Shown here one piece after another: positions 1 through 64,000 of a DNA stretch of 64,000 nucleotides (its first letter is position 1; the number at the start of each line of letters is the position of its first letter). Under the pieces are notes generated by a model. It was not told the origin of the DNA and did not search any database. It worked only from the letters and a program-made list of their open reading frames with translations. The DNA comes from Meghimatium bilineatum (taxonomy: Eukaryota > Mollusca > Gastropoda > Stylommatophora > Philomycidae), in assembly GCA_034231615.1 (NCBI GenBank), contig CM067309.1, positions 32,910,088 to 32,974,087 on the forward strand. The letters are read 5' to 3'. The translations under genes were made by a program, and so were the position numbers.

Positions 1-50
1 TCCTGTATACTGTTATTGAAATATACCAAATTTTGCTTGTGGGTTTCTAG

Positions 51-330
51 GGCCTGTAAGGGGAGCAAAGAATAGCAACACTGTTTACCTTCTATACATG
101 GTGTACAAGACTAAGGAGGTTTGGGGGGGAGGGGGGTAGAGTTGTCGGTTCCATTCCATGTAGAGTCAAAGTGACCTCATGTAGAGTCAGTGACACAGAA
201 GCTGCGTTGTAGCTGGATGCATCAGGCTGAAAGGTACAACTATGCTGTAAACCACGACACAACATATTTCGTTCCCCGGACTACATCCTGCTAATCTGTA
301 GAAGCTTAAGCTAAAGAACCAAATTCATAT
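51..330 (+). repeat. SINE-like dispersed repeat, family S
   Basis: Diverged copy of the family defined by the complete element at 21983-22262: GGGGAGCAAAGAATAGC near the 5' end, CAGGCTGAAAGG in the middle and GGACTACATCCTGCTAATCTG near the 3' end. Confidence 0.7.
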
Positions 331-849
331 ATGTATCTCAAAGACGTATGTGCTGAAGTGTTTTATACATTATAGAGTAGAAAGAATACATAACTGGAAT
401 TCAAATCTGATATTTTTTTTCCTCAATAGATTTGCTCTATCATGTACATGGTCTGCATGTGTGCCAACATTTACGGCTAATCATCTGCTCAAATATGGAA
501 TTATTGAATGCAAATATCATTTATTTTGTCCTTGTTTATAATTATTGTCCATATTAAATCGAAGTTTCTCCAGATTTTGTGTTTTTTTATAGTTTTTAGT
601 CAATATGCACATCAGATTTGCTTTTTATTTTTACTTCAGTTTTAATGTTTTTAATTTAAAAGAGCTATGGTTGGAAAGAAAATGCAGATAAATATAGATA
701 TCACTGCAACTCAAGACCAAAGAAATGCACAAGATTGTAAGACAGTTCACAAATAAGAACAGTTCTGTAAACAGGTGGCTGCATTTTAAATAAAAGTAGA
801 CAAATTTTATTTGATGACATAAATATTGACTAGATATGCAGAATACATG
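331..849. other. AT-rich stretch with nothing recognised
   Basis: Only short fortuitous frames; no family motif or tandem structure is seen. Confidence 0.5.
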
Positions 850-2220
850 ACTAACTTGTTTGATGACCAATGGAACACAAAAAATGCGGTACCAGCAATA
901 CTGAAATCAAAAGTAGAACAAAAAATTAAATCTGAGAAGGCTGCAGGCACTGACATTACAGCAACAACCATAAAAATACTCTAGATGAATTTAGTGTGAA
1001 AATTAGCATAGAATTTTGCACTGACATATATGCAACTTAGGGTCTATCGATCCTTGTATACGAATACAGATGTTCTATGTTGTTGTTCCTCAGGATACTT
1101 AAATACTTGTACGGGGAGTTCGTTGTTGTTGTATTAGTCCTTGTCTCGATTAGTCCATTCTCAGTGACTTGAGTACACAGGTTGAAAGTCTTGACAAGAT
1201 CACATCTTTTTTGGGGATGTGGTTGGTTAAAAATGGAAAACCTGTTTAAGCATTGAGCTGAAAGGCAGTTTGGTGCTGCTAGAATGGACTTGGTTCAATT
1301 CCCGTCAGCATTAAGAATTTTGTGCTTAGTATCAGACTATTAATGGATAAATATATAGAAATTCACACAAAATATACACTTGTTTCATAGACTATAGCAT
1401 GTTTCATAGACTATAGCAAGGCATTTGATAATAGTCCAGCATTAAACATTAATTGAATGCTCCCAAGAAATAGGCTTAGATGGGAAGACATCAGACTGAT
1501 CAGAAATATATATTGGGAACAAACTGCATCAATAAGGTATGAAAACAGCTACTTATCAAACATATAAATAAAAAGAGGGATAAGAAAAGGATCTATTTTA
1601 TCATCCAGTCTATTTTTCATCTACACAGAAACATTTTTACACACAGAATGCCACAACTCAAGATCAATGGAAAATGATAAACAGTTTACTGTATGCAGAT
1701 TACACTGTTCTCTTAGCAGAAAGTGAACAGGAGCTACAAAAACTAAATGATCAAGATGATAAATCATGTAGGAAATATGGACTAGATATCAACAAAATTG
1801 CAGAGAAACAAATGCTGAACATAAAAATACATGGAGATATTTACAATGAACAAACAAATAGAAGACAGAATTAATGTCTTTGAAATGTGCACATATAGCA
1901 GAAAGGGAGACCTTGGAAAGAGAAGAAAACGAACAGAGGTTTTGATAACTCTGCATATGATAAAAGAACTTAAAGGAAATAAAAATAAAACAAATAAAAG
2001 ATTTTGTAATAATTAAAGGACATGCCACTCTGTTTTAAGACAGCACTTGAAAGTAGAGTTGAGGGGATTCAAGCAAGTGGTAGGCAGAGATACAAGTTGG
2101 AGGCAAAATCATGAGACGAACATGATACAGTGCACCACCAGAGACAGAGATGGATATCCGTTGCAGCAAACCTTTGATGTGGAGATGGCACCTGATGATG
2201 ATGATGAATGTTGTTATTTA
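850..2220 (+). mobile_element. LINE remnant, family C (reverse transcriptase), with nested SINE
   Basis: Plus-strand relic of a non-LTR element. RT pieces appear in order: an N-terminal helix region at 850-1010 (K-A-A-G-T-D-I), F-I-D-Y-S-K-A-F-D near 1395-1425, G-I-R-K-G-S-I-L-S-S-S-L-F near 1575-1620, and Y-A-D-Y-T-V-L-L-A-E near 1690, a mutated YADD box. It ends with a V-A-A-N-L-x-C-G-D-G-T coda and a (GAT)n tail at about 2195-2215. Many stops and frameshifts; non-functional. A family I SINE-like repeat is nested at about 1030-1320. Confidence 0.8.
1030..1320 (+). repeat. SINE-like repeat, family I, nested in a LINE
   Basis: Matches the copies at 61616-61830 and 61965-62220: CTCAGTGACTTGAGTACACAGG, a T run plus GGGGATGTGGTTGG, and GGTTCAATTCCCGTCAGC. 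The last contains a perfect Pol III B box (GGTTCAATTCC), which suggests tRNA ancestry. It interrupts the family C reverse transcriptase, so it arrived later. Confidence 0.65.
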
Positions 2221-2344
2221 GATTATGTCCGCAATATTTTTTAAACAGAAATGTTTTCAGAAGAAAATGGAAGAGCTTGTGAGAGAAAACATATCTGTCA
2301 AAACGAAATCCTTCTGCACAACATCATACATGAACTAGGACAGA

Positions 2345-2800
2345 TCCAAAAATAATCAGCTATTGCCCTTCAGTGGATACCACCCACTGTCTTACGGAGA
2401 AGCAAAAACAATAATCTACAACATATACACAGCAAAGTGGAAGAAACAAATGGAAGAGGAATACGAACATGATGCAATACATCTCCTCCAAAGATATCAA
2501 CAGACCACAATATTTCGGCTTAGAACAGGCCACTGCTGACTGTTGGGTCACCTTTACTGATTGAGGATCTCATACACAGATGAATGTCCATGTGGATCCG
2601 GAGCTCAGACCCCGGAACACATACTTCAGGACTGCCCAACATACGAAGAGCAGAGACAGCTGACCTGGCCAGAGGATACAGACTTGAGGCAAAAGCTATG
2701 GGGCAGCCGCTCTGACCTGGAGAAGACGGTGGACTTCGTCTTGATGACAGGTCTGACAATATAGCATGACCACAGATGCTGAACGCAGAAGAAGAAGATA
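2345..2800 (+). mobile_element. LINE 3' fragment, family F
   Basis: The open frame at 2561-2764 encodes C-P-C-G-S-G-A-Q-T-P-E-H-I-L-Q-D-C-P, a Cys/His cluster found after RNase H in I/Jockey-type LINEs, then a family F C-terminus ending F-V-L-M-T-G-L-T-I. Upstream the frame is broken. A (GAA)n-like tail lies at 2785-2800. Confidence 0.75.
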
Positions 2801-3220
2801 TCTGTCAACGTGAAGTGCCCTTTACAGAATGTTGTCCTCACTGCTACTCTGTAAGCCTCTTATTTCTGTACAAGCTGTCAAGCCTTTTCCAGCTGATCGG
2901 AAGGTCTTTGATATCCTGGAGATATCATATATGCAAATAAAATATGCATGTCTGTGTGTTCCGCAGTTGTGGTTACTGTACAGCTTCATTTAGTGAGAAT
3001 CAGCAAAGCCTTGTATGCATTATTTGTATTATTTTAGAATCTTGACAGGCTTTATTAGTGGAAATAAAGTGCTTGAATTTCATGAATCATGGATTAGACT
3101 GTGGTTAGAGCAAATATATTGTTGTATGCATCTTCTAGGTCAGTCACTGCAATTGCAGATATATTGGCCACTGAAAAGTAAACATGTTCATGTGTAAAAA
3201 GTTGCTCTGCAGTGCAGATT
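2801..3220. other. No recognisable feature
   Basis: AT-rich sequence without a family motif or repeat; one 60-codon frame with no recognisable content. Confidence 0.4.
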
Positions 3221-3224
3221 CTGG

Positions 3225-3965
3225 ACCTCAGAGATCAGAATAATAGCAACTGGTTTGCCACAGGAATCCATATCGTCTCCTGTGCTTTTAAGCTTGTACA
3301 CCTCAATAATTGCAAACTTCTGGGCCGGATAGGGTCTTCACATAAGCTGATGACATTTTGCTACACAATCTAGACAGAGTAACTATTTGATATCATTGGT
3401 GGTGTACAAAGAAAAATTAAATCAACTGTCCTTATTGAGCATTACAAACAATGCTGTTGTTAATCCTTCAAAGGTAAAGATCAGCTAGTTCTTCCTGAAT
3501 AACAAGCTAGTCACAGATGTGCTGTCATCTGCATGGACTACAATATCATTAAGGAGAACTTTCGATAAATGTCTTTTATTCAGCAAACATTGTCAATGTA
3601 CTTCAGAAAGCAAATAGGGGATCTGTCTTATCAAAGTCATGGCAGCTGCAGACATGCAACAGTGGTCACTTTTTCTGCTGCTGCAAGCACTAGTATTGTC
3701 AGTCATAAATTAAGGCCATGGCCGACTCACACTGTCAAACAAAAGCCCATAGATTTTAAAAAATCCAAAATGAGGCTATCAGGACATTGCTAGGCTGCAC
3801 TAAAAATACCCCTATCATGGCCATGAGATTCTTGTTAGATTTACCTAGCATTAAGGTATGACATCGAGTGATGCAGGTTAGGGTATAGCCTTTGAAATGT
3901 AGCCAACAATGATATCCCTTTACACAAACATCTAGATGAGACAAAGGGAACAAGAATCAAGTATG
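3225..3965 (+). mobile_element. LINE remnant, family A (RT part)
   Basis: Plus-strand pieces match the better copy at 44156-46485: T-G-L-P-Q-E-S-I-S-S-P-V-L-L near 3250 (consensus G-L-P-Q-G-S-P-L-S-P-V-L-F), then M-A-A-A-D-M-Q-Q-W-S-L-F near 3640, and a thumb region to 3960. Many stops. It is split from its RNase H part (4400-5035) by the antisense LINE at 3972-4390. Confidence 0.75.
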
Positions 3966-3971
3966 GAAAGT

Positions 3972-4390
3972 CTATCTATCTATACGCTGTGTCCCTTGGT
4001 TGCCTTGCAGCGTCAGGGGGTGGAAGAGTTCTCTGGAGATGGCCTTCTTGTGCGCTGTTTGTAAGCTTGTTCCTGTGGCTTCTTTGATTTCTGTGATCCA
4101 TCTTTTACATGGTCTGCCTCTGGCTTTATTACCGTTATGTCTATGTGTCATGGCCATTTGTGGCATGCTATATGTCGGTAGTCTGGAAGCGTGTGAAAAC
4201 CACTTGATCTGCTGTCTTTTGATGTGTTCCAATACTGGTATTGTTTTGGTTATCTGTCTGATGTTATCGTTCCTAATTCTATCTCTTAATGACACTCCGA
4301 GTATTCTTCGTAGACATGTCATTTCTGTTGTCACTATTTTTCTTTTGTCTTGTGCTGTCATTGTCCAGGTTTGGCTCTGGTAGCATAGTG
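3972..4390 (-). mobile_element. LINE 3' end, family B, inserted in a family A LINE
   Basis: Minus-strand C-terminal RTE-like coding: E-M-T-C-L-R-R-I-L-G-V-S-L-R-D-R-I, then I-K-W-F-S-H-A-S-R-L-P and [13 protein letters not shown]. It ends L-T-L-Q-G-N-Q-G-T-Q-R followed by a (GATA)n tail at 3972-3985. The longer 204-codon frame here runs on into unrelated upstream sequence. Confidence 0.8.
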
Positions 4391-4399
4391 AAAAAGTAA

Positions 4400-5035
4400 T
4401 GGATGACATGGAAAGTAATGGATGACAAAAATAGAGGATACATTGCACTGAGTATATGAACTGGAAGTAGTTGGTAAAGGAAGTGAAGAGATGGAGAAAG
4501 AGAAAAATCTGACAAATGGAATAATACAAATGAGAGAAGTGTTTATCAGGAAAGAGATGATGGTGCAAGAACTTGTCCAGTTGCACTCAAAACTGCAAGA
4601 TACAATCACATATACAGAGGGCTCAGTCAACATGGAAACAAGTGCAGATGGAGTTTTTTTGCCTACAAGAATGGCAGGAAGGTGCTTGAAAAATTGTCTG
4701 CTTGCTCCACTACAAGATCGAGCATGAAAAGCAGTGACTCGGTTGGTGACTGAAATATCAATTGACACTGTAATATTCTCAAACTCCCAAAGCAAGCTGT
4801 ATAAGATAGAAAGATGTATGTTAAGAAAAGAATGGGTCATATAAATGAACATCTCGGTTGTCCAAAGTATTACATGGATATAATGCAGGGGTCAGAGGCA
4901 ATGGAAGAGCAGACTCACTGGCAGGCAATACTGTTTAATGATTGCACAGTATTAAAAAAAGATATGTTCGACCTAATAAGGGCAGTCGTTGATTTACTAC
5001 AGAGTGAAGATGATGATGGTGCTTTACTGTGACTT
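4400..5035 (+). mobile_element. LINE remnant, family A (RNase H part)
   Basis: Carries degraded RNase H blocks: I-T-Y-T-E-G-S-V near 4605 (consensus I-Y-T-D-G-S-I) and the Y-C-P-G-H-A-G-V-like region near 4870-4930. It is the continuation of 3225-3965 and parallels 62950-63650. Confidence 0.65.
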
Positions 5036-5039
5036 TGAA

Positions 5040-6240
5040 CGTTCTATCTATTCGGTAAACTCTTTGTTGCGTTTCAGCGTTAGGGGTAGAAGAGTTCTCT
5101 GGAGATGGCCCTCTTATGTGCTGAGTATATTGTGGAATTTGTCGCCTTTTTTATTTCGGTGGTCCACCGTTTTTGTGGTCGGCCTCTAGGTCTAACTTCA
5201 CTGTATCTGTGTAGCTTATATACACTGTATCTTATTTGTATCAAGATTGGGGTGGGCCGGTTCTTTGTCTATTGTCCTAATTCCTCACTGTCTCTTAGCG
5301 AGGATACCTAGGATTCTGTGTAAGCATGTCATTTCAGCTGTCACAAGTTTATGATTGTCTTGTGCTATTGTTGTCCATGTTTGGCATTGGTAGTTAATAA
5401 TTTTGAATAGTGTTATTTTTGTGTTTAAATCTTAATTTTTGTTTCTGAAGATTGGGGTTATTTGCTCTAGGGATTAGTATGCTTAACTACATCTGTTTGA
5501 AGATTGGGGTTATTTGCTCTAGGGATTAGTATGCTTAACTACATCTATTTTGTATTTCTTTGCTGCTCTTCCGTCTGTTGTTATATTGCTTCCTAGGTAT
5601 GAGAATGTGAATTCTGTCACTTGTTTAAGTCTGTTGTTTCCAATATATATATATATTGGTTTTTCCTTTTTTCTTATCTTCATTACTTTGGTATTTTCTA
5701 TATTTATCTTCATGTTAAAGGTTTTGCATGCTTGATGTAATCTGTTTATTTGTTTTTGTAGTTGCTCTTCTGATGATACTACTAGTGTGTGGTCGACTGC
5801 AAATAAATGTTTGTTTAAGTTATCCTTTGGATTGTTTTCTTCCGTTGTCTTTGCTACTTTGCAGATGTGATCTGTGTATGTTATGAACAATAGGGGGGAT
5901 AATACACATCCCTGTCTCACATCCGAGTAAATTTGAAAATTATCAGATGTATCTGTGCTCATTCTTACTGGGCATTGACTATTGGTGTATATGCTTTGCT
6001 TTGGCATAGGCGTATCAGATGTTGGGGAACTCCATATGCCTGTAGTGCTATCCATAGTTGTGCTCTATCCACTCTGTCAAAAGCTTTCTCTTGGTCCACG
6101 AAAGCCAAATATTATAAGTCATGGTTATGTTCTATCACTCTTTCTGAAAGTTGCTTGAGGGCAAAGATTGCATCTGTACAGGTTTTATTTTTATGAAAGC
6201 CCAATTGTATGTTGTTGAGCTATGGTTCTATATATGAGCG
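5040..6240 (-). mobile_element. LINE remnant, family B (RT plus C-terminus)
   Basis: Minus-strand frame 5519-6055 encodes D-V-R-Q-G-C-V-L-S-P-L-L-F, a mutated YADD box (F-A-V-D-H-T-L-V-V), then T-F-N-M-K-I-N-I-E-N-T-K-V-M and L-K-Q-V-T-E-F. This is a reverse transcriptase of RTE-like type. The 3' end lies near 5040 with a (TAGA)-like tail. A 52-bp tandem duplication (5447-5498 and 5499-5550) has arisen inside it. Confidence 0.8.
5447..5550. repeat. 52-bp tandem duplication
   Basis: Two nearly identical 52-bp units starting GAAGATTGGGG within the LINE, indicating a recent local duplication. Confidence 0.85.
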
Positions 6241-6249
6241 CATCCTTCT

Positions 6250-7725
6250 CTCTAGTAACTTTGAACATTGACTAGTCCTAACTGGTACATTACAGTGATT
6301 TTGATCATAAACTAGTTCTAACTGGTGCCGTACAATGTTTGTTTGTTTGTTTGTTTTTCGTTCGCTCCATTGTAACCATCACGGATATCCGTGCGATTTC
6401 CGCCGGGAGCGTGATTACGTTGTGCCACCGTTATGCGCCTTGTAGGCCTAGCACATCCGATTTCGGCATGCCTTGACAATTCGGGTGGGCTACCCTTAGC
6501 CTGTGACAGCCTCTATATCTGTCTCCAGGCACGCGTAGCGGAGACTCTTCGCCCAGACGATGTTTTGCTCTCGTCTAACTCGAACGAGGTGTTCCACTGT
6601 CTATGAACTTGCCTCGTGTAATTGGACGTGCTGTGCCTGTGCCCATTGGGTACCGAACCGTTTCTCATCCGTGAGCCTGGTTCCTTAAGGGGAAGAACTT
6701 ATCAGAGGAGTTGGACACTGGCTCTTTCGCCCTCTTAGCCGAGGTGTCATTCACCGACATCGTGTACCCCTTGTCCAAGTTCGAGTCTCACACCACGCGT
6801 TTGAGAGCAAGGCGTTCTCGAGCTGAGCGTCCTTGTCCCAATAGCGCCTGAGCCCATCAGGTACTGAACCCTTTCTCTCTTCAAGTGTATTTCCGGTGTA
6901 GGAAAACCTGACAGTAGAGTTGGGCCAGGGCTAAATCGTTTTCCCTTTTGTGCCTGAGCGAATCGAGTACGGAACCCTTTCTCTCTGCAAGTGTACTTCC
7001 GGTGTAGGAAACCTTGACAGTAGAGTTGGGCCACGACTACCATCGTTGTCCCTTTCTTGCCTACACCCATCGGGTACAGAACCCTTTCTCTTTGCAAGCA
7101 TATTTCCGGTTTAGGAAGGCTCGACATTAGAGTTGGGTTAGGTCTTTTGCTTTACCAAACGCCGATGGATGGGCCTGGGTCTCTGCCTGTTAGGAACTCT
7201 GGTAACTAGAAGCCCGTCTCGAGCTGACGGAGCTTGTAGTTCTTTTTCCTAGGGACTTCTCACTTTCTATTTGCAGTTCGCGCTGCCCTCTAGCGCTGTT
7301 CTGCCATTTCATTGTTTCATTGTACTCTGTATGAAACATATGTGTCTCTCGCCATGCATTTACTTTTACGTGCATTTTACATTGGCCGCCCCTCCAATGT
7401 TCGGACTGGACTGACTAGCTTCACTGTATGTCGACAGTGTTGCTATATGTGGTGATGCTGGTGGTGTCGGAGATATTGTCTGTCTCTTGTGCAGTCAAAT
7501 CTCTTTCCATCTGCTACCTCCACATTCTCGGACACGATCCCCAAATGATTTGGCCAGAATCAGCACGAGCTGCTGTATTTCTGTTTCCAGGGTGCACCAC
7601 GTGGAGGTACATTTGGGATCTTGGTTATCTGCTAACCCTGGGTCCGCCTAGAGCAATGCGTTCCCTTTGCACCCCGTGCCGTACAATGACTTTGAATATT
7701 AGTCAATGTTCTAACTAACATGACA
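6250..7725. repeat. Short tandem repeat that served as insertion target
   Basis: About three units of roughly 40 bp containing TTTGAAYATTRACTAGTYCTAACTGG flank the element at 6338-7675: two before it (6250-6337) and one after (7676-7725). A related unit lies at 10915-10975. Confidence 0.55.
6338..7675 (-). mobile_element. GC-rich non-coding retroposed element, 1.34 kb, with 13-bp target duplication
   Basis: Bounded by perfect 13-bp direct repeats GTGCCGTACAATG at 6325-6337 and 7676-7688. At its left edge (TTTG)4 plus T5 reads as a (CAAA)n tail on the minus strand, so it inserted by target-primed reverse transcription. It is far richer in GC and CpG than its surroundings. Inside are three to four diverged tandem units of about 105 bp (6634, 6846, 6951, 7058) that share TACNGAACCCTTTCTCT and TTTCCGGTGTAGG. 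No RT, endonuclease or other recognisable protein; a 126-codon minus frame merely follows the tandem units. It could be a very large SINE, a LINE 5' UTR or a retroposed non-coding transcript. Confidence 0.75.
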
Positions 7726-8162
7726 AAAACACATTGAGAATGAACTCAGAAGAATACATAAGTGTGCACATACAAAGAATGACAGAAATTAGTATGACCA
7801 GAGATGAAGTGTGAAAGTATGTCCACTCTAGGAAGATTCAAAGATAACATAATGAATATTTGAAATCCGGGTTGTGATTTCTTGCTTGACACGACCACTC
7901 CTCCAGTCGATTCAGCTGTAAATGAGTACATGACGCATGAGTTAGGGGAGGTAAAAAATAGCAAGGAAAGGAACTGGCCACCCCACCTAATAGTTACTGC
8001 GGCTTAGTACATGAAGAGCTATCTTCATCCCTGACAGCAGACGCCATGGCACCTACCTACCGAATGAATATTTGACTGGAACTCTTCTGCACACTCTCAG
8101 ATGGCTGCTGGAACGAAAAGTGGAATGTCCCATCTGCCATGATGCTGGTTCCTATTAGAAGA
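7715..8162 (+). mobile_element. LINE 3' fragment, family A/G
   Basis: Encodes V-H-I-Q-R-M-T-E-I near 7765 and a W-N-E-K-W-N-V-P-like C-terminus near 8110-8150, paralleling 51485-51715 and 63660-63870. Degenerate, with stops. Confidence 0.6.
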
Positions 8163-8620
8163 AGAATCTAGAGCAAATACAAAGATACAAGAAGACAGTA
8201 GAAAGCATGGCTATTACTGTACTTCATGTAATCTTACTATAGCTGTGACAGGTGTACTCGCCCAGAATCGTGGAGTATTCAGAGAATGCATATGGAAGAC
8301 GTTCTGGAAAGAATATGTCACAAGAAGTCTTACTATTTTGATTACATTATGGAAAGCTTTGACTTTCTCTAGCACAAGGGGCTCAAATTTGTTGTTATGC
8401 ATTATAGATGCTAAATTTCTTCTATTATGTGATGTTTCAAGATATTTTTGTTACATTCAGAAAGATCATTGATTAATAAATATTATGGTGCTCTAGTCTT
8501 GGAAATTTGAATTGTATGTGAGCATGCCATCGTTTAGACTGCAAAATGTGTTTTGTTTTGATCATGTGATGAACATTTGATGCTTCAATTTCCTAAGCAG
8601 TTTCTCCGTTTGCATTCACT
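8163..8620. other. No recognisable feature
   Basis: AT-rich; one 75-codon frame at 8245-8472 with no recognisable content. Confidence 0.4.
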
Positions 8621-8624
8621 TTTT

Positions 8625-8840
8625 GATAACCAACACAAAATTGTGTGTGATTTCCGCAGATAGTATGAAGTATGTTATGCTGCTGTTTACAGTGAAGCTG
8701 CATTATTTGTGCCTTCCGGCCCAGCATATCAGATTTCGGCATGCTTTTATTTCATAGCTTCCCTAGCATGCGACAGCCTTCCTATCTATCACCAGGCAAA
8801 CTAATGAGTATCTACTCTATGCCATGATAGTTATTACCCA
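8625..8840 (-). repeat. Decayed copy of the GC-rich element (3' part)
   Basis: Shares GATTTCCGC, CATATCAGATTTCGGCATGC, GCGACAGCC and CCAGGCA in the same order as 6390-6550, so the 6338-7675 element belongs to a dispersed family. Confidence 0.6.
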
Positions 8841-8924
8841 CTGTACCTTTGTGCTTTGCAGGCCATAACATGTTCTTTGGTGGCAGTTTCTGAGGAGACT
8901 GAGCGGATATTTAGACTTTGATTG

Positions 8925-9560
8925 ACAACATCCATCTCATAGTGATGTGTACCGTGTATACATTGAAAAGCACATGAGATAGAGGTGATTCCTGTTGCAG
9001 ACCTGGGCTAATAACCATTGGTGCAGATACCCAGTTACCACACTTAAGAACTACTATCCTGTGCAGCAGGGCCACACCAGCCCACTACATGATAAAAGGA
9101 TTTACTGCAAGATTTAACAGTTGGTCCATCGTGACATCCAAGGACTCCCTATTGTAAGCATCCTCAAGATCTATTGCGACTGCACGTCTCCATGTGTGAA
9201 TTAAATCCCTCAAAAACATCCTGCGCAAAGATGGCTGCCTTCTGCCATGTATTCTTTCGTGGGCGATACCCACCTAGCAACATTGATAAACACTTATTTC
9301 TCTCAAGATGACTCAATACCTTCCAGGCCACAGAAGTCACTTTTTGCTGGCAGAACAATGTCATACGCCAATCACATCTTGGTGTAAAGGCAGGGCAGAA
9401 ATCGAGAAGAGTGAGTTATGGTTCTACAGGGGGAGCTGGACAGACTGACAAACTGGTGTAGAGATACGGAAGCAGTGGTAAATCTTTCTAAGGCATTTGT
9501 GACTTAGTTTTCCTTGAACAATCACGTGGTAAAGACACCCATGCCACAAGTTTTTTTGTC
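8925..9560 (-). mobile_element. LINE remnant, family A (RT core)
   Basis: Minus-strand peptides A-V-A-I-D-L-E-D-A-Y-N-R and L-L-N-L-A-V-N-P-F match the RT of the copy at 44156-46485. Broken by several frameshifts. Confidence 0.8.
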
Positions 9561-9727
9561 CGGGAAAAATTTAAAAAGAACCAGCACGATGAGATAATAT
9601 ATATTGCCATAAACTGTTCTGCAGCACTGTTTTGGCTGAAGAATAAGAGATTCAAATTTAGAGTTATTGTTTGTCTTTTGCCAAAAATTCTCATTCCATC
9701 TAGGTCTACACCTAGAAACCAACTATA

Positions 9728-10060
9728 AATCAATCAATCAATCAAGTGCCATGCCGACTGGCGTAGGCGATCATGTTTCTTCACAACTCTCTGTCTCTTG
9801 TGTTGTCAATAAGCTCGGTTGGTGAGCTTCTACCGTGCCACGATACAAGCCCATCTAGTAACTTTTCTCTTTGTCGACCTCTATCTCTTCTCCCTTTGAT
9901 CTTTCCAGTGGTTATTAAGTGTTCAAGCTGTGTTCTTCTCAGCACATGCCCTAGAAACCTTGACTGTCTGCCCCTAATGTTTGATATGATTGATCTTTTT
10001 ACACCAGCATCAATGAGAACCTCTGCATTAGTTTTCTATAAAGCGATAGCTAAATTACTT
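9728..10060 (-). mobile_element. LINE 3' end, family D
   Basis: Minus-strand R-F-L-G-H-V-L-R-R-T, then [15 protein letters not shown] and a C-terminus before a (TTGA)n tail at 9728-9748. A closely similar copy lies at 27700-28062. Confidence 0.8.
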
Positions 10061-10065
10061 CGCAC

Positions 10066-10150
10066 TCCAGTGTGCACCATGCGGAGGTGCTTTTAGAATC
10101 ATGGTTATCTGATAATCCTGGGATTAACATGAGCAATGCATTTCTCTTTT
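10066..10150 (-). repeat. Fragment of the 5' end of the GC-rich element
   Basis: Corresponds to 7592-7675: GTGCACCAYGYGGAGGT, TGGTTATCTG and GAGCAATGC in the same order. Together with 8625-8840 it may be one old copy split by LINE insertions. Confidence 0.55.
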
Positions 10151-10439
10151 CACTCTCTTAGATATTTCATTTTTAACACTTATATTTCATTACCTCTATG
10201 AGCACTGCCTTATTGAGGATATAAGTGATAAGACTTATGGACTATATTTACAAATAAAGAATTATGCATGAAGAAAACAGTAAGCACGGATTGAAGTTTG
10301 AGGATCATGTGCAGCCAATGAAATACGGAAACTATAAGTATGCATATACTTCAGAAATAGACTGATTACCACTTAGTTAGATTGAGTACCAGTAGGTACT
10401 ATTCGCTCATCTAGATTGAGAACTAGCTGGTATGCTTAG

Positions 10440-10650
10440 AATTCATTCATTAATTTTTCTTTTGCGCTGAAGTTAGCACATAGGGCAGAGTTCTGATATC
10501 TCTAATTCTGTCTGTTCAAAGCTATTCTGTGCAGTTCTTGAATAGTATGGATAATGATTGTTTTACTTTCTCTAAGTATTGTTCTTCTGAGTGTTTCTTT
10601 TGGTCTACCCCTGGCACTTTTGCTTGTAGGTATCCATTCAAGAGATTATG
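10440..10650 (-). mobile_element. LINE 3' fragment, family E
   Basis: Minus-strand A-R-G-R-P-K-E-T-L-R-R-T-I-L-R-E, then A-L-N-R-Q-N and S-A-L-C-A, the RTE/CR1-like C-terminal tail also seen at 55239-55695. Confidence 0.7.
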
Positions 10651-10820
10651 CCTAGAATACCTAGATGTGAGTTAAGCTATTCACTCATTGGTATTGATTA
10701 CTATTGAGTGTGCCTAGAATACCTTGATGCGAGTTCAGCTATTCACTCATTGGCATTGATTACTATTGAGTCTGTCTAGAATACCGTGATGTGATTTCAG
10801 CTATTCACTAATTTTCCAGT
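10651..10820. repeat. 62-bp tandem repeat, 2.7 units
   Basis: Units begin CCTAGAATACC at 10651, 10713 and 10775 and contain AGCTATTCACTCATTGG. Confidence 0.85.
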
Positions 10821-11179
10821 CCTGCACAAATTCAAGGTACAAAACATCCTGCAACATGACCAGTGTTAGATAAGTAAATAAAGATTAACCCTTAAACCGC
10901 TCAATAGAATCATCTGTAGCGTTACAGTGACTGAATATATGATTAGTTCTAACTAAAATGCTAGAAACATGTTGAAAATGAACAAGGATATCTAGATATT
11001 TTCTGAAAGTGTATTGGTATCATATGGTATACATTTTGGGTGATTTAACATTAAAAATGTTGACTTTGACCATTGCTTAAATGTCATCTTCCACTTTAAA
11101 ATGTTTTCTGTCATATAGTTATCCTTATCAGACACTAACATTTCCTACACAAGTTGCATAATAGGAAATAACTGCAGAA

Positions 11180-11350
11180 AAACGGAAATCAACTGGGGAA
11201 ACCAGGAAACAGGGTGATGAAGTTGTGCCAATCACTAGATACACATGATAACGCATAAACATTGACATTTTGACCAAATGCCTTTATCAAGAACACATAC
11301 GCAACATAAAAAATGACAAAATAAGAAATGGCACCAATCACCTTCGGATG
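11180..11350 (-). repeat. Dispersed repeat with TTGATAAAGGC...AAAAT motif
   Basis: On the minus strand, TTCTTGATAAAGGCATTTGGTCAAAATG (11262-11290) resembles 30405-30434 and 60182-60209. The arrangement recalls the conserved region of Penelope-like terminal repeats, but the assignment is inference. Confidence 0.45.
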
Positions 11351-11377
11351 ACAGCTAAATATGGATACATACCAGGA

Positions 11378-11636
11378 GGGGAGCCGCGTTAGCGCAGTAG
11401 CTTCGCATATGTGTGGTTGGGTTCATTCCCCAGTTGAGGGGGAAATGTTTTCAGATCGCAACGGCTCCCGGGTCGACCCAGCCTTAAATGGGTACCGGAT
11501 TAATCCGGGAAGTAAAGACTGTGAGGGAGAGGAGATGGCTACCGCCCTCATTTGAGAGCCTCTAAAATGTGAGATCGCTAACATCTCACACCCCTAAGGC
11601 ATTAATAAATGCTATCGGTTAATTTCCTTTTTTTTT
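11378..11636 (+). mobile_element. tRNA-derived SINE (type 1) with 11-bp target duplication
   Basis: Flanked by ACATACCAGGA at 11367-11377 and 11637-11647. The Pol III A box TAGCGCAGTAG (11390-11400) and B box GGTTCATTCCC (11420-11430) have tRNA spacing. The body contains GGGTACCGGATTAATCCGGGAAGTAAAG and an internal inverted pair GTGAGAT/ATCTCAC, and ends in a T9 run. A second copy lies at 30524-30797 on the minus strand. Confidence 0.9.
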
Positions 11637-11647
11637 ACATACCAGGA

Positions 11648-12160
11648 AGAGTAAACACTAGAAGATTAGAAGTGAAACAAACAAAAAATTTGCAGAACAC
11701 AACCAAATATTGATAACAAAACAAAAACAGAACAATTATAGAACAGGATATCTACCCATATGAATGTCAGATATTTTTTTCAGCCAAAAAAGTACTCTCA
11801 AATATTTCATTGTGGTGGTTCTTTCAAGAGTATCCCCAGACACAGTAACACACGGGATGAACATATATAATATGGTTATTGGAAAACCCTGATATAGACA
11901 CTTTAGATGGATTAACTAATGCACATACAGCCATTATTCATTCATTTCTATCCCGGCCATAAACTGCTGACATAGACATAGTGATTTAAATTACCTTCTC
12001 TGTTTACATGTGAATAGACACGATAAATTTATCCATTATGTATATTCACCAGACATATGCATCAGAATATAGATTGTAGCTCTGATGCAAATCGAGGTGT
12101 CAGCAGAGAATGCAGTAAAAAAATTGAGAAGTAGAAATATATATAGAGTACCAAGATAAT
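11648..12160. other. No recognisable feature
   Basis: AT-rich; no motif or tandem structure noticed. Confidence 0.4.
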
Positions 12161-12280
12161 CTTAGGGATGCACAGTAACCAATGGAGAAACTCCGTCAAG
12201 CTTAGGGATGCACAGTAACCAATGGAGAAACTCCGTCAAGCTTAGGGATGCACAGTAACCAATGGAGAAACTCCGTCAAG
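12161..12280. repeat. Three identical 40-bp tandem units
   Basis: Units at 12161-12200, 12201-12240 and 12241-12280, each starting CTTAGGGATGCACAG, with no differences seen. They sit at the 5' edge of a family F LINE fragment; perfect identity implies recent amplification. Confidence 0.95.
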
Positions 12281-12900
12281 ATTACAATGCAGAAATCAAA
12301 GTGGCAACTGGAAAAACTTCTGAGTGTCAATATTGGTTCACAGCCTGCAGTATTTTTAATAGATGCAAGATCATCACTGCAAGCGTTACATTTTAGAAAA
12401 CTACCAGACATACAAATACTACCGACTGAACACAGAAATCAGCATAAAGTAACTATGCAGGAAAAGCCATCGCATTGAGGAATACCTGGAAATGAGAAAG
12501 CAGATTGTCTGGCTAAGGAGGAAGCTGCTGATGAACAACCAGATGTGCAAATAATGTACCATCAAAAGAGACAGATGATCAAGGCAATTAGAAAGTCAAC
12601 TTCAACACAAGACGACTACCAGTTATAAACAGACCAGAACAAGTTGTAATTCTGCACCTCAGAACAGGACACAACTGACCCCGCAGCTACTTTATAAAAG
12701 CTCATGATTCGCAACACAGCCAATGTGGAAAGGCACCTCAGACAGCAGAGTAAATTTTGCAGGAATGTGCAGAATATGAAATGCTGAGGAAAGTAAACTG
12801 GCCCAGAGAAACAACAGTGGCAGAAAAACTCTACAGACATCTGTATGAGTTACAAAACACAGTCAACTTTATAGAAAAGACAAAACTTCAGATATAAGCA
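12281..12900 (+). mobile_element. LINE remnant, family F (RNase H and C-terminus)
   Basis: Plus-strand pieces: H-x-G-I-P-G-N-E-K-A-D-C-L-A-K (RNase H end) near 12475-12520, L-R-T-G-H-N-R-L near 12660, a degraded Cys/His cluster near 12720-12770, and Y-E-L-Q-N-T-V-N-F-I-E-K-T-K-L-Q-I before the stop near 12895. Confidence 0.75.
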
Positions 12901-12949
12901 TATTCAAAATTTCCGATATAAGCATGTTCCATGCATACAAAAGAAGATC

Positions 12950-14440
12950 TCATGTGACTAGCAGTCGTCATCATCAAGTTCCATCTCCGCAACGAAGATT
13001 GGCTGCAACAGGCCTCCAACATTCCCTGTCTCTTGTTTTGGTGGTGCGCTTTGCTAGACTGTAACCTGTCCATCTTGTGATGTTACTCTTCCACTTGTGT
13101 CTCTGTCTACCTCTTGCTCGCTTCCCTTCGACTTTACCCTCAAATAAGGTCTTCAACAAGGTGTCATGTCTTTTAATGTGTCAAAAATATTTTATTTGCC
13201 TGATCTGTATTTCTCTTAGTAGTTCTTTCTTCATATTAAGTGTTGTTTGAACCTCTTTGATTGTTTTCTTCTCTTTCCATGATGTTCTCTGTATTCTTCT
13301 ATATATCCACATCTCAAAAGCATCCTGTCTTCTAATTGTTTAGTGTCCATGTTTCTGAGCCATACATTAATATAAAAAAGATGTAGCATTTTATAATTCT
13401 CATTTTTAACTTTGTAATTTGTTTTGATGTTACTATTTTCCTCATGTCATTGAAGGTACTTTTAGTCCTTCCTTTTAGTCATTCCTATTCTCCTTTTAAC
13501 TTCTGTTTCACATCTGCCATCATTTGTGACTATGTGTCCAAGATATTGATAATGTTCTACTTGTAGTTTCTCTCCATGTATGTTTATATTTAGCTCTTGT
13601 TCTTCTGACTTTGTTGATTATCATGGTTTGTTTTTTTTGGATATTTATATCCAGTCCATATTAATTACTTGATTTATTGATTGAATCTATTAGTCTTTGT
13701 AGTTCATGTTCACTTTCTGCTAAAAGAACTGTGTCATCTGCATATCTCAAGTTGTTTATTATTTTCCCATTGATCTTGAGTCCTGGCATGTCTTCTATAT
13801 GTTTAAAATTTGTGTGGATAGGCTGGGTGATAAAATACATCCTTGTCTTACCCCTCTTCTTATTACTATGCATAGTGAGTAGCTTTCACACCTTATTGAT
13901 GCAGTCTGTTCCCAATATATATTTCTAATGAGTCAGCTTTTCCATCTATGCCTATTTCTTGAAGACATTTGATTAATTTTTCATGTTTGCTCTGTCAAAG
14001 ACCTTGCTGTAGTCTATGAAGCAAATATAGATACTTTTTTGGACTTCTATATCTATCACTAGTTGAATTCAAAGTATAGTTTCTCTGGTTCCTTTTTTCT
14101 CTCTTAAACTGACCATTCTTCACCGACCGCAGTGTCTATCTTGTTTTTAATTCTTTCATGTATTATCTTGAGTAGTATTTCAGTTATATGACTCATTAAA
14201 CTTATTGTTCTATATTCTGTACAGTCCAAAGCCCTGGACATCTTAGGTAGTGGTATGAATATTGATGATTCAATATGAAGTCTATAGGTATGTGGTATGT
14301 TTCATATATGTCACCGCAAAGTTCTGTGATAATATGCACATCAAATTAATTAGAGTTGTTATTATGTCTGCTGTTATGTTGTTGGAGAGTGCAGCCTTGT
14401 TCTGGCCATTTTGTTTCTAGCCATTGTTTTTCCGCTGTTC
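12950..14440 (-). mobile_element. LINE remnant, family C (RT to 3' end)
   Basis: Minus-strand RT with intact L-R-Y-A-D-D-T-V-L-L-A-E-S-E-H-E-L near 13760, and a C-terminal domain K-R-A-R-G-R-Q-R-H-K-W and A-A-N-L-R-C-G-D-G-T at 12970-13160. The 3' end carries (GAT)n near 12960. Several frameshifts. This is the longest family C copy here. Confidence 0.85.
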
Positions 14441-14469
14441 TGCACATGATACATGACTAGCTGTAATGG

Positions 14470-14790
14470 AGTCTTCTTCTTTCGTTCACTTGAAACATGT
14501 CTATATTTGTAATTCTGTCTCCTGAATAAAACTCACTGTCTTTTGTAGTTCATACAGTGTCCCATAGAGCTTTGATTCCAGCGTTGTTTCCTCTGGCCAA
14601 TATGTCTGCCTCAGCGTTTCATGCTCAGAACACTCTTGAAGTATATGTTTGGCACTCTGTGCTGCCTGTCCAAATGTACACATGGCAGTGTTGCCAATCT
14701 TGAACTTTGTATACATTTGACTGCGGAGTCGGTTGTGTCCTGTTCTGAGACTAATGGAGTCTCATCAAGTAGCAGTCTTGTGATTGCTTG
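14470..14790 (-). mobile_element. LINE 3' fragment, family F
   Basis: Minus-strand frame 14501-14716: A-A-Q-S-A-K-H-I-L-Q-E-C, then W-P-E-E-T-T-L-E-S-K-L-Y-G and V-S-F-I-Q-E-T-E-L-Q-I. The family F Cys/His cluster has lost its first Cys. Confidence 0.75.
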
Positions 14791-15012
14791 TAACAGCTGT
14801 CATTTTCAAGCTGTGAATGATTTATTATGGCCTTAAATTTTCATCAAAACTTAGAATGAACTACTTATGATTCAGAATTGTTGATAGGGAATTTTTAAAT
14901 GAAATTTTTGGAGAACAAGAATAGATGAGAAAATCAGAATTTGGAAGTGGAAAACGACATTCTGTAGTCACTACAGGACATTACTAATTATATCTGCACA
15001 TTACAGTGAGTA

Positions 15013-15780
15013 GCAGTGTGTTCCCTGAAATGTCTGATGTGTCTGGCAGAAAGGCACAGATATGACAGACAAGCAGTGTGTTCCCTGATGTGTCTGGCAG
15101 AAAGGCACAGATATGACAGACAAGCAGTGTGTTCCCTGAAATGTCTGATAGAAAGGCACAGATATGACAGACAAGCAGTGTGTTCCCTAATGTGTCTGGC
15201 AGAAAGGCACAGATATGACAGACAAGCAGTGTGTTCCCTAATGTGTCTGGCAGAAAGGCACAGATATGACAGACAAGCAGTGTGTTCCCTGAAATGTCTG
15301 ATGTGTCTGGCAGAAAGGCACAGATATGACAGACAAGAAGTGTGTTCCCTGAACTGTCTGCCAGAAAGGCACAGATATGACAGACAAGCAGTGTGTTCCC
15401 TGATGTGTCTGGCAGAAAGGCACAGATATGACAGACAAGCAGTGTGTTCCCTGAAATGTCTGATAGAAAGGCACAGATATGACAGACAAGCAGTGTGTTC
15501 CCTGAAATGTCTGATATGTCTGGCAGAAAGGCACAGATATGACAGACAAGAAGTGTGTTCCCTGAACTGTCTGGCAGAAAGGCACAGATATGACAGACAA
15601 GCAGTGTGTTCCCTGAAGTGTCTGGCAGAAAGGCACAGATATGACAAACAAAAAGTGCGTTCCCTGAACTGTCTGATGTGTCTGGCAGAAAGGCACAGAT
15701 ATGAAAAACAAGCAGTGTGTTCCCTGATGTGTCTGGCAGAAAGGCACAGATATGACAAACAAGAGGTGCGTTCCCTGAAC
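15013..15780. repeat. 51/60-bp minisatellite, about 14 units, open in several frames
   Basis: TTCCCT recurs at 15021, 15081, 15132, 15183, 15234, 15285, 15345, 15396, 15447, 15498, 15558, 15609, 15660, 15720 and 15771. Steps are 51 bp, or 60 bp where an extra 9 bp is present (units 1, 6, 10 and 13). Both lengths are multiples of three, so long frames stay open on both strands (plus 15016-15783, minus 14984-15865). Translated units such as C-H-I-C-A-F-L-P-D-T-S-G-N-T-L-L-V do not resemble a known protein. More likely non-coding. Confidence 0.92.
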
Positions 15781-15913
15781 TAAATCTGGCTAACAAGCAG
15801 AAGTTTGATATTGAAAGCAGAACAGATAGAACTGTATAGAAAATTAACACTGCAGTGGTACACAATTTTTTACTTATGGCAACAGTATCACATGTACAAT
15901 TATATACAGATCT

Positions 15914-16194
15914 CAGTGGGCTGTGGTAGCTCAGTTGTTAGAGAACTGGCTTCCTAGTTCTATGACCGAAGGCTTAATTTCCAGTTCAACTGGAAAATTG
16001 GTTGCAATCACCAACAGTTGCTAGGTTGAGCAGCCTAAGAAAATAGGTACCAGATTTTCTGGGAAAGTAAAGGAAGCAGGCATGATGCTGACCACATAAT
16101 CCAAAGTTATGCCACTGGTCAATGAAAAATATAAGCCCAACACCATATTTCCCAATATGTCTAATGTCGTAAAAAAGGGAAACTTTACTTTACT
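15914..16194 (+). mobile_element. tRNA-derived SINE (type 2) with 9-bp target duplication
   Basis: Flanked by TACAGATCT at 15905-15913 and 16195-16203. A box TAGCTCAGTTG (15927-15937) is perfect; the B box (15971-15981, GGCTTAATTTC) is eroded. The body shares GGTACCRGATT and GGGAARGTAAAG with the type 1 SINE, suggesting exchange of tRNA heads on a common body. Confidence 0.82.
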
Positions 16195-16255
16195 TACAGA
16201 TCTACATGAGGAAGACTACAGTTGGAAGAATACAGGAAGAGGCGCAGAAATAATT

Positions 16256-16670
16256 AAGTGGTAAATACTAAATAAAGTATAAATGTTACTATAAAATCGT
16301 AACTAGCAATGTTAAAAAAAAATAACTAGCAAAAAACAAGAAAAATTTTCCACGTTAAAGTCCAACAGAGACCTTTCTCAAGAAAAACATAACTAAAATA
16401 AACATAATAATATTCACATCTAGGATGACTTGGACATGTTTTTCTTACTTTGTCTTGGCAATGTTTTATTTGTGAGAAAAACATGTCCAAGTTATCCTAG
16501 TTTTGAATATTTTTATGGTTTTTTTTGGTTGTTATGTGTTTCTGGAGAAAGGTCCCTGTTGGGCCAAAATGTGGAAAATTGTCCTTGTTCTTTGTTTTAT
16601 TGTTTATTTTAAACATTGCTAGTTTAGGATTTTATAGTAACCGTTATACTTTATTTAATATTTACCACTT
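16256..16670. repeat. Long inverted repeat (about 190-bp arms) just 3' of UFD1
   Basis: The left arm (16256-16446) and right arm (16472-16670) are near-perfect reverse complements separated by about 25 bp: AAGTGGTAAATA at the outer left against TATTTACCACTT at the outer right, and TGGACATGTTTTTCT against AGAAAAACATGTCCA at the inside. Each arm carries GAGAAAGGTC..TGTTGG and an AAATAAAG motif. It may be paired Penelope-like terminal repeats or a fold-back transposon. Confidence 0.88.
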
Positions 16671-16939
16671 TTTGTTTGGTTACTGCTGCAGCCTCCATTT
16701 TGTCGGCATCCTCTGATATTTTGAATCGTTGGCAAGAGACGTAATAAGTAGATTAATAACATCCAACCCATGCTGTGAAGATGGCACTTTATGATATCTT
16801 AAATGAAACATTTGTAATTTAATATTAAACAAGCATAAATATAATATAAAAAACATGTCTACTCTCTTTGTTTCCATGGCAAGATCTACATTCATGATTA
16901 TATCACTTTCTAATATTGTCCTAATATCAGACTGAGCTA
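16671..16939 (-). other. UFD1 3' UTR region
   Basis: AT-rich sequence after the stop codon, with no other frame of note. The first good AATAAA on the minus strand (about 16652-16660) lies inside the arm of the adjacent inverted repeat, so the transcript may end within that element. No polyadenylation data are available. Confidence 0.45.
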
Positions 16940-17090
16940 TCATTTTCTATTCTTTATCTTCAGTGTCTGCCCTAGTCCTGAGAACGCCTCAAACCTCTTC
17001 TCTTCTTCATCTCTGTTGTCGGCAGTGACAGGAAGTATTTTACGTATGAATGTGATTGTCCCTCGTCTGAAATTATAGTTTGGGATACCC
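16940..17090 (-). CDS. UFD1: UFD1 terminal exon (second SHP box, stop)
   Basis: Acceptor CTATTAG. It encodes [18 protein letters not shown], the conserved C-terminal motif, and later [11 protein letters not shown], the second SHP box, ending N-R-K-stop. The stop is TGA at 16940-16942. The first base completes the Arg codon left open by exon 10. Confidence 0.96.
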
Positions 17091-20000
17091 CTAATAGAAT
17101 AGAGAGGAAACAATGTGCATCAGAAAATAAGTTTTAAAAATAAAATAAAAAATGACAATATAAGTTAATCAAGACACTAGAAAATGTGGGAAAATTAAAT
17201 CTTTCACTCTGGAGCTTTTGTGTGTCTGGAAGCAGATAATTGTTACAATGGAAGTTGTTATCAAAGTCGTGTACTTAGTCTTAGCTACCTTCAGTAATAT
17301 TTAATTGTAGAATCATCAGAGTAACAAAAAAGAGACAGAATCATGAATGAAAAGCATCAAAAGACTAACAAACACAATGCCAATCCTGAATTACATCAGA
17401 AGACAACTGACTAAGTGGTTTTTGCATGCTTCCAGACTACCATCAGACAATGCCCCACAAACAGCATTACTATACACACGATGGATACAAAGCCAGGGGC
17501 AGACCTTGCAAACGATGGATTACAGAAATAAAAAAGTCAATGAAAACAAACATATATGAAGCACACAAAAAAGCCATCTCCAGAGAACTCTTCTACCCCT
17601 GACACTGCAAGGCATAAAGGGGTATAAAGCAAAAAGAACAGTTTATGTACATAGATTATTGTCTTGGCAAACTGGATATGTCAGTAGGTGCTAACGGTTC
17701 TGGTTTGGCAAATCCACTACGGACTGAGGGCTCCAATTTTGTATTGATAGACTTGACATTTTTGTAAGGTGCCTCTCCAAGTCTTATTTCCAATGTTTTC
17801 ATTCTTAACACCACAGTAGATTCATTAAATTGACCCCTCTATCATAAAGAATCATGTAGAGCATTGGGTATGTCATTTCACAACAAATTTTTCTGAATTG
17901 TATCATTCAGAACAATCAGTACACAAAAATATTAAATTGGGAACATCTTTTTAAATTGTGTTAATATTTTTCTGTATTAACCCTTTCACCACTATGAGAT
18001 TTCCCTAATGTCAATTCTCCATCACTAAGACAAAGGGCACAACACCTCCAAATTATCGATATGATGAAATTAAAAATGTATTTTCTTTCAAACTATTCAT
18101 ATCACACTCAGATTTGGCAGATCAACAGAAAAATGAATTCTTACATGAATCTATATCAAAGATATTTTAATACATATATATTTTAAAAATAAACTGTCAA
18201 ACTCAACATAATCTGGGGGAAATGTTTTTCGCCTTGGGGTTGCTAAGTAGTGGAGTCATATTGAGACGAAAATATTGAGATATATTTTCAAATCTTTTTC
18301 CCAAACAGGTTGATATGCCCAAAACGTTGAACCCATCATTAGTACTCCAGTACATGCCATACTCAAGCAGAATACACAGGCCCATCATAATATAAATAGA
18401 AAAAGATGTTTTATCTCAATGGCAGTTATAGATGTATAGCATGTGTCTTCTTTCCTTGCTTGTTCTTTGCATTATGTTATATACAAATTTGTCCAATCTG
18501 CTGTAAATTGATAAACTCGGCATTGACGATGATGCTTAAGTAATCATAACGTGAGGCAATATTTCTTGACTTGTGTGAAACTAAATATAATGATGGTTAC
18601 AATTTTAACTTTTAGTGGATACGACACTGAGTACCTTTTTGTACAAAAATAACAAAAACAGAGCTACACTATCTGACTACAAATTAGTGCAATAGAGCTA
18701 CTGGTAGTTGTAGAAATCGGTGTTGCTAGGAGTGAACATTTTGGAGGGCACAGAAGAATGATGGTCACCCAGTGAGAGATCTGAGAAAACATGGATGTGT
18801 CCAGTTTGCAGTGATGCTGATCAAACAACTAATTAACTAATATTGTTGAAGGTCATACCTTCTTACTGGCCTTGCAAGTGCAGATTCGTTGGGTGCAGTT
18901 TCTCCTTCCTTCTTTTTACCATCTAATCTATTTCCTTGTCCAGCAAAGGGCTGACAACAAAATTATTAAATAAATTGGTGAGCAAAGGTAATATAAATGT
19001 AAACAGAGATGTAATGTTTCTGTGTACGAATGTAATATTTATCTATCGTCTTTTCTCTGCTTATGCTGTGGGGCATAACAGGATTGAAAGACGATAGGTT
19101 TTCACGCTATTGCCCATTTGGTTGCTTGATATGCAGTAATACTGTTACGTGTCAGAATGTTGGTAATTCCTTCAATCCACCTTCTTCTTGGTCTTTCTCT
19201 GTATCTTGTTGTTTCCATTTTCTTGTTGTATGCTCTTGCCGCTGGCCAATAGGTTTAATTCTCATTAGGTGGTCAAACCATTTCAATCTCTGTTTTTCAA
19301 TATATTTGACCACTGATGTTGTTCCAACAGTTCTTGTAATGTCCTAATTTTTCACATGATCTCTTCTTTTTCTGTTTTTCTTAGACATCTCATTTCACAC
19401 ATAGTAAGCTTCTTTCTCTCATGTTCTTTAGTTAGTGTCTATGTCTGACCACGCAAAAGATGGACTACAGAAATAAAAGAATCAACAAAAACAAACAACA
19501 ATGCACACAAAAAGGCAGTCTCCAGAGAATTCTTCTACCTCTGACGATGCAAGGCATAAAGCGGTAAAACACGAAAAGAACGATTTGTGGGTGGATAAAA
19601 AATATAAAATATACAGATATCATTACTTTTTCAATTTTAAAAACACAACTTTTTATTAAATATTTAAATATGTGCACTTGAATATTTATTAACACTTTGC
19701 GGACCAATTTCGACGCTAGTCGAATTTCCGTTACAGAACCTTGCTGATCAAGTTCGACGCTAGTCGAATGCGCTATGATAGATCAGAAAAATGGGAATAC
19801 CCATTGCAATAATGTGCTAAAAATAGTGTTTCCAGGAAATTATGTTCTGTAAAAATGGCGGCATGTCGGGAATAACAATATAGACCTAGTAAGTGAGTTT
19901 TTATCAAGAAATATCGGAGTTTTTGAAGGAAATATTGTATGATATAGAAATTAATGTAAATCTAGGCCTAGCATTATGATAAGTAGCATTTTGAACTTGA

Positions 20001-23000
20001 AATAACTCTGGAGCTCACAAATTCATTCAGAAAGTGCAAACAGTCGTTACAACGTATAGAAAGTTTCAAGGCTTTCTTGCGCTAGATCGATTTTATACTA
20101 ATTTTTAAAGATGGCGATGTCAATGTATACAATTTTGCGTGCACCCTCGGTAATGGCGGACAAGTACACTCTGGATTGCTGGTGGGCAAAGTGTTAAACA
20201 ATGTTTTTATAAAATAAACCAAATGTATGTTGCTGGGATATGAAAAGAAAACGAAGAATAGCAATACTGTGACCTATCCTGTATTTCGTAAGGGCAACTA
20301 AGGAAGTTTGAAGCAATGGGGTTGGTTGTCCCATTCCACAGAAGCTTAAAGTGAATCAAAAGCCATACTGAAGTCAGATGTTTTTAGCTGAAAGATGTAG
20401 ATGTCACAGTCAAGCTGTAAACAATTACACAACATATTCGATTCTCTGGACTACATCCTGTTAATCTGTAGGAGTTTCAGAACGTACGCAGAAGTATAAA
20501 ATAGATAATAAGAATACAAAATCTGTACGCCAATGAGATTCTTTGCCATTGTTCGGATTGTTGACCCACTTGTATTGTTTGCCACCGTTCGGAACGCTAT
20601 AACGTCTGTATTTGTACATTGTCAAGTATGTACACTAAACTATATTTTGGGTCTTGTAGTTCATGTATTCATCCAGCATTTATTTATTTGGTTCAGCTGC
20701 CTGTGCTATCATAAGGATACTACCCAGTGAAAAAATGAGAAGCTTTTTTATCAGGGTTGCATTCTTCCTATTTTACATTATTTATATGAGGCACTTCATT
20801 GAAAATGTTGTTGTAGTCTGATATTGTATTTTGTAAAATCTATTTTATTTTATGTGTTTATATTTTGCATGCACTATACCACACATACATGACATAATCA
20901 TACCATGAACAGCAAATCATCTTGGTCATCAGTTTCCATATCCTAAAATGACAAGAAGACAAAAGTAAAATATTTTAACCACATAGGAAAATAAAGGGGA
21001 AAAGGTCCTTCCCCAAATTAATGGTCTACTTTTTTATCAAATCTGTGCCGATCTGCAATTTTGTATATTTTTGTGATGTCATTTACTGCCTGCTTAGTCC
21101 TAGATAAAAAAAATTGCTATCATAATCATAAGTTTGTTAGAGATGTACAATTATGTAACATTGGCAAGGCTGATGCTGGTTTAAATGATCTGTGTGCCAC
21201 CCACTGAGAGCCCTCCCATCTGCGAGGCAAGCACAGACAGACTCACCAATCCAACCCAACTAAAATAAATATCTTGACTCCACGAAACTACTGATCAGTA
21301 ATTATAGACAGATTAGACAAGGAAAATAATTTGCAGGGAAAAAAAATTGCCAAAATTTTTTTTTTGCATTCCAGAAAAAAAGTAGACCCTTATTTTGGGA
21401 AAGGAATGGGGAAAATATTGATAAACCCATGAAAATGTTGATAAAATTTGATTTGTTCATTTACAAAATGGCAAACATGTTATGTTAATGATATGTTTTC
21501 TGTATTTATCCTTTATTTAAAAATGAAAAATGCTGAAAATCAGGAGTTTGTGTTCTAAAAAAGCTAACAGCTAAACAAGTTTGTTGATCTTATGCTTGAT
21601 GATTCATAGATTAGATTGTGATTGATCTGAAAATGATATGGAAATTGACTGAGGTAATCACTTAATGTGTGAATATAGTAGCAGTGGTAGTATAAATCAC
21701 AACAGTTGTAGTAATGTTCCTGGCTCATCAGTGGTTCAAACTACAATCTGTGGTAGTAGAAAGGACGTATTCTACATACTGTACAAGATAAATTTGATTT
21801 ATGTTGGTCTCCTGCTAATATGTTTGCACCCATATGTAGAGCAGACACAACATTTTTTGAACAGATAAGTCCTAAGAACATTCCAGAATTTGTTTCTTCA
21901 GATAGTAAGGTTATTGAATTTGTAGCATTTTTTCATAGACAAGTTTCTGGTAAAAATTTTATGAGCAGACAAATAAACATGTACGCCGGTGTGTTGCCGG
22001 GGCACGAAAGGGGAGCAAAGAATAGCAAAACTGTTTACCTACCACACATGTCGTAAAAGGCGACTAAGGAGGTTATGGGATGGAGTTGGCTGGCACATCC
22101 CATATAGGGTCAGTGACCCAAAGCCAATCTGAAGTTGGATGTATCAGGCTGAAAGGCGCAGATATTGCAGCAATGCTGTAAACCATGACACAACACATTC
22201 TGTTCTCTGGACTACATCCTGCTAATCTGCAGGAGTTTGAAAATGAATGCAGAAGAAGAAGAAAATATACATGTTAGCAGCAAGATACCTTCCAACTATT
22301 ACATTGAAAGTTATGTATACAGATGTAGCATTTCTAGAGATGAAGGCTTTCTTTCTCGGATTATGCCTTCAAATGGAGTACAGTGTGAGTAAACCACATC
22401 ATGAAGGTTATTGGTCCAACTCGTCAACAACCTGTAATATGCAGATGAAACAGACCTCTTAGCAGTTAGTAGAAAGTCAACAGGTAGTTGTCTTTGTAGC
22501 CAAAGACTAATAGATCTGACAAATCAAGTAAAGAATCATCATCATCAACTGCTGTCTCCGCAACGAGGGTTGTCTGCAACAGATCTCCAACATTATCTGT
22601 CTCTTGTTTTGGTGGTGCACTCTGCTAGACTATAACCTGTCCATCTTGTGTTGTTTCTCTCCCACTTGTATCTCTGCCTACCTCTTGTTCGTCTCCCTTC
22701 AACTTTACCTTCAAGTAAGGTCTTCAACAAGGTGTCATGTCTTTTAATGTGTCCAAAGTATTTTATTTGCCTGATCTTTATTTCTTTTAATAATTCTTTC
22801 TTCATATTAAGTGTTGTTAGAGCCTCTTTGTTTGTTTTCTTCTCTTTCCGTGATGTTCTCCCTATTCTTCTAAATATCCACATCTCAAAGGCATCAATTC
22901 TGTCTTCTAATTGTTTGTTTATTGTCCATGTTTCTCACAAACACCAGTAACTCATCAGTAACTGATTCCAGCTGTGCTAAATTCTTTTCCCAATGACTTC

Positions 23001-26000
23001 CCCCTGTGCTGATTATTTTCCTAAGCTACAAAAATAAGAGAGCTTTCATGACACTGTCTTTTTATTGTCAATAGAAATTATATACAGCACGGATGGAATG
23101 GTTTTCCTATAACAATTTTCATTCCTTTATTATATATACGTCCCAACTGCTTGCATTGTGTTTTTACAATGTCAGTATACCCAGACCATAATAAATCACT
23201 GTGTGTGTGTTGGCTATATAGGAATACGAGTAGCTGCTGCTCCATATGTGCTGATGCCACTGTTTTGAGAACCGCAATTCCTCTCTTGCATCTGTGTATG
23301 ATTTGCTCATCATGAAACCCGTTATGACAGGCTTTAATCGTATGTTGCCCCAAGGTACTTCAGCCCACACTGAACTCTCCATGCTGGACCAACCTATCAG
23401 AGTATACGAGCGCATCCTCACAGAAAATTTAGTGATCATGTAAAACTGCTATTTAACCCTTTTTATATTTTAAACCTCCCGGCAACTTCCTAACGGAAAA
23501 AATGCAGTATTGACATTTTAAAAATATTTTTTCCCAATATTTACTTCCTAAATTATTTCAGAAATTAAATTAACAGCCAGTAAGGAACTTACAGCACAAT
23601 CCATCTGTTCTGACCTTCTATACTTTCTTTCAGGTTCTATGTAACCAACTGAGGGTGCAAAATCAACCTGAAAAATTGTAAAGATTATATACTTGTAAAC
23701 ATGCTTCAAAAGTAATTATATTTAATATGCACTAAACTTTTAGATCTAAACAATAGCAGTAAATGAACTAACACAGTGTCCTCCAGGATAACAAGTGAAT
23801 GTGAAATAATGTACCTGACACTGTCAGCCAAGGTTTTCTTTATTTCTCTATCATTCTCTCTCTGTGTGTATATATATATATATATATATCCCTCTATTAC
23901 TCCATTTTTATTCAAGTGTATTAGGTTCAGGTATGAATATCTAAAAAGAATTAGGTAAAATTGTATATTTGTGTTTCTGTGGGTGTAGTACCAATTTATC
24001 TATAGACCTAAGGTGTGGTTAGGAAGGAAAGGAATTTATTTGACCAAAAACTGTATACATAAGTAAACTAAAGTGGCCTGAATAAGTAAATATCAAATGA
24101 GCTTGAATCATTATCAAGGATGCACAAATTGGGAGTGAGAATGGGTGTGGCCCATAGAGAACACATTACAAATCTTTCAAAAAGAGCAGTGAACCAATAT
24201 AGAACTGGAACCATCAGCTGTTATATTCTGAGAGATTTACTGAAGTGGAGATCTGAGCACCTATGGATGTGTCAGGTGTGAGAAGAGGATAATCAACATA
24301 CTGAACACCTAAAACTAAGTGGTATTAACACTGAATATTTCATTTTCAGAAACTGTCTGAAATAAAACTAAATAACAAAAATATACCTTTAAAAATGAAA
24401 TTTTTAAAATTTTTACAATTTTTTGGTAGAAATTGTTTTTACAAATGTAAATACATACAGAATATCATAAAAATCATGTATCATCTTGAAAGATTCAGGG
24501 ATCCATTGAAAAACATCTGACTTTCAGGGAAACAACTCTTAAAATTGTAAACACAAAGATAATCACGAGTTCAACCATTTAGGTGTAACAAAAATACCAC
24601 ACTGTGCAATATCGGTTATATAAATATAGGCCTATCACTATATATCACTGTATGTTTCTTTTAACCTGTAGAAATCCGAAGTCTACAATTGTCGACAAAT
24701 GTAATCTAGCAATAGAAACCCACTGTCAACAAATGTCTACATCGAGGTAGCCATTTGTAGTCACGGACAACAATCTCCCATGTTTATTTCCCATCATGCT
24801 CTTATAGTAAGTGTGTGCCAGAGTGATTGTTCCTTAGTTTTTTTGCAGTGATATAAATACGCAGTTGTTTTATTTGACCGTTCACGTTTGCAAGGGGAAT
24901 TGCGTAGGCCTAACTTCAGTGCCCCCATTTTTCTCGAATTCTTCACAGATTATGATTCAGAAAAGGACAAATTTTAAAGCTTTAGTGTTTCAGTAACTGT
25001 AGGTCAATGTACGGTGTTTGAGAGAGATGTTTACAATATTTAATAGTGAAGTAATTGATGTCATTTACGATGAAGAATTTGAGGAGCTGTGTTTTCTTCA
25101 GCTAGGCTTACACATGGCCTTGACGCAGTACGTTTTTTGTGTGCTTTTGTCTGCATTCTTGATTTTGGTTGTACACAACATAACACACACAAAAGCAAAT
25201 AACACCTCCAAATCATATCCAGCATCCATTTATCTCTATGTCTCCAAATTTGAGATCAATAACTCAATAAATAAAAACATTACACCAAAAATGCAAGCGT
25301 GAAGAAAAACCAGAAGTCATAAAAAATTGCCAGGTGTCAGAGTGGCATGCATTATTTTTAGCTGGGCTGCTACAGGTTTTTACACATTATTGATATAAAA
25401 GATGCATGTAACACATAATTGAATGAATTGACCATTTATTGACCCCAATAACTGGGAAAAATGTTGCTGAAGGCAGACGTGTATGGAAGTTGGCATTGTG
25501 AAAAGGTACAGAGACTATTGATGTACTTCTTGAGGACAAGCAACAACACACACATAAAGAAAAGATCCACAATAAATTGGGAATAGCAGATATGTGGAAA
25601 ATATATATCTGAATGTTGTGTCTCTAAATACACAAACCTGCTAAATAATAATATGAAAAAAGGCCAATCATACACCAACATTAGATAATCCTATTTTTTA
25701 TTAAGAATAGATAAAAATGTTAGAAGCTGATGCTAAAAATTGCAAGAAGGAAAATAAAAAAATAAAAGAAGGGTTAAATGGAACCAGGTACTAAAGACCC
25801 ACTTGTACAAGAGGTTTTACAAGTGGGTCTCATTTACAAGTGGGTCTCGTTCGCGAACAGTGGATTGAGGCCTTGAGAAAGGCGAGCTTCAAAGTGGTTA
25901 CATTTATTTTCGTGCTGGGACATGTGGATGTTCGAGGCAATGAAAGAGCAGATCAACTGGCATCATGCGCGATTTTGGCACAGGGCAATGGAGCAATGGA

Positions 26001-29000
26001 TCACGCTGACGTTTTGAACTCCTTAAGAGATATAACACGCTAGAGTGAGACTAATGTGGATGATGATTCCTTTTCAATGGCTAGGATTAAAGATCAGGGA
26101 TTGAAATGCGGTGTTGCTAGAGGTGAACATTTTGGAGGGCACAGAAGAATGATGGTCAACCAGCATAGGACCGGTACTGTCAGCAGAAGTGTAATGGCGG
26201 ATACACTCAAGGAGAGATCAGAGCAACTATGGACGTGTCCAGTTTGCAGTGATGATGATCTGACAACTAACTAACTAACTAGGTACTAAAGAGGAATATC
26301 AAACCCAATCTTTTGATCAAATCACCAACTCTGATACATATAATATTATTAAACTTACTATCATGTCACATTCAATGATAGAAACAGCCTTTCCAGGTTT
26401 ACTCTCCAATACACAGAGTTCATATTCCTGAGGAATGGATTAATATATTACGGTGCTATACATCATCGTGTGTTATGCCAGCCGTTAAAAGCAATCATGG
26501 ATCTTCATAAACAATTGTCATAAATGCAAGTTATCAGTTTGAAATGTTTCCATGTCATGAAACTAGAGTGTCCTAAATTTTCTCTTTCTGTCATCCTCTG
26601 TTTTGCTACCTATTGATTTTGCCAGTTGCAAGAATGTATTTTGTTACCTATTAATTTTACCAGTTGCAAGAATGTATTTTGTTACCTATTAATTTTGCCA
26701 GTTGCAAGAATGTATTTTGTTACCTATTAATTTTGCCAGTTGCAAGAATGTATTTTGTTACCTATTAATTTTGCCAATCGCAAGAATATATTTTGTGATT
26801 TTACCAGTTGCAAGAATGTATTTTGTTACCTATTAATTTTGCCAGTTGCAAGAATGTATTTTGTTACCTATTAATTTTGCCAGTTGCAAGAATGTATTTT
26901 GTTACCTATTAATTTTGCCAGTCGCAAGAATATATATTTGTCAATTTCAATCAATGGTCTTTTTATTTTTCTTCTGCGTTCATTCTCATACTTCTGCACA
27001 TTAGCAGGACGTAGTCCGGAGAACAGAACGCATTGTGTCATGGTTTATAGCATTGCTGTGATATCTATGCCTTTTCAGCCTGACACATTTAACCTCAGCA
27101 TGGCCCTGGGTCACTATGACCATATATGGGATGGGGCAGTCAACTCAACCCCATAACCTCTTTAGTCACCTCTTATAATATGCATGGAAGATAAACAGTG
27201 CTGTTATTCTTTGCTCTCCTCTTGGGCCTGTCAATACATGAGATACCCAATAGTCTGAAGTGGAGTTTTACACATTGCTTTAATCACTGTTTCAAAACTT
27301 CTACAGAAATCCTTAACAGTTACTAACTTACTATATGGATATCACCAAGTCAACTTCAGAAGACTTGCACTTTTTTAAGAATGACATTGTGTTGTGTTGA
27401 CAAGAGTAGCATTACTCATCAGCATTTAGATATTGACAAAAACAACAACAACAAAAATCACTGTTTTAATATCAACAAGAATTTTAAAAATATATGTCAA
27501 AGTTAGATTTAGCATATCACATTATTAATATTATAAATACCATGGACAGTGAAAAAGACGAATCAAGACCACAATGTTTTGTACAAAATCAATACCTATT
27601 GGACTGCAATAAAACTATAAGAACATTAAGAGAGCTACCTCCTAAACAGCATTATGACAAGAAATCAAAGAATTTTTGCCATACAAAGAAACATAATAGC
27701 ACAGAAATATTAATAATGATAGGTATAGGTGCTGTTAATAGAAATAATGGGTTGCTCAAGACCATGATCAATACGAGACGTGTCAGATGTTTAAACCATG
27801 CCCTTGGCTTCAGCAGGTCAACTCGACCAGGGTTGAATCATGAGGGTTTTAGAGCATCCATAAAGAAGACCATGTTCTGGTAAGATGTTGGTAAAAAGGG
27901 GAGAAGAGATAGAGGACGACAAAGAGAAAAGCTGCTAGATGGACTAGTATTGTGGCACGGTAGAAGTTCACCAACCGAGCTTATTGACAACACAAGAGAC
28001 AGAGAGTCGTGGAGAAACATGATCGTCTACATCGGCATGGCACTTGATTGATTGATGAATATATCACCTGATCGAATGTTGTAGAATCACAGTAGAAATC
28101 CAGTAGTATCACAGTAGAAATGTAGCAATATCACAGTAGAAATGTAGCAATATCACAGTAGAAATGTTTTTCTTGTATCACAGTAGAAATGTACCAATAT
28201 CACAGTAGAAATGTTTTTCTTGTATCAAAGTAGAAATGTAGCAATATCACAGTAGAAATATGGTTGTAATACAGTAGAAATATAATACATAACATTGGAG
28301 TAAAAATGTCATTGTAACATCATAACAGAAATGTAGTACAATATATAGTATCAGAGTAGGAATGCCACTGTGGTATCACAGTAGAAATGTAGTAAAATTG
28401 TGATAATGTAGTATCACAGTAGAAATGTAGCATCAGAGTAGGAACATCACTTTAGTATCACAGTAGAGATATAGCATCAGAGTAGGAACATCACTTTAGT
28501 ATCACAGTAGAGATGGCTTAGTATCACTCTATATTGATATTGTTGTTATATCACAGTAAAAATGTAGTAGTATCGGAGTAAGCATATCACTGTATCATCA
28601 CAGTAGAAGTATTGTGGTAGTGGCATTAAATAAGTGAAGATGACAGTCTACTAGTAAACTGCAGTAAAGCATAATCTTTGTCTAGTTACTTTGTCATTGT
28701 ACTTGATTGCAATTACATCTCCCTGTGTGAGGCAGGCAAAATTTCTCAGAGCATTCTCCAGTCTGGTAGTACAAAGTCAAGGAACAGGAATTCTTGTATA
28801 CAATGAATTAAACAGAAATAAGTACTAAACATTCACCCCAAGTGGACCATAGGGCAGCAACTGTTACCCTTTACCAAACTCTATATTGACAATCTCCTGT
28901 TATGACCTTCTTCAATTGTCATGCATTCTTTGCCTACACAGCTCTTCTCCTACTTGTGGGTTGGAAGAAGTGCACATCTGATTGTGTGGTTGCTTATTGA

Positions 29001-32000
29001 TAGTGTATTCTGTTTATTGTAACTTTCTCTCTTTAATCTTCTTCTACTTTATTCTCCTGTCGTGCTCTCTACCACAAGCCTAGTCTGCCTCTGTTACTAC
29101 TTATGACTACCTGATATGGAATACAACTGTGATGTCACCTCTACCACAAGCCTAGTTTTTATTTGTTACCACTTATAACTATCTGATATAGAATACAACT
29201 GTAATGTCACCTCTACCACAAGCCTAGTCTTTATTTGTTACCACTTATAACTACTTGATATGGAACACAACTGTAATGTCACCTCTACCACAAGCCTAGT
29301 CTTCATTTGTTACCACTTATAACTACCTGATATGGAATACAACTGTAATTTCACCTCTACCACAAGCCTAGTCTTCATTTGTTACCACTTATAACTACCT
29401 GATATGGAATACAACTGTAATTTCACCTCTACCACAAGCCTAGTCTTCATTTGTTACCACTTATAACTACCTGATATGGAATACAACTGTAATTTCACCT
29501 CTACCATAAGCCTAGTCTTCATTTGTTACCACTTATAACTACCTGATATGGAATACAACTATAGTGTCACCTCCCAGACAATGGCCTGTATGGTCAACAA
29601 AACTGTACAGCTTCTCAACACAGAAATCCCCCCCCCCCCAAACTAGATCATGAATTGTAGCTTCAACTTCTTGCTTTCTTGGTCATAATCCAATGAAGCA
29701 GTCCAAAACCACCATGTTTTGTAACAAAATCAATAACAGGTTGGACTGCAATAAAACTTTCATCTGATATTACCTATATAATAAACACAAGGGAAAGAAG
29801 TATTACGAATCCCATAAAAAAAACACCAGGAAGCATAAAGGAAGAGAAAGGCTTTATCTTAAATAACAAAAAAAGGCAAATGTTAAGGCTGTAAGAAACA
29901 AAATCTCTCAGCATACAGATCACATGTCTCAATAATAAAACAGGTCTACTGACTCTAGTATCTAGGAACAATAATAAAACCAGAGGGATACTTGTTGAAC
30001 AAACTTCATATTCAAATATGAGTTCTCTCCCACAGACTTCGAGCTTTCAGTAATTCCTACAAGGAAGCAGATTAGTTTCTTTTCTGAGTTTTCCTTTTCC
30101 ATTCCCACTTATTTATTATTCCAATATTTGAACCAATTAAATATTTAATTTAGGTTAGCAGTATCATTTGATGACCCTCTCTATACCATTGGAAGACACT
30201 GCCATTTGGTTCATGGCTGCCTTTTATCCATTAGGATGATGGTTTATATCCCTGCTGACACACTGCCATAGGTGTCAATTAGTACTTACGTATTACACAG
30301 GTTTATATAATCGTTTCAATTAGACACTACAGAATATATCTAAAACTAGTGGGAAATGATGTGCACACAAGAAAACATACAAATTACAATATACAAATCA
30401 TATTCAACGTTTCAACCAAAAGGTCTTTATCAAGATACACACAAAACATCAAAAGATGACGAATGGAAAAATTATCACAACAAATTTTATATAGTCTGTC
30501 GTGTCTGATTGAAACAAAAATTTTAAAAAAGTAAAGTAACCCATAGCATTTATTAATGCAATAGGGATGTGAGATGTTAGTGATCTCACATTTCAGAGGC
30601 TCTGCAAATGAGGGCGGTAGCCATCTCCTCTCCCTCGCAGTCTTTACTTCCCGGATTAATCCGGTACCCATTTAAGGCTGGGTCGACCCGGGAGTCGTTG
30701 CAATCTGAAAAACATTTCCGCCTCAACTGGGGAATGAACCCAGGACCACTCATATGCGAAGCCAGTGCGTTTACCACTGCGCTAACGTAGCTCCCTATTT
30801 TTTTATAGAAACGATTATATAAACCTGTGTAATACGTAAGTACGATTGTTGTAACGTTTCACGCAGTTACCTTGTATTGATTGTCGTGTCAATTAGTACA
30901 GATTTTCCATATTGATATGGAGTTCTGCCTCCAAAAAATTCCACAGTTTTGTGGGAGTATTATTTTTTATGAAATTTATAGAAAAACAAAGAAGGAAATG
31001 ATTAGCTCATCCTATGAGGATGGGTCCCAATCTCCCAGCCACAAGAACTCACAATATAAAACAGAAAGTACAGTGGAATCCCATTATAACAACTTTATCT
31101 TGCCTGACAAATTATGTATGTAATAACAGAAATGTACTATATACAGTATTAAACAATATAGAAAAGATTAATTGGGGATTGCGAAAAGTGTTTTATTATA
31201 GGGAAACTTGTTATAAAAGAATGCACTATAGAGGGATTTCACTGTTTGAGACAGAAGACTAAGACAAAGGTGGATTATCAGTCAAGGCTGTAAGGAAGAA
31301 ATATCACTGGTTGGACAAAATTAAATTAAGTGACACTATTGGCAAACTGAACTCACCTGATAAATTAAGTGACACTACTGCCCAAACTATAAACTCACCT
31401 GATAAATTAATTGACACTGTCAGCCAAACCATGAACTCACCTGATAAATTAAGTGACACTATTGGACAAACTATGAACTCACTTAATAAATTAAGTGACA
31501 CTATCAGTCAAACTATGAACTCACTTGATAAATTAAGTGACACTATCAGTCAAACTATGAGAACTCACTTGATAAATTAAGTGACACTATCAGCCAACTA
31601 TGAACTCACTTGATAAATTAAGTGACACTATCAGTCAACTATGAACTCACTTGATAAATTAAGTGACACTGTCAGTCAGACTATGAACTCACTTGATAAA
31701 TTAAGTGACACTATCAGTCAAACTATGAACTCACTTGAAAAATTAAGTGACACTATCAGCCAACTATGAACTCACTTGATAAATTAAGTGACACTATCAG
31801 TCAACTATGAACTCACTTGATAAATTAAGTGACACTGTCAGTCAAACTATGAACTCACCTGATAAATTAAGTGACACTCAGCCAAACTACAAACTCACTT
31901 GACTAAGGCATGTTACCATTTTAATCATAATTGAAGCATATCCGGTATAGGATATTGCTATCAACTAGAGTTGAATTTTCAGGCATTACTCATTTATTCA

Positions 32001-35000
32001 ATTGTATCCAATGATAGCCTTTAGAATCATGAGCACATTCGACCAAGTTAAGATTTTGTGAAGCTGGTCCACTATCCACTCTACAACCGAGTCGACAAGG
32101 TACCATTTTACCGCATTTTACAATTGTCCAAAAACATTGTTACAGTTACCAAGAAACTTAACAAAACTATAATTATAAAAGGATACACAGCTTTTGGGTT
32201 GCTGATGTCAAGAAAGTCAACAGACTGTGGCTGAAACTTAGCATATGTGGCTACAGCCAGAGAGACATTATCAATCTGAACAAAGTCACCTTGATCCACA
32301 CTTAAGTTTCTCATGATCTTTACAATAAAATGTAGCAACAAATTATATCATAAAACTCTCAACTACTTTATGAATAAAATTGAAACAAGCCATGAATCCA
32401 AAACAACTTTAATCAACAAAATTAACTATTAAACTATGAAATGTGTTCAATGGATGGATTACGTTTAGTCAAGTCACAATCCGAAGACGGATGTGTCTGG
32501 CCATTGGCACAGATAAAACGGCAACACAGCACATTTCCATTCTCTGAACTACATCCTACTGGAAATCTAGTAGGACCATTGTCTTGTTACAAGAGAGATC
32601 CGGCAAGAATTTGAGAATGAATGTTGAAAAATGAGAAGTCAAGACAAATGCTAATTCACAATAAGAACTAAACTTAAACTTCCCATAATTCTTCACTGCC
32701 TTAGTGGATAGATGCTAAAATAAAATTTATTAAGCTAATTTTTCTGCCCCCTAATGTTATCAAACTATGAAACTATTACATTAGAAGTACATTCTCTGGA
32801 GTATTTCATAGTTATGAGGCTGTATATCTTTAGTTATGCTTCCCTCTTCTTAGGCATAGAACCAACACATCTGTTCTTAATCATCATTGACTGAATTACC
32901 GTAGTTGTGAAGTGTGTACAGTTGAATATCTTGCCTTTTGAGATAAAGATGGGAAAGCCATTACTTCAAGTTATGATTTTGTAAATAAACAAGCTGTTAT
33001 ATTTTTCACACTTTCCTGACCAGTTTCGACCACAGTCAAATTTCCGTTACAGAACCTTGCTGACCAAGTTCGACGCTAGTTGAATGCGCTATGATAGATC
33101 AGAAAAATGGGAATACCCATTGCAATAATTTTACTAAAAAAGTGTTTCCGGGAAATTATCTTTGTAAAAATGGCAGCACATCTGGAATACTGATATAGAC
33201 ATCGTAGGTCAGTTTTTATCAAGAAATATCTGAGATTTAGAAGGAAATATTGTATGATATATAGAAATTAATGTAAATCTAGGCCTAGAATTATGATAAG
33301 TAGCATTTTGCGCTTGAAATAATTCTGGAGCTTTCAAATTCATTCAGAAAGTGCAAACAGTCACTACAATACATAGAAAGTTTTAAGGCTTTCTTGCACT
33401 AGATCGATTTTATACGAATTTTTAAAAACAGCGATGTCAATGTATAAAATTTTGCATGCACCTTCGGTAATGGCGGACAAGTACACTCTGGATTGCTGGT
33501 GAGCAAAGTGTTAAAATGAAGTTTTTCAGTCATTGAACTGATTGTTATATCATATTCACTCATGCATGTGGTTGTCGGTGGGTCCCACCAATGGCCCACT
33601 AGACAAACAACCCATGCAACAGAAAACCTTAGTAGATGACATGCCATTATATTGAGGCTCTCTTCTGGAAGCTTTGTAGCATGTATCATCCATACAGATA
33701 TGCTTTTCATGCATTGTTGCATTTTGTGTTCATTGTTATTAGTATATATGCACGCACCCTCTGTGGTTGGGAGGGAACCAGAGATGTAGTGTGTGGCACT
33801 GGGGATAAGAAACTGGGGAAACTGACTGGTCTGTTTTCCTATAGCTGAGGCCCATCGTAAAGGTGTAGTGACTCAGGACATGACAAGCCTTTTGCCGTGA
33901 AAATTTGGTTGCATGCCTAAATATCCCGTCATACTCACATATTTGTTTTTGAAAATAGGAGAAATCTGCCCTAAGATCCGGTATGCTATGTTACATCTAC
34001 AGTGGATTTATTTGGTGTTTTCCCCATTTGATATGATACTTCCAAGATAAGTGAATTCTTTCACTTGTTTAAGCTGTTGGTCATTGATTATAATAGTGGT
34101 GTTTCTTTCTGTTTTTGCGACTGACATTAGCTCAAGGAACAAATATATAGCAAAATTAGGAGTAACTCACCAAAAACAGATCCAGCTGGAGACAGGGTAT
34201 AGGCAGGTCTCAAAAAGAAATCAGATGACTGACACTAGACTGGCAAAAACAGAACAGCTTCTGATCAGGTCTTCACACAGGTACTAGCTGCACTGTCTCT
34301 TGAGGCTAACAGAATGTCAAGATGAAATTAACTTGCATTTCCACTCAACAATGTAGATGGGGCAAACAAACCAAGCTAATAGAATAGCACAAGAGGTTGT
34401 GATTTATCATAAAGTAAATTAAGTAGAAATTATTACTGTAGGCAAGGATATAGACGAGATATATCAGGCAAGAAATTAACTAAAAGATTTGCCAATGACT
34501 GATTCTAGGATAATGTTGATAAAGTCATTGACTTTCCTCCTGTGCTGAATCTTTCTCTAGTCCTACAAAAATGAGAGATCTTTCATGGTAATAGTTTTCA
34601 TTGACATGAGAAAATATTTACCACATTGGGATGGTTGATGCATACTGAAGCTTGGCAATTTCAGAGTGAAATCCTTTTATAGCAATGAAGGGATAGATAA
34701 CAAAACTAATAGATAACAGAAAAAATAGATAACAGGTTAACTCACCCATAAGTTAGAAGAAAAGTAAACTCATTTGTAGCAGCTAAAGGGTTAACAAATA
34801 AAAACAATTACAAATTCAACAAAACCTAGAAAAGAAAATGAATTACATAAAAAGAAATAACATTTAAAAAAAAAAAAGACATCAAATTCAAGTGATTCAA
34901 ATATTGATTATTGATTAAACCAAAATGTTAACAGTTAAATATTTTACAATTTTTTTTCACTGAAGTGAAGCCATATATATTTTTAAAACGTCTCATGATG

Positions 35001-38000
35001 TTGCAAATATTTAGCTAGTTTTCATTTTCCTGTTGTGGCCAATGATTTAGGATTTCACAGTTAGCAACTTGTCCACTTCACATTAATTTTGTATTTAAAT
35101 ACCTTCTTTGTTAGTTATGTTTATTAGTTTGTGAAAACAGCTAACACAACCATAATGTAAATCACAATAAGATTCTTAATTACTGGATATTCAAAATTTG
35201 GATTACAAAATGAAATCACTTGGAATATCCAATGATAATAATAATTATCGTCCAAGACACTCAGTAAATTTTACAAACTGATATTTTTGCTGATATAAAG
35301 TATTCTTGAAGAAAATAGAAACTGTTTTTAAAATTCTACAGTAGGTGCAATATTCATTTCCGTCCAATACTTTTTCTACATATAAAATGAGAAACATTAA
35401 AGAGAGAGAAAGAGAGAATAGAATTCTCTCCGTAACTTCATAAGAATTAAACAACCTAAAATGTTTCTTACTACATACCCAGTAAGGAAGGAATATACGA
35501 CCTTCATCTGCAACAAACTCCAATACACCGCAGTGTGTTTCCCTATTTGTTTTCTTATTGGTCAGTTTGAACAGCATAGGGTATTGAATATTCAACCGTG
35601 CTTGATGACGGAAAAAATTATAAACTTTAAGTATTCAAATGAACAGGTATTTTACATTTTGCAAGAATTAACCATTCATCTTTCAACACTGATATAATGA
35701 TCCCATTTTGCAAGAATTAACCATTAATTCTCTCAGCACTTATATAATGATTCCATTTTGCAAGAATTAACCATTCATCTTTCAACACTGATACAATGCT
35801 CCCATTTTGCAAGATTTAACCATTCATTCTCAAAGCACTGATATAATGCTTCCATCCCATACATCTCAAATTAGACAAGCATTAGACAGCTACATTTAAT
35901 TTACTTTTTGATTCCCAGTACCACCAAAGACGGGTGTGTTGGGACATGGGCACAAATAAAACGATGACACAACGCATTTCCATTCTCTGAACTACATCCT
36001 TTTGGAAATATAGCAGGACCATTGTCCTGTTACAAGAGGGATCCAGCGGGAGTTTGAGAATGAACACTGAAGAAGAAGAAGATCCCCAATAATTATGAGC
36101 AATAGAACTCTTGAATCTTTTTGACTCACTAAGCAAGGGGAAGAGGAGAAAATACCCAGTGAAGAACAGTTGTATGATTGTGACTCACTAAGCAAGTGAA
36201 GGAGAAAATACCTAGAGGAGAACAGTTGTATGATTGTGACTCACTAAGCAAGTGAAGGAGAAAATACCTAGAGGAGAACAGTTGTATGATTGTGACTCAC
36301 TAAGCAAGTGAAGGAGAAAATACCTAGAGGAGAACAGTTGTATGATTGTGACTCACTAAGCAAGTGAAGGAGAAAATACCTAGAGGAGAACAGTTGTATG
36401 ATTGTGACTTACCAAGCAAGGGGGAAGAGGACAAATACCTCATTGGAAAACAGCTATATGATTTTTTTTACACTTGAGAATAGAAATGACAAATTATGTC
36501 TGCATTTTATTTTCACCAATGGTCCAATATATCTGACACTGGTGAAGATTTACTTTATAAATCCATAGATGATATCTACCATATATTACTATATATAAGC
36601 TGATATGTTTCCGAACATTTTTCACAACTGAAGCAGGAAGATTGACTTATATATAGTTTAGGGCCTATATGTAATTTTGAAAAAAAATTACAGACACACA
36701 AGAATATTATATGACAGAAATAGGTATAATAGTACATATCAAGATCTTGTTTTTAAAAACATAATTCTAAGGACCTGTAAGTATATTTCTCAAATCATTT
36801 CTAAAATCGATCATATCCTTCAAAATTAGAATTAGTATTTAAATTCCCATACAATTTATAGAGATCACTCTCTGTCACATGGATATCAGGATACATTGCA
36901 TTATCATCCTTTACAACACTGTTAACATCATCATACTCCATAAATATTCTGCCCCATTACATAACTGATCTACAACTTTTTTACAGAATAGATGATATCT
37001 TATTGAGTGGTCCATCTACATTTTTTTCACACTCTCCATGATTGTGATACACATGTGGTTGGGTGTGGGTCTCACCAATGGCCCACTAGACATACTACCC
37101 ATGCAACAGAAAACCTTAATGGATGACATGCCGTTATATTGAGGTTATCTCCTTAGAGAAGCTTCATGGCATGTCATCTATACAATTATGCTTTTATTTT
37201 GTTGTTGAAATGTGTTTCATGTTTACCTGAATATATATGTATGCACCCTCTGTAGTTGGGAGGGAGCCAGAGATGTACTGTGCAGCACTGGGGAGGAGGA
37301 AACTGATTTTTATAGCTGAAACCCATCATAGAGGCACAGTGACTCAGGACGTGACAACCCATTTGACTTGAACATTTGGGTGCATGCCTGGAGCAATAGA
37401 GAAGTTCGGCATAACCAGTAGTCAATTGATGGTGGGGAATGAGCACAGTGAACCCTATCTTGGCTACGGTGGCTAGGAGCAGTGCATAGGTTGAAACCTA
37501 CCTTCCTGGGTGTGTGATAGTTATTTTCTGGCTCTGTCCCGGGGTGGGCCAAAAATCCACAGACTGCCCAGCAATATAATGCCATTTAATGGCATTACGT
37601 CGAAAGGCATGAACCCATGGACCGCTGGATTAGCAACCAACCGACCAAACCAACCATGATTGTGAGGATGTCACTCTGTTTTAAAGCCAACCTTTTATCA
37701 CTGCTGTGTCAAAGAATGACATCCACTTTTTATATTTTGCCTTTGGTCTATTTAAGTTGTTTGTCAATGATGTGGATGAGTGAGGAAAGATCTTGTCCTG
37801 TCCAGATGTTTGTCTGCTTAAATACAGACTTATAGTGTTGGTTCATTTTGTTATTGGAAATAACAGGCAATACCACAGTTTTTCTCTGCTCAGTCTGAGC
37901 AGACTCTGGTCTCTGGGACACACTGAAAGGATGGGGAAGATGGCAGAATACTGAATGATTTACTTTATGGAGAAATACAGTCTGGAAAAATCTCTCCTAA

Positions 38001-41000
38001 CTTAGTAGAGTCAAGCTCTACTTTGGTACAAAAAACTATGCAAACACTGTGTGCATAATACAGACATTGATATGGAATAGTGGGAACATCGGATCATGTT
38101 GCATGAAGGGCAAAGATCAGGAATGACACAAAGACAAAAGAGAAAGTGAACCAGATAGTTCAAAGGCTGCAAGTCAAAAAAGATGAAAAACAGCCCACAA
38201 TAGTACAAGTAGGCCTGGCATGTTATTCCTTGTACATACTGTGGATGACTCATTGTGAAAAACAGCCCACAATAGTACAAGTGGGCCTGGCATGTTATTC
38301 CTTGTACATACTGTGGATGACTCATTGTGACTCAGATTGGTCTTGTAAGTCACGTCCATCATCGCCATGGATGCATGTTATACTTCGTATAGCACAACAC
38401 TAATACTATCATCTGGAAAGACAGAAGGTTTCTACTACTAATTTTAGATCCCCATTATATTATAATTATAGGAAATGACCATACTCGGTTTATACACAAT
38501 AATATATAGGGTAATTACTTTCAGAGAAAAGTATACTTACTCAACTGATCCAAAGCTGATGGGGGCATGATAACTGTGGATAGAAGGCAGAGTAATTAAC
38601 AATTATATAATATGAGACTCTGCATAGTCTACAGGTAAACAAATCACACCTCCCTACATCGGTCAGTAAAATAAAACAAAATTGTTTCACTTTACCACAC
38701 AATTGAGAAATGTTAGGGAATACTGTGTACATTTTTTCTAAATGACCAATGGCATGCTAAGGGATGATGTGATCAGCGTCAAGCCAGCCACCTTGACTTT
38801 CCCATCAGATCTGGTACTCATTTGCCTTACCCATCTTGGTACAGATACATCTGTGCAATGGTACAAGAAATGTGCAGATATCACAGTTAAATTTGTACAG
38901 AGTAGAATACTACTCTGTGCAATGATACAAACATACTACTCTGTGCAATGATACAAACATACTACTCTGTGCAATGATACAAACATACTACTCTGTGTGC
39001 AATGTTACAAACACATTACTCTGTCAAATGATACAAGCATAAAACTCTGTGTAATGGTACAAACATATACACTCACAATGATATGTGCAATGCCACATAC
39101 ACTCACAATGATATGTGCAATGTTACATACACTCACAATGATATGTGCAATGTCACATACATCACATACACTCACAATGATATATGCAATGTTACATACA
39201 CTCACAATGATATGTGCAATGTTACATACACTCACAATGATATGTGCAATGTTACATACACTCACAATGATATGTGCAATGTTACATACACTCACAATGA
39301 TATGTGCAATGTTACATACACTCACAATGATATATGCAATGTCACATACACTCACAATGATATGTGCAATGTTACATACACTCACAATGATATGTGCAAT
39401 GTTACATACATCACATACACTCACAATATGTGCAATGACAACACGTACAAAAGCAGACATCAACAAGAACTATGAACAAATGTGATAAGATTAAACTTAC
39501 TTTTTCCTCCTCGTTCTACATCTTCCCTGTCCCCAAGAACACTGACACTGAAGCATTTATATGTTGCTTGAAATGTCCGCCCGGCTGGGAATTCCGGAAA
39601 TGCATTAAAACTAAACTGTAATTTAACGAAAAAATAAAATTAATTGTAAGAATAACAAGACAGTTAAAAAAAATTAAAGTTTTTTCAGTATATGTGTATG
39701 TACAATTATCAGTGTATCTTCTTACATTGTGTAATTCTTAAATCACTGCTAGCTATCCTGTACAAATTTAACTGATCTGCGCAATTCTGCCTGACACATT
39801 CGAACTCAGCATGGTTTCCGAGTCACTTTGACCTTCTATAGGATGGGACAACCAACTCCACCCCAAAAACTTGTTAGTCACTTCATTTGATATGCATGGA
39901 AGACAAACAGTTTTGCTATACTTTTCTGTCCTTACAGACCTCTGTAAAACACAGGCAACCAAGCACCTACAGGTGCAACCTGATTCAGAGTGAGTGTGAT
40001 GATGTCAAGTAATTGAGAATTCTACCAGTACAGTATGTTAGTAATTCTCAAACTATTTTTATCATGGTCCACTTTATGGTCCACTTTCTTATCTCTGTTC
40101 TCCCCCCCCCCCCATTCCCACAAAAGATGAATGGGAATATCACCTGCTGGGTTGTTACCCCTTTACTCCTCCGTCTTCGTTCTGCTTGTTATCAAATTCT
40201 CAAATGTCCTAGCACCATTATGCAGTCTGGTTCTGCATGCCTGGTGATCTTCCACCAGGTTTTCCCAGTTTTCGAGCATGATGACAAAGCCATTCATAGA
40301 TGTTTTGTGCCTTCTTTGTATAGAAGATTTGGTCTGCCTCATTTTCTTGCACCATGTGAGAGTTCCTCATATAGCAGTTGTTTTGCAATGTGGTCAAGCC
40401 ACTTGAGTCTTCTATGACCAATTGTGGATATTATTGTTGTTGGAACTTTTGCATTTGCCCTTTGGAGGATCTTGGTGTTGGTCATTTTATCTGTCCACCT
40501 AATGCTCAGAAATTTAGGAAGACAGCTAAGTGGAAGCTATTCAGTTTTTGTTTTTGCCTCGTGTAAAGTGTCCATGTTACTGAGTAGCATACTGTTATTA
40601 GTAATACTAAGATATAGGCCTACTGTATATACTCGTACTAAAGACATTTTTGGGAAAATTTCAAGGGAAAAAGGGGAAGGGGTCAGGTTACGAATGAGTG
40701 AGCTTATTATCTGATAGTTGACAATTTGTATACTGCTAATTTTGACCATATACAACAGCCAACTGTTTTATTCTGATGTCACATAGGGCATGCAAAATTA
40801 CCAGTATATTCCTACTTCTGCTCAGATACAATGCGCACTCATTCACCAAATGTTTACCGCCATTGTTTATGAAAGAACGAACGTAAGAAATAACATTATC
40901 CCATAATCTTGAAAATGAATAGTGAAATTGTTCAACATAAAAGAAAGAGATCTACTTATGATTCATTATTTAAACTGAATTTTAGTTATGCTGTTATACA

Positions 41001-43637
41001 TCAATTTTAGTTATACGTCAGTTATACTGAAGGAAGCAATAATGTATAATTGTGTAGCAGCTCATCATTTTTGTGTTGATGAGAAACAAGTACAAGAATG
41101 GAGGAAAAATAAAATGTAGATCAAAGAAATGCCAAAGACCAAGAAACAATGTTCAACAAGGTGTGCTTTATTTGCAGAATTGGAAAAAGATCTTAAAGAT
41201 TGGCTCGTTGAATGTCATCAAAATGGCTACATGGAGAGATGATCAGGAATTCATTTGCATAATGTGCAAATGATGAAAGAAGCAAAATACAGGTAGGTTG
41301 TACTTATTACTTTTGTTGCATCAGCTGGTTGGTGTACAAGATTTATGAATTGTCATGATCTATGCTTACATGAGCGCACTGAAATAGACAAAAGCTGCCT
41401 AATGACCTTGAAGACAAAATTGAATCGTTTCAGAGATTTATAATTCAACATAGAAAAAAGTCGTCATTTGAGCTAAATGGGCCATGTATGGTAGGATTAA
41501 ATTTCATCTGATATGATTTTAAAATTATTTACGAAATACTGCATCCATAACAAACTTAATGGACTGAAAGATGATGTTTTATTCGATGAATCAGACGAAG
41601 AAATAAAACAGGGAGGCTGAAGATTGTAGCAACAGCACATATGAGGACAATGTTAAAACAAACGAAGAGTTTCATGCATTGCGGGAGACTCGGGTGAATC
41701 AGACTTTGAAGGAGTTTAACTATTGGTAAGTAAGCCTACAGTAATTTTGTATATCATTAGTAGATACCATAATTGAAAGGCAAAAAAGATAGGAATGCTG
41801 TATTTTCACTTTTTTTTGTTATCCACTTTCCAAAATTGGGGGTGGGGGTGGCTTATTGACATGAGAGTACTTATTTGGTTTTTTCCTTCCAAAATCGGGG
41901 GGTGGTGGTGTCAGATTATGAGCGAATGATCTTTAGAACGAACATAGGTCCTATATGGCAATATAAAATTAATAATATAAAAAATAGTATGTGGGTCTCT
42001 AAATTAGTTGAAGCCTAATTGTAAATAGAAAATATTATTAGGCCATATTATGATGGATGCACTCATCATCATCAGGTGCCATGCTGGCTGGCGTAGGCGG
42101 TAATGGCTCTCCACAGTATTATGTATTAAGATCGTTGTTGTTTCCCTGAAGTGCCAGGTTGTCAAACTGTCTAATATTTTCTCACGTTGTCGCCCTCCTG
42201 TTGCCTTCAATTTTGCTTGCTGTGACTATATTCTCCAAACCTGCCTGTCTCATGAAGTGGCCAAAAAGATAAGATTGTCTTTTTCTTATATTATTGATTA
42301 AGGTTCATTTCTAGTGATGGATGCACTAGGTTAAGTAAAATCTACCTCTCATGATGACATATGCTCCTTTCAACTGTGGACGTTAGTCCAATTTGCTTAT
42401 ATCAGAGCTTTACAACCATAAAAAAATAGTGGAGGTTGCGGTTCTAGTTATCCGGTCTCCACAGTATACAGTTATCCCTGGCTACTTCGCGGTTCATTTA
42501 TCGTGGTCTCAGTACATCGCGGATTTCTAAAAACATATTTACAGTATGTATACTTTAGTTACATCTACATATGTTACACACACACACGTATCATATTTAT
42601 ATTATTGATACATTATTTAATGCACGTTATTTATACTATTAATATTTTATTTACATGTTTGAAACTATTCTTTAATGTTCTAAGGATAACATATGCACTT
42701 AATGGTTACATATGCACTTATTGATATTATACATACACAAAAAATGTATGTGTGTTAAAAATGAGAGTATGACACTACTTCACAGTTTTTCACTTATCAC
42801 TGCCGGTTCTGGTCCCTATTAACTGCGATAACTGAGGGATGACTGTATATTAGTAGGGGCCTATCATATTGCTGTAGGCCTACATAAATGTATAATTTGC
42901 AAAATATGTTATCACAAATAATTAAGAAATTTAGTAAATATATAGGCCTATTTAATTCAATCTTAATTATGTAAATTTAACGCCATTTTGAATAAAAATT
43001 ATCTCTGGTTGCTTCTAAAAATTACATCAATGTAATAGACAGATGCATCTTGAATTCCCTAACATAAAAATGTATGGTTTGTATAATATTTTATAGTAAA
43101 CAGCAACGATATTTCTGAAATTATTAGCTCGGCTCTACTTCTCACACACACAGTAGTGAAGTCACACTTGTTCTAAAGATGTAAGTTTATAATATATATG
43201 TTCTATGTAAATTATTTTGGTGTAAAAATAATTCATAAACAATGCATAACTTTTTTCAGAATTGGCCTACAGACGTGGTTGATGTATCGTCGAATTACAA
43301 TTTTCAAGGACTATCTAGCTGTGGTATTTATAATGCTGTAACTGTAGACTGTAACCCATTGTGATTATAAAATTTAGTCCAAGTAGGCCCTACACTCAAT
43401 GTAACACTGTGTGTGTCATGTGTGTGTATGTATTAATTGAAATGTATGAGTATGCGCCGTAACAGGCATACTCCGCATAGTATGCGGAGTATGCCTGTTA
43501 CTGTTACTGTTAGTAGTGTTAGTCATACTATTTTATTTTAAAGACTCCCATACCTATACACAGTCGTATTCTATTTGCAAAAAATTTATTATTGTACACA
43601 TTTACAACATTTTAAACAAACCATTTGACATTACCAT
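16940..43637 (-). CDS. UFD1: UFD1, ubiquitin recognition factor of the p97-NPL4 complex (whole spliced gene)
   Basis: UFD1 pairs with NPL4 to recruit polyubiquitylated substrates to the p97/VCP unfoldase in ER-associated degradation and other extraction pathways. Ten coding exons are read on the minus strand at 39501-39615, 38541-38573, 35479-35600, 32187-32317, 28690-28762, 26359-26427, 23593-23667, 20904-20942, 18859-18950 and 16940-17090. Each has AG/GT borders and the codon phases agree at every junction. With an ATG-only first exon the sum is 903 nt, or 300 aa plus stop, close to the usual length of about 307 aa. Residues 2 to about 195 form the double-psi barrel ubiquitin-binding domain; the two SHP boxes for p97 lie near residues 222-229 and 287-294. 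The frame is open throughout, so the gene looks functional in spite of its repeat-filled introns. Seen: peptides, splice sites and phases. Known: family function. Inferred: the first exon. Confidence 0.95.
17345..17640 (+). mobile_element. LINE 3' fragment, family B, in the last UFD1 intron
   Basis: Plus-strand [19 protein letters not shown] matches the family B C-terminus; 17560-17600 corresponds to the [11 protein letters not shown]-x-P end. Confidence 0.75.
17641..18714. other. UFD1 intron, no recognisable feature
   Basis: AT-rich. A TTAACCCTTTCAC near 17978 resembles a piggyBac-type terminus, but no matching right end was found. Confidence 0.4.
18715..18841 (+). mobile_element. LINE 3' fragment, family A, abutting the UFD1 exon 10 donor
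   Basis: Carries GTGTTGCTAGGAGTGAACAT, a deletion, then CCAGTTTGCAGTGATG and a degraded (AACT)n tail ending near 18841. The UFD1 exon 10 donor GTATGACC is at 18851-18858, so the insert leaves only about 10 bp of native intron beyond the splice site. Confidence 0.78.
18859..18950 (-). CDS. UFD1: UFD1 exon 10 (first SHP box)
   Basis: Acceptor TTGTCAG and donor GTATGA. It encodes [14 protein letters not shown], the first p97-binding SHP motif (F-x-G-x-G-x-x-L), then a variable linker ending V-R plus two bases of an Arg codon. A LINE 3' end lies within about 10 bp of the intronic end of the donor. Confidence 0.94.
19040..19440 (-). mobile_element. LINE 3' fragment, family J (RTE-like)
   Basis: Minus-strand [16 protein letters not shown], the conserved C-terminal motif of RTE/CR1-like elements. 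Related to 43800-44155. Confidence 0.65.
19445..19590 (+). mobile_element. LINE 3' end, family B
   Basis: About 145 bp matching 17520-17640 (GATGGACTACAGAAATAAAA and TCCAGAGAATTCTTCTACC), severely 5'-truncated. Confidence 0.75.
19693..20193. mobile_element. piggyBac-type MITE with TTAA duplication (copy 1)
   Basis: Flanked by TTAA at 19689-19692 and 20194-20197. The termini CACTTTGCGGACCA and TGGTGGGCAAAGTG are inverted repeats. Two subterminal near-palindromes TTCGACGCTAGTCGAA lie about 45 bp apart. About 501 bp, non-coding. A second copy lies at 33007-33510. Confidence 0.9.
20240..20475 (+). repeat. SINE-like repeat, family S
   Basis: Degraded copy: AAGAATAGCAATACTG, GGCAACTAAGGAAG and CTGGACTACATCCTGTTAATCTG. 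Confidence 0.7.
20480..21735. other. UFD1 intron, apart from exon 9 no feature
   Basis: AT-rich sequence; only the 39-bp exon at 20904-20942 is recognised here. Confidence 0.4.
20904..20942 (-). CDS. UFD1: UFD1 exon 9 (39-bp acidic microexon)
   Basis: A 39-bp, in-phase microexon between ATTTTAG and GTATGA. It encodes [13 protein letters not shown], an acidic segment before the first SHP box, as in other UFD1 proteins where this linker is poorly conserved. Support comes from splice sites, phase and position more than from sequence identity, so it could be alternative or skipped. Confidence 0.7.
21740..22475 (+). pseudogene. piggyBac-like transposase fragment split by a SINE
   Basis: 21820-21982 encodes a stretch ending [11 protein letters not shown] and Q-I-N-M-Y-A. 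After the SINE (21983-22262) the sequence continues with [21 protein letters not shown] and H-H-E-G-Y-W-S. This recalls the start of the piggyBac transposase domain (T-N-x-Y-A, then E-M-K-A-F-L-G, then Y-W-S). Short and diverged, so tentative; it is antisense to UFD1. Confidence 0.5.
21983..22262 (+). mobile_element. Complete family S SINE with target duplication
   Basis: Flanked by AAATAAACATGT (21971-21982) and AAATATACATGT (22263-22274), 11 of 12 matching. It runs from ACGCCGGTGTGTTGCC, through GTCGTAAAAGGCGACTAAGG and GGCTGAAAGGCGCAGATA, to GCAGAAGAAGAAGAA, a (GAA)n tail. This copy defines family S, the commonest short repeat in the window. I see no convincing tRNA A/B boxes. Confidence 0.88.
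22520..22945 (-). mobile_element. LINE 3' end, family C
   Basis: Minus-strand [19 protein letters not shown], then [13 protein letters not shown] and C-G-D-S before a (GAT)n tail near 22530. In a UFD1 intron. Confidence 0.82.
22985..23450 (-). mobile_element. LINE remnant, family A-like (RT thumb/linker)
   Basis: Minus-strand [20 protein letters not shown] aligns with K-V-M-A-A-A-Q-C-E-Q-R-L-L-F-L-L-Y of the 44156-46485 copy, followed by G-L-G-I-L-T-L. Frameshifted. Confidence 0.65.
23593..23667 (-). CDS. UFD1: UFD1 exon 8
   Basis: A 75-bp exon, 25 codons, with acceptor TTTCAG and donor GTAAGT. It encodes [15 protein letters not shown], corresponding to the V-D-F-x-A-P-x-G-Y-x-E-P segment at the end of the barrel domain, followed by a variable linker. 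Confidence 0.92.
23862..23890. repeat. (TG)n(TA)n microsatellite
   Basis: TGTGTGTA followed by about ten TA units. Confidence 0.95.
24105..24320 (+). mobile_element. LINE 3' fragment, family A
   Basis: Matches the end of family A: GAACACATTACAA, CAATATAGAACTGGAACC and GATCTGAGCACCTATGGATG. Old and mutated. Confidence 0.55.
24330..25785. other. UFD1 intron, nothing identified
   Basis: A 94-codon plus frame at 25018-25302 has an acidic start (I-Y-D-E-E-F-E-E-L) and a hydrophobic centre. It might be a transposon-derived fragment, but no family is recognised. Confidence 0.4.
25798..26280 (+). mobile_element. 5'-truncated LINE, family A, with 12-bp target duplication
   Basis: Flanked by AGGTACTAAAGA at 25786-25797 and 26281-26292. 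It encodes the end of RNase H ([18 protein letters not shown]) and the C-terminal tail [11 protein letters not shown], then (AACT)n. Nearly identical to 44159-44600, hence young. The 5' junction carries about 50 bp of filler with ACAAGTGGGTCTC repeated and inverted. Confidence 0.93.
26359..26427 (-). CDS. UFD1: UFD1 exon 7
   Basis: A 69-bp exon, 23 whole codons, with acceptor CCTCAG and donor GTAAGT. It encodes [11 protein letters not shown], then [10 protein letters not shown], a strongly conserved UFD1 block. A recent LINE insertion ends only about 70 bp away in the downstream intron. Confidence 0.95.
26600..26940. repeat. 38-bp minisatellite, about 9 units
   Basis: GTTGCAAGAATGTATTTTG starts at 26625, 26663, 26701, 26739, 26777, 26807, 26845, 26883 and 26921. 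One unit has lost 8 bp. In the UFD1 intron upstream of exon 7. Confidence 0.93.
26965..27240 (-). repeat. SINE-like repeat, family S, near full length
   Basis: Minus-strand copy: TTCTGCGTTCATTCTCA, AGCAGGACGTAGTCCGGAGA, CAGCCTGACACATTTAACC and TTCTTTGCTCTCCTCTTGGGCC. Confidence 0.8.
27700..28062 (+). mobile_element. LINE 3' end, family D
   Basis: Plus-strand [17 protein letters not shown], then [16 protein letters not shown] and a (TTGA)n tail at 28045-28060. Very similar to 9728-10060. Confidence 0.82.
28075..28625. repeat. Irregular minisatellite of TATCACAGTAGAAATGTAG units
   Basis: The core ATCACAGTAGAAATGTA recurs more than 15 times with spacings of about 20 to 45 bp. It ends about 65 bp from UFD1 exon 6. 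Confidence 0.9.
28690..28762 (-). CDS. UFD1: UFD1 exon 6
   Basis: A 73-bp exon after an ACCAG acceptor, ending at GTAACT. It encodes [12 protein letters not shown], then [12 protein letters not shown], matching the conserved segment after N-P-K-A-V. It sits between two minisatellites (28075-28625 and 29066-29575). Confidence 0.95.
29066..29575. repeat. 72-bp minisatellite, 7 units, perfect spacing
   Basis: CCTCTACCACAAGCCTAGT recurs at 29066, 29138, 29210, 29282, 29354, 29426 and 29498, with a partial at 29570, each exactly 72 bp apart. In a UFD1 intron. Confidence 0.95.
29576..30280. other. UFD1 intron, nothing identified
   Basis: Contains an 11-nt C run at about 29629-29639; otherwise no feature. 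Confidence 0.4.
30282..30843. repeat. Element bounded by a perfect 36-bp inverted repeat
   Basis: 30282-30317 (GTACTTACGTATTACACAGG...) is the exact reverse complement of 30808-30843. GTGTCAATTAGTAC at 30272-30285 recurs at 30886-30899, a possible 14-bp target duplication around 30286-30885. The interior holds the motif TTGATAAAGACC..GGTTGAAACG (minus, 30405-30434) and a nested SINE. Possibly Penelope-like. Confidence 0.8.
30524..30797 (-). mobile_element. tRNA-derived SINE (type 1), second copy
   Basis: Minus-strand copy of 11378-11636 with the same A/B boxes and the GGTACCGGATTAATCCGGGAAG body; a few substitutions (for example AGCGCAGTGG in the A box). It sits inside the inverted-repeat element at 30282-30843. 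Confidence 0.9.
31071..31244. mobile_element. Short Tigger/mariner-like MITE, 174 bp
   Basis: Begins CAGTGGAATCCCATTATAACAA and ends TTATAAAAGAATGCACTATAGAGGGATTTCACTG, imperfect inverted termini (CAGTGRAATCCC, TATAACAA) next to a TA/TT site. Non-coding. Confidence 0.75.
31315..31905. repeat. 39/42-bp minisatellite, about 14 units
   Basis: Units contain TAAATTAAGTGACACTATCAG and AACTATGAACTCACTTGA. In a UFD1 intron. Fortuitous frames give a repeated [11 protein letters not shown]. Confidence 0.93.
32187..32317 (-). CDS. UFD1: UFD1 exon 5
   Basis: Starts after GTAAAG and encodes I-M-R-N-L, then [11 protein letters not shown] and [10 protein letters not shown], all diagnostic of UFD1. It ends with two bases of a Val codon. 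The donor implied by phase is GTATCC, a weak 5' splice site, chosen because exon 6 supplies the third base (A). Confidence 0.95.
32470..32640 (+). repeat. SINE-like repeat, family S (variant 3' part)
   Basis: GTGTCTGGCCATTGGCACAGATAAAACG, TTCTCTGAACTACATCCT and TTTGAGAATGAATGTTGA. Shares an inserted block (AGTAGGACCATTGTCTTGTTAC) with 35925 and 59665, which marks a subfamily. Confidence 0.7.
33007..33510. mobile_element. piggyBac-type MITE (copy 2)
   Basis: Alignable over its full length to 19693-20193. The right end GCAAAGTG is followed by TTAA (33511-33514); the left TTAA has decayed. The subterminal TTCGAC motifs are partly mutated. Confidence 0.88.
33535..33965 (+). repeat. Dispersed repeat, family H (copy 1)
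   Basis: CACCAATGGCCCACTAGACA, CCATGCAACAGAAAACCTTA, GCACCCTCTGTGGTTGGGAGG and GACTCAGGACATGACAA occur in the same order at 37035-37640; the first part recurs at 50000-50140. Identity unknown. Confidence 0.75.
34005..34130 (-). mobile_element. LINE fragment, RT C-terminus (RTE-like)
   Basis: Minus-strand [20 protein letters not shown], the conserved RT thumb motif. Confidence 0.7.
34131..35470. other. UFD1 intron, nothing definite
   Basis: AT-rich; 34540-34610 resembles 22990-23060 (part of a LINE), otherwise featureless. Confidence 0.4.
35479..35600 (-). CDS. UFD1: UFD1 exon 4
   Basis: Encodes [15 protein letters not shown], then [13 protein letters not shown] and L-P-Y-W, the most conserved stretch of the UFD1 barrel domain. 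The acceptor is pyrimidine-rich and ends in TCAAG; the donor is GTATGT straight after the Trp codon. The length is 122 bp, ending in phase 0. Confidence 0.96.
35645..35860. repeat. About 52-bp tandem repeat, 4 units
   Basis: CATTTTGCAAGAATTAACCATT recurs four times with CAACACTGATATAATG between; it starts about 45 bp upstream of the exon 4 acceptor. Confidence 0.88.
35925..36085 (+). repeat. SINE-like repeat, family S (variant 3' part)
   Basis: CATTTCCATTCTCTGAACTAC, AGCAGGACCATTGTCCTGTT and GAATGAACACTGAAGAAGAAG. Confidence 0.72.
36122..36462. repeat. 56-bp minisatellite, 6 units
   Basis: GACTCACTAAGCAAG starts at 36122, 36182, 36238, 36294 and 36350, with a variant at 36406. The central units look identical, so it is recent. 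Confidence 0.95.
37035..37640 (+). repeat. Dispersed repeat, family H (longest copy)
   Basis: Extends beyond copy 1 with GCACAGTGACTCAGGACGTGAC, GGGTGGGCCAAAAATCC and ATGGCATTACGTCG, ending in an (ACCAACCG)-like tail near 37630. The tail suggests a retroposon. Confidence 0.72.
38185..38328. repeat. 72-bp tandem duplication
   Basis: 38185-38256 and 38257-38328 differ by one base (TAGGCC/TGGGCC). Confidence 0.95.
38541..38573 (-). CDS. UFD1: UFD1 exon 3 (33-bp microexon)
   Basis: A 33-bp microexon between a CCACAG acceptor and a GTAAGTATAC donor. It encodes [11 protein letters not shown] with split codons at both ends, exactly the family segment missing between exons 2 and 4. The phase (2 bases in, 1 base out) fits both neighbours. 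Confidence 0.93.
   Translation of the reverse strand, partial: LSCPHQLWIS
38880..39060. repeat. About 26-bp tandem repeat
   Basis: Units of CTACTCTGTGCAATGATACAAACAT, six or seven copies, the later ones diverged; it grades into the next array. Confidence 0.88.
39065..39430. repeat. 30-bp minisatellite, about 12 units
   Basis: CACTCACAATGATATGTGCAATGTTACATA repeated; a few units have a 9-bp insertion (CATCACATA). Open in several frames because the unit is a multiple of three. Confidence 0.95.
39501..39615 (-). CDS. UFD1: UFD1 exon 2
   Basis: The acceptor is TTACAG and the donor GTAAGT. It encodes residues 2-39, starting [10 protein letters not shown], then Y-K-C-F-S-V-S-V-L, and ending E-D-V-E-R-G-G-K plus the first base of the next codon. 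This is the characteristic UFD1 N-terminus. A 30-bp minisatellite lies about 70 bp into the downstream intron. Confidence 0.93.
39780..39945 (-). repeat. SINE-like repeat, family S (5' part)
   Basis: CTGACACATTCGAACTCAGC, CCGAGTCACTTTGACC and TATGCATGGAAGACAAACAG. Confidence 0.75.
40130..40600 (-). mobile_element. LINE remnant, family K
   Basis: Minus-strand [13 protein letters not shown], then [14 protein letters not shown] and [13 protein letters not shown], the C-terminal domain of CR1/RTE-like LINEs. Frameshifted. Confidence 0.8.
40620..41950 (+). pseudogene. pogo-superfamily transposon remnant
   Basis: Plus-strand decayed transposase: [15 protein letters not shown] near 40940; [14 protein letters not shown] (HTH/CENP-B type) near 41075; M-P-K-T-K-K then [11 protein letters not shown] near 41130-41210; [15 protein letters not shown] near 41405-41450; and N-K-L-N-G and L-F-D-E-S-D-E-E near 41550-41605. 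The DDE catalytic core is missing between these last two, an internal deletion. Candidate ends are ACTCGTACTAAAGACA on the left and TGACATGAGAGTA on the right, with G-rich subterminal repeats. Confidence 0.75.
42060..42300 (-). mobile_element. LINE 3' end, family D-like
   Basis: Minus-strand [21 protein letters not shown], then a C-terminus and (GAT)n at 42060-42075. Confidence 0.72.
42469..42845. mobile_element. Tigger/pogo-type MITE with TA duplication
   Basis: The termini CAGTTATCCCTGGCTACTTCG and its counterpart CAGTCATCCCTCAGTTATCGC (right end, reverse strand) are inverted repeats flanked by TA (42467-42468, 42846-42847). Internal TTCGCGGTT, ATCGCGGATTT and CACTTATCAC are typical of this group. 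About 377 bp, no coding. Confidence 0.85.
42850..43450. other. No recognisable feature
   Basis: AT-rich, several TAGGCCTA-type words; no motif. Confidence 0.4.
43459..43501. repeat. Perfect 43-bp palindrome
   Basis: 21-bp arms (43459-43479 and 43481-43501) around a single central G; the arm starts GTAACAGGCATACTCCGC. No mismatch. Confidence 0.97.
43635..43637 (-). CDS. UFD1: UFD1 exon 1 candidate (start codon only)
   Basis: Exon 2 opens directly with F-S-F-N, the residues that follow the initiator Met in the family, so exon 1 should end in ATG just before a GT. Here an ATG in good context (AACAATGG) is followed by GTAATG. CpG-containing sequence and an ETS-like ACTTCCGG lie about 90 bp upstream. 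A second ATG followed by GTAACG at 43771-43773 is an alternative, but it abuts a LINE. The position is inferred from phase and context only. Confidence 0.4.
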
Positions 43638-43639
43638 TG

Positions 43640-43770
43640 TTTAAATTCTGAAGCCTGACTTAATAATATAAATATAAACATTAGAGCCTAACGTCGCGAA
43701 TTTCAAACCAACCGGTTTACATCCGGAAGTTTACATTTACTGAAAGTTATCCACTTTTTTCTAACGTTAC
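43640..43770 (-). promoter_or_regulatory. Candidate UFD1 promoter and 5' UTR
   Basis: Unusually CpG-containing for this AT-rich window (GTCGCGAA, ACCGGT, CCGGAAGT). On the minus strand it carries ACTTCCGG at 43723-43730, an ETS-like motif typical of housekeeping promoters. It lies directly upstream of the candidate ATG exon, and a LINE begins at about 43800. Inference only; no TATA box is obvious. Confidence 0.35.
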
Positions 43771-43799
43771 CATAACAACGGTCTTAGATATATCCTCAG

Positions 43800-44155
43800 G
43801 TGGATGAGTGTCAGAATATCCACACATGCCGTTAAGCGTAGGGGTTGTGACTGTGAGCTTTAATTGTCTATCAAAGTCCAGATGTGTCGCCTTGTCTGCG
43901 TTGAATCCGTATTTGTTCAGTGTTGTCTTTATATTAACTATCCATCTTGTTCTAGGTCTTCCTCTGGTCTTGTATCCAGATCTTCTTATGATATACCAAA
44001 GTTTGTACTATATGTTCTTGTTGATAGTTGGTAATGGTTCATTTTCATAAGTAGACCAAACCATTTTATTTGTTGTTTCTCGATGTATTATGTGCATGGT
44101 CTTATACCGATTCTTCTCCTGATTTCATCATTTCTGATTTTGTCTTGATTCTTAG
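43800..44155 (-). mobile_element. LINE 3' fragment, family J
   Basis: Minus-strand I-E-K-Q-Q-I-K-W-F-G-L-L-M-K, then G-R-P-R-T-R-W-like sequence; it lies just upstream of the putative UFD1 promoter and meets the 3' tail of the family A LINE at about 44155. Confidence 0.72.
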
Positions 44156-46485
44156 TTAGTTAGTTAGTTAGTTAGTCGTCGGATCATCATCACTGCAAAC
44201 TGGACACATCCATAGTTGCTCCGATCTCTTCTTGAGTGTATCCGCCATCACACTTCTGCTGACAGTACCGGTCCTATGCTGGTTGACCATCATTCTTCTG
44301 CGCCCTCCAAAATGTTCACCTCTAGCAACACCGCATTTCAATCCCTGATCTTTAATCCTAGCCATTGAAAAGGAATCATCATCCACATTAGTCTCACTCT
44401 CGCGTGTTATATCTCTTAAGGAGTTCAAAACGTCAGCGCGATCCATTGCCCCATCGCCCTTTGCCACAATCGCACACGATGCCAGTTGATCCGCTCTTTC
44501 ATTGCCTCGAACGCCCACATGTCCCGGCACGAAAATAAATGTAATCGCTTTCAAGCTCGCATTTCTCAAGGCCTCAATCCACTGTTCGCGAACGAGATTA
44601 ATCATTCTCATCCTTCTTAATCATACTCATAGAGTCACTCAAGATGCAGACCTGCGTTACTTTCTGTGTGCGTAGCCACTCAAATGCCTTGGTCACCGCC
44701 ATAGTCTCCATGGTCATACTACTCGTAGTGACCGCAAAGGCACAACTTTCCTCCTTGATCGTTTTACCTGCGCACTGAGCTGTAAAGGCCCAAGCACTGC
44801 GAACATGCCTAATTACAGATCCATCAGTGTATATAATCACATCCCCCTCTTTGGTATTCTCACTGATTAAAGCCTGCACTTCTTTCTCCACAGCTGTGGG
44901 ACACCATTCTCTGCATTCCCTGCTAAGTGATATTACTACTCTCAAACGAATTTCGAAATCTGTGGGTAGACCTATCCATTCCGCACCTGCTGCCACATCC
45001 TGTAATCTGCACACACTTTGTATTACATCCTCAGCACGTCCCATCCACGACCTTCCTCTCTTGAGTCTGCTGCCTTTAACTTTCTGTATTTCGGAATGCA
45101 ACGGGTGTTTCTTATCTGCATGTATTTGAAGGTACGCCCGTGCACGGCAATACTGTAATCTATGCTCAGCTGTTGGGCAGTCAAGTAGGTATCGCATAGC
45201 TCTTGTCGATGTGTCTCTTGTGCATCCCAGAATGATACGAATTGCTGCATTCTGGACTCTATCCAGTCTTTCGATTTGAGCTTGGCTAAGAGTCAGAATT
45301 GCCAGTGCATATTCCACCACAGCCACAACCAAACCCTGATACAAAAGAAATAACAATCTTTGCTCACACTGCGCAGCAGCCATAACCTTCATTGCTGCTA
45401 AGCCTTTGCCTGCCCTTATGATAATGTGGTCAACATGTTCCCTGAAACTCAGGCTTCTGTCAAAAAAAACACACCCAGATATCTCATTGTGCTAGTTCTT
45501 TCTAAACTTTTCCCGGACAATGAAACTTGTGGTATGGGTGTCTTTACCATGTGATTGTACAAGGAAAACCACGTCACGAATGCCTTAGACGGATTAACCA
45601 CTGCTCCCGTATCTCGACACCAATTTGTCAGTCTGTCCAGCTCCTTCTGTAGTTCCACGACGCACTCTTCTCGATTTCTGCCCTGTCTATACACCAGGAT
45701 ATCATCGGCATATGACATCGTTCTGCCAACACCTGTGATTTGATTGCCAGCGATATGTACTGTGTATACATTGAAAAGTACAGGAGATAGAGGCGATCCC
45801 TGTGGCAGGCCAGTGCTAATAACCGTTGGTGTAGATATCCAGTTACCACACTTAAGAACTACAACCATGTGCATCAGGGCGGCGCCAACCCAACGCACGA
45901 CAAAAGGATTTACTGCAAGATTTAACAGCTGGTGCATCAAGATATCCAAGGACACCCTATTGTACGCATCCTCAAGGTCTATTGCGACCGCACATGTCTC
46001 CATGCGCGAATCGAACCCCTCAAAAACATCCTGCGCAAATATTGCTGCATTCTGCCATGTCTTCTTTCCTGGACGATATCCTCCTAACAATGTTGGTAAA
46101 CACTTATTTCTTTCAAGATAACACGATACCTTCCGGGCCACAATTTTTTACAAAAGCTTGCCAATCGTATTCTGCATAGTTATTATTCTGTAGCCTTGTA
46201 TCCTGGTGTGGTCCTTCCCAGGTTTGTGTAGTGGAACTAAATAGCTGTGCAACCAGTCTTCTTTCACTGTGCCCTTTAGAAGGCTATTATTGAACATGTC
46301 CGCCAGCTCTCCCAACTCCTCATCCGTTCTTCGACTAATGTCATCGTATCTAATGCCATCTGGCCCTGGTGCTGTATTTTTTGTACTTTTCAGTGCCTTC
46401 CTGATTTCTTCAACTGTGATTAGCATATGGTTTTCCATGCTCAAGTTCTTACACGTGTCTGTGAGCGTTTTCCTGATTTAACTGG
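44156..46485 (-). mobile_element. LINE family A (I/Nimb-like), RT plus RNase H, best copy
   Basis: One ORF2 broken into four minus-strand frames: 46148-46444, 45449-46141, 44598-45392 and 44168-44611. RT blocks run A-P-G-P-D-G-I-R-Y-D, V-A-I-D-L-E-D-A-Y-N-R, T-G-L-P-Q-G-S-P-L-S-P-V-L-F and S-Y-A-D-D-I-L-V, so the catalytic YADD is intact. RNase H has I-I-Y-T-D-G-S, M-E-T-M-A-V, L-S-D-S and [13 protein letters not shown], so all acidic residues are present. The C-terminal M-C-P-V-C-S-D-D-D is followed by an (AACT)n tail. 5'-truncated, without endonuclease or ORF1. Only a few frameshifts, so relatively young. Confidence 0.93.
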
Positions 46486-46489
46486 TCAA

Positions 46490-48345
46490 AGATAACATCA
46501 ACGCCATAGAAACGAAAACACAAAAGGAAGGCGCCGAATACCAGATGATTCACATAAAAGACAACTCCCTTGAACTGGACGTACTAACTTCTACTGCCCA
46601 AATGACATCCCATTAAACATGACCAGTATTATTATCCCGAACAAACACTTTTTGGCAGTAGGAGACTTTAACAGCCACTCCCTAAGCTGGGGATATAACA
46701 ATTTAGACAGAAGGGGAGAAGAAATAGAAAGTTGGCAAGATGATAACAACCTAATCCTCCTGAACAATCCCAAGGATCCACCAACTTTCTACTCAAGAAG
46801 AAGGCATAGCACCTCAACCCCAGACCTGGAATTCTGCACCTAAGAACTGGCTGGAATAATGGAAAGAACAATAGGCGAACAACTTAGTGGCAGTGATCAC
46901 CGTCCAGTTACCATCCGTGAACAAAACAACAATTACAAGACCAACTAAGCCAAGATGGAACTACAAGAAAACAAACTGGCACATATATAAACATAGAGCA
47001 AACCTACTTACAAAAGACTTAAAATTAACAGGCAGAGACATCAACAATATTATCATGGAGTTTAGTAAAGGAATATTTCAGGCAGCTAAGGAGACAATAC
47101 CAAGAGGAGCAAGGAAGAATTATGTACCATATTGGATCAATACACTCCAAAAACTACAGGAAGAACTGACTAAAGTACGTAATATGGCAGAGAAGCAACC
47201 ATCACAACAGAACCACATCGCTCTACATTGACTATTTTGCATCACCCCCTTATCATACAGGCGAGACACTAAGACCATGGTACATGCAGAAAAGTACAAG
47301 AGCATGCCAGAACATCCAATGAGGGCCAGACACAGTGACCTAGCTAGTGGAAGATTGAAGAGGAGCAGTTGTATACACCGATCCAAAAAGCTAAATAGAA
47401 AATATAAGAAATAACTACCAGGCACAACAACAGAGATATCACCAACACTTTTTCCATTTCCTTGGGAGCAATACCCAAATCTCACTAACAGAACCACCAT
47501 AAACAACTACCACACTATGATAGAACTGAATAATCTTCAAAAGAAAACAATAATATGCAACATGATTGAAGATATGTACCCCAGAGAAGCATGGATACAA
47601 GTATATACAGACGGGTCAGCAACCAGAGCAGTGAAGAATGGAGGTTCTGGCGTGTATATAAAATATCCACAAAAAGAAAATGAATCCACATGTTAATCAA
47701 GTGGAATATTCTGCTACAACTACTCTGCAGAAGTACAGGCTTTAAACATGGCTGCAGAAATAATTAAAAACACAACAAGCCAATGCCAGCAGGTGTTATT
47801 TCTTACTGATGCTATCTCTGTCCTTCAAGCCCTTGAAAGCGATAATCTGCCAGACCTGATGAAAATTATGCGAGAAGTGAGCATCCAAAGAAGGTTAGTA
47901 CTACAGTGGATGCCATCCCACTGTGGCATACCAGGAAATAAAGAGTCAGACAGATTGGCAAAAGATGGAGCAACACAGGAGGAAAAAGACCAAGAAATCA
48001 CCTACCAAGAAAATTAAAAACCCTCATCAAAGCCATCAGGAAAGTCGACCATCCAAAAGACAATTACCACTATCTCAACAGAGCAGAGCAGAGCAGGTTA
48101 TTATCTTCCGCCCCAGAACAGGACAAAACAGATTAAACAGCCACTTAAATAGACTAAGATTGGTCCCATCACCACTGTGCCCTTTGTGGGCAGGCAGAAC
48201 AGACCACTGAACATATCCTGCATGAATGCATTACACTAAACCAGTTAAGGGAAGAACATTGGCCCACAGTGTTGGATATCAACCGAAAGATGTAAGGGAG
48301 CACTGAGGAAATTTCAAATATAGGAGCATTTATTAAGAAAACAGG
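46490..48345 (+). mobile_element. LINE family F: endonuclease joined to RNase H, RT deleted
   Basis: 46640-46915 encodes the AP-endonuclease end: V-G-D-F-N-S-H-S-L-S-W-G, P-T-F-Y-S-R-R, S-T-P-D-L-E-F and G-S-D-H-R-P-V. A linker follows (46887-47231), then RNase H at 47590-48000: V-Y-T-D-G-S-A, S-A-E-V-Q-A-L, L-T-D-A, and M-P-S-H-C-G-I-P-G-N-K-E-S-D. Next come L-R-T-G-Q-N-R-L and a Cys/His cluster near 48175-48225. The whole RT domain, expected between about 47230 and 47520, is absent. Non-autonomous as it stands. Confidence 0.88.
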
Positions 48346-48799
48346 ACCGAAAAAACTAGCTTTTCATTTAATATGGTTTTCAGAAGCCAGCCCTCTTGGG
48401 CGATGATTGTGCTTTTCACCTCCTGATTTGTTTTCCTTGCTGTCCGTGGATTTTCTCAGAACTCTTCGGTAGCACTTTAGTTCAATTGTTCAAGTGATGT
48501 TATTCTCTTGGACAATGTTTTATTTAATTCCAATGCTTCGCATGCTTTTCATTCGTCGTTACTGGAAACACGCATGTTCGTAATAAACCAAATTTGGTTC
48601 TTATTTGGTTCACAAGGGGATATCATAATTTCCAGTTTATGAGTACAGAAATCATGGTCGACCTACGTATGAGCTTTTCATAATAATATTTTTAACATTT
48701 TAGACAGATGCATACAACAGAAAAAAAAAATATTTGTTTAATTCGTGTTTAAATTCAAGATATAGCAGGAGTACATTTCTTCTCTTTTTTTGACACAAT

Positions 48800-49320
48800 A
48801 ATTAGTCTTCTTTTTCTTCTTATCGTTCGCAGTTTGACATGTCTACACAGCAAGTCCATTTTTCTTAATAAATGGATGTAAACACATCGTTAGGATGCTT
48901 AATAAATGCTGCTGTATTTGAAAGCTCCTTAGTGCTCCCATAAATCTTTCTGTGGATATCTATCTCTGTGGTCTAGTGTTCTTCTCTTAACTGGTTTAGT
49001 GTAGTGCAGTCTTGCAGGATATGTTCAGTGGTCTGTGCTGCCTGTCCACAAGGGCACGGAGGTGGTGGGACTAGTCTTAGTCTAATTAAGTGGCTGTTTA
49101 ATCTGTTGTGTCCTATTCCGACGCGGAAGATAATAACCTGCTCTGTTCTGTCGAGATAGTGGTAATTGTCTTTTGGGTGGTCAACTTTCCTGATTGTTGT
49201 GATGAGTGTCATCTTTTCTTGGTAGGTGATTTCTTGGTCTTTTTGTTTCTGTTTTGCTCCATCCTTTGCCTTCTATCTGCCTCTTCATTACTGGTGGTTC
49301 TGATAGTGAGATGCCACAGT
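48800..49320 (-). mobile_element. LINE 3' fragment, family F, tail-to-tail with the previous one
   Basis: Minus-strand V-I-I-F-R-V-G-I-G-H-N-R-L-N-S-H-L, then P-C-P-C-G-Q-A-A-Q-T-T-E-H-I-L-Q-D-C, an intact Cys/His cluster. 48340-48800 between the two copies is featureless AT-rich sequence. Confidence 0.85.
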
Positions 49321-49439
49321 GGGATTATAATTATTAAGGGGAGAATAATTAGTTAAAACACATTTATTAACAATAGTTCTTATTATCTCCCTTTGATTGC
49401 AAACGTAAAACCACCTTTTATAACTGGCAAGTTCTCTGT

Positions 49440-49710
49440 TTACTGTGACTAGTAATGTGTACTGAGATGTGTATGATAAATGGTCAACCCATCTGATGTG
49501 TACTGAACTATGTATGGTAGATTCATGATCAGCCCGTGTGGTGTGCACTTAACTATTTATGATAGACTAGTGGTCAGCCCATTTGGTGTATACTGAACTA
49601 TGTATGGTATATTAGTAGTCAGCCTGTTTGGTGTATACTGAACTATGTATGGTATATTAGTAGTCAGCCCGTGTGATGGAGAGTGTGCTATGTATAATAG
49701 ATCAGTGGCC
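49440..49710. repeat. About 45-bp minisatellite, 6 units
   Basis: TACTGAACTATGTATGGTAKATTAGTAGTCAGCCCGT recurs about every 45 bp (49501, 49546, 49591, 49636), with diverged units at both ends. Confidence 0.9.
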
Positions 49711-49739
49711 AGACCGTGTCGTGCGGGAACCAGAAAATG

Positions 49740-49890
49740 GAGCATATATTAGTTGAACTGTTACCTGACATGCACATCGTAAATGGTGACTAAGATAGTT
49801 TTGAGGGTTGTGTGGGCTGACCCATTCCATAAACGGTCAAGTGACCCAGAAGTCAAAGGATTTCTAGTCAAAAGTGTGACTTTAGCCTAA
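49740..49890 (+). repeat. SINE-like repeat, family S (5' half)
   Basis: TGTTACCTGACATGCACATCGTAAATGG, GTGACTAAG, GGGCTGACCCATTCCATA and GTGACCCAGAAG. Confidence 0.65.
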
Positions 49891-49999
49891 GGCTGAAGAT
49901 GGATTTAGCTGATATGTCAAGGCCAACTATAATTTGGAAAAACAAAATTAATGTTATATATTCATATATGTCTACACGAATCATTACTTTCAATATTAA

Positions 50000-50140
50000 A
50001 CGCATTTGGTTGCATCTGTGGGTTCCACACATGTCCCACAAGATAAACCACACATGCAACAGAAAACATTAGTAGATGATATGCCGTTATACCGAAGTTT
50101 CTCTCATGAAAGCTTGTAGCATGTCATCTATACAATTATA
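50000..50140 (+). repeat. Dispersed repeat, family H (short copy)
   Basis: GCAACAGAAAACATTAGTAGATGATATGCCG and AAGCTTGTAGCATGTCATC match the first part of 33535-33965. Confidence 0.72.
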
Positions 50141-50596
50141 GACCTCCTCTGAGTAGAAAACTCATTCAATAGGCATTGTACTGAGCTGAAATCTCATGGG
50201 TATGAAAGAAAGATCACAAAAAATTTACCGCACTGCACATAGGAAGTAAGAGCTAATAGCGCACATTTCTTGTGGTTCCGAATCAGTAAATCAATATTAA
50301 ATCGACAAATATATCTACTTGCATTTCTTCATACTTCTATTGATAAGGGGGGGGGGGGGGTGTTTAACTCCAATCCACTCTTAAGAAATCATAAAATGTT
50401 TTTTTTTATTGCTAGTAATTTAGCCAAATGGCTGGTGAAACCCCTCCCGTAACGATTTTTTTTTACAGAAAAGGTAATCACCCCTTTCTCAGTAAAAATA
50501 TAGAATTATTTCATACAACAACAAAAGAATGCATTTTTTACATTAGTTTTTTTTTTAGGTAAAACCCCTTCCACATCGAAAACGTCTCTACGGCCC

Positions 50597-51935
50597 TGAT
50601 AGTTATCTATGGGCCTTTATGGAACAATGAACTCCACATCAAAATCCACTTAGTTGCTGCTTACGAAATGTTTGACAGGTAACAGTGTAGATATTCTTTG
50701 CCCCCTTCCAGTCCCGGCTAAACAAGGGCAATTTTTAATCATTTCTCCAACCAAGGCCCGGCAACACAAGGCCAGTTTCTATTGGAAATTAAGTTTATTT
50801 AACTACCATTGCTTTCAGATTGTTCACTAGAAACAAAATGTCAAAGATATTCTTTCTTTCTATTTGTATCAAAGAACACAGGTTAGCTGTGTTGGAAATC
50901 TAATTTATTCATTGGATGATCCCCTGACAGACTCCTGACAATCACATAATCTTTTGAAATAATTTAATACGTCTACAGAAAATACGTTATGACCACTGAT
51001 CTATGTATAAATAGGTTTAAGCCTTTACAATCGCCTGCGCTTAGTGTTACCATGCCCCCGTGTCAAAAAGCATGCCAAACTCGCAAACATGATCACACTT
51101 CTCTTGTTTTCACGAAGCTATATCAAGTGTGTTGATTCGAACACGTGACACATTCGTTATATGCCTATTAGTAAACTGATAGAAACCGGGACACGCCACA
51201 ACCGGGCGAGATATCAGGCAGCGATATAAAACCAAGACAATCCCCGTGAGACCGTGACTAACACACATATCTACCGCATACATAAACAAAAGCATATTTC
51301 CGCTATTATAGTGAGAAATATATTTAGCAAGTCAAAATATTTTAAGTTTACATAAAAAAACTCAATCAACACAATATATGTTTTTATATTGTGAATTTGT
51401 GTTATTGTTGGAAGTACGAGCTCTCGTAAATGCTCTCTCAACCATTAAGTTTTTAAAACTCACAAACTGCAATTCCGTTTTCCCCCTCAGAAACATGACA
51501 ATGTACATATTCAGAGAATGGCAGAAATGGTATTGACTAGATGTGATGGGAGAAGGTGCTCCCTTTCCGGAAAGATCATAAGAACGAGTGATCAGCAACT
51601 GACTAGGACACTGAGCTTATACACTTTTAGATGGCTGACGGAACGGCAAACAGAGTATATATCGGAATGCCCCCAGTGCTGTCACTTGTTCCTAATCAAA
51701 AATCAAGAATGAACAGAAATTTAAAAAAAAATTGTTTTCTTGCATCATGTGACAATTAAGAACTTTAGTCATTAAAAACTATACATTATCACTATGTATC
51801 AAAATATTTTTCTCAAAAAAAATGCATTCTTTACAATAAAACAAAATGAAATAATTTGACTAAACATTTGTTTTTAATAACAGAGGTTATTGTAATTACA
51901 AAGTTATTTTAAGTTATTTTATGATTAAATAATTT
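50597..51935. repeat. Local duplication, copy 1 (contains a later LINE insertion)
   Basis: 50597-51480 and 51716-51935 align in order with 52965-53990: GGGCCTTTATGG, GTTTCTATTGGAAATTAAG, AATACGTCTACAGAAAATAC, ATGACCACTGATCTATGTATAAATA and AAGTGTGTTG. A family S fragment begins both copies. The LINE at 51485-51715 is absent from the other copy. Confidence 0.85.
51485..51715 (+). mobile_element. LINE 3' fragment, family G
   Basis: Plus-strand V-H-I-Q-R-M-A-E-M-V-L-T-R-C-D-G, then R-T-L-S-L-Y-T-F-R-W-L-T-E-R-Q-T and C-P-Q-C-C-H-L-F-L-I-K-N; matches 63660-63870. Confidence 0.78.
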
Positions 51936-52165
51936 TTTTGGCCACTTCATGAGACAAGGAGGTTTGGAGAACATAGTCACACCCAGCAAGATTGAAGGCA
52001 ACAGAGACAGGGCGAAAACGTGATATATTATTAGACAGTTTGACAACCCGGCACGGCAGGGAAACAACAGCGAGATTGATACATAATACTGGAGACAGAG
52101 AGCTATAGAGAGCCATGATCGCCTACGCCAGCCGACATATCACCTGATGATGATGATGTTGATAT
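51935..52165 (+). mobile_element. LINE 3' end, family D-like
   Basis: Plus-strand T-R-H-G-R-E-T-T-A, then R-L-I-H-N-T-G-D-R-E-L-W-R-A-M-I-A-Y-A-S-R-H and a (GAT)n tail at 52143-52160. Confidence 0.78.
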
Positions 52166-52185
52166 CGTCTTAGCGGAAATAGACT

Positions 52186-52323
52186 TCAATTTCTATCAAG
52201 TGCACTTGCGTTACAGAAAACACACACATCGTTAGGCTGCTTGTTGTTTTGCGAAGGCTCCACTGGCTTCGTGAACTGTTCTTCCACGTGATCTGGTGGT
52301 AAAAGTCCATTCGAACCACTCAT
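52186..52323 (-). CDS. Short frame, possible first exon or small protein (unassigned)
   Basis: Minus-strand ATG in good context (CCACAATGAG) opens a 45-residue frame: M-S-G-S-N-G-L-L-P-P-D-H-V-E-E-Q-F-T-K, then Q-P-N-D-V-C-V-F-C-N-A-S-A-L-D-R-N, then TGA. The composition is protein-like and a GTAACG donor lies near the Cys residues. No further exon was found and no family is recognised; it could be chance. Confidence 0.25.
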   Translation of the reverse strand: MSGSNGLLPPDHVEEQFTKPVEPSQNNKQPNDVCVFCNASALDRN

Positions 52324-52584
52324 TGTGGATTATTTTGATCTTCTGTGTCTCACAACATCCGTGTCATGAAAATGTTCGGAGATGAACTCCGTGAACACAG
52401 CATTCATTCACATTCATATGTTTATCAATGAACTCTCCAGTGATTGCAAAGATAGTCTTGAAAAGATAATCCATTCTTCACCAAGATCAATGTCTTCTGG
52501 TGTACACATCTGTTCAAGATCTATGCATTCTGGTGTAAACATCTTTTCAATTTCTTGTTTCAACTTCTGTATCCATTCTCAATC

Positions 52585-52720
52585 TCCTGCAGATCAGCAG
52601 GATATAGTCCAGATAAAAGTTGTGCCATAATTGACAGCTTAACTGACAAATCGAACATCAGCATAGCTTCTAGGTCAATTTGACACTGTGGGGTGAGACC
52701 AATGTTATAAATGTTATAAA
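52585..52720 (-). repeat. SINE-like repeat, family S
   Basis: CTCCTGCAGATCAGCAGGATATAGTCCAGA and AGCTTCTAGGTCAATTTGACACT; degraded. Confidence 0.65.
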
Positions 52721-52964
52721 GTAGGTGGAGGGGGGAGGAGTAATTCCCTTAAAAAAGTCATTCGTGTGTTTTCGTGTATCAGATCTTCTTCATGTGAATT
52801 GTGATGTTCCTTTTAGGAAATCTCTACGTAGGGGGGGGGGGGAGGGGGAGGGAAGAGAAGAACGGGGACTTTTTACCCACATTTTGGCCATATTTTTCTA
52901 ATGCTAAAAGACATAGACCTATTCTGATTTGCTAAATGACGGGAAGTTAAATATCTCAACCCTA

Positions 52965-53990
52965 CAACCTCCTTATCTACCGGCCTTTATGGGACAACAA
53001 ACTCCACCTTAAATTCCTCTTAGTCGCTGCTTACGATGTGCTTGACAGGTAACAGTTTAGCTCCCTGTGCTCCCCTTTCAGACTCGCCAACCAAGGACGA
53101 TTTCTATTGGAAATTAAGTTTATCTATCACTACGTTCAGATTTTTGTTTACTAGAAACAGATTCTTGAAGAGAATTCTATGTTTTTAATTATAACAAAGA
53201 ACACGGGTCAGCTGTGTTTTAAATTTAATTTATTTATTGGATGATCTCCGTGACAGAAGACACATGACAATCACATAATACTGTGAATTAATTAATACGT
53301 CTACAGAAAATACCTTATGACCACTGATCTATGTATAAATAAATCAAAGTCTTCACGCTCGACCGAATTTAGGGTTACCAAGCGTGTTTATTCGCTTAAA
53401 CGAAGCAAGACCAAGTGTGTTGTTTTGAACACGTAACACATTCGTTGTATTTGTAAACTGTTATAGAAACTGGAAACATAGGCAAAACAGGGAGAGATAT
53501 AAGTCAGTGTTATAAAACCACGACAATCTCGGTGAGACCTTGACACATCTTTGCACGCAATACATACAATTACAATACATATGTGCCATTAACATAAACA
53601 AATGTATATTTCCGCAAGTTTAGTAAGCAATGTGTCAAGTGAAATATTTTGAGCTTACATTTTTTAAAAACTCAGCTGACACAGGCGGATGTCGTTATAT
53701 TGTGAAATTGCGTTATTGTTGAAAGTAAATTTTCTCTAAAAAATGAAGCGTTTTAAAACCCACAAATTGCAATCCCATTTTCTTCCTCGTGAATACTAAA
53801 TTTATTTTCTTTTGTTAACGAAATTATAATTAGATCTTTTAAATTACGAATTAAGAACTATGGCCATAAAAACTGTAAGACTTTGTATCAAAATAGTTTA
53901 TTCTTTCCAATAAATAACAGTATCCAAATGTTAAATTAAAAATACGTTTAAGTGTAAATAATACTAAAATTTAAATGATTTCATGACAAA
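52965..53990. repeat. Local duplication, copy 2
   Basis: Direct-orientation partner of 50597-51935, about 2.4 kb away. Clearly diverged with many small indels, so not recent. Confidence 0.85.
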
Positions 53991-53999
53991 AAAGTCGAG

Positions 54000-54475
54000 T
54001 GAAGCACTTTCTAAGCAGCTCTCCTATACCCCCGTAATCCTCTCTCGAGGCGGTATGACATAGCAGGCGCCGACATCGAAAGCCACTCGGACGCTGAGTA
54101 TAGCTCACCACTCAGCTGAGCACGTTTATGCTGTTAACATTCCGTACGACCGAAAACTTCACCCCGGTGACTTCGTCCTGTCTTAACATGTCATATGGGG
54201 AGGAACCAGCCTAGATCCCAAGCGGTACTGTGACGAGCGAGCTGACTCGACACTGGCTGAACCTTGACCCCGCGGTGGAGTCTAAGACATGTGAACGGAC
54301 TACTGACACTGGTTCCCATACAAAGTCAAGAGCCAACTTTTGTAAAGTTCCGCGGGGAACTTGAACCTTATACGGACATTATACCTTAAACTTCATACGC
54401 TTATGTACCACACATTTTGTTACCCATGTCAACAGTGAGGGAAGAATGTCGCGCATATTGCTTTCAAAAAACGTT
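54000..54475. other. GC- and CpG-rich block of unknown identity
   Basis: Sharply different in composition from its flanks (TCTCGAGGCGG, GCAGGCGCCGACATCG, CCGCGGTGGAGTC). No long frame, tRNA-like fold or known repeat is recognised. It could be a CpG-island promoter, a retroposed element or a horizontally acquired fragment. Confidence 0.6.
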
Positions 54476-55059
54476 TTTATAAATAGGAGAATGGGAACAG
54501 TTACATACAATCTCTCAAAATATTATTAGAGTTGTTCATTTAAATGATATTGCCAATTGTCAGATCAAAATATTTGTGTTTTGATGATTTATTAATATCT
54601 CATACTTATTACCACCCTTGATTTTGGAGTGTATGCCCGGCTATGTCCCTTGGTAAATAAATGCTACTATCTTTAACTTCCGGTTCAAATAATGTTTTTG
54701 TTTTGCTGAATCAAGAACTGGTTGAATCAATAACATATTAATATCGTAGAAACTAACTATCTGTGTTACTGAAACGGATTTAATGATTTCCATATTTACA
54801 TCATGATTTGATCAACCTTATATAATTCGATAACGAAGATCTAAATCAAATTGCAATGAAACGAGAGACATGGAAAATCTTTGTAAAAAAAAGGTACTTG
54901 GACAAAATTTTCAGAATTGTGCTACATAATTACAAATAATATAGTTAGATAGCCCTTAACAAATGCAATTCAATGATATATCAAGCAAGTCTGTACGTCA
55001 ACCCTGAAAAAAAGTTACGTATTTATTTCGAATTATTTTCACATCAAAATAATTTGCAT
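54476..55059. other. No recognisable feature
   Basis: AT-rich sequence. Confidence 0.4.
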
Positions 55060-58000
55060 GAAATATATAGGAAAATATAATTAAAACTTGTGACCACAAA
55101 CTATACATTTTTTTGTTCATGAAGACAAGACACATCTATTGTTCCCATTTCTGTAATTTTCAGAAGTGCCCACAACTAATTAATTTTAAAAAATGGCAGC
55201 TAAGTAGCATATTTGAAATATAAAAATTAATTATATACCAGTCAGACAGTTCCTCTTTTGCCAAGTTTGGCACATAGCTCGAATGTCATAGTTTTCCAAG
55301 CCTGTCTGTCAGTTGCCAAGGATTGCAGATCTTGTGCGTTTATGCCTGTTGATTTTAATTCATTCATAAATGTTCTTCTGAGCGTTGTTTTTGGTCTTCC
55401 CTGTTTTTTTTTCTCGTCTGGTGTCCACATGAAGGTTTGTCATGGAATTCTGTCTTCCTTCATTCTAAGTATATGGCCGATAATGTCCAGTGGCATTTTC
55501 TGATGATGTTTGTCACATATTCTTGTTTTGTCTCTTCTCTTAGTATGTTGTTTGATTTGAAATCTTTCCCATTAATATTTGTAATGTTTCTTAGGCATTT
55601 ATTCTTGAAGGCAACTAACTTCTATTAACTAAATTATTGTGGTAGATTTTCAACTTTCACATCCATATGTCAATGATGGAATCACACTTGCATTGAATTA
55701 TATACAGTATAATTATATTTAAATACCACATAATATATATATATTTGTGATGGCAAAGGCAAGACGCATCTGTTGATCCTATTTCTATAATATTATATGC
55801 GCGCATAACTAATTAATATTTAAAATGGCAACAAATTAGCATAATGAAAATAAATTATCAAACTATTGAATGTAATTAAATACCACAGAAATTACATATA
55901 TTTGTATTGACAAAGGCAAGACACATCTGTTGATCCTATTTCTATAATTTTCAGGTGTGCGCAGAACTAATTAATATTAAAAATTGCAGCAAATTCACAT
56001 AATTAAAATGAAAATAAATTATCAAACTATTTAATATAATTAAATACCACAGAAATTATATATATTTGTATTGGCAAAGGCAAGACGCATCTGTTGATCC
56101 TATTTCTATAATTTTCAGGTGTGCGCAGAACTAATTAATATTAAAAATGGAAGCAAATTAACATAATCAAAATGAAAATAAATTATCAGACTTGAATATA
56201 ATTAAATAACACAGAAAGTATATATATTTGTGTTGGCAAATGCAAGGCACATCTGTTGATCCTATTTCTATAATTGTATGTGCGCTCATAACTAATTAAT
56301 ATTAAAAATGGCAACAAAAAACATTATGAAAATAAATTATCAAACTGTTCAATATAATTAAATACCACAGCAATTATATATATATTTGTGTTGGCAAAGG
56401 CAATACGCATCTGTTGATCCTTTTTCTATAATTTTTAGCTGCGCGCAGAATTAATATTAATAATGGCAGCAAATTAGCCTAATTAAACAAATTATCAAAC
56501 TATTGAATATAATTAAATACTACAGAAATTATATATATTTGTATTGGCAAAGGCAAGACGCATCTATTGATCCTTTTTCTATAATTTTTAGCTGCGCGCA
56601 GAATTAATATTAATAATGGCAGCAAATTAGCCTAATTAAACAAATTATCAAACTATTGAATATAATTAAATACTACAGAAATTATATATATTTGTATTGG
56701 CAAAGGCAAGACGCATCTGTTGATCCTATTTCTATAATTTTCAGGTGTGTGCAGAACTAATTAATATTAAAAATGGAAGCAAATTAACATAATTAAAATG
56801 AAAATAAATTATCTGACTATTGAATATAATTAAATAACACAGAAAGTATATATATTTGTGTTGGCAAAGGCAAGGCGCATCTGTTGATCCTATTTCTATA
56901 ATTTTTAGGTGTACGCATAACTAATTAATATTAAAAATGGCAACAAATTAGCATAATGAAAATAAATTATCAAACTGTTGAATATAATTAAATACCACAG
57001 CAATTACCGTATGTATATTTGTGTTGGCAAAGGCAAATCTGTTGATTCTATTTCTATAATTTTTAGGTGCCCGTAGAATTAATATTAATAATGGCAGCAA
57101 ATTAGCCTAATTAAACAAATTATTAAACTATTGAATATAATTAAATACTACAGAAATTATATATATTTGTATTGGCAAAGGCAAGACGCATCTGTTGATC
57201 CTATTTCTATAATTTTCAGGTGTGTGCAGAACTAATTAATATTAAAAATGGAAGCAAATTAACATAATTAAAATGAAAATAAATTATCAGACTATTGAAT
57301 ATAATTAAATAACACAGAAAGTATATATATTTGTGTTGGCAAAGGCAAGGCACATCTGTTGATCCTATTTCTATTATTGTATGTGCGCTCATAACTAATT
57401 AATATTAAAAATGGCAACAAATTAACATAATGAAAATAAATTTTCAAACTGTTGAATATAATTAGATACCACAGCAATTATATATATATTTGTGTTGGCA
57501 AAGGCAATACGAAACTGTTGATCCTATTTCTATAAATTTTAGGTGTACGCAGAATAAATTAACATTAACAATGGCAGCAAATTAGCATAATTAAAATGAA
57601 AATAAATTATCAAACTATTTAATATAATTAAATACCACAGAAATTATATACATTTGTATTGGCAAAGGCAAGACACATCTGTTGATCCTATTTCTATAAT
57701 TTTCAGGTTTGCGCAGAACTAATTAATATTAAAAAATGGAAGCAAATTAACATAATTAAAATGAAAATAAATTATCAGACTATTGAATATAATTAAATAA
57801 CACAGAAAGTATATATATTTGTGTTGGCAAAGGCCCTATTTCTATAAATTTTAGGTGTACGCAGAATAAATTAACATTAACAATGGCAGCAAATTAGCAT
57901 AATTAAAATGAAAATAAATTATCAAACTATTTAATATAATTAAATACCACAGAAATTATATATATTTGTATTGGCAAAGGCAAGACGCATCTGTTGATCC

Positions 58001-58650
58001 TATTTCTATAATTTTTAGGTGCACGCAGAATTAATATTAATAATGGCAGCAAATTTGCCTAATTAAATAAATTATCAAACTATTGAATATAATTAAATAC
58101 TACAGAAATTATATATATTTGTATTGGCAAAGGCAAGACGCATCTGTTGATTCTATTTATATAATTTTTAGGCGCGCGCAGAACTAATTAGCATGAAAAA
58201 TGAAAGCAAATTAGCCATATTAAAGTGAAAATAAATTATTAAAATATTGAATATAATTAAATACCACAGAAACTATATATTTTCATGGATGCAAAAACAA
58301 GACACATCTATTGGTTACATATCTCTAATTTTAATGCACAAAAAAATAATTACTAGTAAAAATGACAGCTAATTAGCATAATTAGAATGAAATTAAATTA
58401 TATAATATAATATAATACCACAGAAAATGTATATGTTTGTGTTCGCAAAGGCAAGACAGAACTGTTGATTACATTGTGCTAATCTTCAGATGAATTTAGG
58501 GCTAATTTAAGTCAAAATGGCGGTAAATTTGCATAACTAATATTGCATCAGATAGTCTAATTATAAAATATTTCCATTATTTCCAATATAATATTCCACA
58601 ATATATACATTTTTGTGTTTGGAAAAACTTGACAAATCTGCTGGTTTTTG
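55060..58650. repeat. AT-rich satellite array, about 20 units of 150-170 bp
   Basis: The unit core is TTGGCAAAGGCAAGACGCATCTGTTGATCC, a pyrimidine tract TTTCTATAATTTTCAG, TAATTAATATTAAAAATGG and GAATATAATTAAATACCACAG. Anchors lie near 55122, 55750, 55908, 56074, 56235, 56394, 56545, 56699, 56862, 57026, 57172, 57337, 57498, 57661, 57827, 57972, 58124, 58289, 58446 and 58621. Edge units are the most diverged. Units near 56235 and 57337 share private variants (TTGTATGTGCGCTCATAAC), hinting at a higher-order period of about seven units. Confidence 0.92.
55239..55695 (-). mobile_element. LINE 3' end, family E, inserted in the satellite
   Basis: Flanked by AATTATATAC at 55229-55238 and 55696-55705. 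Minus-strand K-K-Q-G-R-P-K-T-T-L-R-R-T-F-M-N-E-L, then A-T-D-R-Q-A-W-K-T-M and F-E-L-C-A-K-L-G-K-R-G-T-V. Satellite sequence continues on both sides. Confidence 0.9.
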
Positions 58651-58812
58651 TTATATTCAACCAAAGCAAATTAATATTCAAAAAAGCTAATTTACATAAT
58701 TAAAATTCATTTTAATATAGGATCGTTAAATGTCCTTGTTATTTATGATAAAATTAAATTGTTTCTGTGCTTCAAATGTGACAAAACTTTCATGGATTAT
58801 GTGTTTAGTTAG

Positions 58813-58860
58813 GTTTGTGAACAGCTTGTGTGGAGGAATACTATTCATATACTTCTACTG
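58813..58860 (+). CDS. Possible exon of an unassigned gene
   Basis: Between a TTAG and a good GTAAGT donor. It reads F-V-N-S-L-C-G-G-I-L-F-I-Y-F-Y plus two bases; together with the next candidate exon the joint codon is TGG. Hydrophobic. Weak evidence, no family recognised. Confidence 0.2.
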
Positions 58861-59441
58861 GTAAGTAGATCTTCTATTTTTGCTGTATTATTTCTTCCCC
58901 AACCCCATATACATATAGTTAAGTAATTGGTAGCATTATTGTGCAGTCATGTTCTAGGAATAATAGGTGAACAATTTGTGGGAAAAAAAATTAGTACCAA
59001 GAGTAACTTGTCAGATAGTGCCTTGTAACCTAAGTCAGATTATGTGATTATGAGCTTCATTTCCATGTTCTTAGGCCTGGAAAACATTCTAATCCCCAAC
59101 ACCACCCCTCCCAACAACGGGGTTGCATGTTCCATTAGATCATCTATGGGCCTCTTGTCAGCCATTACATTTATGAAATTATATTTCTAAATAACTTTTT
59201 TAACAAAAGAAAAAACATGTTCACTATGCAGATAGATACCAACCAGGATCATTAAGCCTAGTTATTTACTGTAGCCATAGTGATGATTGTGCAATTGCAT
59301 GACATGCTTACTCCGGTACAGTAGACCCTCCAATATAATATATTATTCTATACAACACACCTATCTTCTAGTTCACACATCTGTCTTCTAGTTCACACTA
59401 CTGTTTTCTAGCTCACAAAGTTGTGTTTTTTCTCAAAACAG

Positions 59442-59554
59442 GATACTGAAGCTTAAAATTTACTTATTCAAACTTGAAGAACAAAGTGGAGTCAGGAAAG
59501 CAACTTTAGACAGACTGATTATCCAGCTGAATAAACATGTCCCTCAAACACTTG
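59442..59554 (+). CDS. Possible exon of an unassigned gene
   Basis: A strong acceptor (TTGTGTTTTTTCTCAAAACAG) and GTAATG donor bound 113 bp open in one frame: I-L-K-L-K-I-Y-L-F-K-L-E-E-Q-S-G, then R-K-A-T-L-D-R-L-I-I-Q-L-N-K-H-V-P-Q. It reads like real protein and is not an evident transposon. No family recognised. Confidence 0.35.
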
Positions 59555-59664
59555 GTAATGCTGTTGTCTCACTTTTCATGTTTATTTGATCACATGAATA
59601 TATTGTTGTTGTCTTCATCCTTGTCACACTACAGCAATTATATTTCATATACTATATATTAATC

Positions 59665-59820
59665 CTTCTTCTTCAGCATTCATTCTCAAACTCCTGCTGG
59701 ATCCCTCTTTTAGCAGGATCATTGTCCTACTAGATATCTAGCAGAATGTAATCCAGAGAAAGGAAATGCATTGTGTCGCCGTTTTATTTGCGCCAATGGC
59801 CTGACACACCCATTTTCAGC
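59665..59820 (-). repeat. SINE-like repeat, family S (3' part, variant)
   Basis: CTTCTTCAGCATTCATTCTC, AGCAGGATCATTGTCCTACT and TGGCCTGACACACCC; same subfamily as 32470 and 35925. Confidence 0.72.
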
Positions 59821-59925
59821 AGAATGACTGCATTTCACTAAACCAGTTAAAGGAGGAACACTGGCCTACAGAGACGGAAATCCACAGAAAGCTGTTAATT
59901 AATTTTGGCAGACCATCTGACTGAG
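59815..59925 (+). mobile_element. LINE fragment, family F
   Basis: L-N-Q-L-K-E-E-H-W-P-T-E-T-E-I-H-R-K matches the family F C-terminus (L-N-Q-L-R-E-E-H). Confidence 0.65.
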
Positions 59926-60144
59926 TTGGCAGACCTATCATTGTACCCACTATATATAGATTGTAGATCGTTCTGATGTTATGGGTCCAGTGGAAACAGA
60001 ATACTGTAACCCAATAAGACAATCTATGGAAAGCCCACTGATATAGAAAACAGTCAGTGAATTGTTAGTGGAGAGGTTGCAGCATTTGTGACGTGGAGGA
60101 ATTGGGTGCCATGCTTATCCATGTGTGTTTGTACAATAGTGCCA

Positions 60145-60270
60145 TGCCGTTATTACTCATCATTTTTGTTGTGTGTGTATTCTTGATAAAGGCCTTTTGG
60201 GCAAAATCTCTGCTTGTGTGTGTTTTTATATGTGTTTCCAGTGATTAGCAAAACATCATTACACTGTTCC
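60145..60270 (+). repeat. Dispersed repeat with TTGATAAAGGCC..GGGCAAAAT motif
   Basis: Plus-strand copy of the repeat seen at 11180-11350 and 30380-30540. Confidence 0.45.
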
Positions 60271-60534
60271 AAGCTTTGCCTGTTAGATTTAATTTTACTG
60301 CAGTCAGTACATATTATCGATCTTATCCATGTGTGGTAATGTTGTACTACACATACATGATTGATGAACACAGATAATATGGAACAATGGAAAAACCAAC
60401 CTTTAAATGAATCAACTATCAAATAAAGCCAGGGAGGATGATATTGTGTTCCCAGATGGATCTCTTCATGGTGGTGAGAAATATGTTATATAGGACAGAG
60501 GTTTTGATTCTCCATGTGTTGAAGTCTGCTGCCT

Positions 60535-61245
60535 GCAGTTTTAGTTCTTGCAGCCTGTTATTTCCCCTTCTTTAAGCGTGGTGTTCTTTAGGGTTGATTT
60601 ATGCCTTCGCTTTCTTTTACCCTCAGTTGTCCACATAATGGTTTGTTGGTTTATTCTCTTTTCATCTAGTCTTAAAATGTAACCCAGGTATTTCCATCTG
60701 TGTTTTCTTATGATGTTTGAAACATATTCTTTGTGTGCTTTGTTTCTTAAATCACTATTTGTGACGAAATCGCTCCATTTTATGTTCATCCGTTTCCGGA
60801 GACATTTGTTTTTGGAGCTGTTTAATTTTTGTTCTGTTGCTTGAGTTGATTTCCAGCTTTCTCTTCCATACATTAGTACTGAGACAATACAGGAGTGAAT
60901 AGCTTTAGCTTGGTGTTTCTTCCTAGATCTTTTGATTTCCAGATATTAGTTTAGCGAATGTGCTAGCTGCAACTGCTATGCGTGTATTTGTTTCTTTCAT
61001 TGAGTCTGCGTAAGCAAACATTTGGCTACCCAAGTAATTAAAGTTGGAGGCTTTTTCCAGTATTTGGTTGTTTACTGAGATGTTTTTTGTTGAACTGGTA
61101 AGTTCCATGATGTTTGATTTATCTGAGAGAAATCTGGCTTGTGGTTTATTATAACTATTGATATTAAGAGTTCTCACAGAGCACAATGGGAAATACAGAA
61201 TAATTGCTTCCAGTATGATGATGGGGGTTGAGGTCAATACTATAA
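60535..61245 (-). mobile_element. LINE remnant, family E (RT thumb and C-terminus)
   Basis: Minus-strand I-L-E-K-A-S-N-F-N-Y-L-G-S-Q (60923-61237), then K-H-R-W-K-Y-L-G-Y-I-L-R-L-D-E-K-R and K-R-K-R-R-H-K-S-T-L-K-N-T-T (60541-60873). RTE/CR1-like order. Confidence 0.82.
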
Positions 61246-61615
61246 GTCTTTAATGCTTCATGGTTTACAACTTGTCTGTGATAGCTGCTCCTTTTGACAA
61301 TATGCGAATGAATGAAATATTAGGAACATCCATTGTCAAAACTATAACTATTTCTAAACTTCTTGGATTCATGTGAGTCTATTGCCCTGGGTGTGCTGAC
61401 ATTCGTAGTAATGAGAGAGCAGGCAGACTTGCATCTGTGAATTTAAGATAGACACTGGTGGTGTACTGAAGTTTGTGGTCACTTGCTGGAGTTGACACTG
61501 GGATAGATGAGGTACCCAGGAGGTATCCATGCTGTATCCATGGAAATTCAGTATTATTTATGGTATAAATAGAACTGAGAACAAGTCGAGTAGAATTAAT
61601 TCTTAATTCTGTTCT

Positions 61616-61830
61616 AGCAGCACCGAATCGCTTTGCAACACAAGTAAACAGGTTTTCCATACTTGACCAAACACATCCCCAAAAAAAGATTTGGCTTGTC
61701 AAGACTTTCAGCCTGTGTACTCAAGTCACTGAGAACAGACCAATCGAAACAAGGACTATTACAACATTAATGAACATCCCATACAAGTATTAAAGTATCC
61801 TCAGGAACACAAACACAGAACATGCATATT
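61616..61830 (-). repeat. SINE-like repeat, family I (left arm of an inverted pair)
   Basis: Reverse complement of 61965-62200: GTTTTCCATACTTGACCAA, ACTTTCAGCCTGTGTACTCAAG and AAGTATTAAAGTATCCTCAGG. CAATTCCCGTCAGCTGTAAG follows it at 61837 in the opposite orientation, so the rearrangement is not a simple inversion. Confidence 0.8.
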
Positions 61831-61964
61831 CATACAATTCCCGTCAGCTGTAAGAATTATTTTCATTTATCCTCATGTTACTTACTTTAATTTACTTGTT
61901 ATAAGATATTATTTGAAGCAACATTGTTCTGTCTCCATATCATTTCTGTTTACAAGAAGGCCTT

Positions 61965-62260
61965 TAGGTCCTTGTGTATGAATATGCATGTTCTGTATTT
62001 GTGTTCCTGAGGATACTTTAATACTTGTACGGGATGTTCGTTAATGTTGTAATAGTCCTTGTTTCGATTGGTCTATTCTCAGTGACTTGAGTACACAGGC
62101 TGAAAGTCTTGACCACGCCACCTCTTTTTTGGGGATGTGGTTGGTCAAGTACGGAAAACCTGTTTACTTGTGTTGCAAAGCGATTCGGTGCTGCTAGAAC
62201 AGACCTGGTTCAATTCCCGTCAGCTGTAAGAATTATTTTCATTTATCCTCATGCTTCCTA
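61965..62260 (+). mobile_element. SINE-like repeat, family I (right arm)
   Basis: Contains GGGGATGTGGTTGGTCAAG (weak A box) and GGTTCAATTCC at 62207-62217 (perfect B box), as in tRNA-derived SINEs. Confidence 0.72.
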
Positions 62261-62514
62261 CTTGAACTTACGAGTAGAATTAAGAGTGTTTATCCAGCTA
62301 GCTAACCATGGGGACTATCAGCATGTATATCCTTTGACATCAGCTGAGGGAGATGGAGAACTGTGGGTTTGCTGGAAGTACAATGACATGGGTTAACCAA
62401 TAACTTCTTTTATTTGACATTTCTTTAGCAGAACATCATCAAGCACTGCTACTCTCAATTCTGTGCAACCATCATAATTCCTCCAGTGTCATATTAAGGA
62501 GGTCCTTTTCTTCT

Positions 62515-62775
62515 GTGCTCTTACACAAACTCCTTCAGATTAACAAGATGTAGTCCAGAGAATGGAATGCACTGTGTCATGGCTTGCAGATTGGCAATGG
62601 TATCTGGGCCATTTGACCTGACACATTTGATTTTAGCGTGGCTTCTGCATCACTTGACCCTCTAAGGGATGTGACGGCCAACTCCATCCCCAAAAACCTG
62701 AGGTACCTCTTACGACATGCATGGCATGTAACAGTGTCACTATTATTTTATCCCCTTTCAGACCGGGTGAAGAAG
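62515..62775 (-). repeat. SINE-like repeat, family S, near full length
   Basis: AACAAGATGTAGTCCAGAGA, TGACCTGACACATTTGATTT, ACTCCATCCCCAAAAACC and CATGCATGGCATGTAACAG. Confidence 0.8.
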
Positions 62776-62829
62776 ATCTTTTGCCAGAATCTTATTTGCC
62801 TATTCATTTATTACTACAGATTAACCACC

Positions 62830-63890
62830 ATCTTCTATGAGATTTCTGCTTAATCTCCCCAGCATTAGGGTGTGACATTAGGTAGCACAAGTTAGGTCAT
62901 ACCTTTAAGTGACAGAATACAACCACTGCCAATTACACCTTCGTCTAGATAAGTCAAAGGGAAAACGAATCAAGCGTAGAAGGCCATGGATGGCAGAGAC
63001 TAAAGACACACTGCGAAGAGTATGTGAATTGGAAGAAATAGGAAAGGGCAGTGAAGGGTGGAGGTAGACACTGAGAAGAAATCATTGACTAAAGTAATAA
63101 TACAACTAGATAAAGCGTGTTGAAAATGGAAGGGTGTCAGGGCCCAGGTGACAGTGCATGAACTCGCCTAGTTACACTCGAAACCACAAGACATGATTAT
63201 ATACACAGATGGCTCCATTAACAGAAACACAAATAAAAGCGGTTGGGGTTTTGTTGCCTACAGAAACGGCGTGAAGTTGGTTGAGAAATCTTCAGCATAT
63301 TCCACTGTCACATTGAGCATGAAGATGGAGATAGAGAGAGTTATAGCAGCACTTAATTGGTTGATAACTGATACATCAACACACTTGGCAATACTCACAG
63401 ACCCGCAAAGCATGCTGCGATGCTGCACAAGATAGAAAAGTTCATGCTGAGAAAAGAATGGTGGGACTCATTTAACAACGCAGTTGTCCAGAGTATTACA
63501 TGGATATACTGCCCTGGTCATGCTGGAGTCAGAGAAAACGAGAGAACCGACTTATTGACAGGCAATACGGCGATATATGGCACAGTGCTGAGAAGAGATA
63601 AAGCAGACTTGATGAAGGCTGTAATAAATTCATTTCAAGATGAAGATGATGTCAATGAGGCTGAGAATGTACACATACAGAGAATGAATATTAGAAATGG
63701 GAGTATCTAGGGGTGAGGGAAGGAAAAGTAAATTTTTTGTAAAGTCCTGAAGATCACATGATCAACACCTGACCTGGACTCTGAGTCTACATACACTAGG
63801 ATGACAGCTAGAACGGAGGGAAGAGCACTTATTGGAATGCCCCGCATGCTGTGAAGCCAGTTTCTAATCAAGAACCCCCACTTGTCAATA
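62830..63890 (+). mobile_element. LINE remnant, family A/G (RNase H to 3' end)
   Basis: Plus strand: F-L-L-N-L-P-S near 62845; R-P-W-M-A-E-T-K-D-T near 62980. RNase H follows: I-I-Y-T-D-G-S-I, S-M-K-M-E-I, L-T-D-P-Q-S and Y-C-P-G-H-A-G-V-R-E-N-E-R-T-D, so the active-site acids are conserved. It ends V-H-I-Q-R-M and C-P-A-C-C near 63840. Three frames are needed; stops are present. Confidence 0.87.
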
Positions 63891-64000
63891 TTTGATGTAA
63901 GTAACACTGAAGCTTAACACATTTTGAAATGTTTGGTATTTTCTATGTCCCTTTTTGTATTATTAAAGTAAGTGTTAAATATCTGCACTGAATGAATCAT

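Follow-up and report, generated by a model that had tools for sequence, protein, structure and literature searches.

Eleven coding exons of UFD1 on chromosome 12

The window, by which we mean the whole 64-kb stretch of DNA that was analysed, is C12:32910088-32974087, C12 and C7 being chromosomes 12 and 7 of Meghimatium bilineatum, a stylommatophoran land slug. On its minus strand, positions 16940-43637 hold a complete UFD1 gene, for which our splice model comprises 11 coding exons of 3, 115, 33, 122, 131, 73, 69, 75, 39, 92 and 151 bp (exons 1 to 11). Spliced together they form a coding sequence of 903 bp, translated into 300 amino acids followed by a stop codon, and all ten introns have GT-AG borders. 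Their phases agree, as the first-pass annotation of this DNA had claimed for a 300-aa UFD1. The measured span of 26,698 bp, with a coding share of 3.4%, likewise agrees with the earlier figure of about 27 kb. The ten coding exons of 33–151 bp that had been described correspond to exons 2–11, but the gene has 11 instead of ten, because an ATG begins at the end coordinate given at the time, 43637, and implies a 3-bp exon 1. Introns of 0.9–4.0 kb are ordinary for this species, since the HiFAP row of the published annotation table gives a mean intron of 3.3 kb, with a mean exon of 196 bp (PMC10770140).

Searching the window by tblastn with human UFD1 matched nine of the 11 exons, in order and on one strand (minus), which excludes a match by chance; E-values ranged from 2e-16 to 0.16 for the 64-kb subject, five of them being below 1e-5, and exons 1 and 9 were not matched. 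Exons 2 (39501..39615, E 3e-6), 3 (38541..38573, 11 amino acids, E 0.031), 4 (35479..35600, E 2e-16), 5 (32187..32317, E 1e-13), 6 (28690..28762, E 5e-9), 7 (26359..26427, E 1.3e-5), 8 (23593..23667, E 0.16) and 10 (18859..18950, E 0.002) are placed by tblastn and by the splice model alike, and exon 11, which contains the stop codon (16940..17090), was matched with E 7e-10. To call the gene hidden, as had been done, is too strong, because a single ordinary homology search reaches nine of its 11 exons. Downstream of exon 11, AATAAA occurs at 16608, 16601 and 16470.

UFD1 helps the cell to pull apart ubiquitin-tagged proteins; its N-terminal double domain binds ubiquitin chains, its C-terminal segment binds NPL4 and the SHP motif docks it on VCP/p97. 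Comparison of the translation with UFD1 families confirmed its identity: in a phmmer search, residues 1–300 aligned to residues 1–306 of human UFD1 (9yrc_H, 307 aa; E 4.4e-111), and a Pfam scan of the 300-aa protein detected UFD1_N1 (E 2.7e-40) and UFD1_N2 (E 7e-37), with 136.3 bits for PF03152 (cut-off 29) and 125.8 bits for PF24842 (cut-off 37), and nothing besides these two at E ≤0.001. The slug protein has the two N-terminal subdomains, the two SHP boxes and the RGIPNY..G.ITFIR segment in common with human UFD1, and 186 of 298 aligned residues are identical, whereas the acidic linker, with the 13 amino acids of slug exon 9, has diverged. The SHP boxes lie at residues 219–229 (11 aa, spanning exons 9 and 10) and 283–294 (12 aa, in exon 11), and both align to the human ones. 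The putative NPL4-binding segment of 17 aa, in the C-terminal part of UFD1, occupies residues 251–267 and aligns to human RGIPNYEFKLGKITFIR; it is encoded in exon 11, except that the codon of its first R straddles the exon 10–11 junction. Two structures that we take to be yeast Ufd1 (8dar_H and 1zc1_A) share the N-terminal double domain with the slug protein (E 1.8e-63 and 2.7e-62), but the match to 8dar_H stops at residue 226 and the remainder is unaligned. By these features, the window gene is an ordinary UFD1 with the standard parts of a VCP-NPL4 adaptor. Among the papers listed by a literature search, none dealt with UFD1 in land snails.

The sequence around the gene is rich in repeats. 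We scanned 92 of at least 110 flank ORFs in the window, the longest after repeat and low-complexity filters, against Pfam, and none of them gave a credible host gene. One of these 92 ORFs resembled a Glyco_transf_22 exon (E 0.0013), which was dismissed after a genome-wide search for this family listed 16 places, none of them on C12, and another matched Herpes_UL37_2 (E 0.0083), which was taken as chance. Rfam and tRNA scans of the 64-kb window found nothing. On the minus strand, an ORF with a reverse transcriptase match (RVT_1, E 8.7e-11) lies at 5519-6055 and has a related piece on C7. The repeat element at 6331-7673, which contains direct repeats of 106 bp, is 94% and 88% identical to two C7 copies, situated beside and inside the UFD1 gene on that chromosome (80 kb compared). 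A tandem array of a 164-bp unit in about 17 copies, with a longer period of 475 bp, lies where the window is richest in AT (55714-58469); a search of this array for inverted repeats contributed nothing to the analysis. A second array at 15034-15778 (51-bp unit, about 14 copies) contains three ORFs of 255–293 aa on both strands, which are likely a by-product because the unit length is divisible by three.

The second copy on chromosome 7

A genome search with a draft of the UFD1 protein returned 16 places, divided equally between C12 and C7. The eight on C7 belong to a second UFD1 gene on the plus strand at C7:29473050-29499939, which encodes 303 aa over a span of 26,890 bp; the slug genome thus holds two UFD1 genes, compared with presumably one in human. 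The first-pass annotation mentions neither this copy nor the U12-type intron or the genome duplication treated below. The C7 gene is like the window copy in having 11 coding exons in the same order and phases and a U12-type intron 5. Eight of the 11 exon lengths are equal, and the C7 copy exceeds the window copy by 3 bp in each of exons 2, 9 and 11. The two proteins are identical at 242 of 300 aligned residues, and the 58 differing residues lie mostly in the tail: identity is 171/187 (91%) over residues 1–187 and 71/113 (63%) in the tail. Among the tail sites where the window copy departs from human UFD1 and the C7 copy does not, RKILP in the window stands against RNVRP in C7 and RNSRP in human.

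At the nucleotide level, the copies differ at 196 positions, with 38, 28 and 130 differences at codon positions 1, 2 and 3. The NG86 method gave a dN of 0.114 and a dS of 1.42, which is near saturation and imprecise (bootstrap interval 0.98–2.65, 199 of 200 replicates usable), and a dN/dS of 0.043–0.127. With human UFD1 as outgroup, 17 unique changes were assigned to the window copy and 11 to the C7 copy, a difference that is not significant (chi-square 1.3).

A piggyBac-type transposase, as we take it to be, is encoded by a 597-aa ORF with DDE_Tnp_1_7 (E 1.3e-89) and zf-Tnp_2 matches about 18 kb upstream of the C7 gene (L019:2978-4768, plus strand).

Intron 5, exon 9 and the first exon

The U12-type consensus is an RTATCCTTT donor together with a TTCCTTRAY branch point close to the 3' splice site. 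Intron 5, a phase-2 intron, is U12-type in both UFD1 copies, with the donor GTATCCTTT in each (32178..32186 in the window, minus strand) and a branch-point sequence that reads TTCCTTGAC, 14 nt before the intron end, in the window (28776..28784, minus strand) and GTCCTTAAC, 13 nt before it, in C7. Donor and branch point fit the consensus used at 9/9 and 9/9 positions in the window and at 9/9 and 8/9 in C7. Because such 9-mers occur by chance (the donor has two matches in the 64-kb window with 1.81 expected, the branch point one with 3.5 expected), the evidence is that a single intron carries both motifs, one at either end, in each of the two copies. U12 and U6atac snRNA genes were found in the slug genome, with one match each. 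According to a table in PMC7367187, human UFD1 has a U12-type phase-2 intron after AGCCGT; the counterpart in pufferfish is listed there as U2-type. The human intron interrupts the same valine codon as the slug intron (Lys-Ala-Val, AAAGCTGT). Since it is of U12 type in human at this codon and in both slug copies, the type of intron 5 is, judged by the sequences compared, an old and known feature of UFD1 that was kept in both copies. Two tandem arrays are located inside intron 5 of the window gene (29067-29573, 72 bp x 7, and 31322-31902, 42 bp x 14).

The two smallest exons of the original ten had been called microexons. Both have counterparts in the C7 gene, of 33 bp for the 33-bp exon 3 and of 42 bp (29492278-29492319) for the 39-bp exon 9 (20904..20942, minus strand), but the label is overstated because 33 and 39 bp exceed the 30-nt limit given in PMC7821500; the limit stated in PMC12409088 is 51 nt. 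Exon 9, whose 13 amino acids complete SHP box 1, requires closer consideration, as exons 8 and 10 are both phase 0 and their direct junction is also in frame, so that a spurious exon 9 would leave a protein of 287 aa. Furthermore, when candidate exons from the exon 8–10 interval of the two copies are paired (92 x 63, giving 5,796 pairs), the exon 9 pair ranks only third by similarity, behind two versions of one pair inside a shared 72-bp stretch, and in a blastn comparison of these intervals it is a weak match (20/23 bases, E 4.3). Scans of the interval that demanded a 39-bp C7 exon or the 'LGF' motif found no partner, the former because the C7 exon measures 42 bp. Against a spurious exon stands the homologous C7 exon, which encodes EIETDDENEFHMFR: reading both stretches, we found in each copy an open exon of phase 0 between an acceptor and a donor, with GT-AG borders. 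In both, exon 9 moreover supplies F-x before PFAGQGNRL, as in human UFD1 (GFRAFSGSGNRL), and thereby restores the F-x-[AP]-F-[SA]-G-x-G motif of SHP box 1. As similarity alone gives only the third rank, position, phase and motif have to be added to it to make the case for exon 9; the 287-aa version was rejected on the homologous exon and the restored motif, and we regard a spurious exon 9 as very unlikely. Exon 9 may be a cassette exon.

The weakest part of the gene model is the predicted exon 1, which would consist of the start codon only (ATG|GTAATG, 43635..43637, minus strand) and was placed by means of the human N-terminus and the C7 copy. Human UFD1 starts with MFSFN and slug exon 2 with FSFN, and ATG|GT is present in both copies above exon 2, at a distance of 4.0 kb in the window and 3.8 kb in C7. 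The C7 start, ATG|GTGAGC at 29473050, is located below an upstream stretch of 17 bp that is shared between the copies and may be a promoter element (core AACTTCCGGAT; 43721..43737, minus strand, and C7:29472928-29472944). It lies 84–100 bp above the ATG in the window and 106–122 bp above it in C7, and is identical at 16 of 17 bases, which taken alone is not significant (E 0.94). A pattern scan for an ATG exon, applied to 16.9 kb of C7, yielded two candidates there; it yielded none in the window, where the donor GTAATG departs from the scan pattern. The observed/expected ratio of CpG is 1.55 at 43600-43800 versus 0.43 for the window, and it also reaches 1.54 in the 200-bp bin 44400-44600. This bin lies within the remains of a broken retroelement on the minus strand (44168-46141) with an RNase H match barely over the cut-off (E 1.2e-5) and, by eye, RT-like ORFs; related ORFs also occur on C7.

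Origin of the pair and its VCP-NPL4 partners

A genome duplication in Stylommatophora has been described in an analysis of ten species that included M. bilineatum (PMC12328838), and the Ks maxima assigned to it in PMC9392753 are 1.61 in Arion and 1.71 in two Lissachatina. The dS of the UFD1 pair is near these published values, with the qualification that the estimators differ and that our interval is wide. The paralogues lie on different chromosomes and have common introns, so that the second UFD1 is not a retrocopy. Two gene pairs besides UFD1 join C7 and C12. A homeodomain search, in which 150 of 252 candidates were scored, listed 121 matches; among the matches listed, two are on C12 and three on C7. 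Both C12 matches have a sister on C7 among the matches listed, in pairs that we name CUX-like (146/198 residues identical, 74%) and LHX1/5-like (122/210, 58%), sisters being compared between these two chromosomes only, and the third C7 match has no C12 partner among the matches listed. The homeobox pairs do not date the duplication, because dS was saturated and not computable for the CUX-like pair and 2.04 for the LHX1/5-like pair. Seven of the best ten matches of the homeobox search are located on C17 or C25.

Taken together, we consider it very probable that the window contains a complete, living UFD1 that is one of two ohnologues from the stylommatophoran genome duplication, the other being on chromosome 7. 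A small-scale, dispersed duplication could instead have produced the second copy, and the surroundings lend this some weight: the ORFs scanned in the TE-rich flanks of the two loci revealed no common neighbour gene, and only two further gene pairs join C7 and C12. When the window was compared with 80 kb of C7, the first 80 blastn matches listed and the first 60 listed matches between ORFs were mainly repeats and some UFD1 exons, and a Pfam scan of seven of at least 125 listed C7 ORFs (695 kept) and three window ORFs gave transposon domains only. Nevertheless, a dispersed duplication is unlikely, as both of the C12 homeobox matches listed pair with C7, VCP is doubled too, the shared introns argue against a retrocopy and dS is near the Ks maxima reported in PMC9392753. 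Still more improbable, to a degree that makes it practically negligible, is that the two loci represent haplotypes or arose by misassembly. In favour of such an artefact it may be said that purging of redundancy reduced the published assembly from 1.80 to 1.63 Gb (PMC10770140), but the loci are on different chromosomes, dS is about 1.4, 58 of 300 residues differ, and the exon 8–10 interval and the upstream region align in short pieces only. As a separate observation on the assembly, the chromosome-sized C2 contains a COX1 fragment (C2:121989805-121990428, L031:1501-2124) with 208 residues open in the invertebrate mitochondrial code, which represents either mitochondrial DNA inserted into the nuclear genome or a join made during assembly.

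A further question is whether the window copy is a decaying duplicate, a young pseudogene that drifts while the C7 copy does the work. It carries the larger number of unique changes (17 versus 11, not significant), and stoichiometry does not call for two UFD1 genes, since NPL4 was found only once. On the other hand, at a dS of about 1.4 its 11 exons have retained an open frame with neither stop codon, frameshift nor lost splice site, third positions hold 130 of the 196 nucleotide differences, and 171 of the first 187 residues are identical between the copies. Decay is therefore a quite improbable explanation, and the open frame, both Pfam domains, both SHP boxes and the third-position bias relative to C7 bear out the first-pass view that this is probably a living gene and not a pseudogene.

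Regarding the partners of UFD1, the VCP/p97 N-terminal region was detected in two multi-exon copies of four places each (C18:8728738-8732966 and C19:1289150-1291583), and NPL4 in five places, all in one stretch (C23:24992371-24997891); these copy counts are lower bounds. The 300-aa product would bind ubiquitin chains via its N-terminal double domain and NPL4 via its C-terminal segment, and its two SHP boxes would dock it on VCP/p97, so that it would bring ubiquitylated clients to the VCP unfoldase. Gene structure, domains, motifs, the second copy and the codon-position bias are seen in the sequence itself; transcription, splicing with removal of intron 5 by the minor spliceosome and function of the protein are inferred, as would be any division of labour between the copies. 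A speculative and rather doubtful extension is that each UFD1 copy forms an adaptor of its own with NPL4 and that these two adaptors direct VCP to different clients or different tissues; it is suggested by copies that are alike in the ubiquitin-binding part and have diverged in the acidic linker and the tail, and by the presence of two UFD1, two VCP and at least one NPL4.

We regard these results as a sound gene annotation and not as a discovery: the gene is conserved, has small exons, lies in a genome of 1.6 Gb and had been read correctly by eye. They provide a clean candidate ohnologue pair, both members of which have kept an old U12-type intron. The pair may be of modest use for asking why UFD1 and VCP remained in two copies when the land-snail genome had doubled, whereas NPL4 apparently did not.
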